From Caenorhabditis elegans (lineage: Eukaryota > Nematoda > Chromadorea > Rhabditida > Rhabditidae), in NCBI RefSeq assembly GCF_000002985.6, contig NC_003279.8, positions 12,090,001 through 12,154,000 of the forward strand: a stretch of 64,000 nucleotides of DNA, in the 5' to 3' direction. Shown here one piece after another: positions 1-64,000 of this stretch. Both the position numbers and the translations under genes were made by a program. Every line of letters begins with the position of its first letter. Within the stretch, counting starts at the first letter, position 1. The notes under the pieces are model-generated. The model saw only the letters and a program-made list of their open reading frames with translations. It searched no databases and had not been told where the DNA came from.

Positions 1-414
1 AATTGCTCAACGAATAAACAAACAAACAACCAAATGTGTTAGGTATTATAAGACCTGATAAGAATACGAAAAGAGAGCATTAGTGTTTTTTGAACGAGGA
101 ATTAGAAATTTGATAGGAGAAAGTGGTTTGGTTATGAGTAATACCAATTTTTGACGACCTTATGATTTATTAGTGTGGAAAAATTAAAGGCGTAGGTCTT
201 TGTAGGCACGTAGGCAAGTTGTAGGTATGTTTTTTTCCGGTGGAGGGTATGAAAACCTTATACAAGACACCTTATGCATGATTTCCTTATACACGATACC
301 ATATAAACTTTTGTCATTTTTCAATACACTTTGAAAGCACATAATAAAGTTCCATAATTTTAGACATTAGTTGACTTAATATAATTGTGTTCCAGCCTGG
401 GCTGGGTGATAATC
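1..414. other. AT-rich flank, no gene recognised
   Basis: No open frame of note, splice-site chain or RNA fold was recognised here. It is ordinary AT-rich sequence running into the minisatellite that begins near 415. Confidence 0.4.
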
Positions 415-1545
415 GCTGTTCGGCAAATTTTCAATTCCGACAGTTTGCCGATTTGCCGGAGATTTTCAATTCAACGATTTGCCGGTTTGTCTATTTGCCG
501 AAAATTTTCAATTCCAACAATTTGCCGGTTAGCTAATTTGCCGGAAATGGTCAATTCCGACAGTTTGCCGGTTTGCCGATTTGCCGGAAATTTACAATTC
601 AGACAATTTGCCGGTTTGCCGAAATTTTTGAATTCCGACAAATTCCCGATTTTCCGATTTGCGGCAAATTTTTAATTCCGACAATGTACAGATTTTCCGA
701 TTTGCCGCAAATTTCCAATTCCGACAATTTGCCGGTTAGCTAATTTGCCGGAAATGGTCAATTCCGACAGTTTGCCGGTTTGCCGATTTGCCGGAAATTT
801 ACAATTCCGACAATTTGCTGATTTGTCGAAAATTTTCAATTACGACAATTTCCCGATTCGCCAGAAATTTTCAATTTCGACAATTTGCCGGTTTGCCGAT
901 TTGCCGGAAATTTCTAATTCCGACAATTTGCCGGAAATTTTCAATTCCGAGAGTTTGCCGGTTCACCGGTGTGCCGGAAATTTTCAATTTCGACAATTTG
1001 CCGGTTTGCCGATTTGCCGAAATTTTTGAATTCCGACAAATTCCCAATTTTCCGATTTGCCGGAAATTTTTAATTCCGACAATTTGCCGGTTTGTCTATT
1101 TGCCGGAAATTTTTAATTCCGACAGTTTGCCGGTTTTGCCGATTTGCCGCAAATGTTCAATTCCGAAAATTTGCCGGTTTGCCGATTTGCCGGATATTTT
1201 CAATTCCGACAAATTGTCGATTTGCCGCTTTGCCGGAAATTTTCAATTCCGAAAATTTGCCGGCTTGGCGAAAATCTTCAATTCCGGCAGTTTGCCGGTT
1301 AGCTAATTTCTTGAAATTTTCAATTCCCGCAATTTGCCGGTTTGCCGGTTCACCGGAAATGTTCAATTCCAACAATTTGCCCGTTAGCTAATTTGCCGGA
1401 AATGTTCAATTCCGACAGTTTGCCGGTTTGCCGATTTGCCGGAAATTTACAAATCCGACAAATTGCTGATTCGCCGGAAATTTTCAATTCCGACAATTTG
1501 CTGGTTTGCCGATTTGCCGAAAATATTCAACTTCGGCAAGTTGCC
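415..1545. repeat. TTTGCCG-type minisatellite downstream of the first DXO-like gene
   Basis: Roughly 1.1 kb of degenerate tandem units of about 40-45 bp built from the phrases AATTTGCCGGTTTGCCG and GGAAATTTTCAATTCCGAC. Unit boundaries drift and single-base changes are frequent. Long open frames in several registers (for example 788-1306 +) are by-products of the repeat and not genes. The same motif recurs inside an intron at 2.28-3.0 kb and in small patches near 25.0, 31.6, 32.2 and 54.6 kb, so this is a dispersed family. Confidence 0.9.
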
Positions 1546-1659
1546 GATTATAGATATGACAATGGTTCTTCTGGGTTTTCGTGCTTTATTCAAAAAAATT
1601 ATGGTCAAAATAAAATTTTAAAACAATACACGTTCCCGTACACAAAACATGAAATAAGA

Positions 1660-4480
1660 TCAACGATCTAAATATTGCAGAACAACATCTCGAAATTGAG
1701 CAGCAGATTCCTCGTCTCTTTTGACATCCCAATCAGGGTTTTCATCGGTTCTCGTGAAAGAAAAACAGTCTCCATCATTAATAACATTATCTTTAACCAA
1801 ATCAAGAAAATAAAGCGCATTATCTTCTCCTTCCGAAATTTTCCATGGTGGTGCTGGACCAAATCGACCTGGAATTTTCCTACACCTGGCAGCCATAGAC
1901 GGAATTCTGTCTCGTTTGAGCTCTTCAACCTGCAAAAATAAATTCAATTTGAAATTCATTTTTAGACAATATCATACTATGTCTTACCTTGTATAAAGAG
2001 TATGGAGGGTAATTATTTGTTGTCTGGGTTGAATATTGTCCAGATCGGGAGCCAATAATCAATACTGGGGCATTTCCAAATACAGATTGCCAGTAGAACT
2101 TACAGCTCTTCTCCTTCCAGAAGTACTCGTTCAGTCCTTGACTCATAATTTTTAGCTCATAATGCTTCCGGTCAACTGAAATATGTCAGATGGAATTATT
2201 GGAAAACGAAGTAAATTTGAAATTTTTGGAAATTCTACTAGTTTTTCAGTAATTTTTACTGATGTTTCTTTGAAGTATTAACGAAGTATAGGCAAGTTTT
2301 TTTGTCGACAAATTCGACAAATCGGCAAATTGCAGATTTTCCAAAAATTGTGATATTCGGCACATTGCCGATGTTGAAACATTCAAAAGATGCGTACAAT
2401 TTTGCCGATTAAAATTAAAATTCTGAAATTCCAAAATTTTCGCTAGTTGCCGTTTTTCCGGCAAACTTGACAAGACAATTTGCTTGTTTGCCGATTTGCC
2501 CATTTACCGAAAATTTTCAATTCCGACAGTTTGTCGGTTTGCCGATTTGCCGGAAAGTTTCAATTTCGACCATTTGCCGGTTTGTCGATTTGTCGAAAAT
2601 TTCGATTAATGTTGAAATTCTCAAATTTCCAAAAATGTACGAAACAATTTGCCGAAAATTTTTGGCAATTGCCGTTTTTCCGCTAAACTTGCCAAGTCGG
2701 CAATTTGACGATTTGTCGATTTGCCGATTTTCCGGAAATTTTCAATTCCGGCACAATTGCCGGTTTGTCGATACGTCGGAAATTTCGATTAAAGTTGTGA
2801 TTTTGAAATTTCCAAAAAAAAGTGCAAAACCACAGTTACCGAAAATATTTGGCAATTGCCGTTTTTCCGACAAACTCGGCAAATTGGCTATTCGCTGGTT
2901 TGCCTATTTGTCGAAAATTTTCAATTCCTGCACAATTGCCGATTTGCCGATTTGCCGGTCGTTTTCAATTCCGGCAATTTGCCGATTCGCCAGAAAAATC
3001 GTTTGCTGCCCAGGGCCCCCTGTGAGCGCCAAATCAACTCACCTTCATTATCAATTGCATCAATTTGACCAGAATACAGCACACGGTAAAATTGCGTGTT
3101 TCCACGTGGAATCTCCGCTTTGAACACCGCTTTTCTAACCGTATCATCTGTCTCCAATTGCTCATCATTTCGAGTTCTTGTACAAAAATGCTCAAAAGCT
3201 CCTCCAAAATTCTTCGTATCTTGATATCGCACTTCGCCCGACTTAAACGAGAAAATTGTTCCTTTCAAATGAATTGCGTGAATTGTGAATGGTTTGTTAC
3301 CGGTAAGTGCGGTGAGAATCTGCTTATTGGTTACAAAATCCGGCTGTGCATCTTCCAGACATTTTGTTTGACTGATATAGTCCAGAAAAGACACCATATT
3401 ATTTTCTCCTTGTCCAGAATCCGGCACCTCAATGTTTAAATTGAAAAAGTCTTCTCTTAATGGTTTCAGGCACTCTCGGTTAAGGATTTTGGGGAGAAGA
3501 CCTGGAGTGACCCGCCTGAAAAAAAAATATTATGTGCCATTTATTAAAGGTACTACAGAGGTGTGGGCCACATTTTTTACACATTTTTTGCACAATTTTT
3601 ACACAATTTTTACACATTTTTTGCACATTTTTTGCACATTTTTTACACATTTTTTACAAATTTTTTACACAATTTTTACACATTTTTTACACAATTTTTA
3701 CACATTTTTTGCACATTTTTTGCACATTTTTTACACATTTTTTGAACATTTTTCGCACATTTTTTTGCACATTTTTTGCACAATTTTTGCACATTTTTTA
3801 CACATTTTTTGCACATTTTTCGCACATTTTTTTGCACATTTTTTGCACATGTTTTGCACAATTTTTGCACATTTTTTACACAATTTTTGCACATTTTTTA
3901 CACAATTTTTACACTTTTTTTGCACATTTTTTACAAATTTTTCGCACATTTTTTGCACATTTTTTACACAATTTTTACACATTTTTTGCACATTTTTTGC
4001 ACATTTTTTGCACATTTTTTGCACATTTTTTACAAATTTTTCGCACATTTTTTGCACATTTTTAACACTTTTTTTGAACATTTTTTGCACATTTTTTACA
4101 AATTTTTCGCACATTTTTTGCACATTTTTTACACTTTTTTTGAACATTTTTCGCACTTTTTTTGCACAATTTTTGCACTTTTTTTACACATTTTTTCACA
4201 TTTTTCGCACATTTTTTTGCACAATTTTTCGCACACTTTTTTGCACATTTTTTGCACATTTTTTGCACAATTTTTGCAGAATTTTAGCACAATCTTAGCA
4301 CATTTTTTGCACATTTTCTGCCACGAAATAAAACAATTCCCACAGTTTTTGATTTTATTTTTAATGATATTTGGTTATTTCAGCATTTTACAAAGAGTAT
4401 TTTACGAAGTAATTAATAGTTACTTACATATCTCCATCCCGATGATAGTAACCAATTGTGGTAACTCTAATACAATCCAT
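1660..4480 (-). CDS. DXO/RAI1 (Dom3Z) family protein, copy 1
   Basis: Predicted 327 aa from exons 4480-4428, 3515-3043, 2175-1988 and 1929-1660; all junctions are GT/AG and in phase. The protein starts MDCIRVTTIGYYHRDGD, and the YYHRD block recurs in most paralogues in this window. DXO/RAI1 enzymes remove incomplete or non-canonical 5' caps and degrade RNA 5' to 3' using divalent metal. The family motifs are visible: GGAFE (G-x-x-x-E), SGQIDAID at the E-x-D position, YELKI (E-x-K) and the FYWQSVFG..LIIGSR block. At E-x-D the expected Glu is Gln, so cleavage activity is doubtful. The usual animal protein is about 350-400 aa, so length is normal. Intron 1 (about 0.9 kb) and intron 2 (about 0.87 kb) consist almost wholly of minisatellite. 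The start was chosen because the first exon matches those of the paralogues. Confidence 0.85.
2280..3000. repeat. TTTGCCG minisatellite in intron 2 of DXO copy 1
   Basis: Degenerate TTTGCCG/TTTGTCGA units, same family as 415-1545, interspersed with GCCGAAAATTTTTGGCAATT phrases. It lies between the exon ending at 3043 and the exon beginning at 2175 on the minus strand, so it is transcribed as intron. Confidence 0.85.
3565..4325. repeat. 11-bp tandem repeat (CATTTTTTGCA)n in intron 1 of DXO copy 1
   Basis: About 760 bp of an 11-bp unit with TTTTTTGCACA or TTTTTTACACA variants. Because 11 is not a multiple of 3, the array stays open in several frames on both strands and gives spurious long frames, such as HFLHIFCTFFA on the plus strand and KMCKKCAKNVQ on the minus strand. 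A second array of the same unit lies at 39.29-39.79 kb. Confidence 0.95.
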
Positions 4481-5803
4481 TGTCACATCGGTTGATGGAA
4501 AAGCAAGCGACTGAACTTGCAGATATTAGTAGAAATCGAAGACTTTCACCGGTTGAAATAATTGCTAGATAAGGCAGGAACTGGCAAATCTTAATAGTTT
4601 TTAAATTAATTAGATTTTTTGACGGTTCTATACATGCACATTGCTACTTTAAAGAAGTATAATTATAGCAAAAAGAACTCACAAAAACAAGAGAACCAAG
4701 AAGACGGGTGTCCCAGCCTGCCGATGAAATCTCATAGAATGTGTCCCCACGTGCTCTCCACACCAACTGATGTCGGCAGATGGCAATGATTGAGAGGGGG
4801 CACTCGATAAACCGAGAGCAATTTCACAACTTCAAGCAAAAATATATTGATTTCAAAAAAGTCTACATTAAATAGATATTTCACATTATCTCAGGGGTTT
4901 TTAAAAATGGTTTTCTTTCAAATTTGAATTCAGATACTCATGTGCTCAGTTCAGTTTTTGCTCTTGACAATTAAAAGTCCCAGCCACTGAGCGTCTCTTT
5001 GTCTATGTCTCTCCTTGCGGCGGGACCTCTAAGAGAAGGAGTCATAGTAGGTTGAGGAGAGCCACATGGCTGTAGCTTCTCTAAGTTCACATATATAATC
5101 ACAATAATCTTGACGTTTACCATATTCTACAACTCTACATAAATACTACATATTCACATCATAGACTACGTCCGGATTTATTACTGAACACTATGGCTCC
5201 CACAAGGTCGCCGCGCCGGCCTCACAGCGTCACTCACGTGCATTCAAATGTACAGTGCTGCGCGGGTTCCCGCACGTGTCGGTTGCTTCCGAATAACTAC
5301 CATTTCGCACTACGTTGTGCACACACCAAGCTGCGGAACCCCGAACTTGCCGTCCGCTCCAAAAAAAAAACGTGAGCATCCCGCAAAGCTTGGATGTGGA
5401 TCAGCACGAGGACTTATGTATACACGTGCATATTAAGCCAATTGTCTTGTAAGAAGGTAATTTTAATTTAAGAAAAGTCGATTCTGCCTCTGTATATTCT
5501 TTATTTCGGAACAAATTGAAATGAAATGTAAACAAAAAATATTTTTGGAATAAAAGTTTTCAAGGAAAAGTTTAAGTCCCAGGGGTTTTGGTTAAAAAAA
5601 ACTAACTCTAAAATTAAAAGATCTGACAGGTAACGAGCAATATATTGATTTCTTTGATTTGTGGTGGGTTGCGGTACGATCGCGGCGGGATATTAGACAA
5701 TTTATGTTTTTTTACCTGCTAAATCTATAAATTAAAAAAAATAGTTTTTTAGACCAAATTCCCCAGAACTGAAACTAAAAAATAAAAACCGGGAAATATA
5801 AGA
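4481..5803. other. Intergenic region between DXO copies 1 and 2
   Basis: No gene was recognised. It presumably holds the promoter of DXO copy 1 (start at 4480) and the 3' end region of copy 2. A GC-richer patch near 5195-5430 (with CGCGCCGGCC, GCGGGTTCCCGCACGTG and TGCGGAACCCCG) stands out from the AT-rich surroundings. Its short open frames show no family signature. Confidence 0.4.
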
Positions 5804-7939
5804 TTAACTGGCCAAATAGTGACGGACGACGTCACGGAACTCTGCGACAGATTCCTCATCTTCTTTCACAATCCAGTCAGGGTTTTCATCGGATCTGGTG
5901 AAAACGTAGCAGTCACCATTGTTCTTAACATATTCCTCAACCAAATCCAGGAAATAACAAACACTTTCTTCTCCTTCCAATGGTTTCCATTCAGGTGCTG
6001 GGTCCATTAGTACTTTCTTCAAACATTCCTCGGCGGCACTTTCTGGAATTTGATTCTGTTCGAGTGTTTCAACCTGAAAAAGTTGAAATTATTTTAAATT
6101 ATAGCTCATCAATTAATACTGTATGACCGATTTTGAAATTAGGTTTTGAAGGTGGAGTAGAGCCAATACAAATTTTGCTTCAAATGACAGAAAATAGACC
6201 CTAAAAACCGATTATAACTGTAGATTATAACCGAATTAAATTTTTTTTTCAAATAAGTGACATCATTTTTTATATTTTTGCGTTTTTTTGGCTAAATTTT
6301 TTGGTTTTTCTTGCTGTTTCTTTCTGTATTTGATTTACAACTATGTTTGTCAAACTTTCAAACAATTTTCCGAAAAAAAAAATATATATCTATTAAATAG
6401 TCGATGTTTAAGCCAACTTTGAAATTTCCGCCAAGTTCTTTCAGGTTATCATGTTAAATTTAAAGAAAAGTATCTAAAAATAACGAACAGAGTTTTAAAT
6501 TAAATACATACAGAAGAAAAAAAGCAAGAAAACAGAAAAATTTAATCGGGGGAATTCAAATTTAACTCGGACGTTTCTTTGATTTTTGAAAAATGAGAAA
6601 AATCATAAAAAATTCAGAAATTTTTTTAAAATTATTAAACAGTTATATTCGGTCGTTGGGATCTAGTTTCTGTCATTTACACAAAATTGACTCTACTCCA
6701 CCTTTCAGGTGTCTACACCATTTTCATACTGAGTACTTGAAAGTGGTCACCATATATTCCAAGCTACGTAGTTCGCTCCAAAAATCAATTTTCCATATGC
6801 AAAATCACCTGATAAACGGAGAATGGAGGCCATTCTTTAGGCCATGTGGTTTTGGGGTCATTTGGACATTTTCCAGTTCTGGAGCCAATAATCAAAACGT
6901 CAGCTTTTCCAAAAACAGCTTGCCAGTAAAACATACAGCTTTTCGTTTTCCAGAAGTGCTCAGTTAATCCTCCACTTAGTACTTTCAGCTCATAATGCAT
7001 ACGATTGACTGAAAACAAGTATTATTCAATATATTCAAAACTAGAACTAAAGTAAGCTAATAATTTACCTTCATTGTCTACCGCGTCAATTTGTCCGGAA
7101 TACAACACACTGTGAACCCCCTTTCCACGTGGAATCTCCGCTATCATCACTGCTTTTCTCACCGGTTCATTTTCGTTTATTGGATCATCAGTTTTAGTGC
7201 AATGATGCTCAAAAGCTGCTCCAAAGTTTTGGTTAACAGATTCATCCTCATTAAACTTCAGCAGATAAGTTGTTCCATTCCATCTAAAAAGATGAATAGC
7301 AAGTGATCCAGTTCTAGTAAGCGCAACTAATAGTTGCTTATTCGTTACAAAACCAGGTTGTTCGTCTTGTAGGCAACTTGTTTGACTGATATAGTCCAGT
7401 AGAGACTCCATCATCAATTCTCCTTTTCCAGAATCTAAAACCTCGATGTTCATATTTGGAAATTTTTCCTTGTTTTGCATTGGTGTTAAGCATGCTAGGT
7501 TAAGATTTTTGGGTAGACGACCAGGTGTAGCTTTCCTGAAATTAACCACTTAAAAGTTGTTTTGTTTTAGCTTATTAACTTGAAACAGAAGTTGGCTAAA
7601 CTTTGGCAAAACTTGGATTCAGGCTGCACCAAAGTTTAACCCAAGTTTCACTCAATTCTTGCCAAACTTTGGCCCAAACTTTTCTTGTTTCTTTTCAAAC
7701 TTGGGTAGAAGTTTGGCAAGAGTTGGGTGAAACTTGTGTTTAACTTTGGTGCATCCTGAATCCAAGGTTTGCCAAAGTCTTGCCCAACTTTTGCCCAAGT
7801 TTAGCCAATTTCTGATCCAAGTTAATATTTGTTAGGCAAAAATTAGGCAAGAAGCTAGAGCCAAATGCCGAGAAACTTACATTTCACTATCCCGATGATA
7901 GTATCCGATAGTTTTCACTCGAATCTTAGTTAACTCCAT
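5804..7939 (-). CDS. DXO/RAI1 (Dom3Z) family protein, copy 2
   Basis: Predicted 331 aa from exons 7939-7881, 7535-7069, 7008-6809 and 6073-5804, all in phase. It has the same four-exon layout as copy 1 and is its closest neighbour in sequence: MELTKIRVKTIGYYHRD start, FVTNKQLL, GAAFEHHCTKT (G-x-x-x-E), LYSGQIDAVD, YELKVLSGGL and MFYWQAVFG..VLIIGSR. The E-x-D motif reads QID, so a catalytic metal-binding Glu is again Gln. The family acts on RNA 5' ends (decapping, pyrophosphohydrolase and exonuclease activities). Intron 3 carries an inverted-repeat transposon-like element and intron 1 a fold-back sequence. The gene lies about 0.8 kb downstream of the RdRP 3' end on the same strand. Confidence 0.87.
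6146..6707. mobile_element. Inverted-repeat (MITE-like) element in intron 3 of DXO copy 2
   Basis: The left end GAAGGTGGAGTAGAGCCA (about 6146) is matched in inverted orientation by TGACTCTACTCCACCTTTC (about 6689-6707). The interior is AT-rich with no transposase. It belongs with the element at 18667-19093, which has the same AAGGTGGA ends. Confidence 0.7.
7580..7835. repeat. Fold-back sequence in intron 1 of DXO copy 2
   Basis: Imperfect palindrome of about 250 bp centred near 7700. GGATTCAGGCTGCACCAAAG on the left pairs with CTTTGGTGCATCCTGAATCC on the right, and many AACTTTGGC/GCCAAAGTT blocks lie between. The intronic transcript should form a long imperfect hairpin. Confidence 0.7.
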
Positions 7940-8371
7940 TGGTACAATTCTATGTGCAGCCGATAGAATTTCTAACTCTCAAATTTTGCTTAGCACACCT
8001 TTTATATTAATAATCACTGATAAGAAACCAGAAAAAATGGTGAATTTCAAAATTAGTCACCTATTTTGAAATAGTGGTATAGTTTTGGGTGTGTACATAG
8101 AACTTTGTGACTTTAGGTGTGCTCATGAACCAGATTAGTCACCCACTTTTTTTTTGGGTGACACGTTTGCTGGAACAGGAGCGTAACTGATAGGACACAT
8201 TTTGAAATTAAAGTGTGTATTAGCGCTCAAATGAATCATACTTTTTGACAGCTGAAATAATCTGAAAACAGTCTATTTCCACATGACCGGCATATTTTTT
8301 GAGTCACTTGAACCATTATGTTGAAATTGTCTGGAATCAAACCAAGAGTGTTAGGTTGTCCAATAACGGTT

Positions 8372-8505
8372 TGATCTACAAAAAATGCGGGAATTTTTTC
8401 CAAAAAAAGTGTGGCATGAGCATCATGCAAAACCAGTTGGAGAAGTCTGTTTCAAATTCCCGCAATTCTCGTAGATCAAACCGACATGGGACATACTGAC
8501 ACCAC
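8372..8505. mobile_element. PAL-type palindromic element
   Basis: GGTTTGATCTACAAAAAATG at the left end pairs with the TCTCGTAGATCAAACC end on the right, with CGGGAA/TTCCCG inside. Related palindromic elements sit near 23.77, 53.4, 54.7 and 60.0 kb. It lies in the spacer between the RdRP 3' end (8716) and DXO copy 2 (7939). No other gene was seen in 7940-8715. Confidence 0.7.
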
Positions 8506-8715
8506 GTGGAAATTTAACGAATTCAAACTGTTGAATTGCTCATAAAACACCTTTGAACTGGCATTGGAAGAGAAATCTCACAGATCACGTACCCAAATTC
8601 CAAATTTCAAATTTCGTGACATGACTATCAAAACGTAGCCCACCAGAGTGCAATTTCCAGATTAATATGTACAGTAAACTTTTATTCTACATACAAAAAA
8701 AACAAAAATGCAAAA

Positions 8716-11700
8716 TCAAAGATCGTCTTTCATAATTTTAAGATAACAAAAATTAGCCATTTGTTGTGCCAAATCTTGTCCTTCCCAGTGATTTTTGATT
8801 GGACTCGTGACGGTTACGAGTTTTCTGAGCTGCTGAGTTGATTCAAATGTTCCCGAGGCAGAGACAATGTAGCGAACTGGAAAAAAAAATTCATTGAATA
8901 AGGAATTTTTAAATTTCAAACCTGTAGAGTTTGACGTCTTCTTGTTTTTGTCTTGCCGACGCAAGTTCAATTGAGAGACTTTTGATTTTTCTGTTAGTTT
9001 TTTGATCAGCATATCCATATTTGCTTTTTCTGAAAAAAAAATCCACAAAAGCCTAGAAACACATCCAGGGGCCTATTCTAGAAAGTCTTGTAGGAGTCCA
9101 CGGGCTTATAAAAGTGATAGCTGGGCTATAAAAGCGTATAAAAGCCTAGAGGGCCTATAGAAGTCGAAGAGAGCTTATAAAAGGCCGGGGGTCAAGAGGA
9201 GCCTCTTGAATTTCAAGAGGCCTAAGAATACCGAAGGGCCTATAGATGACAAGGAAGCCTACTGAAGCCCAGGGGAGTCTATACATATAGGCCCACAGAA
9301 GCCCATAGAAGTCCAGGAAGGGAAAGTAATCCATTCGGGAGCCTATAGAGGCCTAGATCAGCCTCTGGACACCAGATGGCCTATACAGAAGTCCAGATGA
9401 GACTACAAAAATCCAGAAGGCCCACATACCTGGTAACTCAATCACAAATGGCTCACACTCTCGGAGTCTTGTCTCATGTGTGGTTGTCGGATCAGTTGAT
9501 ATTGGAAGCTCTTCGAATCGTAGATTGAACATAATATTATAGTATGTCTTTAGAGCCGGCTCATGGAATACCATCCACTCGCCACTCATGAAGACGGACG
9601 AAAAACCAAGTGGGCGGAAGGAGATGGACCGCATTGTTCGGAACTTTCGACTTCCCATGAGTTGGAAGAACTTGAACATCTGAAAATATAACTGTCTTGA
9701 TTTAGAATTTGTTTTTAAAAAATTAATATCTTCTGGACACATATGTAGGTCGGCCAGAGTTTGATAAATTAATAGAATCTACGACTTTAAACCAGTCTTG
9801 CAAAGTAGAACTCTCATTCAAATTCAGTTTTGTGATCTTACCATGTCCGACCGCTGATGCCTAGTAAGCGGAATATCTGGCTCTAAAGTTCCATTTTTCT
9901 TTCTTCTCCGATACTCTTCCACATCAAGTTTCCCAAAGAATTGTTCCGCATTCCCGTCAGCCGATGCTAGCTGTCCAGTTGAAAACATGATGAACATGAG
10001 GAGAAAGTGATAAATACTCATTGATCTTCCTTCAAATAATTCCAATGCTTCTCCCCATCGCATCAGCACAAACATCACCGAATCCAATCCAGGTATCATG
10101 TAAATGTATCTTTGCAGAATGAAAACTGCTTTTTTCGATTCCTTGCCGGTGATTAAATTGTCTAAATTCCTGCGGAATTTCTCGAAATCATCGACGTGAT
10201 CATTTATGTATCGTGCTCTGTGATGCTCTAGATAAGTGTACATGGGATTTGCTCCGCCAATGTTCATTTCTACATTTTCCAAAACTTTAGTTTCTTTGAT
10301 CTTGGCTATGACATCATATGCAATCCAGGCGAATGAAAGCTTCCGAGGTTCACGAGTGGATTTGGCGCACTCTATAAAAATACAGTTATTGTTTGAGTAA
10401 GTGTATGTCCCGCCAAAGCCAAAGCCTAAGCCTAAGCGTGAGCCTAAACCTATCACTGTGCCTAAACCTAATCCTGAGCCTAAACCCAATCCCATAACTT
10501 ACCATAACAAGCCCGATACCAAGCCACGGCTTTCTTTCTAATCTCCTCATTCGGATTCTCACAACGGAAATTAAAGAAGTTGCTCTCATTGTAAGCATCC
10601 GGCAAGAGTGTACAAACTTCTTGGAATCCGCCAAATTGCTGGAAAAAAACAGTAAAGGTGTATACTTAGACCGATTTTTTTACCTGGAAGAAAATAGTTC
10701 TAAATTTGGACACTAAAGCTGTCATTTTCGTCTCAATCATTCGATTAGTGTTGTAGAATGACATATCGTCTTGATCCGAGTCCGAAATTCGATTTCTCAT
10801 TTCAATAATGCATCCTGACATGATTTCACCTTCAGACTGGATACCGTATGTATCCATTGTGGACTGAAAATTATTATAGTTAGTCTATCCCGTCTTACTG
10901 TAGTAACCCTACAAGATGCTAGGAAATCACCAATGTAGGATTATTGTAGTAAACAATTTTCTACAGTAGTCCTGTAACAGTACCTCTGCCAGCTCGAAAT
11001 CTGAAGAAAGGTACTGTAGGACTACAGTAGAGCTCTAGAAAAAACCAGATAGCTTGAAGAGACCCTACTGAATCATTTGTTTCCTAGAACTGGTGTTCAC
11101 TGAAACTACAGTAATCCACAGCTGCTATATGGAGCAGCTAAGTATCCTAAGCTGCCGAAGTCGAGCCTTTTCGTTCCAAGACCCACTAACCTTCAACTGC
11201 CCATTGTAACTGGCCAGCTGCTTCTTTGCGTCTTCCATATACTCCTCAAAACCATCGACACGAATACTCTCGTCAACTTCAATCTTATACTGCTCCGACT
11301 TTTCTTCAGAGATCTTCATGGCATTATCAATTCCTTGAAACTCTCGGAACAGTTTTCCACATAGTCTTGGACTGACATACTTTGGCATATGATCGCTTCC
11401 CACGTGATAGTCAGGTACTCTCTCGGCTCGTTCCGGTGGGATCATCTCACCGGTGGCGTCATCTAAAAGTTTAGAGATAAGTTTGACGAAAAACAGCTTG
11501 TTTTTTATACCACCACTTACCAGTCTTCCATGTTGTTTGCAGCTCATCTGGGGGTTTTCCAGACTTTGAGAAATCAACGGCCTGACAGCTTTTCTTAGCC
11601 AAATTCATGCATACTCTTGAAGTCAATCCATACTGATCAGAGTTGTGGAGATGGCTGTTCGCGATCAACCCTACCAAATCTTTTTTGAGATACTCGACAT

Positions 11701-14700
11701 AGACATCTCGCATCAAGTCGTCCTGAATTAAATTTTGAAGTTAGTCATGCTCATCAAATAAATCAAAAATTACAATGTCTTCCCACTCGTATGTCTGTAA
11801 GTTTTTCTCCACCGCAAAGTCAAACGCCTCCTCATTCCTCTCGAGTAGCAATTTCTGATCCCAAATGACAGAATACTCATCTCCATCCAAATCCGATCCT
11901 GCCATTTCATCTGGATGAGGCCTTGGACCGTGCTGTGGGAATACAACTACATCACACAAGTGATGAAGTTCTGGAATGTCGACGGCTTCAAAGATCCTAA
12001 CATCCCCGGGAACTATGCCCGGGTTTTTAGTGAGCAGCACGGTTCCAGTAACAATCTCACTACCGAGAACTTTCCGATTGGAATCTCGAGGTGGGAGTAT
12101 GTTCCTGTGATTTTTCGTGTATTGAACAAAGACCTGTCCGTATTGTAGAATCCCAGTCTCGTCGACAACGCCAAGCATCGATCGACCAAGCTCGCTGGGT
12201 ATTTGGATTTGCTCTTTGAACAGTTGTTTGGCTGAAAACATAATTAACATGATGCATGAAACTTCTGTTTCAAAAACTTGAAAAACTCACTGATAGCAAA
12301 CTTGATTGACGCCTTGACAAGGGATCTGAAGAATGGTTCATTGGACAATGTGAATCCCCAAATTGTTCTCAAGTAATCAATATCGATTCTACGGGGAAAC
12401 TCCTGAAATAGATTATCTACTTGGAAGGTACTTGGAAGGCTAACGTAGGCAGGCAACATACCTTCAGCTTGTTCCTAAAACATGCCTCATCCGTCATCTG
12501 CTTGGCAAATGAAAGTGTCTGCAAATCCATCAATTCCTCGATCCTACTCGTTATTCTCCGATGACATTCTAATGACTGCATTTCGGAAACTTGATCGAGA
12601 ATGTTTATTAATGGTTTGTTGAGAGCAACCAGCACCGGCGACGAGTACTTTACCATTTCCACTTGGTCTCCGAGAATTTGCTTGCCCTCGAATTTTATTT
12701 GACTTGGACGGAACACACACTTGATATTCTTGGACAATGAGATTCCATGCTTCTCCTGCCAATTACGTTCTTTGTCTAAAAGCGGGTCAATGGCAAGAAC
12801 ACCCTTCATTCCACGATATCGAAACTAGAATCATTAAATTATTGTAGGCGTGCATGCCAAAACCACTTACCTGAAAACAGCTTGGAACGGATCTTCCGAA
12901 TGACATCAATCGAGATACTTCTTGAGCAAACTCGTAGCTCATCATTCCGACTCCGTCAGAAAATGTGTACTCGCTTCCATTTGATGATCTTCCGCCCGAT
13001 AGATCGTGTGTCAAACAATAGTTGTCTGGTCCTAGGCTGACACCAGTAAGCTGAAAGTGATAGGCCCTTTAACTATTAAAGCTTCCAACACTTACCCTGC
13101 TCTGAGTAAAGCATTGACCTAATCTTGCCATCAACTTCGGAATATTTTCGATTTGCAAAAAATTACCCAATTGATTTCGAACTGAATCAATGTTCGGTTT
13201 GAACTTTGAATTCATTTTGCATGCGTTTTTATGTCGATTATCTGTATTTTTAACCATAAAGTATGCACCATTATCTCTCATTTGTGAGCTCGAGCATCCT
13301 AAGAACCCAAAATCCCGATTTGCCACTACAATTCCGTGCTCCAAGTATTTCTTGACACAAATGTCAAGTAGTTCGCCAGTTGCATTCGCTCGCATTTTTC
13401 TATTATTATCGTCTCTAAAAGTAACTCTGAGCACATGAGTTCCATCTCTATCGAAGTTTCTTAGTACTCGGTTCCCCATAATCATCTCGGGTGGAGTATA
13501 AATCACTCTTGTCGGTGTGAAGATCACTTTTCGGACTCGTTGATATCCTTCTTCGATCTCTTGTTCTGACATACCATTCGTCAGCTGCATTACTAGACGT
13601 TTTTGGCAAATTTTATGAAAGCACTGAAAAATGGTTTGTGGGTCTCCGAATGGGTAAAAGAGACCTAAGCTAAACACCCCACCTTCCAAATTGATCCAAT
13701 CCGCTTTCTGCCATCAATTAAATAAATCAGATCTTCAAGTGCAGCTTCACAAAGCTTATCATTTTCCAGGTAGTAGTGAGTAATTAGACCCAAGAACTGC
13801 CCCCAGCATATTTCATCTGTAAGTACTTGATCTTTGACGATAGCTCCCCGTGACAATAGGCATTCAATTAGGTATGTGATTGCAAATTGTCTTCCGTCAT
13901 TCTCATTAATTGATTGGGCGTCTATTATTTTCATCTTTGAAGGGAAACACTGAAAGCATTGCTACTTTGCCATTTGTTAAGATTAGATTCATTTGTTAGC
14001 CGATTCACTCACGTTATATATGAAGCATTCGAATGCATATGATTTCGAGCTGGTCGGATATCTTAAATATGGATAGACCTTGCCTATCGGAACATCGACT
14101 TTTGGAAAATTTGCAAATTCGATTTGGACTCCAGTTCGAGAGCGTAGACGAGAAAGTACACGATATAGCGTATCATTCGAGTCTCCCTAAAAGTTAAACT
14201 TCAGTAAGATCAAATTTTAGCAAACCCTTAATGCTAACATGTAGTCCAAGCTTCTGCTGATTTTTGGTTAAAAGTTACCTAGACCCCATTGGTCAAGTTT
14301 TACATAAATACCCTTTAATTAAACTTTCAACAAAATAAAATTTTCTAACTTTCAAAAGACATTTGTCAATCTGCAAAGCTAGTGTTTCGTCCAATTTTGT
14401 AACATGGATTTTTTGACATTCAAAAAATGACATTCAACTTACCGAATTCCCATCCGATTCCTGTTTTTGCAGTTCAATTGTGAAGAATGGACTATCAGAG
14501 ATGGCTGACTCATGTGGGGAACCGTACTCCTTCGTCCCAATGCAACTGTATCGATTTGTACGTTTATAGAAAGGCTTTTGAGTCGATGGCTAAAAATAGA
14601 ATCATTAATTGTGTAGCAGTAAAAGTTGTACCTTATCATCATCTACAGATCCTTGTCTAATGAGTGGTGGGCAATTGAGTTCGAAATGTATACGTGTCTT

Positions 14701-15977
14701 GTTCATGTCAACTTGAGGATCGACGATAATTCGACGAATCGTGTCCTTTCGGATCTAAAATAGGTGACAAGATTAATGCAGGGGTACTGTAGGGTTACTG
14801 TAGAGGATTACTCACAATAGTTTGATAGTTGATTCTCTTCCTCTTCAAACATTGAAACGTCACAGTTATCATATCAGCCCTATCGAATTCAAATTCGGCA
14901 ACTATCTTGTTCAGAAGCTCATTCGCATCTGCCGATATTTTTTTGCCAGAAAATGAAATTTGCCAATGACTGATATACGTGTATCCTTGAATATTTCCAA
15001 AATACATTGCTGCCAATGGGACCTCTATATAGCAATCTAGTGTTTTTGCCCAAAAATCCGAACCATGAAGAACGATGTAAGGCCGTGGCCAATTTGCATT
15101 CTGAAAACTTGAGTTTTTGGAGGTTTTCTTTGCAAAAAAAATTAGAATTTAATCACTTACCAAACTGAATAAATAGGCCCTCATCGCATCTATTATAGTT
15201 TGATCAAATTTAGCACTGGCAACGTCATAGTTCACTTCAAAGAAGGAATCACAGTCTTGTTCCTCAACAATTTCCATCTCATGACGACTCTTGATATCGA
15301 TTTTGTGATGTTGAAGAATCTAAAATGAGAAAAATTTGTTTTGTCTCTCAACTAAAAATCTCTCCTGTTTTTGAAGGCTTCTAAACTTACAAGCCCATAG
15401 GCGGAAAATCCCAAATTTAAATTTTCCAAACATTTTCATGTGAAATTCAAATTTTTAAGGAAAAACTGCCGGAAAATTGGACATTTTATGCGCTCTGTGG
15501 TGTACATCAAACTTTGATAAAAAATGTTGGCGCAAAATTAAAATTCGATGTCTTCAGGAAAAAAAATTCAAGAAATTAAAATGTTAATTTTCAACGAAAG
15601 TTTTTCGGTTATTTCAAATATTAAATGCTTTAGAAAAAAAATTTTAAGGTTAAAATTCAGTTGAAAAAAATCATTAGAAATTTTTCAACTTAACATTTTT
15701 GAAACGGAGTTGAAAACTAGTTCAGGAGAGTTTAGGAAATTTTTAATAGAATCGAAAAAAAAATCTTTAAAAGTCATGAATACTTCTAAAAAATATATGA
15801 AATTTAAAAAATTGGAATATGTTATTCAAACCTCTCAAACTTCAGTAGTAACTATTTAAGCCCGTGACTTACCGCAGGAACACTATTTAACATCATTTCG
15901 ATACCATATTCGATCCTATCTATGGAATCGTCAAATTCCGGAAACTCAAGCCTGATAGACCCATTTTGCCCCGACAT
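8716..15977 (-). CDS. rrf-2: Cellular RNA-dependent RNA polymerase (EGO-1/RRF family)
   Basis: Predicted 1,579 aa from 20 in-phase exons: 15977-15873, 15319-15161, 15100-14816, 14754-14632, 14589-14443, 14186-14013, 13949-13683, 13623-13096, 13050-12871, 12824-12462, 12402-12291, 12231-11774, 11722-11521, 11462-11191, 10863-10684, 10638-10503, 10371-9842, 9679-9430, 9029-8922, 8876-8716. Cellular RdRPs copy target transcripts into secondary siRNAs for Argonautes. Signature blocks in order are [58 protein letters not shown] and the catalytic [11 protein letters not shown] with Asp at about 928, 930 and 932. All three catalytic Asp are present and there is no stop or frameshift, so the gene looks functional. 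The start [17 protein letters not shown] follows a TTTGCAG acceptor at 15988, which suggests trans-splicing. The rrf-2 symbol rests on family and on recollection of a neighbouring DXO cluster. Another RRF paralogue is possible. Confidence 0.93.
9060..9425. repeat. Low-complexity GCCTATAGAAG-type repeat in RdRP intron 18
   Basis: Degenerate runs of GGCCTATAGAAG, GCCTATAAAAG and AAGCCCATAGAAG fill the intron between the RdRP exons ending at 9430 and starting at 9029. It is transcribed but not coding. Confidence 0.65.
10400..10497. repeat. Telomere-like GCCTAA repeats in RdRP intron 16
   Basis: About 100 bp of degenerate GCCTAA units (AAGCCTAAGCCTAAGCGTGAG, read as short blocks), the complement of the nematode telomere repeat TTAGGC, sit in the intron between exons ending at 10503 and starting at 10371. 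The resulting open frame, rich in LGLG and RLRLR, is not part of the protein. Confidence 0.75.
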
Positions 15978-15985
15978 AACGAAAG

Positions 15986-15990
15986 GCCTG
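15986..15990 (-). promoter_or_regulatory. Probable trans-splice acceptor for the RdRP mRNA
   Basis: On the minus strand TTTTGCAG precedes the start ATG by 10 bases, with no upstream exon in evidence. In Caenorhabditis such a site usually receives a spliced leader. The sequence alone does not say SL1 or SL2. Confidence 0.5.
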
Positions 15991-17063
15991 CAAAACGAGA
16001 AGTAATTTCACCGTTCAATTTTGTAGCCAAAATGTAAAAAAAAAAACAACACTTTTGACTCACTTTATTCAATTAGTGTAACGCGAACACGTGGTCGCTG
16101 GCTGTCCTTTTGCATAATTTTGAAGCAAAAGCGCCTCATTGAGAATTCACGTTGGCGCCAACTCTCGCTATCCATTGGGCGTGAGAGACGCAGATACTAC
16201 TTTTTTCTCTGGACGTGAAAAACGCAAAGAATAGCCGTTTTGCCGTCTGCGTCTCTTTTTTCACACGCTATTTTGGCTGTGGACAAGGAATTCTCCTCTT
16301 CCAGGATTTTCTAGGCCATTTTCTCACATTTCTCAAGTTTTCTCGTCCGCGAGAAAACGTGAATTTTAAGACAGCCAGCGAGCACGTGCGCGAACATAAA
16401 ATGAAAGAAAAACAACTGCTTGACAATTCGAAACAACCTCTGTTCTGAACAGCGGAGACGCAGACAGCTAAGAGACGCTAAGGATACGTTGTTATTACGA
16501 AATATCCGAATAAGAGTGAGCAAGGCGAGAATGTTCGCGAAGAAAAAAATTTAGGTATAAAAAATAATTGTGTTTTTACCGATAAAATTGATAAAAGAGG
16601 AAAAAATACGGACAAGAAGAATAATCCTCTTACAAATTTTTTGTTTGAAAATAAACTAAAATTTATCTAGTAACAAAATTTTTTCTGTAACGATATGAGT
16701 TAAAAATATATAATGTTATTCTTATAACTATTTGGGAACAATCTGAGATGTTTCCAATAAGAAAAACAACTATTTTAAAAAATATGAAATATTTAGACCA
16801 AAATTATTATATTACCAATCAAAAGATTTTTCATAAATTATTTATTTTTCTGAAACTTTGGCAAACTGTCAAAAATGTCTCAATTGACTAGTAAAACTTG
16901 TTGAAATACAATTACAACGTGGTCTCGGTGCTTTCTGAAATACTAAAAATCAACTGGCTACATATTATCTGAAAAATGCAAAAATTGAGAAAATACTTGC
17001 GACCGTATTTCTTTTTCAAAAAATGCAGATAAAAACTTCCTCCTTTTTTTTAGAAATCAACAT
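15991..17063. other. Intergenic region upstream of the RdRP
   Basis: No gene recognised. It has repeated GACGCAGA/GAGACGC phrases at 16.18-16.48 kb and AT-rich sequence beyond. It should contain the RdRP promoter and the 3' flank of DXO copy 3 (stop at 17064). Confidence 0.4.
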
Positions 17064-18418
17064 TTATTTTGGCATACTCTTAACAATTACTTTTCTGAAT
17101 TCCGCAACCGATTCCTCATCCCTCTCGATTATCCACCTGGATCTTTCACCATTTCGCGAGAGAACGAAGCAATCTCCATCAGAAATTGCTGTTTCCTTGA
17201 CCAATTGCAGGAATACACGAAGATGTCGTTCTCCAGCGGCAACTGACCAGATCTTGGGTGGGAACGGGCGGTCTCCCATTCGCTGAGCATGTTTCGCTGC
17301 TGCCGTTGAAGGAATCGAATCGCGTTCCAGTTTTTCAACCTAAAATTGAACGTTTGCAAAAATTAAAAAAAAAGGAACCTACTTTGTACAACGAGAATCC
17401 GGGAATATGTTTTGAAATCGACTGATACTCCTTCCCCGTTCTTGATCCAATAACCAGTGTTGGAACATTCGAGAAGAAGGCTTGCCAGTACATCCAGCAA
17501 CTTCTGAATTTCCACTTGTAATTGTCTAGTCCATTTACAAAGACTTTCAGCTCCACGTGCTCGCGACTTTCTGAAGATTCTTAATCAATTTATTTCTAAA
17601 AAAAAAGAATCTAAAAAACCTTACCCTCATCATAAATGGCATCCATCTCCCCGGAATACAAAACACTGTAAGGGTGCTCATTGCCACGTGGAATTGTTGC
17701 TTTGAAAACTGCCTTTCTGACCGTTCCATCACCACCGACCGGCTCCTCATCCGAAGTTTTCTTGAAGAAGTGTTCAAATTTGATGGCATAATTCAAAATA
17801 TCAGGTGTCAGATCATCGAATTCACTAGATTTCAACAAGAAAATCACGCCAGAGTATCGAAAAATTAAAAGTCGCTGAGCTTGCTCTTTGGATGAAAATC
17901 CAGTCGTTGCAATTGTGGTAATAGTGTGCCGGTTTGTTACAAAATCCGGTTTTTTCTTATTCGGCCAACCCATTTGATTCAAATAGCTCAGTACGGATTC
18001 CATATGCTTTTCTCCGCCTCCATTATCAGGAACTTTCAATTGAACATCTACATAAGGAAATGGCAGAGTTGGGTCCTCGAGATACTTTTTGTTCTCATTG
18101 AGAACTTTAGGAAGGAGATTCGGAGTGATGTTTCTGAAAATTGTGTTAACCTTAAAAATATATAAAATATTTTAAATTTCTTTTTAATCTTCAAAATTAA
18201 TCAAAGTACAAGCCTTTTGTTACTTTATCCATTTTTAAAAATTTTCACTAGAATAAAATAAATGTTAGATCGCAATCAATGGATAAGCTGACAAAGTTGA
18301 GCTTGCAGAAAACACGAAATGATATTACTTTTAAATTGAGAAAAAATTAAGACTCCGAAAAAACTCACAATTCCGAATCTCGATGATAATACCCTATAGT
18401 TTCAACTTGAATCGGCAT
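17064..18418 (-). CDS. DXO/RAI1 (Dom3Z) family protein, copy 3
   Basis: Predicted 340 aa from exons 18418-18369, 18133-17625, 17570-17383 and 17339-17064. The start MPIQVETIGYYHRDSE is the shared N-terminal block. Motifs: FVTNRHTI, AIKFEHFFKK (E of G-x-x-x-E retained, first Gly not obvious), LYSGEMDAI (E-x-D intact), VELKVFVNGL (E-x-K), and MYWQAFFS..LVIGSR. Unlike copies 1, 2 and 4, the metal-binding Glu of E-x-D is present, so it is one of two copies here likely to be catalytically competent. The C-terminal exon keeps the ERDEESVAEFRKV block near the end that copies 1 and 2 also carry. It lies about 1.1 kb upstream of the RdRP on the same strand. Confidence 0.87.
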
Positions 18419-18666
18419 CCTTCACAGCGTTCAATCAAGTTGTAAGTTGTGTGAGAAATGGCTACAGGAGACAGGGAAAGAATGCACTTAGACTCAATCA
18501 AGTGAATCATTTGAGAAAACTCGTGTGTCTGTGTGTGACCCCTTGGAACATTACAGCTATGTTTGCTCATCTGTTGAATTGAAGGAAGACTAAAACAACT
18601 TTATTATCATAATATGACTGACAATCGTTTCCCGTTGGTTTTGAAAAAGTTTCCTCTTTTGGTTGA

Positions 18667-19093
18667 AGGTGGATTAGCGCCAGTGGGAAAAGTGTTAAAA
18701 ACTACTACTATGATGTCAAAATGGCCGAATATCATAATAAAACTTATCAAAAAAATTTTGAAAATTGTTTATTTACTGTCAAAAAGTGACAAATACTCAG
18801 TTTTTGCCACTCATAATTTTGGAAGTCGACCCAAAAGTTTTCTTTTCCTACATTTTACTGTAAGTTTGTTTTAATTATTGGTATTAAAATGTTGTAGGGG
18901 GTCGGAACATGCAACATTGCTTCGAATTTCCTCAAAAACTGTATTTTTCAAAATTTTGGCAATTTGCCAAAACTTTGACCGGAAATTATGAAAATTCTGA
19001 AAATTTTTTGGAGAGTTTTATTATTATATTCGGCCGTTTTTGATTATTATAAGTGTATTTTTACAAAATCCCCACTGGCGCAACTCCACCTTG
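18667..19093. mobile_element. Inverted-repeat (MITE-like) element between DXO copies 3 and 4
   Basis: Left end AAGGTGGATTAGCGCCAGTG pairs with right end CACTGGCGCAACTCCACCTT, bounding about 427 bp without transposase. The interior has further inverted symmetry (GGCCGAATATCATAATAAAA against TTTTATTATTATATTCGGCC). The ends match the element at 6146-6707. The rest of 18419-19466 shows no gene. Confidence 0.8.
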
Positions 19094-19466
19094 AAAATTA
19101 AACGTTCACTAATCTGAAATTTCTGAAATATCTTGAACAACAAAGAGTACTGTACCAGAAAACCTTGCTACTAATAAAAAAGGGAAAAACTGGCAAAAAA
19201 AGCGAGGAAAACAATAATAGACTAGAAATGGGGAGAAGTCGTTAGGATTTCGGTCGAAAAAGAGAAAATCGGTTTAAAAAAATATTAAAAGAGAATTCAG
19301 AATAAAATGGGGGCGTGAAAAATGATCATTTTCAATAAATTTAACAGAGTCAAGTTGGGTGCAGAATATATTAAAAAATTGAAGGAACTTCAGTTTTTTT
19401 GAATATCTAAATTTTCATAATAATTAAGGTTTTTTTTGGTTGTTTTAGCAACAAAAAAAAACAAAA

Positions 19467-22373
19467 TTAAGATGGAATACTTTCATGGACAAGCTTCGTG
19501 AACTCTTCAAGAAACGTGTTGCCCTTTATTCTTTTTCGTTTAATTTTTTTGATTTTCCATGCTTCTTCTTTATTTTCAAAATCAATTGTGCACGAATAGC
19601 AGCTTCCATTTTCAGTCGCCTCCGTTTCAACTTGTTCTAAGAACGTTTGTATTCTTTTTTTGCCGTCTTCTATATTCCACTTGACGTCTTTGTACTTAGG
19701 AATATCCTCTCGTTTGAGATGCCGAACCTGAAACTGATAGGCAATGAAAAATTACATGTTTCCAGTTGTTTCCCTTCGGAGTGCGCGAGAACATTTTGCA
19801 ACGTGTTTTTTTTAACTTGATCACTGTAATCTCGCTTTAGTTTTGTTTTTTCCCGAAAAATAGCAAATTTTGGAATTTGAAACAGTTTCAAGTTTATAAA
19901 AATTGATTTTACAAACATTTTGATGATCGAATCCCCTCCCTCTAATACAACTCACTCTGTATAGCGACAACTCTGGTAGGCCACGAAGATGATTGTCATT
20001 ATCAGCTTCTAGTGTCTTAGAAGAGTCATTATCAGCTTCTGGTGTCTTAGAAGAGTCATTATCAGCTTCTGGTGTCTTAGAAGAGTCATTATCAGCTTCT
20101 GGTGTCTTAGAAGAGTCATTATCAGCTTCTGGTGTCTTAGAAGAGTCATTATCAGCTTCTGGTGTCTTAGAAGAGTCATTATCAGCTTCTGGTGTCTTCG
20201 AAGAGTCATTATCAGCTTCTGGTGTCTTAGAAGATGACGAGCTTTTCGATTTCTTGCTTGATCCATGATTTGTGTCCTTATTTTCGGAAGATCTCTTTTT
20301 CCCGGCACTCTAAAGTATTGAAATTATTGACTGTATTGAATGTATAAAACAAGTTAAAGGAAGACTAACCGTTCGGACGATTTTCAACGTATAGACCCAA
20401 ATTCGCTCAAATGAACGAATTTTGTAATGAAACTTCTCGAAAATTAAAAAAAAATGTATGTCAGTTCAAAATTTTGAAAAACTTACACTGATTTTAGCTA
20501 AATCTTCGAATTTTGGTCACTTTTCGTGTCACATCTGCCCAAAGTTGACTTTTTTGGAATTATCATTATTCCATATTTTGGCAGTTTATCTCATTTAATT
20601 TCGTTGATTAATGTACATTTGAAGCCGATGGATAACCAACTTTGATGAGTTTTGGTCACCTATCGGCTTTAAATGTACCTTAATCGACGAAATTAAATGA
20701 GATAAACTACCAAAATATGCAATGAAAGTGGCCAAAATTCGAGGATAGTGCTAAAATAAGTGAATTTTTTACGAAATTTTTTTTTAATGTTTGAAAACTT
20801 TTTTGAGAATTTTCATTACAAAATTCGTTCATTTGAGCACATTTTAAGTCTATACGTTCAAAATCCTCCTTTAATTGCTAGTATGTCCTGGAAACTACAG
20901 AAAGACCAAAAACTTGCAACAGGGTGAATTAAAATTATTCGACTCTCTTGCGAGAAGCGTTGTGAGTTTTTAGAATTTTTAGCATAGTTAAATATGTTAC
21001 ACGCGGAGATTATCATTATCCGTTGTTAAAAATTGTCAGGTTTAAGAAGACCGAGAGCGCGACTCGGGCCTTCATAATTACGGGTAACCCTGTATTCTTG
21101 TAAATTTTTAAAAACAAATTGTAGTACACATTTAAATTTTCACTTTTTGTTGAAACGGAATTTTTTAAACGCATCTTGAATAAAATACATCCCTCACGTT
21201 TTGAAACTGAAACTTACAAATTTTGAAACGTATGATATATCATCCAATTCTTCTCTTTGTCTTTCTCTTGTCTTTGTCAATGTCTTTGGATCCTGGTCCT
21301 GTTTGCCAGTTCTTGAACCAACAATCAGAGTATTACAATTTCCAAACACTGATTGCCAGTAAAACCAGCAGGAACTATTTTCCAGATGATACTTTGTTAG
21401 CCCTCCATTGAGAACCTTCATCTCGTAGTGTTGACCTGTAAATATTTTATGAATAATATCGTGTTGGCAAGAATATAAATATACGTTTATCATCGATACC
21501 GTCAATCTGTGCCGAGTAGAGAATACTATATGACGAGTTATTTGAACCTTCTTGTGTTCTTGGAACATGCGCCTTCAATACTGCCTTCGTAACTGCATCA
21601 TTGGTAGGCAATGGTTCATTTGCTGTTTTGGTGCAATGATGTTCGAAGTTTACACCATAAATGAGTGATTTCCATGGTTCCATTTGATTGCCTTCTGATT
21701 CCTGACCTTTTTCTTTCGGAGTTTTCACTATAACCTGAACATCGTTCGTTTTGAAAACGATAAAATTTTCTACGCCGGTCGATGACGGAATTGCTCCTAT
21801 CACATTTCTATTCATAACAAAATTGGGTTTCGATTCGCCTGCCCACCCTTTTTGTTTGATATAAGCGAGCATGGATTCCATTTGCTTTTCTCCACCTTGG
21901 GTGTCTTTAACAGGGTTGTTCATGGAAGGTGTTGCATTCAATTTTCCCAAATACGTTTTGTTGAGAACTTTCGGGAGTTCGCCTATTTTGATTTCCCTGA
22001 AACAAAATTCAAATCATATGAATACAAAAATCAGCGTTGAATAATATGTAGCATTAAATATGTAAATAAATATCAAAATTATTCGCTTTCTCCTGAAAAG
22101 TTTAAATATTTAATTAAATGCGTTATATATTGATGGTGGAGTAATGAAATGTAGGTCTGAACTTTATTTGAATTTTTCCTGGATTTAATAATTCTACAGA
22201 GCCTGGATATAATTATTCTAAATACATAGTACATTGTACTTTGAAAGACCGAAGGTGAACTTCTTTGCAATGTGTTAGTGAATAACTTTTTTAACAACAA
22301 AAACTCACATTTTGGAATCCTTGTTTATTTTTGAATGATAATAATCTATCACAGTAATCTCAATGCCAGCCAT
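19467..22373 (-). CDS. DXO/RAI1 (Dom3Z) family protein, copy 4, with internal acidic repeat
   Basis: Predicted 469 aa from exons 22373-22309, 21996-21485, 21435-21218, 20309-19956 and 19727-19467. Core motifs: GVNFEHHCTKT, LYSAQIDGID (E-x-D reads QID), YEMKVLNGGL and WFYWQSVFG..LIVGSR. Where the paralogues have a short loop between IGSR and the SLYK/SLYR block, this one has an extra exon encoding a Lys/Ser-rich stretch followed by eight 10-residue SSKTPEADND units, ending in LPELSLYR. The insert is probably disordered and rich in phosphorylatable Ser/Thr. The remaining C-terminus is lysine-rich (WKIKKIKRKRIKG), unlike copies 1-3. The extra exon is phase 0 at both ends, so it could be skipped without a frameshift. 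The E-to-Q change makes catalysis doubtful. Confidence 0.83.
19994..20235 (-). repeat. Coding 30-bp tandem repeat, 8 units
   Basis: Eight nearly identical 30-bp units encode SSKTPEADND on the minus strand within DXO copy 4. The unit is a multiple of three and the frame is open throughout, so copy number can change without breaking the gene. Only single-base differences separate units, which points to recent expansion. Confidence 0.92.
20373..20875. mobile_element. Fold-back element in intron 3 of DXO copy 4
   Basis: A 500-bp near-palindrome. GATTTTCAACGTATAGAC at the left end pairs with GTCTATACGTTCAAAATC at the right, and ACATTTGAAGCCGATGG near the centre pairs with CTATCGGCTTTAAATGTAC (two mismatches). 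No coding capacity. It resembles a non-autonomous DNA element. Confidence 0.75.
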
Positions 22374-23038
22374 GATTCAAATTGATGTGCAAGAAAAAAT
22401 AAGTAACCGACGGTAATACAACCTAAAACTAGAAGGAAATGAGAATCGATTCCCTCCTAATGCAAAAATGTTACGATTATTTTCGAAACTGATGAGAAAA
22501 TGTATGAGGTTCTCTCTCTCTCTCTCTCTCTCTCGAGCAGACTACTTTTTGCACGTGACGTATGTGATTGTGAAATAGTGATGTGCATAATGTGATAAGG
22601 AGTAATAATTTTACTACTTTATTATGCAGCATGATTTATTCCATGGTGATTGAATTACATTCAGTAGTTTGAATATTGGCAGTCATATCCAGTAAAAAAA
22701 ACAATAAAATAGTGTTTCAAAACGGAGTTTTAAAAAAACTAAATTCCAACATTTCTGTTGAACTTTTGATTTTGCGCGACATTGATTCATAGAGAATGTT
22801 TAAGGATCTGTCGAGAGTGTATGAAAATTTTTCTGCTCAGGAATACAGTTACAATCTACACATTAAAAACGAACCTTTGCTTGGTTATACTGTTTAAAAA
22901 ACTTATTGAAATGTTTGTTAAGCAAAAAAAAATAAATCTGCAATTGTTCATAAGTTATGCGTTCTTTATTTTCCAAACTTTGCAACTGATATTGTATTGT
23001 TGTTGTAATAAACGCGATGCTTATTAAGTAATATCCTG
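22374..23038. other. Intergenic, with (TC)n at 22510-22534
   Basis: AT-rich sequence upstream of DXO copy 4 containing a clean TC dinucleotide tract. No gene recognised before the transporter remnant at 23039. Confidence 0.5.
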
Positions 23039-23596
23039 ATCTGCTCGATCCTCTCATTCCTATCCACGATCCTCACGCCAATCGCTACTCAATATGGCTT
23101 TTGGTTCTTCTGGGCGGCTCGCTTCTTCCAAGGACTTCCAACTGCAATTCTTGGAATCGTTGTCTCCGTGGTGACATGTCACTGGTCAACTCTCACTGAA
23201 AATGGAACATATGTATCTATTCTGGCAGCTCACTACCAAATTGCTCCACTGTTAACCATGCCTCTGTCAGCTTAGATGTGCAGTGTGGGAGGATGGAGTT
23301 CAGTTTATTATACTCAAAGAACTATTACAGCAATCCTGATTGTCTTGTTTGCTGTGTTCTACACTGACAAACCATCGGAGAGCAAATTTGTTTCAAAGGG
23401 AGAGCTGAAGGCAATTGAAGATGGGAAATCATTGGAAGAGAAGCATGTTGAGAAGAGTAAGACTCCATTCGTCGCAATTCACAAGGATCCAGCTGTCTGG
23501 GCGATTTGGATCACATCAGTTGGAGGAACGATCGGATTCTCCATTTTCTTGCAATACGGCCCAACTTATCTCAATAAAATAAGATTTCAATTTTAA
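23039..23596 (+). pseudogene. Major facilitator (SLC17/anion-transporter-like) gene fragment
   Basis: An uninterrupted frame reads ICSILSFLSTILTPIATQYG, then WAARFFQGLPTA, HWSTLTENGTYVSIL and QIAPLLTMPLSA. There is an in-frame TAG at 23273-23275, then MCSVGGWSSVYYTQ, FVAIHKDPAVWAIW and IFLQYGPTYLNKI. This is the central part of an SLC17-like MFS transporter (several membrane helices plus the cytosolic loop). Both ends are missing. The matching segment is intron-free, so it may be a large exon or a retrocopy. The only other strand-consistent features nearby are repeats. The stop and truncation make a functional protein unlikely. Confidence 0.85.
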
Positions 23597-23769
23597 TATG
23601 AAAATCGGCGGGAGCGAGAAAAAATCGAACCGGGCGCGTAGTGTGTGCGAAAGAAATGCGCTCGGCGCGCGAAAATTGTGCGACTAGATCGCGAGACAGT
23701 AGTCTAGTCGCGCCCCGCCCGCGTGCCAAGCGAGCCAAACTACCGAGAATTATGTACATAATTTTAAGT

Positions 23770-23935
23770 GGTGTCAAAGTGTCCCATTCCGGTTTGATCT
23801 ACATAGATCTACAAAAATCGCGGGAATTTAGGCTCAGACTTCCCAACTGACTTCGCATAGTTAAGAACGTGCTGACGTTATATTTTTTGGAGAAAAAATT
23901 GCCGCATTTTTTGTAGATCAAACCAATGCGTAGTT
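23770..23935. mobile_element. PAL-type palindromic element
   Basis: GGTGTCAAAGTGTCCCATTC then GGTTTGATCTACATAGATC at the left, and TTTTTTGTAGATCAAACC at the right. Same family as the elements near 8.4, 53.4, 54.7 and 60.0 kb. Just left of it (23.6-23.75 kb) is an unusual CG-rich stretch (GCGCTCGGCGCGCG and GTCGCGCCCCGCCCGCG). Confidence 0.75.
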
Positions 23936-24063
23936 TGTTGAGATATTTTTATTACCCATTGAAAAAAACAGATCATAGTCAAATAGATCACAAAAGGGGA
24001 AATTGTATAACAGTATGAAACAAAACATAAAACAACATGGTTATAGTGTCAAACAAAAAATAT

Positions 24064-26290
24064 TCAGTTTCTAGCCATATTCCTTTGGTCTTCGTGAAAA
24101 GCTTTTCGTTCTTCCCATGAAATAAACCGCTCGATATAAAATCCGTTGAACTCTGATGTCTTCATTTTGTGTACATTTCGTAAGCACCTTCTCTGTTGAT
24201 AAATACTATTCACCACAATTTGGAGATGTCTTGGTTGGCCAATGCAACGTACCGCTGCAACCTCGGGTCCGATTCCACTACCAAGGCGATCAACTATCTT
24301 CTTCGCCTTTGTCTCGTCACTCTCGGTGTTTTCAGAGAGATACTTCACGATGAGGGATCTCTCCCATTCCTCCCGTACAGGAAGATACGATATGTTCCCA
24401 TTTATATCCATCTTGCCCTTACTCTTCAAAATGTGCTCGACCACGTGTCGGAACGTTCCTGCCAACTTCTGATGGTCCTGTTCAATCTTCCACTGGCTTC
24501 CGTCATTTGTAATAACATAGCAGTCTCTGTCTTTTTTCACTGAGTTTTTGATCAAATTAAAGAATGACTGCAGTCGCTTCTGTCCATCCTCAATCGTCCA
24601 ATGGTCTTCAGTGCCTTCAAATCTCTTAGCAACTTCTTCAAGAATTTCTTCTCTGCTCCGGGTTTCGATCTAAAAAAAATAGATCAAAAATGAGAATAAA
24701 AACTTTTGAATGGAAAAAAGTTAGCTAGTGGACACATCACTTACATCGTATAGAACGTTAGTCGGCCAATCGAATTTCGCATCAGTTATCTCCAATAGAC
24801 TCGGATGATTTCTTGAACCAATGATCAGTGTCAAGACGTTCGAGAAGAATGACTGCCAAAACATCCATTGACTCCTCCGTTTCCAAACATGCTCAGTGAG
24901 TCCTCCCTCGAATAACTTCAACTCAACATGATTATTCCTGTCTGAAAACAAGTCTTGAGTTTAGCAAAAATTGTAGTTTTTTGGAGCAAACGCGTTTTAT
25001 CGGAGGTTGTGAACAAGGGGTGTGCGGCAAATTTGCCGAATTTGCCGAATTTACTGTTTGCCGAACTTGCCGATCATGGCAAATTTCAAAAAAGTAGATT
25101 TGCCGAATTAACCGAGCTCGGCAAATTCCAAAATTTTCCGCACACATCAAAAATTTGACAATACAATTTTGACCAAATCTATTGATTTCGTCCCCAAAAA
25201 TTTAGTAAAATGACACAAAACTGAGTTTTTTTAAAGCAGACACACTGCACGGAATTTATTCAGAAAACAGATGTGTGTTAAGAATTCAATAGTGTTGGTG
25301 CTCCTAAAAACATAAAAAATATGACATTTTTCGGAGTTTGACTATGAGGTCGGAGAACGGAGCACGGCAAATTTGCCGAATTTTCCGAATTTGCCAAAAA
25401 AATTTCCGACAAATATATTTTTATTCTCACTTTTCTTACTAAGTTTAGGCAATGTACGATTCTCCGTGAAACTTTTCTGATGATGTGAGCTCTAACATTT
25501 TTTAGTATGAGCAAGGCCTTACGCGAATGAGGCAAAAAATTTGACATTGATTAAAAAAACTACTCACCGTCAACCGCATCCAGTTCTCCTGTGTATAAAA
25601 CTGTGCAGAACGTGCCGTCTCCAAGTGGAACTTCCATCTTGAACACACCCTTATTCACGATCCCGTTCGCCATTGGCATCTCATCTTCTGTAGCTCTTGT
25701 AAGGATGTGCTCAAAGACAAATGAGCAATCAAATAATCGGTGTTTCTTGTTCTCCTTTGACAATTTTGCCAAATAATACACACCACCAACTCGGACAACA
25801 AGAATTTGAATATTTTCCTTTTGTTGAACAGATCCACTGCTTTCGGTAGGAGGAACAAATGAGGCGATTGTTGCTAGAAGATTCTTGTTTGTTACGAAAT
25901 CTGGCTTGTTACAATTGCCCTCGTATAAATCCTTCTGACGAATGAACTGAAGAAATGATTCCAAGTCGAACTCCCCGCCGCCGAGATCGTCGAATTCTCC
26001 GTCTAGACTCGGAAGTGTCTGATAAGGGCGATCAAAGTACGTACTGTTCTTGTTGAGCGTCTTGGGTCGTGAATCAGGAATAACGTTCCTGGAAACAGAA
26101 AAAAAGTTTTCTCGAAAAACAATTCAATATTTATTTTTTAAATCCCTTCCGATGAAAATATGAGATTTATTTTATGATTTAGCAATAAGCATATAAATAT
26201 CAAAACTACTCAACCTTAAAAAATAACTTACATTTCAGAATCTCGACTGTAATATGCAATGGTAGTAACTCTAATTTTTTGGGTCTCCAT
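24064..26290 (-). CDS. DXO/RAI1 (Dom3Z) family protein, copy 5, with C-terminal extension
   Basis: Predicted 460 aa from exons 26290-26232, 26088-25568, 24941-24745 and 24669-24064. N-terminus METQKIRVTTIAYYSRDSE. Motifs: CSFVFEHILTRA (E of G-x-x-x-E), LYTGELDAVDG (E-x-D intact), VELKLFEGGL (E-x-K) and WMFWQSFFS..LIIGSR. It retains the catalytic Glu and, with copy 3, is a likely active member. After the conserved region (up to QKLAGTFRHVVEHIL) there are about 110 further residues absent from the other copies, including KSKGKMDINGNISYLPV and RFISWEERKAFHED. I recognise no domain in this tail. Start and exon phases match the other copies. Confidence 0.86.
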
Positions 26291-26957
26291 TTTGAAATGG
26301 GTATAATTTTCATATACGAATGACATGTTGTATAGTCATACCCTTATCAGCAATTATAATTTTTTCCTCATTTTTTCCTCAGGCATGCTCGAAATTTCCT
26401 AGTTGTGAAATAATGCCCAAATTCGAGGTTTTGTCTTGAAACGATCAAAACTTTTGAAGGGGTCTAGAGTACGATTTTTATGCATTTTTAACAATAGGCA
26501 ATGCAGTTCTGGTCACATAAATATTACAAAATTTCAAAACGTATCACAACTTACATATACATATGCTTCCGTGTAGTAATAAATTTTATTTACATGCATA
26601 CGTTTTTTCTTCATTTTCTCCAATTTTCTAAATTTTCATTCAGTTTTGTTGATTCAAGGTTATTAGGGACATCGTCTATTGACTCTAAGTTTTGATAACG
26701 GTTTCAGATAATTTTTACGTGTCTGCCTATTTACCTGTATCGTAGCTGTGCCTACGTTCCTGCCTACTGCCCCATATCAAACGTAAATATGCCTGCCTAC
26801 TTCTATGAATCATCCCTTCCGATATCTACCTGTCTGCTTAATTTCATGTATCATACCTACCTATGGACCTGCCTATGTCTACGTCCCTACCTACTTTCAT
26901 GTATCGTACCTACCTATGCCTACGTGCCTGCCTCCGCCAAAACTTCAATTAACTCAC

Positions 26958-27128
26958 CAACATAATAATTCCAGATCCAATAAACCACAATCCCCAATAC
27001 GGCCTAGCCGTATGCGGTGGCCTATTGTGCATTTCCTCGGGACATCCATAATAATCCGGATCTAACTCGAATCCATTAAGTACCATATAAGTAAAGGTTA
27101 AGTTGTAAGATGGTATTATTTTGTCCAT
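26958..27128 (-). pseudogene. Orphan copy of Srt receptor exon 1
   Basis: Inverted duplicate of 36455-36625, encoding MDKIIPSYNLTFTYMVLNGF and onward through YYGCPEEMH and WGLWFIGSG. The arm stops in the following intron and no later Srt exons exist to its left, so only the first 57 codons are present. Confidence 0.85.
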
Positions 27129-27996
27129 GCCAACCGACGTGGGAATAGTAAGTTCAAAAATGTGCGATATCCAGTTTCGGTGCAAAACTTTCGTCTGGGC
27201 GGAGTTTGTTTTCCGTTTTTAGATTGGAATCTTGTGGTAGAAGAAATTATTGGGTGTTAGTAATCACATATCACACCTTGGAAAAAAGGTTTTCCGGTGC
27301 ATATAAACCAAAAATCTGTCTGGAAAGTAATCATGAGAATATATTCTATTTTTACCCAGGAAGTGTCAGAAATCGGAAAAGAGTGGAGTATGAGTATATG
27401 GGGAAGGAAATTGAAAATTGAAGTAGGTTGCTACGTATAATAATATATGGAGTTTTATAGTTAGCAGCATAAGTAGATACTTTAAAAACTTTTGAAACAT
27501 CTACAAAACGTAGACAAATACATATGTCAGTATTGTTCCTTTTATTCTTTAGATTGTCAATATTATTTCGGCTCTTACTTTCCCGTTCCACATATTGAAT
27601 AGTAATAATTTTCAAAAGCTAAAGAATTATTTTGGTTGGCGACATGTGATCTACCAAAAATGCTTAATAGATTACTCATACATTCTTTCAGCAAGCCGGG
27701 AATAACATATATTGGGAAACTAAAAGTTCGATGGAACACTTTTTTGTCTATGCCCTGTGGAAATTAATTTGTTATAATTTATGTTAAATTTGCGTGATTA
27801 AATATTTAGCATTTCAAGAAAAATAAGATCAAAAATTTTTAAATATTTGTAGGTGAAACGTTTTCATATTTTATTGTTTTACATACAAATTAATACATCT
27901 TGTAGGTATATTATTAAAAGGTTCGCCGACTTGATGAATTACTGGGAAGCACAGAAATGATAGTTGACATGTTTCTCTGTAATTTAAAATTTTAAT

Positions 27997-28435
27997 TCAC
28001 TCAATTGAGGCTTTTTGTTCTACTTGATGACTGTCTCCACATAGAAATAGTTCCTTTGTAGTGTTCTGATATTGAGATGACATAAGCATATATATCACAA
28101 AATGGGACATTGTGTTCAGCGTGAAAATCACTAGAACGATGCTCTCCAAATCGATAAACCTAAAATGTTAGGTTTATTTCTTTATTAAGCCACAATAAAA
28201 CTTATTACATTGGCCACAAGAATTCCGTTGAAGAAAGAAGGAGAAGTGTCCTACTGACACCAAGAGGAAACAGTGAAATGAAGAAGAATAGGGTATTGTA
28301 AAAGACCAGGCGAGTTGTTTTATTATAATCTATAGTTTTCTTTGATGATGTTAGTCTTCGTTGGTTCTCAGTTGCTTTGTGCATTTCTTTAACAAGTAAC
28401 CCGGCGAATATAGGGAAAAGAAGGCAGGGGATGAT
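27997..28435 (-). pseudogene. Orphan copy of Srw receptor 3' exons
   Basis: Inverted duplicate of 35148-35586 (exons 28435-28209 and 28159-27997), encoding IIPCLLFPIFAGLL and the terminal NTMSHFVIYMLM segment. The 5' exons of an Srw gene are absent on this side, so the copy cannot make a receptor on its own. Confidence 0.85.
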
Positions 28436-28539
28436 CTGAAAATTATAATAATGAAAGATTTTGAAGGTGGACTACGGCAAATGGAGAAATAATTTGAAAA
28501 AAAAAACGTTTTTTTTTCAATAATTCGAAAGTAAGGCAA

Positions 28540-29060
28540 AATCATATGAATTCATTCTTTTTTCTTTTATAAAACTGTTCAGCATGGTCAAATATACCTG
28601 AAAATACCGAATAATACACTCTCGCTAGTACGGAAGTTTATTTTAAAAATTGCAAAATTTGACCAAAAGCTGTTTTTTTCAAAAATTCAAAACTACGGCA
28701 AAATCATATGAATTCATTCTTTTTTCTTTTATAAAACTGTTCAGCATGGTCAAATATACCTGAAAATACCGAATAATACACTCTCGCTAGTACGGAAGTT
28801 TATTTTAAAAATTGCAAAATTTGACCAAAAGCTGTTTTTTTCAAAAATTCAAAACTACGGCAAAATCATATGAATTCATTCTTTTTTCTTTTATAAAACT
28901 GTTCAGCATGGTCAAATATACCTGAAAATACCGAATAATACACTCTCGCTAGTACGGAAGTTTATTTTAAAAATTGCAAAATTTAACCAAAAGCTGTTTT
29001 TTTTTTCAAAAATTCAAAAGTAATGCAAAATCATATAAAGTCATTCTTTTTTATTATAAA
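28540..29060. repeat. Tandem repeat, about 160-bp unit, left block
   Basis: Three to four head-to-tail units, each containing CATATGAATTCATTC, CTGTTCAGCATGGTCAAATA, CTCTCGCTAGTACGGAAG and GCAAAATTTGACCAAAAGC. The same unit in inverted orientation fills 33.85-35.06 kb. It forms the inner boundary of inverted duplication 1. Confidence 0.9.
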
Positions 29061-29110
29061 ATTGATGAATAAATAAATAAATTTATAAAACAAATTAGAA
29101 AGAACCAACA

Positions 29111-29586
29111 ATGCTCCACCGCATTCTCCTGCTCCTGGCTCTTGCCTCCATTGCAGCTGCCACCTGCACTGCAAAACTTGAACTTCGTAAACTTGCTTTC
29201 TTTGACAACAAAAAGGGAAAGCAGATCAAGATGTGTGAAACTGTATTTGAAATTGGCTTTAGAACTCCGGTCAGCAAAGAAGAGGAGTGGATTGTAAATA
29301 AGGAAGTTTCAAATGCACTTGATGCAGCTGGAGAGAAGCTTGTGACTGATTTCAAGGCTACCTACCACTTTAGTCTGGATTACGAAAAAATTAAAGTTTC
29401 GGTCCGTCTTGCAATGTCCCACTCTTTTACGGTTCGTTGAAATATTTGAAATCGAAACATTTTATTTTTCAGCACAAAGATAAAATACCAGTTTACCCAA
29501 ACACGCGGAAACAAGTGTTCCAGGTCTACGCCGTATGTGGCAAGCATGTTGTGGGTCTTTCTGATGGTTTTGCAGATGATGTCTAG
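29111..29586 (+). CDS. Small secreted protein of unknown function
   Basis: Two exons, 29111-29431 and 29473-29586, joined in phase 0, give 144 aa. The N-terminus MLHRILLLLALASIAAATC is a clear signal peptide. The mature part is basic and mixed (KLELRKLAFFDNKKGKQIK and FRTPVSKEEEWIVNK) and ends VVGLSDGFADDV. Few cysteines are present, so it is not a typical disulfide-knot peptide. AATAAA lies about 60 bp after the stop. It sits in the spacer of inverted duplication 1 and exists once in the window. I do not recognise the family. A role outside the cell is inferred from the signal peptide only. Confidence 0.75.
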
Positions 29587-29875
29587 AATATCGATCACGA
29601 ATTCCCCCTGGTTGTAATGATAAATAATTTATATTCGTACAGTGAATAAAACAATTGAGTACAGAGGCTGCCGGTTTTTCGGTTTTTTGATTCACCGAAA
29701 AACGAAAAATATTAGTTTTTCGGTTTTTCGATTTTTCCGTTTTCTCAAAAAATCGAAAAATTGGAAAAAATGGTCAAATTTGCTTTAAAAAAAAGGAAAA
29801 AATCCGAAAAATCGAAACAGTTTCCGGCGGCACCCTGGTGGCAACTATTTCTGGCAATTGTGTAGCACGTGTTTT

Positions 29876-30085
29876 AGCCTCAGCCTAAACATACGGCTAA
29901 GCCTAAGCGTAAGACTAAGCCTGTGCCTAAGCCTAAGCTTAAGCCTAAGCCTAAGCCATAGCCTAAGCCTAAGCCTAAGCCTAAGACTAAGCCTAAGCCT
30001 AAGCCTAAGCCTAAGACTAAGCCTAAGCCTAAGCCTAAGCCTAAGACAAAGCCTTAGCTTAAGCATAATCCTAGTCCTAAGCCAT
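29876..30085. repeat. Interstitial telomeric repeat (GCCTAA)n
   Basis: About 200 bp of GCCTAAGCCTAA-type units with scattered variants, the complement of the Caenorhabditis telomere repeat TTAGGC. Genes lie on both sides, so this is internal rather than a chromosome end. It is just 3' of the 7TM gene ending at 30141. Confidence 0.92.
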
Positions 30086-30140
30086 TTTGAGTCCAAGGAG
30101 ACAAACTACGTGTGAAAATTAAAAAGAATTATTAATATTA

Positions 30141-31333
30141 TCAAATCCCATCAAACTCCAAAATAGAGAGATCAGTGACAATTGATCCTCGCCGACTTGC
30201 ACTTGGCTCGGCAACTGGCTCCATTTGCATTTCTACGTCATTTTCCACAATTTCCAAACCGTTTTTATACTCTTCCAATAACTTCTGAACACGATTTGAG
30301 TAGCTGATTGTTACAGCCCAAGTCCATATAAAAGGCATGTAGTATAGATTTAATATTGATCGATATAAATTGAGGGGAGATGTTTCCAGATTTGGATGAT
30401 AAGTTATTAGAGCCAAGATGAATGAGAGCAGCTGGAAAAGTCCATAGAAGGCAATAGATACGAAGCAGTTCAAAAATATTGAGATATTGACAGGGGTATA
30501 GTCCATATGCTTTGTAATATTCTGTGGGAATTTCTCTACTAAATTCATTTTCCATCTTTTAAGAAGGCAAATCATAAGGATAACATTGAAAAAGTATAGG
30601 AAAACTTCCAAAAAATCGAAGGTCACAAACTTCCCGTCAATCTCCACAACAGTAGTTGTCGTGAAAAATGTTGATCTCAAAATCAGAAGTATTCCAATAA
30701 AAAGCCACGTGGATTTTTTCCGGCAAAGGAATACATCCATACAGCAGAAATATAGGCTCGGGAGATTTGCAATAAGAAAAATCAACTGGATAAGCACAGC
30801 TGATAAGACTATGAAGCTTTGAAGTGCGGCCCAAAGTTCGAGGCAGTTGTTCAAAAATTGAAGTGTCGGATCTTCAAGTGGCGTAGAAGTATGGAGGCAT
30901 GCCAAGAAGATGATCGTTAGAATTGCGTAGGTGGAACGGGATTTGAAAAATTTGAATGGTGTGAATTGGGCACTCTGGGAAATTTTGTATATTTTTATTT
31001 GAGTTTTTCAACAATTTTTTTAGGTTGGTAATATTTTTGAAGAAAAGAGTGTCCTATTTTAAAAAATAGCAATTTTTTATATTTTCAGATGAATGTACAT
31101 ATGGCCATTTTTGTAGCTACGATATTCATTTCAAAAAAACCAAACAATGGCGAAAAGTGCCATCATTATCATTTTTAATGACAAATTACCTGTCCCTTTA
31201 TCAACTTGAATAAATACAGCACCAATGTCAATACAGGAAACCACAAATGAAATAAAGTTATGTTGAACTGTTGTTCTAGTTCAGTAGCTTTAAGAGTACT
31301 TTGAAAATCTCGATTCAAGGTGTAAATGTGCAT
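30141..31333 (-). CDS. Seven-transmembrane protein, probable nematode chemoreceptor
   Basis: Exons 31333-31190 and 30974-30141 give 325 aa. About seven hydrophobic segments can be seen: LFHLWFPVLTLVLYLF, YAILTIIFLACL, IVLSAVLIQLIFLIANL, WLFIGILLILRSTFF, VFLYFFNVILMICLL, ISIFLNCFVSIAFYGLF and YYMPFIWTWAVTI. A short acidic, Ser-rich C-terminal tail follows (ASRRGSIVTDLSILEF). The topology and neighbourhood fit a serpentine chemoreceptor in sensory-neuron cilia, but I could not place it in a named sr family. There is no damage in the frame. It lies in the spacer of inverted duplication 1. Confidence 0.75.
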
Positions 31334-31729
31334 TTTGAGAGCAATGAGAGTTTAAGGGAAAACTGAGTAGATGGAAATGGAAAAGCAGGTGAATTGATTT
31401 CCAGGTGATTTTGAGGGTTTACTGTAATGCAAAGTTATGCAAAGTTTCCGAATATTTATAATTGGAAATTGGAACATGTTGTGCGTCATTGCGAGAACAT
31501 TTTTAGCGCATTGCAAAAATAATGAAAAAGTTTAAGACAAAGTTCCAGAACTATCAAATAAGACCAAGATTAAAATCAGACGAATTTGCCGTGATCGGCA
31601 AATATTGGAAGAAAAGAGATTTGCCGAATTTGCCGAGCTCGGTAAATTTTGAACTTTGCCGCACACCCCTGATTGAAATATGTAGTTACTAGTTAATAGA
31701 ACAACTTTCATTCTGCACGCTCAAAATCA

Positions 31730-32149
31730 TCATTTCTGCTCGAAGCATGTAAACTTTGGATAAAGTACTTGAATTCCATTAATCCACCATTGCATATCCG
31801 GGATACCTGTCATTTCAGTGTTAGCCAGTGTTGGAGAACATTGGGCAGCTACAGTCTCATCTGGATCAAACTGGAAATCATTTGCAATTTTGCCGGTTTC
31901 AATTTAGAGAAAAATATCTTACAGACATCTCCGCGTAGTTAGAGCTCCAGATCACGCCTCTCATCCCACTTGGGCAAATCAACTTGAGACTGCATTCATT
32001 ATCATTCCAGATATGTTCTCCACTAGTACTAGTTCTATTTATGAACTCCTCCGTTGTGTGCCAAATTTCATAGTCCCAAATCGCAAAGTAACCACCTGAA
32101 TTTATAGTTACCTTATAACTATCAAATCTTGTGCATGGACACTTGCGAT
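31730..32149 (-). CDS. 3' exons of a Cys-containing extracellular-type protein, 5' end not found
   Basis: Two in-phase exons, 32149-31923 and 31870-31730, encode RKCPCTRFDSYKVTINSGGY then FAIWDYEIWHTTEEF, a CSLKLICPSGM segment, and a C-terminus FTCFEQK before TGA. Paired cysteines and the GGYFAIWDYE block suggest a secreted nematode domain (a DUF281-like arrangement is possible). No convincing signal-peptide exon was found up to 32.8 kb, where TTTGCCG repeat fragments lie. It could be a partial gene or a remnant. Confidence 0.5.
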
Positions 32150-32810
32150 CTGGAAACTATATGTAAAGGAAACGACTCAACTCTAAACCAGGGTATGCGG
32201 CAAATTTGCTGAATTTGCCAAATTTACCGTTTGCCAAATTTTCTGACAATGAGCTCAACAAATCTTGAAATTTGCCGCACATGCCAAAAATTGGGCAATA
32301 CAATTTTGACCAAACTATTGATTTGGTTCCAAAAAAGCTTTCAAATTTAATTCTGACAGGCTAGACGGACTGTATTCAAAAATCAAACATGCGTTGAAAA
32401 TTAAGTAGTTTTGGTGCTCCAACAAAAATTAAAAATTCACTTTTTTACGAGTTTGTTAAGCACGACAAATATTGGAATTTTGAGATTTGCCGCACACTCC
32501 TGCTCTATAGATGCAGTGGTGAGTTTCCCGAAAATGAAAGAAAATGAAAAAATTCCGGCACATCGGCAAACTGCCAAAACCGGCAATTTGCCAATTTGCC
32601 GAGTTTAAATAATCTTAATAAACTATTAGTTGAGCTCCTTTATAGGTATTCCTCATCCAACTGAAAATCCTTGAGCTTTCTAGTCTTAAATTTCTAATCG
32701 GTCAGAAATCTGACAGGTGGTTCTGTTGGGTGGAATGTCAAACATTAATTGAATGTCTCATATTCGTCCTGAGCCTTTTTTAATAGTCAAAGTCCAGATA
32801 TTTAAAAGTT

Positions 32811-35586
32811 ATGTCGTATTGCGATTCAGTTGATTATTTCTATGATGAAGAGGAAGACAATTCGACAGCCCTGGTTCTATGCCAATTGACCGATAAAATA
32901 TCGTAAGTTGTTCCAAAAACTAGATCGTTACTTTAAAAATAAAATTTACATGTTAGACTTGTATCAATGACCCTTTACATGTTCAGCCCGTTTCTATCCG
33001 TATTGTGTATTCTGATTAACATACTTCATTTGATAATTCTCACGAGGAAGTCAATGAGAAACACCTCTATAAATGTGATTATGACAGCAGCGGCGGTCTC
33101 GGACATTTGCTATTTACTTATAGTTGCCTCAAGAATTTATCTCCTTATAGGAATGTATACTGATCCTTGTTTTGGCTCCCCTGTATCGTATCTCAGTGTA
33201 GTCCTTGACATTATTATCGAAATTTTAAACGACTGCTCTCAAAGATGTTCTACTTGGATCTCGTTATCTATAGCAACTATCCGAACATTAGTTGTTCGCA
33301 ACCCGATGGATCCGAAATTTGAACGCCTCACAAAACCTTATACTGCATTATTCGTAATTCTTGGAGTTCCTATTTCAAGTCTTCCTTTCTCGTTAGCATT
33401 TCAAATTGGAATAAGGATTACAAAGCAGAAAGAATTTAGTGAATGTTATCCGAAAGGAGTGCTGACATATATAGTTGATCAAAAAGTATCAGTTAAGCAA
33501 CTTTCTTCGACCGTGTCGGCAATTATTTCTAATGTAAGTTTAGTGTCTTTCCAAATTACAGTTCCTACAGCGTTACTCAGCGCATTTCAAATTTTCCAAT
33601 ATGCTCATTCACTCTAGTCGCGAATTGTGTTTTTCTTTACCCCCTGCATGTATTTCACCTGCTGACTACAAGATAATAGTGAACCTTTCTGTTATTTTGA
33701 ACATTGACAGCAAGAATTTTTTTTTATTATTTTTGCAATTATTTTTGCGTCTCCCGTTCATACCATTCCCATTCCAGCCGCAAAGAATTTACAGGCCTTG
33801 ACTTAATATCCTTAACATGGACGACGTCCAATGGGGAAATTATTAAAAACCATTCATATGAGGCTAAAATGAAAATGAACAGCTTTTGGTTAAATTCTGC
33901 AATTTTTAAAGATAAACTTCCGTACAAGCTAGATCACATTGCTTGGTGTTTTCTGGTATATTTGGCCATGCTTAACAGTTTTATAATAAAAAAGAATGAC
34001 TTTATATGATTTTGCATTACTTTTGAATTTTTGAAAAAAAAAACAGCTTTTGGTTAAATTTTGCAATTTTTAAAATAAACTTCCGTACTAGCTAGAGTAC
34101 GTTGTTTGGTATTTTCTGATATTGTTGACCATGCTGAACAGTTTTATGACATAAAAAAGAATGACTTCATATGATTTTGCCGTAGTTTTGAATTTTTGAA
34201 AAAAACAGCTTTTGTTAAATTTTTCAATTTTTTAAAATAAACTTCCGTACTAGCGAGAGTGTATTATTCGGTATTTTCAGGTATATTTGACCATGCTGAA
34301 CAGTTTTATGAAAGAAAAAAAATCGCTTCATATAAATTTTGCCGCACTTTTCATTTGTTAAAAAAAAACAGCTCAGTCAAGAGCGAGTCACGAAGAAATG
34401 CTTCTTGAGATTATTTATTAGAATAATATAATACCAAAATACAATAGTTATGCCAAAAGGGAAATATTTATCATGATTAAAGGAAAGGGAAAAGGAGATA
34501 TGTTGAAGCAGAGGGGTTCTACATCTAGCCCGGGTGAGGATATAATGATCTACAATTGGCAACCTGGTCCAAAACCATTCCTAATTAGTAAACCATAACT
34601 AAATAGCTTAAAACCATTGCTAATTAGCAAAAAAACACTGTTAATTAGCAAAAAGAGGCTAGTTAGCAGTGATTTTAAGCTATTTAGTTATGGTTTACTA
34701 ATTAGGAATGGTTTTGGACCAGGTTGCCGTGACTCGCTCTTGACTGAGAGCTTTTGACTAAATTTTGGATTAAAAAAAAAAAAACTTCCATACAAGCTAG
34801 AGCACATTGCTTGGTATTTTCTAGTATAATTGACCATGCTGAACAGTTTTATGACATAAAAAAGAATGACTTCATATGATTTTGCCGTAGTTTTGAATTT
34901 TTGAAAAAAACAGCTTTTGGTCAAATTTTGCAATTTTTAAAATAAACTTCCGTACTAGCGAGAGTGTATTATTCGGTATTTTCAGGTATATTTGACCATG
35001 CTGAACAGTTTTATAAAAGAAAAAAGAATGAATTCATATGATTTTGCCTTACTTTCGAATTATTGAAAAAAAAACGTTTTTTTTTTCAAATTATTTCTCC
35101 ATTTGCCGTAGTCCACCTTCAAAATCTTTCATTATTATAATTTTCAGATCATCCCCTGCCTTCTTTTCCCTATATTCGCCGGGTTACTTGTTAAAGAAAT
35201 GCACAAAGCAACTGAGAACCAACGAAGACTAACATCATCAAAGAAAACTATAGATTATAATAAAACAACTCGCCTGGTCTTTTACAATACCCTATTCTTC
35301 TTCATTTCACTGTTTCCTCTTGGTGTCAGTAGGACACTTCTCCTTCTTTCTTCAACGGAATTCTTGTGGCCAATGTAATAAGTTTTATTGTGGCTTAATA
35401 AAGAAATAAACCTAACATTTTAGGTTTATCGATTTGGAGAGCATCGTTCTAGTGATTTTCACGCTGAACACAATGTCCCATTTTGTGATATATATGCTTA
35501 TGTCATCTCAATATCAGAACACTACAAAGGAACTATTTCTATGTGGAGACAGTCATCAAGTAGAACAAAAAGCCTCAATTGAGTGA
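32811..35586 (+). CDS. Srw-type chemoreceptor (7TM GPCR)
   Basis: Exons 32811-32902, 32957-33533, 35148-35374 and 35424-35586 join in phase to 352 aa. Family features: the extracellular start MSYCDSVDYFYDEEED, RKSMRNTSINVIMTAAAVSD after helix 1, CSTWISLSIATIRTLVVRNPM at helix 3 (a DRY-like position), IIPCLLFPIFAGLL at helix 6, a Lys/Arg-rich third loop, and NTMSHFVIYMLMSSQYQNT at the end of helix 7. Srw receptors resemble FMRFamide/peptide receptors and are thought to act in chemosensory neurons. Intron 3 (1.6 kb) is full of the 160-bp tandem repeat. The last two exons lie in the right arm of inverted duplication 1 and are duplicated at 27997-28435. The frame is intact. Confidence 0.85.
33845..35060. 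repeat. Tandem repeat, about 160-bp unit, right block
   Basis: Several diverged units of the repeat at 28540-29060, here in the opposite orientation, with CTTCCGTACTAGCGAGAGTG and TTTGACCATGCTGAACAG. A non-repeat interruption at about 34.37-34.75 kb is itself a palindrome (AAGAGCGAGTCACG against CGTGACTCGCTCTTG). All of it lies within intron 3 of the Srw gene. Confidence 0.85.
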
Positions 35587-36867
35587 ATTAAAATTTTAAA
35601 TTACAGAGAAACATGTCAACTATCATTTCTGTGCTTCCCAGTAATTCATCAAGTCGGCGAACCTTTTAATAATATACCTACAAGATGTATTAATTTGTAT
35701 GTAAAACAATAAAATATGAAAACGTTTCACCTACAAATATTTAAAAATTTTTGATCTTATTTTTCTTGAAATGCTAAATATTTAATCACGCAAATTTAAC
35801 ATAAATTATAACAAATTAATTTCCACAGGGCATAGACAAAAAAGTGTTCCATCGAACTTTTAGTTTCCCAATATATGTTATTCCCGGCTTGCTGAAAGAA
35901 TGTATGAGTAATCTATTAAGCATTTTTGGTAGATCACATGTCGCCAACCAAAATAATTCTTTAGCTTTTGAAAATTATTACTATTCAATATGTGGAACGG
36001 GAAAGTAAGAGCCGAAATAATATTGACAATCTAAAGAATAAAAGGAACAATACTGACATATGTATTTGTCTACGTTTTGTAGATGTTTCAAAAGTTTTTA
36101 AAGTATCTACTTATGCTGCTAACTATAAAACTCCATATATTATTATACGTAGCAACCTACTTCAATTTTCAATTTCCTTCCCCATATACTCATACTCCAC
36201 TCTTTTCCGATTTCTGACACTTCCTGGGTAAAAATAGAATATATTCTCATGATTACTTTCCAGACAGATTTTTGGTTTATATGCACCGGAAAACCTTTTT
36301 TCCAAGGTGTGATATGTGATTACTAACACCCAATAATTTCTTCTACCACAAGATTCCAATCTAAAAACGGAAAACAAACTCCGCCCAGACGAAAGTTTTG
36401 CACCGAAACTGGATATCGCACATTTTTGAACTTACTATTCCCACGTCGGTTGGCATGGACAAAATAATACCATCTTACAACTTAACCTTTACTTATATGG
36501 TACTTAATGGATTCGAGTTAGATCCGGATTATTATGGATGTCCCGAGGAAATGCACAATAGGCCACCGCATACGGCTAGGCCGTATTGGGGATTGTGGTT
36601 TATTGGATCTGGAATTATTATGTTGGTGAGTTAATTGAAGTTTTGGCGGAGGCAGGCACGTAGGCATAGGTAGGTACGATACATGAAAGTAGGTAGGGAC
36701 GTAGACATAGGCAGGTCCATAGGTAGGTATGATACATGAAATTAAGCAGACAGGTAGATATCGGAAGGGATGATTCATAGAAGTAGGCAGGCATATTTAC
36801 GTTTGATATGGGGCAGTAGGCAGGAACGTAGGCACAGCTACGATACAGGTAAATAGGCAGACACGTA
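34870..36867. repeat. Inverted duplication 1, right arm
   Basis: Reverse complement of 26716-28713. It contains the 3' half of the intact Srw gene and the first exon of the intact Srt gene. This arm therefore carries the working context, and the left arm the orphan copies. Confidence 0.93.
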
Positions 36868-38965
36868 GGCATGATTCATGGAAGTAGGCAGGCACGTAGG
36901 CATAGATAGATAGAACATATACAAGTAGGCTGGTACGTAGTCATATTTGAGCGTGGTACATTAAAGTAGGCAGACACATAGGTATAGGTGGGTACAATAA
37001 AGGGAAGTAGGCAGGCATAATTAGGTTTGATATAGGACCATAGACAGGCACGGAGGCACAGGTAGGCATGATATAAACACGGTAGACAGATAGATAGGGA
37101 TAGGCAGGCACGCAGACGTAAGCACGTAGGCATAAATAGGTTGGACAAATTTGTAGGCACATATTAGGCGTAGGCAGAGTTTACGGCAGGTTTACATTTT
37201 GTGCCTTAAACTACAAAACCCATATACTTTTCAGATGCTCTATATCCCATGTTTCTTCGCTATAATTACAAGTCCTCTACTCAAAACTCCAGCCTATAAA
37301 GTGATGTTAGCATTGGCGATCTATGATATAACCTGCATATTCATGCATTCAATCTTCACCGGTTTCCTAGGATATTTTGGCACCAATTTTTGTGATTACC
37401 CAAAGCTATTTGCTTGTCTTGGATACACCGCAATGTTTTCCTGGATGGGTTGTTGTATTTCAAGTATGACATTGGCTGTTATAAGAGTTTGTGATTTGAA
37501 TATGATGACACGGATGAAAAAGTGTTTCCAAGGCAACAATGTTTATTTTTTTATTTTTGCATTTTTTGTGTATAGCGTCGGATCGGGGACTCTCACACAA
37601 CCGGCCATTTTCACACCGACTTATATGTCTTGGTTTTTTGATCCAATGATTGGGAAAAAGGTGAGGAAATTCGGGAAATAGGCGGTAGGTTGATAGGTAG
37701 GTAGGCAGGGCAAGTAGGCATAAGGTAGGCATGCAGGCAGGTGGTTAGAAAATATGCATGCATGGGAAAAGCAGTATGTAGGCTCTTTAGTGAATAAATA
37801 GCAGGTACGTAGGCAGGCGGACAAGATATAAGTACGCAAGTAGCCAGGCATTATTTAGGCAGGCATGACATGTGAGTGTAGGCAGAGAGGCACGAAGTGG
37901 GTATCGAGGCAGGCAAAAAACTGGTTGGAACGTAGGTATAAGATAAATAGGTGTGTTAATAGGCAGGAACGCATTAGGGAAAGGTAGGCAGGCGTGAGGA
38001 GTAGATTGGTAAGACGCAGGCGTGTAGACATGAAGCAGCTCCAAAGTAGACTAGGTGCAAATTTTAAAATTTAGAACAAAAGGTATAATTTACAATTAGA
38101 AAACTAGTACGAACTCAAACTTTCCAAGCATGTAATTACAAATTTTTTTAACAATCAAATTCTCAGAATCCCTGACTGATAGATCAAGAAAATCTAAAAA
38201 TTTCAGCCAGAGTACTACGTGAACCTTCCGCACACCTACAACAACATTATAATGGCTGTATGTACAACGCTATTTTATGGATTTTTGTCTTATCTTGGGT
38301 GCAAAGCCCCTGCGAGTACAGCAAATAGTCCGAGCAAGAAATATACGGTAAAGGATTGACAACAAACTTTTTAGGTCGTAGCATGCCTGCTTGGCCTGCT
38401 TGGCCTGCATGCCCACGTGCCTACTGAATGCCTATCTGTAGCCACTGTAATGTTTTGTTACCTACTTGTCTACCTGATGCCAAGTCCAGTTCCTAATGCA
38501 TATAGGCATCTTACTTTGCCTGCCTAAATGCCTACCTATGTTTTTGCCTTCAAGCCTACATTATGCCTACCTGCCTACAAAACTGAAACTTCATCTTACA
38601 ATTTTTCAGATCATCCTCCAATCCTTCCTATTCTGCATCTTCCACACTTTAGCAGCTTCCCTCTACGCATTCATGCAATTTGTTGCAGCTCCACCAAATC
38701 TAATCATATTCACACAAATCGTTTGGCAAGCTAGTAGTGGTAATTTTGAGGCTTTTTTCGTTAACTCTCCATACTCTTTCCAGGCTCTGTGTGCATTGTG
38801 TACCTAACCCTGAACAAAACTCTGCGAACATCTGTGATGAGAATGTTCTGCCCGAAGCCGATTATCTACGGAACAAGGATCTCCAGTATGCTGATAAATA
38901 GCAATAATACACCACAAATTCGTTCTCCACATGCTCGTTCTCCACGTGTGAATTCAATTTATTAG
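36455..38965 (+). CDS. Srt-type chemoreceptor (7TM GPCR)
   Basis: Exons 36455-36625, 37235-37660, 38207-38347, 38610-38739 and 38784-38965 join in phase to 349 aa. Srt features: an extracellular YYGCPEEMH segment, then WGLWFIGSGIIMLMLYIPCF (helix 1), YKVMLALAIYDITCIFMH (helix 2), GCCISSMTLAVIRVCDL (helix 3), and ILQSFLFCIFHTLAASLYAF and later helices. The tail is Ser/Pro/Arg-rich (IRSPHARSPRVNSIY). The first exon is duplicated in inverted orientation at 26958-27128. Introns 1 and 2 hold GTAGGCAGGCA minisatellites. An in-frame ATG at 36398 would add 19 residues. I chose 36455 because the extension lacks family resemblance. Confidence 0.85.
36640..38045. repeat. GTAGGCAGGCA-type minisatellites in Srt introns 1 and 2
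   Basis: Two blocks, about 36640-37190 and 37680-38045, of degenerate GTAGGCA/GGCACGTAGGCA units separated by the second exon (37235-37660). A block in intron 3 (38380-38580) carries the opposite orientation (GCCTACCTGCCTAC). Confidence 0.85.
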
Positions 38966-39285
38966 AAATTTTTAATTATTTTGATTATAAATTTTTTCAT
39001 CTCAGTTTTCTTTTTATTTGAAACCCTTTGATTTATAATTTTGCAAAACTCAAAACGATAACATTAATTAGAGATCAAAATCGACAAATTTTCAAACAAC
39101 AAAATGTGGTCTTTTTAAAAGTGATGCAAGTTAATTTTAAAGCTAAAATTAACGCGAAAAATGCTTTAGAAAATATGAATAGTTGTATTTCAAATGTCTC
39201 AAAATTATAGGGTTTATAAATGTCATATTTTTGCGAAAACTCGTTTTTTTTGAAGATCTGAAGCCCGGCAACTAACGGGAAAGAT

Positions 39286-39790
39286 CTGCCCATTTTTGCC
39301 CATTTTTTGCACATTTTTTGCACATTTCTTGCACATTTTTTTCACATTTTTGCACATTTCTTGCACATTTTTTGCACATTTTTTGCACATTTTTTGCACA
39401 TTTTTTGCACATTTTTTGCACATTTTTTGCACATTTTTTTCACATTTTTGCACATTTCTTGCACATTTTTTGCACATTTTTTGCCCATTTTTAGCCCATT
39501 TTTTTGCACATTTTTTGCACATTTTTCGCACATTTGTTGCACATTTTTTGCACATTTTTTGCACATTTTTTGCACATTTTTTGCACATTTTTTGCCCATT
39601 TTTTGCCCATTTTTTTGCACATTTTTTGCACATTTTTTGCACATTTTTTGCACATTTTTTGCACATTTTTTGCACATTTTTTGCACATTTTTTGCACATT
39701 TTTTGCCCATTTTTTGCCCATTTTTTTGCACATTTTTTGCACATTTTTTGCACATTTTTTGCACATTTTTTGCACATTTTTTGCACATGA
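39286..39790. repeat. 11-bp tandem repeat (CATTTTTTGCA)n upstream of the serpin-like gene
   Basis: About 500 bp of very regular CATTTTTTGCA units with CCCATTTTTT variants, the same family as 3565-4325. Long open frames on both strands are artefacts of the 11-bp period. It ends about 280 bp before the serpin-like start codon. Confidence 0.95.
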
Positions 39791-40069
39791 TCTGAAACCA
39801 AGCCAGACAAGAAGCCCGTGTGAAACCATGGCCAAATTCCAAAAAGACCACCCAGTGATTAATAAACTGCTGGCACCCCGCCAACTCCCACTGTTTCTTT
39901 ACAACAAACAGAACCTATCGGCATTTTTCAATGAGTAAGTTCAAACAAAGAGCCGGTTTTTCAAGGTCAACCCTTTTTTTAGCTTGAACAATTATAGTTT
40001 AAGCTGAGGAATCGAAGTTTCTATAAAACTCGGCCCAGATCACTCGGAAAGTACACATATTTCTTCGTT

Positions 40070-41381
40070 ATGGTTCAAGATCAGCTGACATCAATTTTAA
40101 CTACCGTTGGTCTGAATCTGATGGCAAAATTGACAGACAATTCTCGATCTGTAGTGATAAGTCCTAGCGAAGTGGCTTTATCAGTTGCAAAAAGTACTCT
40201 CAAGCACTGTGAGCCTCTTCCATATGAACTTTTCCAATCAGATTACGAATCGGAATTTCGTGAGCTCATTGAGCAACTGGAGAATTTTGAGGCAATGAAA
40301 GTTGTGAGTTTGTGGTTTTTTGCCCGACAAAAAGTGTGCAAAATATGTAGGTAGGCAAGATGAGGGACGTTCGTAGGCAGAGAGTAGTCAGCAGAAGATT
40401 GGAAAAAAGTAGACTAGACATCTAGATTTAAGTAAATAAGCAGATACGAAGGAACAATATAGGCACATAGGTAGGCAGGCGTGAGGTAGGCTTGTAGGCA
40501 GGCATACATTATGTAGGCACGTAGGCAGGTAGACATGTTCATATACATGCTGTAACAAAGTAACCAAGAAATTAGGCATAGAAAAGCAAGCCCGTCCCGT
40601 TGCTAAATATAGGAAAACAAGTAGAGATGTAGAATAAAGTGTACCAGTAGGCGCATTGGAGGTAGGCACGTAGGCAGGCGGGTAGGCATCTATACCAGCC
40701 ATATTTTTAACTTTCAGAACCCGTCACCTCCTGTTTGGAATTTTGCTATATCAGAATTCAAAAAGAAGAACTTCAAATTGTCCAATGGCAAGCTCAAGAA
40801 AATGAATTTCATTTGGATAAACTTAGAAACCAATATGGAATTGTCTTGTGAGAAAACAGGTGCTCAAATGGCTCAGGACAAGGAGTTCAAGGTGAGCATT
40901 TTTGTGTGGAAAAAATAAGTGTAAAACTTCAGGTTTTATCGATTCCCCTAGCTGGTGATGCTGGAAAATTTGTGGTTTTCTTTCCCGAAAATCAAGAGGA
41001 AACAATCGAGGAAAGTTTGAAGGTACCTGCTTACCTGAAAAACTACATATAAATAAATTGTGCTTTTTCCAGAAACTGAACACTAGAAAATTCCAGCGCC
41101 TCATTGATGACCTTGTTCCCAAGTTTATACATTTTGAACATCCGGTCTTCAAAATCCAGTCAAAATTTTTCATCTCGGAGAATTTGACTATGACCGATAG
41201 AGGGCTTACTCATGAAAAAGAATTTGAAGTGTGTCACGGGGAAAACAACGATTTTCGAAGAGGACTTCTCATGGATCGCTGCGAATATGTGCCGTACATT
41301 TTTCGAGTGAACCGTCCGTTTATCTTTTGTGTTGTGCAGAATGGAGTTCCTGTGACGATGGGAATATTCGATGGAAATTGA
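40070..41381 (+). CDS. Divergent, short serpin-like protein
   Basis: Exons 40070-40303, 40718-40891, 40933-41022 and 41073-41381 join in phase to 268 aa. Serpin resemblance: SRSVVISPSEVALSVAKSTL near the N-terminus (the N-x-hhSP helix B region), LSIPLAGDAGKFVVFFPEN (strand and turn before helix F/G) and the C-terminal VNRPFIFCVVQNGVPVTMGI (the DHPFLF..G signature). Typical serpins have about 375 aa. Roughly 100 residues are missing, and the reactive-loop hinge (normally E-E-G-T-x-A) is not recognisable before EYVPYIFRV, so protease inhibition is unlikely. No signal peptide is seen (MVQDQLTSILTTVGLN), as in intracellular nematode serpins. Most of the gene lies in the left arm of inverted duplication 2. 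Confidence 0.7.
40151..41352. repeat. Inverted duplication 2, left arm
   Basis: Reverse complement of 42582-43783 (coordinates sum to 83934), with at least one base difference that changes a residue (HFEHPVF against HFELPVF). Beyond 41352 the two serpin tails remain alignable but clearly diverged, so only part of an older inverted pair has been homogenised. Confidence 0.92.
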
Positions 41382-41885
41382 GCTTTTTGTTTTGATTTTG
41401 TATAATATATTGATTTTCCGTGTCTGAAAATAAAGGATTCCCAGCAGGCTAAATAAAACATTAAATATTAGTTTCCCTCCAAATTTTTCTTTAAAAATTA
41501 AAGTTAAATTCCCGATAAATGTTGAAAAGTTAAAAATTTCATTTTTCCGCCAAACAGTTTCACAAAAGCACTCCGAATTTCCAGCAAAATTTGTTTTTTT
41601 TTATTTGAAAATGCAGCTAAACGTCGCCCACTCACGATTTGAAGCTGAACCACACAAAAACCATAAAGGACTCACCGCCAAAGCCAAATAATCTGAGGAA
41701 ACAGACCACCTAGTGATTAACGGGCAAACTCACGCTGATTTCATTATAGCAAACAGTAACTGTTGGTTTAGTGAAAAAGTACAAAAACCTGTTTCTGAAG
41801 GTCATAGATAAGCTGAGCAATTGAAATGGCTATAAAACTAAAATTCAACTTAAAATACCTCAGAAAATTCAAATCTTTCTTCACT

Positions 41886-42119
41886 ATGAATAAAGATCAG
41901 CTTTTTTCAATTTTAGCCACTGCTGGCCTGAAAATGTTAGAAAGATGTGCTAAAAATCCTCGATCAGTTGTCATATGTCCTGTCAAAATGACTATAGAAT
42001 TTACAAAAAGGGCTTTGGAGAGGAAAGTGTCTCTTCCACGAGTTCTTTACCCATCTGATTTTGAGGATGGAAATAAAGAACTTGTCAGGATATTGAAGAT
42101 TTTTGAGGAGCAGAAAATC
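41886..42119 (+). pseudogene. Lone first exon of a second serpin-like gene
   Basis: 78 codons (MNKDQLFSILATAGLKMLER and onward, SVVICPVKMTIEFTKRAL) ending at a good GTGAGT donor, exactly the length of exon 1 of the neighbouring serpin-like gene. The upstream region is also alike (CCACCTAGTGATTAAC here, CCACCCAGTGATTAAT at 39.85 kb). No plus-strand exons 2-4 follow. Instead the inverted arm begins about 460 bp downstream. A longer in-frame start at 41826 exists. It looks like a tandem duplicate whose 3' part was lost or replaced. Confidence 0.65.
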
Positions 42120-42552
42120 GTGAGTTTTTTGTTGTTGCCTGCCTCCCTACAAGCATGCCTACAAAAACATGGGCAAAAATAAGGCAGATATGTACATAGG
42201 CTTATAAATGGCCTACTTTTGATAGCTGTGTACCTTGGATGGTAGACACGTCCGGAGAAAGTCTCGTAGACAGGCCGGAAAAGTGTGTGCGTAAGAAGGG
42301 CATGCGCGAAACTTTTAGGCAAAAATGATTAATGCCGTAGGCAAGCGGAGACAAGGTAGGCATGACTAGTCAGGCACAATGCAGGCACGTAGGCGCAATG
42401 AGGACAGTGTAAATGTCCGTCTATCATGGTATTAATCTTTTCCTCATTAAAAATTTTGTCATTTGTCATTTTATAATTAATGCATGTAAAAAAATACAAA
42501 TGTTAAAACATTCAAAAACGACATAATAAATACAACAAACTCAAATAATTTA

Positions 42553-43783
42553 TCAATTTCCGTCGAAGATTCCCATGGTCACTGGAACTCCATTCTGCAC
42601 AACACAAAAGATAAACGGACGGTTCACTCGAAAAATGTACGGCACATATTCGCAGCGATCCATGAGAAGTCCTCTTCGAAAATCGTTGTTTTCCCCGTGA
42701 CACACTTCAAATTCTTTTTCATGAGTAAGCCCTCTATCGGTCATAGTCAAATTCTCCGAGATGAAAAATTTTGACTGGATTTTGAAGACCGGAAGTTCAA
42801 AATGTATAAACTTGGGAACAAGGTCATCAATGAGGCGCTGGAATTTTCTAGTGTTCAGTTTCTGGAAAAAGCACAATTTATTTATATGTAGTTTTTCAGG
42901 TAAGCAGGTACCTTCAAACTTTCCTCGATTGTTTCCTCTTGATTTTCGGGAAAGAAAACCACAAATTTTCCAGCATCACCAGCTAGGGGAATCGATAAAA
43001 CCTGAAGTTTTACACTTATTTTTTCCACACAAAAATGCTCACCTTGAACTCCTTGTCCTGAGCCATTTGAGCACCTGTTTTCTCACAAGACAATTCCATA
43101 TTGGTTTCTAAGTTTATCCAAATGAAATTCATTTTCTTGAGCTTGCCATTGGACAATTTGAAGTTCTTCTTTTTGAATTCTGATATAGCAAAATTCCAAA
43201 CAGGAGGTGACGGGTTCTGAAAGTTAAAAATATGGCTGGTATAGATGCCTACCCGCCTGCCTACGTGCCTACCTCCAATGCGCCTACTGGTACACTTTAT
43301 TCTACATCTCTACTTGTTTTCCTATATTTAGCAACGGGACGGGCTTGCTTTTCTATGCCTAATTTCTTGGTTACTTTGTTACAGCATGTATATGAACATG
43401 TCTACCTGCCTACGTGCCTACATAATGTATGCCTGCCTACAAGCCTACCTCACGCCTGCCTACCTATGTGCCTATATTGTTCCTTCGTATCTGCTTATTT
43501 ACTTAAATCTAGATGTCTAGTCTACTTTTTTCCAATCTTCTGCTGACTACTCTCTGCCTACGAACGTCCCTCATCTTGCCTACCTACATATTTTGCACAC
43601 TTTTTGTCGGGCAAAAAACCACAAACTCACAACTTTCATTGCCTCAAAATTCTCCAGTTGCTCAATGAGCTCACGAAATTCCGATTCGTAATCTGATTGG
43701 AAAAGTTCATATGGAAGAGGCTCACAGTGCTTGAGAGTACTTTTTGCAACTGATAAAGCCACTTCGCTAGGACTTATCACTAC
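42553..43783 (-). pseudogene. 5'-truncated inverted serpin-like copy
   Basis: Exons 43783-43631 (partial), 43216-43043, 43001-42912 and 42861-42553 mirror the plus-strand gene. The first exon is cut at VVISPSE, losing about 27 codons including the start. At 43782-43783 the sequence switches to a copied Sri receptor fragment. The terminal residues GVPVTMGIFDGN are kept, but the DNA there differs from the left copy at several silent positions. Confidence 0.75.
42582..43783. repeat. Inverted duplication 2, right arm
   Basis: Reverse complement of 40151-41352. The 1.2-kb spacer between arms contains the orphan serpin exon and GTAGGCA-type repeats (42.15-42.42 kb). Confidence 0.92.
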
Positions 43784-44105
43784 TAGCCACTGACACAATG
43801 TTCCTCGTCGGCTCTCACTCGATGTGCTCCAGTGCAGTCATGATATTAAGCAATCCCAAATATCGATGTGTCCTGAAGACTAAAATTCTCAAGTTCGTGG
43901 GGTAAGAGCTTGAAATAGGCTTTAAAAACCTCTTGGACTATCAAAATTTCAGACTCAGTGTGCAAAGCAAGATATATCCGAGCTCGGTGAGACCGAGTCC
44001 GGGGTTGAGCCCGAGATTGAGTATTTCGAGATTTCCGTCGATAAGTTGAGGAACGATGTGAAATGTAGCTCTTACGTTCTTTCATAAAACCGTAACAGAA
44101 AAAAA
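43782..44105 (+). pseudogene. Copied last two exons of Sri gene C
   Basis: Direct-orientation copy of 56710-57033. It holds exon 6 lacking its first base (LATDTMFLVGSHSMCSSAV) and exon 7 through the TGA at 44047-44049, with the intron kept. It is wedged without spacer between the end of inverted duplication 2 and the start of inverted duplication 3. No promoter or upstream exons. Confidence 0.9.
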
Positions 44106-47100
44106 CACGCTGCTGCGTTTTTCGTATCATTTCGATGGTTTTATCAGTCTGATCATTTTTCCTTCAAACTTTAGCTGACAGTTCACGAAAAAATATTTTA
44201 TTTTATTGTTTTATGAACACAAAATATCCTAATTATGGCCTAACAGATCAATTTTAAAAATAAAAAATTATTGAATTCTCGGTTGACTCGGTAAAACTGT
44301 ATTCCCACGACGTCGATTGCTTTTTGACTTCGCAGAAATTCTGAAAGCTTGGAAAAATTAATAGCTCTGCAAATAATATCTCACCCCAAAATTCTTAAAA
44401 TTTTCTTACGAAGTACGCTCCGGTACTTTGGGTTGCTGATGATCATAATTATGCAGGAGCACATTGAATGGGAGCTCACGAAGAACATTGTGTCCGTGGC
44501 GAACTCTGAAATGAAAAGAGATAGTTGGAGCAAAAAAAAAGGCGGAGAGAGCGCAGAGAAACGAGACACTCTCGCTTCTCTGCGCTCTCTTCGTGCTTCA
44601 AAATGAGGAGAGAGCGCAGAGAAACGAGAGTGTCTGTCTTCTCTGCGCGCTCTCTGCAGCCGACGCTTTGCGAGCTGTCGTTGCCCCTTGTTTTAAACGT
44701 GTTTATCTCACTAACCAAAAACGCTATCGAAAAATTTCTAACTAACAAAATACTCCAAATTTGCTGTTCTACAAGTTAGCAGTTAACAATTTTCCCCTAT
44801 CTTCTCTAGTTCGCAAGTTATCCCTCACCTTGCAAATGCACATCTCCTTGAACAACTACAAACATACAAATACAAAGTGGCACAACTATAAAAACGCCAG
44901 GAAGCACTATTTGCATGACTAACCTGAAAAGTGCATTTTTGTGCGCTTGATACGTCTGCCGAGACATGGATTTTCGATGTTGTTGTAGGATGAGTAATGT
45001 TTGAACTCCCAGGAATATGCAGTATCTGAAAACGCAAAATTTGTATAAATTTTGCATTAAAAAGGAAAAATCTTACGAAAAAACCATAAAAAGCACAAAA
45101 AATGCGCCAATTCCTACAACAGCAAGCCATGGATTCAGATGATAATCATACACCTCAAAAGCCGGAAATTTTAGCCAATGAGCGCATTGTGGCCAGTTCT
45201 GAAAATTTTAAGGAGTGGAGGACTACCAAATTAAAAAAAAATTGATAAGTTAGAGTAAAAAACGTCAAAAATTGCGCGATTATTTCAATTTTGAATGACC
45301 GACCAATCAACGACCTTGGCCACGCCCCCAGCTCTTCGCTGATTGGTCGGCACTCTTTTTTTCAGAAACGACTTCAACTTTGATTCTTTTTGAAAATTTC
45401 GAACTAAATTTAGAAATTTGAGAAATAAAAAATTTACATTCATCACCAAATCCATTCGCTCTTTAGCTGTTAATCTGGAATTCCAGAAGCAAAAAGCTGT
45501 CACAAATGGCAAAAAATGAGCCAACACCAAACTAAATTTCTTCAAGTATTTCGAGCTAAAACACTTCTGAAAATCAACTGAAAATAAACATAAAAACTGT
45601 TACTTCAAATTTCACCTGATCGACTTTTCCAGCGGCATTATGTCTGAAAATGAAGCACAAAAGTGTGGAAGGAAGTTCGAATGTGAATACAAAAACATAT
45701 AGAGTCATTGTATGATGTGAACTTATATTATTAGCAATTATATCGGCGCCCACATTGAAACCACCAATTAGTGGGAAAAAATAGAATGCGGGGCATATGA
45801 AGATCATTTCGATTTCTGCGATGAAGCTGACAAGCTGAAAATAAAAAAAAACATTCTGGGGTAGACATATAGGCAGGCAGACGTGTCTACCTACCAAAAA
45901 GCGACTCGTAAGATGTCGGGCGCGGTACCAATTTTCTAAAAACCTAGTTTTCAAGTACCTGGTTACCAACTGTTGCCCTGATCTGATCTACTACGATCTT
46001 AATTTCACCTGTCTGCTTGCCTTCCTACATGCCTACCTTGCGCCGGCCAGAGTCTTGATATATCTTCTGTCTATCACCCTACCTACAAGCCTACCTTATT
46101 CATTAAGCTTGCCTACATGATGCTTTTTTTTTCAGATTTTGGACATAACTTGTGTACCCGACCTGGATTTTGCCTAAGGGCCTATCGCCCACATTTGTGT
46201 CTTACTGCCTCTCTTCCAAGATTATACTTTACTGTTTTTTGTGCCTACCTCTGTGCCTCATCATTGCCTACCTAGGTGCCTACTCACGTTCGAATCTCAC
46301 CTGTAAATAGCATAGGCAATATTTGTAGCCTTGCATTTTGGGAGATTGAAACCAAACTAAATAGAAACCGATCAAATTTATGGGAATTGAAATTCCGCCA
46401 ATAATATGTAATGTTAATAGGTAATATGTAGGTATAGATGATGGGCATGGTGGACCTGCAGGCATTTCTGTAAAATTGATTAAAGGTTTTGGGAATTTTT
46501 AGCTAACAATAAGGGAGTGCAGAGGAGTAAGAAAAATGTAAGTAAAAATCGATTTCAAAATAATAAAACGGGATATTCTTACAATTAGTTATTCTGTTTT
46601 TCTTGAACATAACTATACATCAGAAAAAATTCTAGAAAATTGGGAGAAAAGCTCAAAAATCGAAGCAATTGAAGGTATCATCAACTCAACCCGTAAATTA
46701 TGTCAGATCTCTGAAAAAAAGACTAAGTCTTGATTTTTAAATTTCTGTCTATTGTGACGATTTTGGATGTGTCGGGAAGTGTTCAAAAACTCATTGTAGT
46801 TTGTTGTCTCTGACGTCACCTCATGGTGCATCCGTATGGTGCATCCGACATAAAATAGCAAACATAAAATGGCAATTAAGGATGTTGACAAAAGTTTGGC
46901 TCCATTTTCTCAGAAAAGTTGCGCACAAAATTCGAGATTTTTAGCAGATGTTTTATTTATTTTTTCGGAGAAAATAGTTTTAAGGTCAAATTATCAATGG
47001 TTGGGCACGAAAACTGGAACAAACTTCATCAAAAGTTTCAAATTTTCCGTTCAACTTTTTCGTTATTACACCAAGAACAATTTAGAAATTAAATTATATT

Positions 47101-48248
47101 TATTCCAATAAATTGCTACGTTCAGACACATTGATTTATCGAGCTTTGATTCTACCCGGAAATGCTCTGAAAGTGTCATCATTGAGTTAAAATCCCTATA
47201 TCTCAAAAACTACTGGTTTTATAAAAAAGTTGATAAACATTAAAATGTAGAGTAGAAAATTTGGAGTATTTTCATAGTTAAAAATTTTCTGATAGCATTC
47301 ATGGTTTGTGAGATAAATAGGGTTTGAAGAAGGTCCCTAAAAAGGAAGCCCAAAAATGTCGGCCGCAAGCCTCACCGGATTTTCTGCGTTTCCCCACAAG
47401 TATGGATTTAAAGTTTAAATGTGAAAAAATTGTGAATACACAAACTGAAAACTAAAAATTGAAATTGAAAAAGAAAATCAGATGCGACGAAATGCGTTCT
47501 GGCTTGTGAAGCCTGAAGGTTTTTTCCTGATTTTTGAGTGGAAAGTGCGTCAAATCTAGAAATGTCAACTGAACGTCTATGAAAGGAAGAACAAGGATTA
47601 TTCATGAGCTTAGGCAGTTTTTCGATATCAAAAATGAAAAACTTTTTCGGTATGTACTTGGGTTTGAAAATCTGAAATATGTACAACCAATAAAACTTAC
47701 GGAAAGACAGCTTCTCCGCGCTCTCTCCGCTAACAAGTCGGTCAATTTTCAAATTTTAACTAATTATAGGTCATTTTTTGAGCCGCCGTGACATTTTTGG
47801 AAAAGTTTTCAAGAGGTTTAGTCATGAAATTTGATATTTTCAAATTAAAACTATCGACTACACTAAAAAAAAGTACGTCAAAGCTGAAAAAAATAGCTTT
47901 CACATCGAAATACGAATATCATAGTTCAAACTAATATTTATATGGATATATTTTTCTTGAATTTCCGGCGAAAATTGAATCATGGTCAGAAAGCGATCGT
48001 TCAATCTAAATCAATTTACTTTTTCTCCACTTTATTAACTTGTCAGAAATCATGAAAACAAGCCAATTTGAATGATATGCGGGGGGAACATGCGAACGCA
48101 GAGAGAGAATTGAATTGGGCTAGGAGCTCAGGAAGTTGGAGCAGGAAATGTTGCAAAACTCGGAAATTCAATTATTAAACATCAGCTGCCGACAACTCAC
48201 GGGTTCCGCCGCCCTTTGTGATTTTTTTGATGAGTAGCGGAACCCGCG
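44106..48248. repeat. Inverted duplication 3, left arm
   Basis: Reverse complement of 48777-52919 (sum 97025). About 4.1 kb without length difference. Two base differences were noticed (one in the receptor, one near 44125). The arm holds a full inverted copy of an Sri gene. Its outer end consists of the first 9 bases of the initiator tRNA gene that lies whole at the other arm's end. Confidence 0.95.
44268..46465 (-). CDS. Sri-type chemoreceptor A (7TM GPCR)
   Basis: Exons 46465-46301, 45834-45616, 45566-45438, 45198-45077, 45025-44829, 44505-44385 and 44340-44268 join in phase to 341 aa. It is the inverted twin of gene B (50560-52757) and differs by at least one residue (ALFRLVMQ here, ALFSLVMQ there). 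Sri-type features: MPAGPPCPSSIPTYYLLTLH with helix 1 PINLIGFYLVWFQSPKM, CPAFYFFPLIGGFNVG, NWPQCAHWLKFPAFEVYDY, and RKSMSRQTYQAHKNALF before helix 6. All exons and splice sites are intact. Expected site of action is chemosensory cilia. Confidence 0.88.
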
Positions 48249-50559
48249 TTATTTTCAAAAACAAAACATATGCCTTATGACAACTAATACAAATCTCATA
48301 TTTTTAAAAATCGACAACATTCTCTGCTCACCAAAGTTCTTAAATCTCTGAAACTTTCGAGTTTCTTAAAGCCGTAAATTTTTTGAAATTTTTTCTCATA
48401 GATTTTTTTCAACTATTTTAGTGGTAAGTTAAAATTCCATGTGTTTTGTGACATTTATATGTATGTGCAATATACATTCCAAAACCGGCCAAATTTGATA
48501 AAAAATCATAAATCCTATTCAGAAATGACTTGTCGTGAGGAAATACAAAGCCGATAAAAAATCTAATTCCCGTGAAAGTTGGATCAAGAGATCTTTCATT
48601 TTTCATTTCTGACTCATGCATTGCCTTCAGTTTTCTGAAATTTGAAATGAAAATACTTCCAAAATAATCTTTAAATTGGATTTTTACTATGCTATGTGGC
48701 CGAGTTTTTTTTTTTGTTGCATGGCCTAGAAAATGCAAAACCTCGACCATTCATTCATGAGATACGCCCGACAAATCGCGGGTTCCGCTACTCATCAAAA
48801 AAATCACAAAGGGCGGCGGAACCCGTGAGTTGTCGGCAGCTGATGTTTAATAATTGAATTTCCGAGTTTTGCAACATTTCCTGCTCCAACTTCCTGAGCT
48901 CCTAGCCCAATTCAATTCTCTCTCTGCGTTCGCATGTTCCCCCCGCATATCATTCAAATTGGCTTGTTTTCATGATTTCTGACAAGTTAATAAAGTGGAG
49001 AAAAAGTAAATTGATTTAGATTGAACGATCGCTTTCTGACCATGATTCAATTTTCGCCGGAAATTCAAGAAAAATATATCCATATAAATATTAGTTTGAA
49101 CTATGATATTCGTATTTCGATGTGAAAGCTATTTTTTTCAGCTTTGACGTACTTTTTTTTAGTGTAGTCGATAGTTTTAATTTGAAAATATCAAATTTCA
49201 TGACTAAACCTCTTGAAAACTTTTCCAAAAATGTCACGGCGGCTCAAAAAATGACCTATAATTAGTTAAAATTTGAAAATTGACCGACTTGTTAGCGGAG
49301 AGAGCGCGGAGAAGCTGTCTTTCCGTAAGTTTTATTGGTTGTACATATTTCAGATTTTCAAACCCAAGTACATACCGAAAAAGTTTTTCATTTTTGATAT
49401 CGAAAAACTGCCTAAGCTCATGAATAATCCTTGTTCTTCCTTTCATAGACGTTCAGTTGACATTTCTAGATTTGACGCACTTTCCACTCAAAAATCAGGA
49501 AAAAACCTTCAGGCTTCACAAGCCAGAACGCATTTCGTCGCATCTGATTTTCTTTTTCAATTTCAATTTTTAGTTTTCAGTTTGTGTATTCACAATTTTT
49601 TCACATTTAAACTTTAAATCCATACTTGTGGGGAAACGCAGAAAATCCGGTGAGGCTTGCGGCCGACATTTTTGGGCTTCCTTTTTAGGGACCTTCTTCA
49701 AACCCTATTTATCTCACAAACCATGAATGCTATCAGAAAATTTTTAACTATGAAAATACTCCAAATTTTCTACTCTACATTTTAATGTTTATCAACTTTT
49801 TTATAAAACCAGTAGTTTTTGAGATATAGGGATTTTAACTCAATGATGACACTTTCAGAGCATTTCCGGGTAGAATCAAAGCTCGATAAATCAATGTGTC
49901 TGAACGTAGCAATTTATTGGAATAAATATAATTTAATTTCTAAATTGTTCTTGGTGTAATAACGAAAAAGTTGAACGGAAAATTTGAAACTTTTGATGAA
50001 GTTTGTTCCAGTTTTCGTGCCCAACCATTGATAATTTGACCTTAAAACTATTTTCTCCGAAAAAATAAATAAAACATCTGCTAAAAATCTCGAATTTTGT
50101 GCGCAACTTTTCTGAGAAAATGGAGCCAAACTTTTGTCAACATCCTTAATTGCCATTTTATGTTTGCTATTTTATGTCGGATGCACCATACGGATGCACC
50201 ATGAGGTGACGTCAGAGACAACAAACTACAATGAGTTTTTGAACACTTCCCGACACATCCAAAATCGTCACAATAGACAGAAATTTAAAAATCAAGACTT
50301 AGTCTTTTTTTCAGAGATCTGACATAATTTACGGGTTGAGTTGATGATACCTTCAATTGCTTCGATTTTTGAGCTTTTCTCCCAATTTTCTAGAATTTTT
50401 TCTGATGTATAGTTATGTTCAAGAAAAACAGAATAACTAATTGTAAGAATATCCCGTTTTATTATTTTGAAATCGATTTTTACTTACATTTTTCTTACTC
50501 CTCTGCACTCCCTTATTGTTAGCTAAAAATTCCCAAAACCTTTAATCAATTTTACAGAA
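46466..50559. other. Gene-free centre of inverted duplication 3
   Basis: Divergent upstream regions of Sri A and B, joined through the 528-bp unique spacer 48249-48776. No exon chain was recognised. The arms end in mirrored CGGGTTCCGC motifs (ACGGGTTCCGCC and AGCGGAACCCGCG). They also hold a repeated TTTATCTCACAAACCA/GCTATC element (47.2-47.4 and 49.6-49.8 kb) and AGAGCGCGGAGAA-type phrases. The 110-codon frame at 48418-48750 (-) in the spacer has no family resemblance. Confidence 0.6.
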
Positions 50560-52919
50560 ATGCCTGCAGGTCCACCATGCCCATCATCTATACCTACATA
50601 TTACCTATTAACATTACATATTATTGGCGGAATTTCAATTCCCATAAATTTGATCGGTTTCTATTTAGTTTGGTTTCAATCTCCCAAAATGCAAGGCTAC
50701 AAATATTGCCTATGCTATTTACAGGTGAGATTCGAACGTGAGTAGGCACCTAGGTAGGCAATGATGAGGCACAGAGGTAGGCACAAAAAACAGTAAAGTA
50801 TAATCTTGGAAGAGAGGCAGTAAGACACAAATGTGGGCGATAGGCCCTTAGGCAAAATCCAGGTCGGGTACACAAGTTATGTCCAAAATCTGAAAAAAAA
50901 AGCATCATGTAGGCAAGCTTAATGAATAAGGTAGGCTTGTAGGTAGGGTGATAGACAGAAGATATATCAAGACTCTGGCCGGCGCAAGGTAGGCATGTAG
51001 GAAGGCAAGCAGACAGGTGAAATTAAGATCGTAGTAGATCAGATCAGGGCAACAGTTGGTAACCAGGTACTTGAAAACTAGGTTTTTAGAAAATTGGTAC
51101 CGCGCCCGACATCTTACGAGTCGCTTTTTGGTAGGTAGACACGTCTGCCTGCCTATATGTCTACCCCAGAATGTTTTTTTTTATTTTCAGCTTGTCAGCT
51201 TCATCGCAGAAATCGAAATGATCTTCATATGCCCCGCATTCTATTTTTTCCCACTAATTGGTGGTTTCAATGTGGGCGCCGATATAATTGCTAATAATAT
51301 AAGTTCACATCATACAATGACTCTATATGTTTTTGTATTCACATTCGAACTTCCTTCCACACTTTTGTGCTTCATTTTCAGACATAATGCCGCTGGAAAA
51401 GTCGATCAGGTGAAATTTGAAGTAACAGTTTTTATGTTTATTTTCAGTTGATTTTCAGAAGTGTTTTAGCTCGAAATACTTGAAGAAATTTAGTTTGGTG
51501 TTGGCTCATTTTTTGCCATTTGTGACAGCTTTTTGCTTCTGGAATTCCAGATTAACAGCTAAAGAGCGAATGGATTTGGTGATGAATGTAAATTTTTTAT
51601 TTCTCAAATTTCTAAATTTAGTTCGAAATTTTCAAAAAGAATCAAAGTTGAAGTCGTTTCTGAAAAAAAGAGTGCCGACCAATCAGCGAAGAGCTGGGGG
51701 CGTGGCCAAGGTCGTTGATTGGTCGGTCATTCAAAATTGAAATAATCGCGCAATTTTTGACGTTTTTTACTCTAACTTATCAATTTTTTTTTAATTTGGT
51801 AGTCCTCCACTCCTTAAAATTTTCAGAACTGGCCACAATGCGCTCATTGGCTAAAATTTCCGGCTTTTGAGGTGTATGATTATCATCTGAATCCATGGCT
51901 TGCTGTTGTAGGAATTGGCGCATTTTTTGTGCTTTTTATGGTTTTTTCGTAAGATTTTTCCTTTTTAATGCAAAATTTATACAAATTTTGCGTTTTCAGA
52001 TACTGCATATTCCTGGGAGTTCAAACATTACTCATCCTACAACAACATCGAAAATCCATGTCTCGGCAGACGTATCAAGCGCACAAAAATGCACTTTTCA
52101 GTTTAGTCATGCAAATAGTGCTTCCTGGCGTTTTTATAGTTGTGCCACTTTGTATTTGTATGTTTGTAGTTGTTCAAGGAGATGTGCATTTGCAAGGTGA
52201 GGGATAACTTGCGAACTAGAGAAGATAGGGGAAAATTGTTAACTGCTAACTTGTAGAACAGCAAATTTGGAGTATTTTGTTAGTTAGAAATTTTTCGATA
52301 GCGTTTTTGGTTAGTGAGATAAACACGTTTAAAACAAGGGGCAACGACAGCTCGCAAAGCGTCGGCTGCAGAGAGCGCGCAGAGAAGACAGACACTCTCG
52401 TTTCTCTGCGCTCTCTCCTCATTTTGAAGCACGAAGAGAGCGCAGAGAAGCGAGAGTGTCTCGTTTCTCTGCGCTCTCTCCGCCTTTTTTTTTGCTCCAA
52501 CTATCTCTTTTCATTTCAGAGTTCGCCACGGACACAATGTTCTTCGTGAGCTCCCATTCAATGTGCTCCTGCATAATTATGATCATCAGCAACCCAAAGT
52601 ACCGGAGCGTACTTCGTAAGAAAATTTTAAGAATTTTGGGGTGAGATATTATTTGCAGAGCTATTAATTTTTCCAAGCTTTCAGAATTTCTGCGAAGTCA
52701 AAAAGCAATCGACGTCGTGGGAATACAGTTTTACCGAGTCAACCGAGAATTCAATAATTTTTTATTTTTAAAATTGATCTGTTAGGCCATAATTAGGATA
52801 TTTTGTGTTCATAAAACAATAAAATAAAATATTTTTTCGTGAACTGTCAGCTAAAGTTTGAAGGAAAAATGATCAGACTGATAAAACCATCGAAATGATA
52901 TGAAAAACGCAGCAGCGTG
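48777..52919. repeat. Inverted duplication 3, right arm
   Basis: Reverse complement of 44106-48248. Its outer limit, 52919, lies 9 bases inside the initiator tRNA gene. Confidence 0.95.
50560..52757 (+). CDS. Sri-type chemoreceptor B (7TM GPCR)
   Basis: Exons 50560-50724, 51191-51409, 51459-51587, 51827-51948, 52000-52196, 52520-52640 and 52685-52757 join in phase to 341 aa. It is practically identical to gene A. A TTTTACAG acceptor ends 3 bases before the ATG with no upstream exon, which fits trans-splicing. Helices can be followed from LLTLHIIGGISIPINLIGFY through TLYVFVFTFELPSTLLCF, AVVGIGAFFVLFMVF, LFSLVMQIVLPGVFIVVPL and FFVSSHSMCSCIIMII. The C-terminal tail is basic and Ser-rich (KSKSNRRRGNTVLPSQPRIQ). 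A and B are divergently arranged (head to head) about the 48.5-kb centre. Confidence 0.9.
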
Positions 52920-52982
52920 GCGCAGTGGAAGCGTGCTGGGCCCATAACCCAGAGGTCGGTGGATCGAAACCACTCGCTGCTA
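52911..52982 (+). tRNA. Initiator tRNA-Met (CAT)
   Basis: A 72-nt cloverleaf: acceptor AGCAGCG with CGCTGCT, D arm GCGC-AGTGGAA-GCGT, anticodon arm CTGGG-CCCATAA-CCCAG, T arm GGTGG-ATCGAAA-CCACT, discriminator A. The three consecutive G:C pairs next to the CAT loop and A at the start of the T loop mark the initiator type. It is intronless, with A and B boxes in place. The first nine bases are also present, inverted, at 44106-44114, where the left arm of inverted duplication 3 stops. Confidence 0.95.
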
Positions 52983-53997
52983 GACGATTTTTTTTTGAAA
53001 ATATATGAATTACTTCTAAATGTACCAAAAACAAACCCATGCTGATTTGGTTTTCAAACTGGGTATTAAAAGCCAATGCTTAAGCATAAAAGTGGTGATT
53101 ACAATTTTGTCTAGTAAATATCTAAAATGAATTTGTGAGGTCTATGTTGTTTTCTTGGTTTCACTTCTGTTTGAAAGATCAGCATCATTTTTCCGTTTTG
53201 AGTGCAAATTTTTACTTTTTTCAATTCTTTGAAATGTTCTAAGAACTTTCAGTCTAGTTCAGCGCAGAGAAACGAGCCACAATCGCTTCTCTGCACACTC
53301 TTTAAAATTCCATAAGTAGAAGTCATATATTTTCTCAAAATGAAAAACAACCAAATCAACAAAAAAGAGTGAAAACACATGGTGTCAGAGTGTCTCATTT
53401 CGGCTTGATCTACTTAGATCTACAAAAAATGCGGGAGAAGAGACGCAGAGTTCTCCACCGATTTTGCATGGTTAAGAACGCGCTGACGTTACATTTTTGG
53501 GCAAAACTTTCCCGCATTTTTTGTAGATCAAACCGTTGATCTCAAATGAGTCATAGTTCTTGAAAATCGTGCAAGAAAAATTAGTTGCACGCAGAACAAA
53601 CCGAAAACTGAATTGCCTTTTCAACTGAATATAAAAAGAAAATGGGACAACAGAAAGGTGGCAATTATTCTGGTCTAGCAAATATCAAGCAGAGAGGTTT
53701 GTAAGATCTCGATTGTACCCACTTCCTTCTGGAATATCAAGCTAGTTTCAGATTTTGTAATTAAGATTCAAACGGATGATTTATCTTGAGTCATATGCAT
53801 GTTAAGCTTGTAATTTCTTGTCTATCCAGTTTTTCTTTGTCATGAGATATCTACCTACGAAAATATTAATCATATTAAATAGTGGTATTGAAAATTTTCT
53901 GTTTTTGCTGTAGTTTAAGCTAGTTCTTTTCGTATTTTGTATCGTTTTTCGAGATATTTCAATTTTTCTGTGCTTCTCTTTTTGTCATCACAATTTT
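52983..53997. other. Intergenic, with a PAL-type element at about 53381-53550
   Basis: No gene recognised. The palindromic element starts GGTGTCAGAGTGTCTCATTT, then CGGCTTGATCTACTTAGATC, and ends TTTTTTGTAGATCAAACC. The rest is AT-rich and leads up to Sri gene C. Confidence 0.65.
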
Positions 53998-54006
53998 TTT
54001 CCAGAA

Positions 54007-56977
54007 ATGCCTGCAGGACCACCATGTCCGTCGGAAATACCTACATATTATCCATTAACCCTACATATAATTGCTGGTATTTCAATTCCAATTAATTTTA
54101 TCGGGTTCTATTTAGTTTGGTTTCAATCTCCAAAAATGCTTGGCTATAAATATTGCCTTTGCTATTTACAGGTATGGTTTTTAAGGCGAGAAGGTGTGTA
54201 GGTATGTCAAAAATTAGGCAAAACCTAGGTAGGCTTGTAGGCAGAGCAAAGAAGTATCTAGGCAGGAAGGCAGGCGGTAGAGTCTCAGGCAGGGAGACGT
54301 GAGGTAAGCACGTTGGCAAAAAGCAGTCAAGCTAGTGGGTGTAGGCATACACCAGGCATGTGTGTAGGTAGGACCAAAAGCTAGCAATCAAGGCAGGCAG
54401 GTATGAGGTGAGACGGTAGGCAGGCACGCATGATGCGCTGTCAGACTCTAACTCAAATAGGCTTAAAGGTTGGGAGAGTAACATAAGGTAAGCTCAAAAG
54501 AAGATGTCAGGCAAGTAGGCAGGAATGAGGTGAGACGGTTGGCAGGCTTCACTCAAGCTGGAGGTAGGCAGCAGGGGCGTGCGGCAAATTTGCCGACTTG
54601 CCGAATGCCATTAGGTGTAGGCGGCAAACCCGTAAATTTAACCTTCTTCGTTTGTAAAACCGAGTTTCGGTGTCAAAGTGCCCCATTTTGGTTTGATCTT
54701 CAAAAAAAATGCGAGAGAAGAGACTTTTCAACTGATTTCGCATGTTTAGGAGTGTGCTGACGTCACACATTCCTGTGGGGAAACATTTCCGAATTTTTTG
54801 TAGATCAAACCGCAATGAGACAGCCTGGCACCACGTGAACCGATGAATGTGCATCTGGCAACCAGCCTCTGTCTGCGCCTCCACTCTCTCCCCACTATAC
54901 CGTCATTTCATAGTAGCACACGCGCGCCCATGAGTTGTCGGTACACCACTCCCCACTACCCCTGGCATCTCGGTCGTTCAGTATCGCTTCTTCGGCTTAT
55001 TAGCTAAGATCAAAGTGTAGTATCTGTTCTTATCGTATTAACCTACGGTATACACTCGAATGAGTGTAATAAAGGTTATAAGATTTTTGGAACCTAGGGA
55101 AGACTCGGGGCTTGCTCCGACTTCCCAAGGGTCGTCCTGGCGTTGCACTGCTGCCGGGCTCGGCCCAGTCCCCAAGGGGACAAAAAAAAAGTTTTATTCA
55201 ATATTGAAAATATTTGCCGAATTAGCCGAGCTCGGCAAAGTTTTGTGTATTTGAACTCTAGGTCGTTTTGTAGGTGCGGAGTTTAACTTACGTTAGGCTC
55301 ATAAGCAGCTGTCAGGCGCGAAGTAGGCAGGAATGAGGTGAGACGATAGGCTTTTCCAACCATCTACCAAATTTCTCCAACTTTCTAGAGAATTTTTAGC
55401 TGATAATTCCAAAACCAAAAAAAAATTCCAGTTCGCAAGTTTTCTGACAGAAATGCACATGTCCTTCATCTGCCCCGGCTATTATTTCTTCCCACTGACT
55501 GGCGGTTTCAATACAGGCGGACAATTTATAAGTTCACATCTTAGTATTACAATTTACACTTTTATTTTCTCATTTGAAGTTCCTTCAACACTTTTATGCT
55601 TTATTTATAGACATACTTCGTCTCAGAATATTAGTAAAAAGGTTTGTTTTTTGATGGAATTTTGAAATTTCGGGCAATTTTCAGACAAATCCATCGTCAA
55701 AATCAAAGTTATATTTGGAAAAGGCATCGTTAATTTTAACTCATTTATTCCCATTTTCATCTGCATTTTGCATGTGGAATTCTAAAATTACCAGCCGACA
55801 AAAACAGAATTTTGTTAAAAATGCGAGTTTTGTGTATGTAAACCACCTATTTTTCTAAAAACTGTGGTTTCAGAACTGGCCGCAATGCTCCAGTTGGCTA
55901 GAGCTTGAAGCTTTTGAAGTCTATAATTACGAGTCTAATCAATGGCTGGCAGCTCTCGGAGCTGTGGTTTTTGGAACTATTTTGCTATCCTACTCGTGAG
56001 ATATCTTATGGGGGAAATCCACTAAAAAATTAAATTTTCACATTGCAGGTACGCAATGACACTTGGCATCCACACTATGACTATTCTACGAAAAGTTCGA
56101 AAATCCATGTCTCGTCAGACATATCAAATGCACAAAAATGCACTTTTCAGCTTAGTTATGCAAATTGTGATTCCGGGGGTGTTTATTATAGTGCCATTGA
56201 GTATTTGTATGTTTGTGATTATAACAGAGGAAGTTTCGTTGCAAGGTAAGAGAGGCCTACCTCCTACCTAGAAGCCTACCGCTACCTTGAAGCCTATTGC
56301 CTTCCTAGAGGCCTACCGCTTACCTAGAAGCCTACCGCCTACCTAGTTGTGTGCTCCTGTGCACACAATATGTCTTATCTATAAATTGATCTATGCCGGT
56401 CTATTCTTCCCTCTTGTTCTGTTGTTCTCCCCCACCTGTACTGTTCTCCTGTTGCCTGCCGTTGTTTTTCTGTATTTTCCCACAACAGAGCCGGCAAAGC
56501 CCGCATAGATCAAACTATAGATATGACATCTTGTGTGCACAGGACCACACAACAATTACCAAAAGAAACAGATTTTGCAAAGTGAGCTAAATGCGTTGTC
56601 GCTTTCCGCTAGCGCGCAAAACTGGTGATAGAGCGCAGAGAAGTAATAGTGTCTATTTCTCTGCACTCTCCCCCCCTCCTCGCCCCCTCCATCCTTCTAC
56701 ACTTGCAGAACTAGCCACTGACACAATGTTCCTCGTCGGCTCTCACTCGATGTGCTCCAGTGCAGTCATGATATTAAGCAATCCCAAATATCGATGTGTC
56801 CTGAAGACTAAAATTCTCAAGTTCGTGGGGTAAGAGCTTGAAATAGGCTTTAAAAACCTCTTGGACTATCAAAATTTCAGACTCAGTGTGCAAAGCAAGA
56901 TATATCCGAGCTCGGTGAGACCGAGTCCGGGGTTGAGCCCGAGATTGAGTATTTCGAGATTTCCGTCGATAAGTTGA
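54007..56977 (+). CDS. Sri-type chemoreceptor C (7TM GPCR)
   Basis: Exons 54007-54171, 55432-55641, 55685-55837, 55874-55995, 56049-56245, 56709-56829 and 56881-56977 join in phase to 354 aa. Features: PSEIPTYYPLTLHIIAGISI, CPGYYFFPLTGGFNTG, NWPQCSSWLELEAFEVYNY, RKSMSRQTYQMHKNALFSL and FLVGSHSMCSSAVMILSNP. A TTTTTCCAG acceptor lies just before the ATG, which suggests trans-splicing. Exon 3 reads five codons past the position where its paralogues end. A GC-type donor at 55823 would restore the shared length (349 aa). Intron 1 (1.26 kb) contains GTAGGCA repeats, a PAL element and a U2 snRNA gene on the same strand. The last two exons are copied at 43782-44105. Confidence 0.86.
54205..54570. repeat. 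GTAGGCAGGCA-type repeats in Sri intron 1
   Basis: Degenerate GTAGGCA/GAGGTGAGACGGTAGGCAGG units in the sense strand of gene C, mirrored in gene D (60180-60545). Similar blocks occupy intron 1 of A and B (45860-46295 and 50735-51170), the serpin intron (40350-40690 and 43245-43590) and the edge of gene E (63840-64000). Confidence 0.85.
54669..54832. mobile_element. PAL-type palindromic element next to U2
   Basis: GGTGTCAAAGTGCCCCATTT plus GGTTTGATCTTC at the left, and TTTTTTGTAGATCAAACCGC plus TGGCACC at the right, about 164 bp, with an imperfect stem. It lies about 150 bp upstream of the U2 start. A mirrored copy is at 59916-60079. Confidence 0.8.
54983..55172 (+). ncRNA. U2 spliceosomal snRNA
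   Basis: Starts ATCGCTTCTTCGGCTTATTA. The branch-point pairing segment GTGTAGTATCTGTTCTTATC follows, then the Sm site GATTTTTGGA at about 55080-55090, and 3' stem-loops with CTCGGGGCTTGCTCCGA and CTGCCGGGCTCGGCCCAG. About 190 nt, the usual U2 length. It lies in intron 1 of Sri gene C on the same strand. The upstream proximal element was not assigned with confidence, so whether this copy is expressed is open. The 3' end is approximate. Confidence 0.93.
56250..56345. repeat. CCTACCTAGAAG repeats in Sri C intron 5
   Basis: Short array of GCCTACCGCCTACCTAGAAG-like units right after exon 5. The corresponding intron of gene D (58385-58495) and gene E (about 61315-61390) carries the same unit in the same orientation relative to transcription. 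Confidence 0.8.
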
Positions 56978-57132
56978 GGAACGATGTGAAATGTAGCTCT
57001 TACGTTCTTTCATAAAACCGTAACAGAAAAAAAATCAAAAATGTACAAAAATAATATTTTATACACGCAAATAAATATGAATAAATAGATATAAGACGTG
57101 CAGACACATTGCGGCCACAAAAAAATTATAAA

Positions 57133-57622
57133 TTAGAGAGGATTCTGCATTTCTTCTCTATCTTGTCCAAGAAAAATTTCCGCCTGTCGTAATCTGGCAT
57201 CGAGTATTTTGGAAGTCAAATCCAATTTTTCATCATCGCACTTTTTTCGATATTTTTCCCCATCTCCATTTGATGAGGACCTGTACCAGGCATCTACCTG
57301 TTGTATACGAATTTCGAGCTTTTTTTCAATATCTTTTAGTTTCTCAATTAGATCATCTCTTTTATCATCCAACTCTTCTTTAGTGAAATTTAGAGTTTCC
57401 TAAAAAAAACAGTTTCATTGTAAATGTCAAATTCGAATTTTTTCAACATACTTTGATAACTTGCTCGTACTCGTCTAGTAAATTTTTACAGTGTTTCGGT
57501 GTGGTAAGCCATTGTGTCAGAACGGGGCTGAATTTAATATACAGTTTAACAAAGTCACATGCGCCAAGAAAATAATAACAATAGAGGGGATTTTTTTTTG
57601 GATCAATGTCATATCCGGACAT
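57133..57622 (-). CDS. Short coiled-coil protein, unknown family
   Basis: Exons 57622-57452 and 57399-57133 join in phase 0, giving 145 aa. The N-terminal half (GYDIDPKKNPLYCYYFLGA, FSPVLTQWLTTPKHCKNLLD) is followed by a long charged helix-forming part (LEKRIQQVDAW-like heptads: DLIEKLKDIEKKLEIRIQQV, then KILDARLRQAEIFLG). No signal peptide. The frame is open upstream to 57739. I chose the ATG at 57622, but that codon falls inside the terminal repeat of a small fold-back element, so the natural start is uncertain. It sits between the two convergent Sri genes C and D. Confidence 0.6.
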
Positions 57623-57698
57623 TTCACGGGTTCCGCATCTCACTACACACTGGGAAGCCAGCGATATGCGGAAACGGGTAAGCTGTCGGGATATGACA
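57607..57698. mobile_element. 92-bp fold-back element at the start of the coiled-coil gene
   Basis: TGTCATATCCGGACA at one end and TGTCGGGATATGACA at the other form terminal inverted repeats. Inside, ACGGGTTCCGCAT pairs imperfectly with ATGCGGAAACGGG. The ACGGGTTCCGC core recurs at the inner ends of inverted duplication 3. Confidence 0.65.
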
Positions 57699-58079
57699 TC
57701 GATCGGGATCTCTTTTTTATAGCAGAAAACAACCCTCAAAGTAGCACCTAATTTTAAAAATAGGAATATTTTTCTTATGAGCCTGTATAGTCAAAAACGT
57801 GACGATTTGTTAAAAAAATATATTGTGAGCAGACAAAAATCAAGTAAAAAACAGAATTTGAAAAATATGGCTGAGTACACCCTTGCTATCAGCTTGATAT
57901 CAGCAGCTCCAAAAAGTATAAAAAACAATACTCCTCATTCAATTTCTCACAGAATCTTATCACCAAGTGAGGAATTTGAAAGCACAGGTAAACTCGGGGA
58001 ATGCTGAAAATTGCTAACTATAATTGTCCATTAAAAATATAAATTCTTCATTAAAATTTCAACGAATGTTATTTGTTAA

Positions 58080-60741
58080 CTAAAACTCCCTAATAGTCAA
58101 CTGTGAAGCCCGTCTTGCGACTGAAACGACTGAAGTTGTAGTCGGGGCGAAACTGTTCTGACTGGGCTCCACACCACTTCTTGCTGCTATTGTTACAGAC
58201 GATAATCTGGAAAATTGTGTCTGAAGAGCCTGAAAAAAAGTAAAAATACTCACCCCAAAGCTTTCAATGTCTTCTCTAGCAATACTGTGCGATATCTAGG
58301 ATTGCTCAGAATCATCACCGCACTGGAGCACATTGAGTGGGAGGCCACAAAGAACATAGAGCCAGTGGCGAGCTCTGGAAATGCATAAAGGTCTAGGTAG
58401 GCAGTAGGCTTCTAGGTAGGCGTTAGGTCTTTAGGTAGGCTTTGAGGTAGGCGGTAGGCCTGTCGGTAGGCGGCAGGCTTCTTGGTAGGCTCACCTTGCA
58501 ATCCAACTTCCTCCATTATAATCACAAACATACAAAAACTCAATGGCGCCACAAGCAACACCCCTGGAATCACAATTTGCATAATTAAGCTGAAAAGTGC
58601 AGTTTTGTGCATTTGATATGTTTGACGAGACATCGATTTTCGAAACTTCTGAAGTATAATCATAGTGTGGACACCAAGGGTCATGGCGTATCTGAATCTT
58701 TAAGATTTATAGTAGACATATATCTTAAAAACTTACGAATAAGCCACGAAAATAGTCGCAAAAACTACTGCTCCAAGAGCAACCAGCCATCGATTTGGAT
58801 GATAGTCGTAGACTTCAAAAGCCTCAAATTTCAGCCATTCCAAGCATTGCGGAAAGTTCTGAAATTGAAACAATCTAGGTAAACCAGGCAAAATTTTAAT
58901 TTAATAAAGCGACTAACATTATTCACGTAATCCATCCTTTGTTGCGGGGTAAGTTTTGACTGGAACATGCAAAATGCGGATGAAAATGGGAATAAATGAG
59001 TTAAAATTAGAAAGAGTTTCTCCAAATATAACTTGCTCGAGTAGCCCTGAACATTATTATAATATTTAAATTGCAAAAGTTTCTGGCATTTCGACAAGCC
59101 AACAATTACCCTGTTGATATTTTTTGTCGCATTATGTCTATAAATAAAGCATAAAAGTGTTGAAGGAACTTCAAATGAGAAAATAAAAGTGTAAATTGTA
59201 ATACTAAGATGTGAACTTATAAATTGTCCGCCTGTATTGAAACCGCCAGTCAGTGGGAAGAAATAATAGCCGGGGCAGATGAAGGACATGTGCATTTCTG
59301 TCAGAAAACTTGCGAACTGGAATTTTTTTTTGGTTTTGGAATTATCAGCTAAAAATTCTCTAGAAAGTTGGAGAAATTTGGTAGATGGTTGGAAAAGCCT
59401 ATCGTCTCACCTCATTCCTGCCTACTTCGCGCCTGACAGCTGCTTATGAGCCTAACGTAAGTTAAACTCCGCACCTACAAAACGACCTAGAGTTCAAATA
59501 CACAAAACTTTGCCGAGCTCGGCTAATTCGGCAAATATTTTCAATATTGAATAAAACTTTTTTTTTGTCCCCTTGGGGACTGGGCCGAGCCCGGCAGCAG
59601 TGCAACGCCAGGACGACCCTTGGGAAGTCGGAGCAAGCCCCGAGTCTTCCCTAGGTTCCAAAAATCTTATAACCTTTATTACACTCATTCGAGTGTATAC
59701 CGTAGGTTAATACGATAAGAACAGATACTACACTTTGATCTTAGCTAATAAGCCGAAGAAGCGATACTGAACGACCGAGATGCCAGGGGTAGTGGGGAGT
59801 GGTGTACCGACAACTCATGGGCGCGCGTGTGCTACTATGAAATGACGGTATAGTGGGGAGAGAGTGGAGGCGCAGACAGAGGCTGGTTGCCAGATGCACA
59901 TTCATCGGTTCACGTGGTGCCAGGCTGTCTCATTGCGGTTTGATCTACAAAAAATTCGGAAATGTTTCCCCACAGGAATGTGTGACGTCAGCACACTCCT
60001 AAACATGCGAAATCAGTTGAAAAGTCTCTTCTCTCGCATTTTTTTTGAAGATCAAACCAAAATGGGGCACTTTGACACCGAAACTCGGTTTTACAAACGA
60101 AGAAGGTTAAATTTACGGGTTTGCCGCCTACACCTAATGGCATTCGGCAAGTCGGCAAATTTGCCGCACGCCCCTGCTGCCTACCTCCAGCTTGAGTGAA
60201 GCCTGCCAACCGTCTCACCTCATTCCTGCCTACTTGCCTGACATCTTCTTTTGAGCTTACCTTATGTTACTCTCCCAACCTTTAAGCCTATTTGAGTTAG
60301 AGTCTGACAGCGCATCATGCGTGCCTGCCTACCGTCTCACCTCATACCTGCCTGCCTTGATTGCTAGCTTTTGGTCCTACCTACACACATGCCTGGTGTA
60401 TGCCTACACCCACTAGCTTGACTGCTTTTTGCCAACGTGCTTACCTCACGTCTCCCTGCCTGAGACTCTACCGCCTGCCTTCCTGCCTAGATACTTCTTT
60501 GCTCTGCCTACAAGCCTACCTAGGTTTTGCCTAATTTTTGACATACCTACACACCTTCTCGCCTTAAAAACCATACCTGCAAATAGCAAAGGCAATATTT
60601 ATAGCCAAGCATTTTTGGAGATTGAAACCAAACTAAATAGAACCCGATAAAATTAATTGGAATTGAAATACCAGCAATTATATGTAGGGTTAATGGATAA
60701 TATGTAGGTATTTCCGACGGACATGGTGGTCCTGCAGGCAT
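58080..60741 (-). CDS. Sri-type chemoreceptor D (7TM GPCR)
   Basis: Exons 60741-60577, 59316-59110, 59046-58918, 58858-58737, 58691-58495, 58374-58254 and 58206-58080 join in phase to 355 aa. Exon 1 and most of exon 2 are identical to gene C because they lie in inverted duplication 4. From RHNATKNINR onward the two differ clearly: SSKLYLEKLFLILTHLFPF, NFPQCLEWLKFEAFEVYDY, RKSMSRQTYQMHKTALFSL and a different tail ending RRASQLTIREF. Intron 1 holds a U2 snRNA gene on the same strand. C and D are convergent. The frame is intact throughout. Confidence 0.87.
59576..59765 (-). ncRNA. U2 spliceosomal snRNA (inverted copy)
   Basis: Mirror image of the U2 gene at 54983-55172 with no difference noticed in the RNA, including branch-point pairing segment and Sm site. 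Upstream flank is also identical because it is inside the duplicated arm. It lies in intron 1 of Sri gene D, on the host's strand. Confidence 0.92.
59916..60079. mobile_element. PAL-type palindromic element (inverted copy)
   Basis: Mirror of 54669-54832 within inverted duplication 4, in intron 1 of gene D, upstream of the minus-strand U2 gene. Confidence 0.8.
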
Positions 60742-60750
60742 TTCTGGAAA

Positions 60751-61020
60751 TATTAGGTATTTTGGGGAAAAAAAACGAAAAATCCAATAAAACCACTTTT
60801 CCAGAATGAAAACCAATTGAAAATTGGAAAATTGTTTGTGTAAAGTATGCTTTCAAATTATTTCCAAGAAGATTTTTGAATGAGAAACCAAGTTAAAATT
60901 ATATGTTTTGGAAATCATATGTGTCTGCCATTTTTCTGGTGTGGGAGTTTTGATCTATCGGATTTTTGAGGGAAACGTGACAATTTTCATTTTGGAAGAT
61001 TTGGGGTAAAATTTCGCAAA
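60751..61020. other. Short intergenic stretch between Sri D and Sri E
   Basis: About 270 bp between the end of inverted duplication 4 and the stop codon of gene E. AT-rich, no feature recognised. It should include the promoter of D and the 3' flank of E. Confidence 0.4.
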
Positions 61021-63697
61021 TTATCCAGTTGCCGTTAGCGCTTGAGCCCGTTGTTGAGAATTCGGAGGGACCAAACTATTTGTCCGGTGGCTCGGCTCTA
61101 CGGAGTTGGCGATTCGTCGAGTATTTGGGGTAATTCTGGAAAATGTATTATTGGAAAAGTTTCGAATAAGGAGGCTTACTTCAAAATTTGTATAGTTTTT
61201 TCTTTAAGATATTTCCGATGCCTTGGATTACTGGAAATCATAACTGCACTGGAGCACATTGAATGAGAGCCAACAAGGAACATTGTGTTGGTGGCGACCT
61301 CTGAAAATGTAGAATGGTGTTTTCTAAGTAGGCGATACACTTCTAGGTAGGCGGTAGGCTCCTAGGTAGGCGGCCGGCGTCTAGGCACGTTTTTAGATAG
61401 AGACTCTGGAAAGTTAAAAAATTTCACAAAAAAGATTTTAAAGTTGATTTTTTTTTACTTTTTTGATATTGAATGAAACGAATTAGGTCGCCAACATATT
61501 TGTGTGGCACATTTCAAAAATCCTATTTTTCTCTTCGTTGGGTCAATTTTTATTACAGATAAATAATTTTACTATTTGAAAATAATTTCACTTTGGATCG
61601 AAAATTTCAAAAAGTCGCTCAAAAACTGCCTGAAAGTCGAAATGTGACATGCGCTGATCGGCATATAGATATTTGAGCCGGTTTTTTAGCAACTTTCCAA
61701 AACTTTCTATTTGAAGTGACAGTATTTTCAGAGAGTAAAAACATTCCTCTATATTATTATATAAATTTTTGAAAAAAAATAAAAAAAATTTTGACACAAC
61801 GAGGAGAAATTTGGGATTTCGTAAATGTGTCGAAAAAATGTTTCGCGAAAATCTGTTGACTTTCATATTCCAAAGATGAAAGATGCTATCAAAACGAAAT
61901 TAATTAATAATAAATGTACAAGCATTTGTTCATTTTGCTACTTTCATACGTATTGATATCTTCAGTTTCAGAAAAGTTACATGCAAATTTCTGAAATTAC
62001 TCATTTTTGCTCATAAAATCCAACATTTTCAACATTTTCGCTTCAAATTTTGAAAATCTCTCTTGCTTTCGAGTCCTCTATTAGGTTTAAAAAGAATTTT
62101 TCAAAAATGTTGGCTCATCTCCAAAATCGTCCTCCGCTCTGAAAAACGAAAAGGGACCTTTTCGAAAAATGGGCGAAAAAAAATGAAATTGAGCTTTTCG
62201 GGTCGAAAAAAATATTTTTAGAATGCTGAGAACACGTTAAACACGAACATCATGTTTATTTTGAGATCCGGGTGCTCTGAAAAAATCTGACATGGATCTT
62301 AAAAAGCATAAATGTAAGCTTCATTTTCAACGTGAAAGTTTTGTGCAGCTTTTTTCAGAATCTCAAAGCTTTGCGGACGGAAAATCTGTGCAAACTTTTT
62401 CACGTGAATATACAAAACAAAACTGAAAAAAGTGAGCACTTTGATTGAAAATTGCGAGAATTGAGGGTTGTTTGGCTGAAAATCTGGAATTTTCGTGGTT
62501 TTTAAGTGGAAAATCGTGAAAATTTACAGTTTTTTGAGCTACAAATCCGGATTTTTTAGCATGTTTTGGCTTATTTTTTCGCTTGAAAAACACCAAAGTT
62601 ATGGTTTTTGGCTGAAAACTCTTGAACTTACATGTTTTCACTGAAAAAACGCTAAATTTTCCGATTTTTTGGTCGAAAAATCAGGAATTTACGCGATTTT
62701 TAGGTTGAAAAGCGCGGAAGTTTGGAGTTTTTAGGCTAAAAATAAATATTTTTAGCTTCATTTGGCTCATTTTTTCGCTTAAAATCGTTGAATTTCCCGA
62801 TTTTTAGTTTGAAGAACGCCAAAAACAACTTACCTTGCAATCCAACTTCTCCAGTAACTACAACAAACATACAAACTCCAAGTGGTACTATAATCAAAAC
62901 TCCAGGAATCAACAGCTGCATTACTAAACTGAAAAGTGCAGTTTTATGCTGTTGATATGTTTGACGAGACATGGATTTTCGAAATCTCTGCAGAATCATC
63001 ATTGTGTGCGTGCCGAGACCCAATCCGTAGCTGAATCATACTTTTGGAGCTTAAAAATACTCTGAAGCTTAAAAACCTTACCCATAAACCATAAAAACCA
63101 GAGCAACGGCTCCTATCCCAACAACAGCAAGCCATGGATTCAGCATATAATCGTAGACTTCAAAAGCAAAAAATTTTAGCCATTGCGTGCATTGTGGCCA
63201 GTTCTGGAATTAAACATTCACAGTTTTTATGTTTTTAATCCGAATTTTCAAAAAAAATTGAAAAACTAACTTCTTCCACGAAATCCTGTTTTTGTTGATT
63301 TGTCAAATTAGAATTCCACATGCAAAATGCAGCTGCAAACGGGAACAGGTGCGTCAGGAATAATGTGAACGTTTTGAAATATTTTTTGTTCGGGGCTGTC
63401 TGAAATTCACGTATTTTCCAGGTTTTTGGTTAATTGGATATTAATTTTTGAGTTATCTAAAACGGAAAAAAGGTGGAAATTTTTTAATACCCGACTGATA
63501 TTCTGAGCAGCATTATGCCGGAAAACAAAGCATAAAAGCGCTGAAGGTAGCTCGAATGCAAAAATGAATACATAAATTGACATGGATGTATGGGAACTGA
63601 TAAATTCGACACCCGTATTGTATCCACCGATCATTGGGAAAAAATAGTACCCGGGGCATAGGAAGGACATGTGGATTTCTGTGATGAAGCTTGCCGC
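61021..63697 (-). CDS. Sri-type chemoreceptor E (7TM GPCR), first exon outside the window
   Basis: Exons 63697-63491, 63399-63271, 63203-63082, 63030-62834, 61300-61180 and 61135-61021 are in phase. Exon lengths 207, 129, 122, 197 and 121 match those of gene D exons 2-6. Features: CPGYYFFPMIGGYNTGVEF, FAFELPSALLCFVFRHNA, NWPQCTQWLKFFAFEVYDY, RKSMSRQTYQQHKTALFSL and FLVGSHSMCSSAVMISSNP. The tail is STOP-free to TGGATAA. The missing 55-codon first exon should lie beyond 64000, after GCCTAC-type repeats at 63.84-64.0 kb. Intron 5 is long (1.5 kb) and otherwise featureless apart from CCTACCTAG repeats. Confidence 0.88.
61380..62830. other. Long intron 5 of Sri gene E
   Basis: AT-rich intron with many GAAAAATC/GATTTTTCG phrases, especially 62.15-62.82 kb. 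No exon, RNA gene or element with clear ends was recognised. Confidence 0.5.
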
Positions 63698-64000
63698 CTG
63701 GAGAAGAAACATTTAGACGTGAAAAATTATATGTTCAAATTAAATTTAGAATTTTTGAAAAAAATTATACACCTGTTTAATTATGTATTCGAATTTGAAA
63801 AAATTCGATGTTTTGTTCCGGTTTTCCTTACTTGTATTTTAATATTTCGAAAATATTGCCTACAACATGCCTACGTGCCTGATGTGTGCCTAAAAACTTA
63901 CAAACTAACAAACTCATGGACCTTTCAGCCTATGCACCTAACACCTACTTAATCCTTGCCTGCAGAATAGACTACATACCGCGTGTCTTTGGGCCTACTT

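Follow-up and report, generated by a model that had tools for sequence, protein, structure and literature searches.

The closest described systems are the DXO/RAI1-type proteins, on the one hand, and the RNA-dependent RNA polymerases (RdRPs) of Caenorhabditis elegans, on the other, with PIR-1 being the known enzyme for the 5' ends of RdRP products. DXO accepts RNA with a 5' triphosphate, and a mutant form of the human protein was made as the double change E234A D236A (PMC9458431). Genetic work on the C. elegans relative EOL-1 gives it a role in RNA surveillance and in antiviral-type RNAi (PMC7735679, PMC13129544), and it is required for mitochondria-induced RNAi (PMC7735679). Loss of CMTR-1 raises four of the other ten DXO paralogues (PMC13129544). 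Published passages further describe M01G12.9 as infection-responsive, with its knock-down lengthening adult life (PMC8357631), and Y47H10A.5 as an intestinal gene silenced via miR-243, RDE-1 and RRF-1 (PMC2851571, PMC12381656), which a preprint includes among the intracellular-pathogen-response (IPR) genes that are raised when viral RNA1 replicates.

Among the RdRPs, RRF-2 has an ambiguous record. One passage of PMC4323106 lists it with the RdRPs that make 22G-RNAs, which are published as bearing a 5' triphosphate, and another calls it dispensable. Published tests found rrf-2 dispensable both for Y47H10A.5 siRNAs and for silencing via ingested or neuronal dsRNA; in animals producing risiRNA, however, the joint removal of rrf-1 and rrf-2 is reported to change the location of NRDE-3, which suggests that rrf-2 may have some activity. 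Mao 2020 (PMC7735679), from which we take the name rrf-2 for the RdRP considered here, describes six tandem DXO homologues adjacent to it, and Correa 2010 (PMC2851571) a six-copy family with copies near one another. As the linkage is thus already in print, the array with rrf-2 reported below is a rediscovery; a placement of rrf-2 between the copies was not found in the text passages of these two papers.

A tandem array enclosing rrf-2

The window, i.e., the whole stretch analysed, comprises 64 kb of C. elegans contig NC_003279.8 (12,090,001-12,154,000), and the genome searched alongside it comprises 100,286,401 bases in 7 contigs. An earlier note on this DNA proposed that five DXO/RAI1-like genes and an intact RRF-type RdRP lie on one strand, and this is borne out by open spliced models, all of them minus-strand. 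Outside the view of that note, a sixth copy (Z) lies 31 bp left of the window start. The order along the minus strand is three DXO-like genes, rrf-2 and three DXO-like genes, spanning 28 kb. The features are as follows, in window positions unless the contig is named, with coding coordinates running from the start to the last codon:

Contig 12,089,969-12,088,164, minus strand: DXO-like gene Z, spliced model; Pfam RAI1 27.1 bits; Gln at the E234 position
1660..4480 (coding 4480-1663), minus strand: DXO-like gene A, 4 exons, 327 aa, GQIDAID; RAI1 41.3 bits
5672..5694, minus strand: miR-243 target site just past the stop codon of gene B, presumably within its 3' UTR
5804..7939 (coding 7939-5807), minus strand: DXO-like gene B, inferred to be Y47H10A.5, 4 exons, 331 aa, GQIDAVD; below the Pfam cut-off
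8716..15977, minus strand: RdRP rrf-2 of the RRF-1/EGO-1 type, intact, DLDGD; Pfam PF05183 in all three minus frames
17064..18418 (coding 18418-17067), minus strand: DXO-like gene C, 4 exons, 340 aa, GEMDAI; RAI1 52.0 bits
19467..22373 (coding 22373-about 19470), minus strand: DXO-like gene D, 469 aa, AQIDGI; below the Pfam cut-off; the two final exons were joined manually on the basis of reading frames
19995..20234, minus strand: tandem repeat in a coding exon of D, 30 bp x 8, coding for eight copies of the 10-aa unit SSKTPEADND
23036..23581, plus strand: MFS transporter fragment (MFS_1), a recent copy (97%) of a chrII frame, broken by a single in-frame TAG
24064..26290 (coding 26290-24067), minus strand: DXO-like gene E, 5 exons, 447 aa, GELDAV; RAI1 45.0 bits; C-terminal tail of 118 aa

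The same note saw only a transporter remnant on the opposite strand, and the MFS_1 fragment is indeed the sole in-span Pfam match in the plus frames scanned (4500-34380).

The 19-exon spliced model of rrf-2 (15319-8722) has no stops and a single DLDGD, with a likely in-phase first exon at 15977-15873 lying outside it; a stop in an early model reflected a mis-spliced exon rather than a lesion. Beyond the RdRP domain (PF05183), the minus frames match PH_met_RdRP, DUF7636, DUF7637 and DUF7752; the gene has an RRF-1-like architecture, an open frame and the DxDGD signature. The exons are collinear with those of the two RdRPs at chrI:7.65 Mb, which from their position we take to be RRF-1 and EGO-1, and the DLDGD motif is common to all. 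Identity is about 66% to rrf-1 and 53% to ego-1 in the first models, in which the mis-spliced stretch is included. In contrast to these relatives, rrf-2 lies within a DXO-like array about 4.4 Mb away and is dispensable in the assays published for it.

Gene B is recognised as Y47H10A.5 by its miR-243 site, taken together with passages of PMC2851571 and PMC12381656. The site has one mismatch to the miRNA sequence, and 100 shuffles gave no match; with up to two mismatches allowed, the 21-base core of the site occurs exactly both here and at IV:4450839 and has one 1-mismatch match on chromosome III. We also considered whether mir-243 arose through an inverted duplication of Y47H10A.5; this is not supported, as the homology covers no more than about 28 bp, and the match to the other arm 25 bp. 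An Rfam scan of the target, mir-243 and chromosome III loci returned no match at the gathering score.

Turning to possible co-regulation, the coding regions in the gene models are separated by 0.8-1.7 kb on one strand, which exceeds the usual operon spacing. The 400 bp upstream of the seven genes (for rrf-2 taken from 15997, 20 bp off its ATG) hold six AT-rich 8-mers common to at least four upstreams and one common to five; 200 first-order random versions give expectations of 1.6 and 0.1, respectively. A common upstream motif for the array and rrf-2 was rejected, these few AT-rich words being judged uninformative. As a raw presence count made without a control, TGATAA occurs upstream of five of the six DXO-like copies and is absent upstream of rrf-2.

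Family membership and active-site residues

The likeness of the array genes to DXO/RAI1, as judged from sequence comparison, is real but thin. Scans of the raw minus-strand frames did not match RAI1, and an exon-wise genome search with the RAI1 model recovered only C among the six. Once spliced, Z, A, C and E rise above the Pfam RAI1 (PF08652) cut-off of 26.8 bits. B and D fall short of it and are assigned via homology, B being 58% identical to A, and D 33-39% identical to the other copies. When protein B was searched as a single sequence in the PDB, none of the 5 hits up to E 10 (the best at E 0.4) was DXO; a joint profile of nine models matches the human and mouse DXO chains at about 1e-23.

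EOL-1/DXO on chrV shares the RAI1 family and motif layout with the array but is only 21-26% identical to it and keeps EVD at motif III; on these identities, it may be a poor functional guide to the array. In the chrV model V3, residue 197 is Glu and residue 162 is Cys, agreeing with EOL-1 in the passages of PMC13129544, which equate EOL-1 E197 with mammalian DXO E253; the DXO numbering used here is counted along the chain from this residue. A second family member, at chrI:5.0 Mb, is presumably dom-3. It has EVD and ELK motifs, is 23-26% identical to the array and is unlinked to it. The residue counts and the tree leave out the chrV models V1, V2 and V4 (stop in model), an incomplete copy of dom-3 on X and a degenerate match on chrII.

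Residues matching DXO E192, D236, E253, K255 and Q280 are present in all six array copies. The E234 position is Glu in C and E, as in EOL-1 and dom-3, Gln in the other four (Z, A, B and D) and Asp in C37H5.14. In 26 columns, dom-3, EOL-1, C and E are identical; Z, A, B and D are unaltered in 15 of these, including the five named above, and the E234 column alone has one common replacement in all four. With the five other examined residues kept, the Gln probably signals altered or weakened cutting rather than gene decay, and because of it we do not claim these four as ordinary DXO enzymes. The E-to-Q change is new as far as the literature searched: it was not found in the text covered, figures and supplements being outside that scope, and the alignment in Figure S1 of Correa 2010 may show it. 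The passages of PMC13129544 contain none of the terms 'motif III', 'E234' and 'glutamine'.

Origin of the array and competing readings

In an in effect unrooted (midpoint) tree, with dom-3, EOL-1 and C37H5.14 as the only outside rows, the six array members group apart (100/100), and Z, A and B form a sub-clade (99/99). The program warned of long branches meeting, so the joins of EOL-1 with the array and of dom-3 with C37H5.14 may be false; as the place of D is unsettled, either one or two origins of the E-to-Q change are possible. Genome-wide, RdRP matches fall in four places (at least 13 matches), none beside another DXO-like locus. This places the RdRP outside the duplicated unit, and we reject a block duplication of RdRP with DXO. 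Within the initial 30 kb of the window, minus-frame ORFs (at least 40 aa) of the rrf-1/ego-1 region match only 8719-15995. The naive expectation that one of four RdRP loci lands in a 28-kb array is about 0.001, which is weak support since the pair of families was picked after being seen.

We consider it likely that the locus is a diverged DXO-like tandem array around an rrf-1-like RdRP, belonging to an RNA-surveillance and immune programme, and we claim no functional unit. Local duplication would have produced the six DXO/RAI1-like genes, and rrf-2 would have moved into the array or become trapped there; we infer this course of events, as we do the biochemistry of the six proteins. By analogy with EOL-1, a role in RNA surveillance is plausible: RNA 5' ends would be the most likely target of the proteins, within an inducible RNA-surveillance/immune programme that is at least partly intestinal and pathogen-responsive, and rrf-2 would need no partner among them.

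The earlier note suggested that the cluster may be a local toolkit for making or trimming RdRP products or for choosing templates with faulty caps, perhaps in RNA silencing. The gene identities and the role of the relative EOL-1 in RNA surveillance and antiviral-type RNAi support this in part; a local partnership with this RdRP is not supported. That RRF-2 and the DXO-like enzymes form a module making RdRP products and trimming the 5' ends of these or their templates would accord with the tight one-strand linkage, the position of rrf-2 between copies, the acceptance of 5'-triphosphate RNA by DXO (PMC9458431) and the need for EOL-1 in mitochondria-induced RNAi. However, the dispensability of rrf-2 in published tests, the width of the intergenic gaps, the paucity of common upstream words and the Gln in four of six copies make it very unlikely. 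The trimming of RdRP products by array enzymes is weakly supported, as the 5' triphosphate published for 22G-RNAs argues against routine trimming. The array might also be neutral debris, chromosome-arm tandem duplicates of little function, as the simple repeats and transporter fragment nearby and the lack of phenotype upon family-member RNAi knock-down (work cited by PMC2851571) would suggest; but six open frames at only 33-58% identity, the held active-site residues and the longer adult life upon M01G12.9 knock-down (PMC8357631) render this improbable.

A reading that we entertain tentatively is that the Gln copies are pseudoenzymes, binding RNA 5' ends without cutting and competing with or regulating EOL-1-type nucleases. 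Their loss of the E234 acid with retention of the five other motif residues fits it, as does the inclusion of E234A in the human DXO mutant form (PMC9458431), but the counterparts of D236, E253 and K255 remain in place, Gln could still bind metal via its carbonyl, and the Asp in C37H5.14 indicates that the site tolerates change. It is a sharper form of the preferred reading of a diverged surveillance array, and the two may hold together. The least probable proposal, a long shot as a whole, makes the array a brake that senses the RNAi load: miR-243 loaded on RDE-1, with amplification by RRF-1, would keep the Gln-type Y47H10A.5 low; viral dsRNA occupying RDE-1 and RRF-1 would release it; Gln-type proteins would hold rather than destroy RNA 5' ends, shielding RdRP templates or products from EOL-1-type nucleases; and selection would keep rrf-2 nearby.

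The analysis thus connects a directly RNAi-controlled DXO-like gene with its six-copy family around an RdRP. Within this family, four natural DXO-like proteins that lack one metal-site acid but retain the others offer a ready test of the role of E234 and, equally, of whether DXO relatives can be 5'-end readers.

Layout and identity of the DXO-like array

Five DXO/RAI1-like genes (A–E) were located on the minus strand by tblastn with the exons of one copy, and a genome search with protein B recovered a sixth, Z, with an open model, 31 bp left of the window. The array spans 28.1 kb, in the order Z, A, B, rrf-2, C, D, E, with all seven genes on the minus strand and the RRF-1/EGO-1-type RdRP gene rrf-2 lying between B and C. 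The models of A, B, C, and E, built with a purpose-written spliced aligner, have open reading frames, and D was finished by hand from reading frames. The Pfam RdRP model matches rrf-2 in all three minus frames; a 19-exon model of the gene is free of stops, DLDGD is present, and a likely first exon lies at 15977-15873.

Features of the array and its surroundings
Contig 12,088,164-12,089,969 (L017:8164-9969, in a neighboring stretch), minus: sixth array copy Z
19995-20234, inside a coding exon of D: eight 30-bp repeats, 98% matches, coding SSKTPEADND
24067-24420: C-terminal tail of E, 118 aa
32982-33560, plus: piece of a Srw chemoreceptor-type gene, outside the array
52911-52982, plus: tRNA-Met, outside the array

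The spliced models and genome searches bear out the strand, the copy number within the window, and the coordinates of the earlier note, which had read an RdRP and five DXO-like genes at 1660-26290. The cluster is real, was correctly read, and is already published as such: Mao et al., 2020 (PMC7735679) describe six of ten C. elegans DXO homologs as tandem duplicates adjacent to rrf-2, and Correa et al., 2010 (PMC2851571) a six-copy family with members in close vicinity; hence, the linkage is already known. A further paper (PMC13129544) counts eleven DXO genes in C. elegans, calling those on chromosome I two clusters, and one in most animals, including many nematodes.

The RAI1 model has no match in the raw minus-strand frames, and its exon-wise search of the whole genome recovers one of the six array copies; four of the six spliced proteins pass the Pfam cut-off. 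With a profile built from nine models (the six copies, EOL-1, dom-3, and C37H5.14), DXO structures are found at about 1e-23. Judged from these matches, the family label is right and the array copies are far diverged.

The repeat in D matches the Pfam Spt5 CTD model (28.5 bits; cut-off 25.4), probably owing to composition, and a genome search for relatives of the E tail at E 0.1 returned only E itself. An MFS fragment (23036-23581) with one in-frame TAG is 97% identical to II:4750406-4750951, marking it as a recent partial copy. The first intron of A holds a simple repeat, the 11-bp CACATTTTTTG x68 (3569-4321), and a 43-bp TTTGCCG-type repeat (443-1549) separates Z from A.

Relations among the copies and the place of rrf-2

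In a midpoint-rooted tree with three outside rows, for which the program warned of meeting long branches, the array copies form one group (100/100) and Z, A, and B a sub-clade (99/99), with C, D, and E unplaced within the array. Identity is 56-58% among Z, A, and B, 43-47% between these and C, and 35-39% between them and D and E. Elsewhere, an inverted pair of eol-1 paralogs (L018:6260-7602, plus; 6038-4816, minus) is 99.87% identical over 1583 bp, and by gene models both frames appear broken past motif IV.

RdRP matches occur at no fewer than four places genome-wide, two adjoining each other at chrI:7.65 Mb. First gene models put the identity between rrf-2 and rrf-1 at about 66%. Among the genome-wide matches, whose counts are lower bounds, none lies near other DXO-like loci, which argues that the tandem duplication of DXO-like genes did not carry the RdRP along. 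The proposal that RdRP and DXO genes form a small-RNA toolkit has only their proximity in its favor, and most of the published rrf-2 tests consulted speak against it. In the published passages, rrf-2 is not required for Y47H10A.5 siRNAs or dsRNA silencing; rrf-1 together with rrf-2 matters for risiRNA, and one passage (PMC4323106) counts RRF-2 among the makers of 22G-RNAs.

We take B to be Y47H10A.5 because a miR-243 site lies about 0.1 kb past its stop codon. Published passages describe Y47H10A.5 as an intestinal gene, kept silent by miR-243 together with RDE-1 and RRF-1 (PMC2851571), pUGylated by RDE-3, predicted to bind RNA-silencing regulators, and, in a preprint, listed among IPR genes and raised by RNA1 replication. 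Over 52 bp, the miR-243 locus (IV:4450832-4450883) is 87% identical to a chromosome III stretch (III:5240414-5240509), itself matching II:7815950-7815988; a small repeat family may be the common source of miR-243 and its target site.

A substituted active-site residue

Motif III of DXO corresponds to SGEVDC in the profile alignment to DXO structures. Counting from the motif IV Glu as DXO E253, an equation made for EOL-1 in a passage of PMC13129544, gives E234, D236, E192, K255, and Q280; the chromosome V model V3 has this Glu at 197 and a Cys at 162, the EOL-1 positions in that paper. The equivalents of E192, D236, E253, K255, and Q280 are kept in all six array copies. At E234, Glu is kept in C and E (2/6) and replaced by Gln in Z, A, B, and D (4/6), with Asp in C37H5.14 (named from its place). 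The proteins dom-3, EOL-1, C, and E agree at 26 alignment columns. Z, A, B, and D all keep the common residue at 15 of these, and only at E234 do the four share a different one. A human DXO E234A + D236A mutant is described in PMC9458431; the Gln substitution in array copies was not found in the passages of published papers that were searched for it. The residue pattern of the Gln copies suggests changed chemistry under constraint, and Gln for E234 in four of the six copies is the part of the finding worth following.
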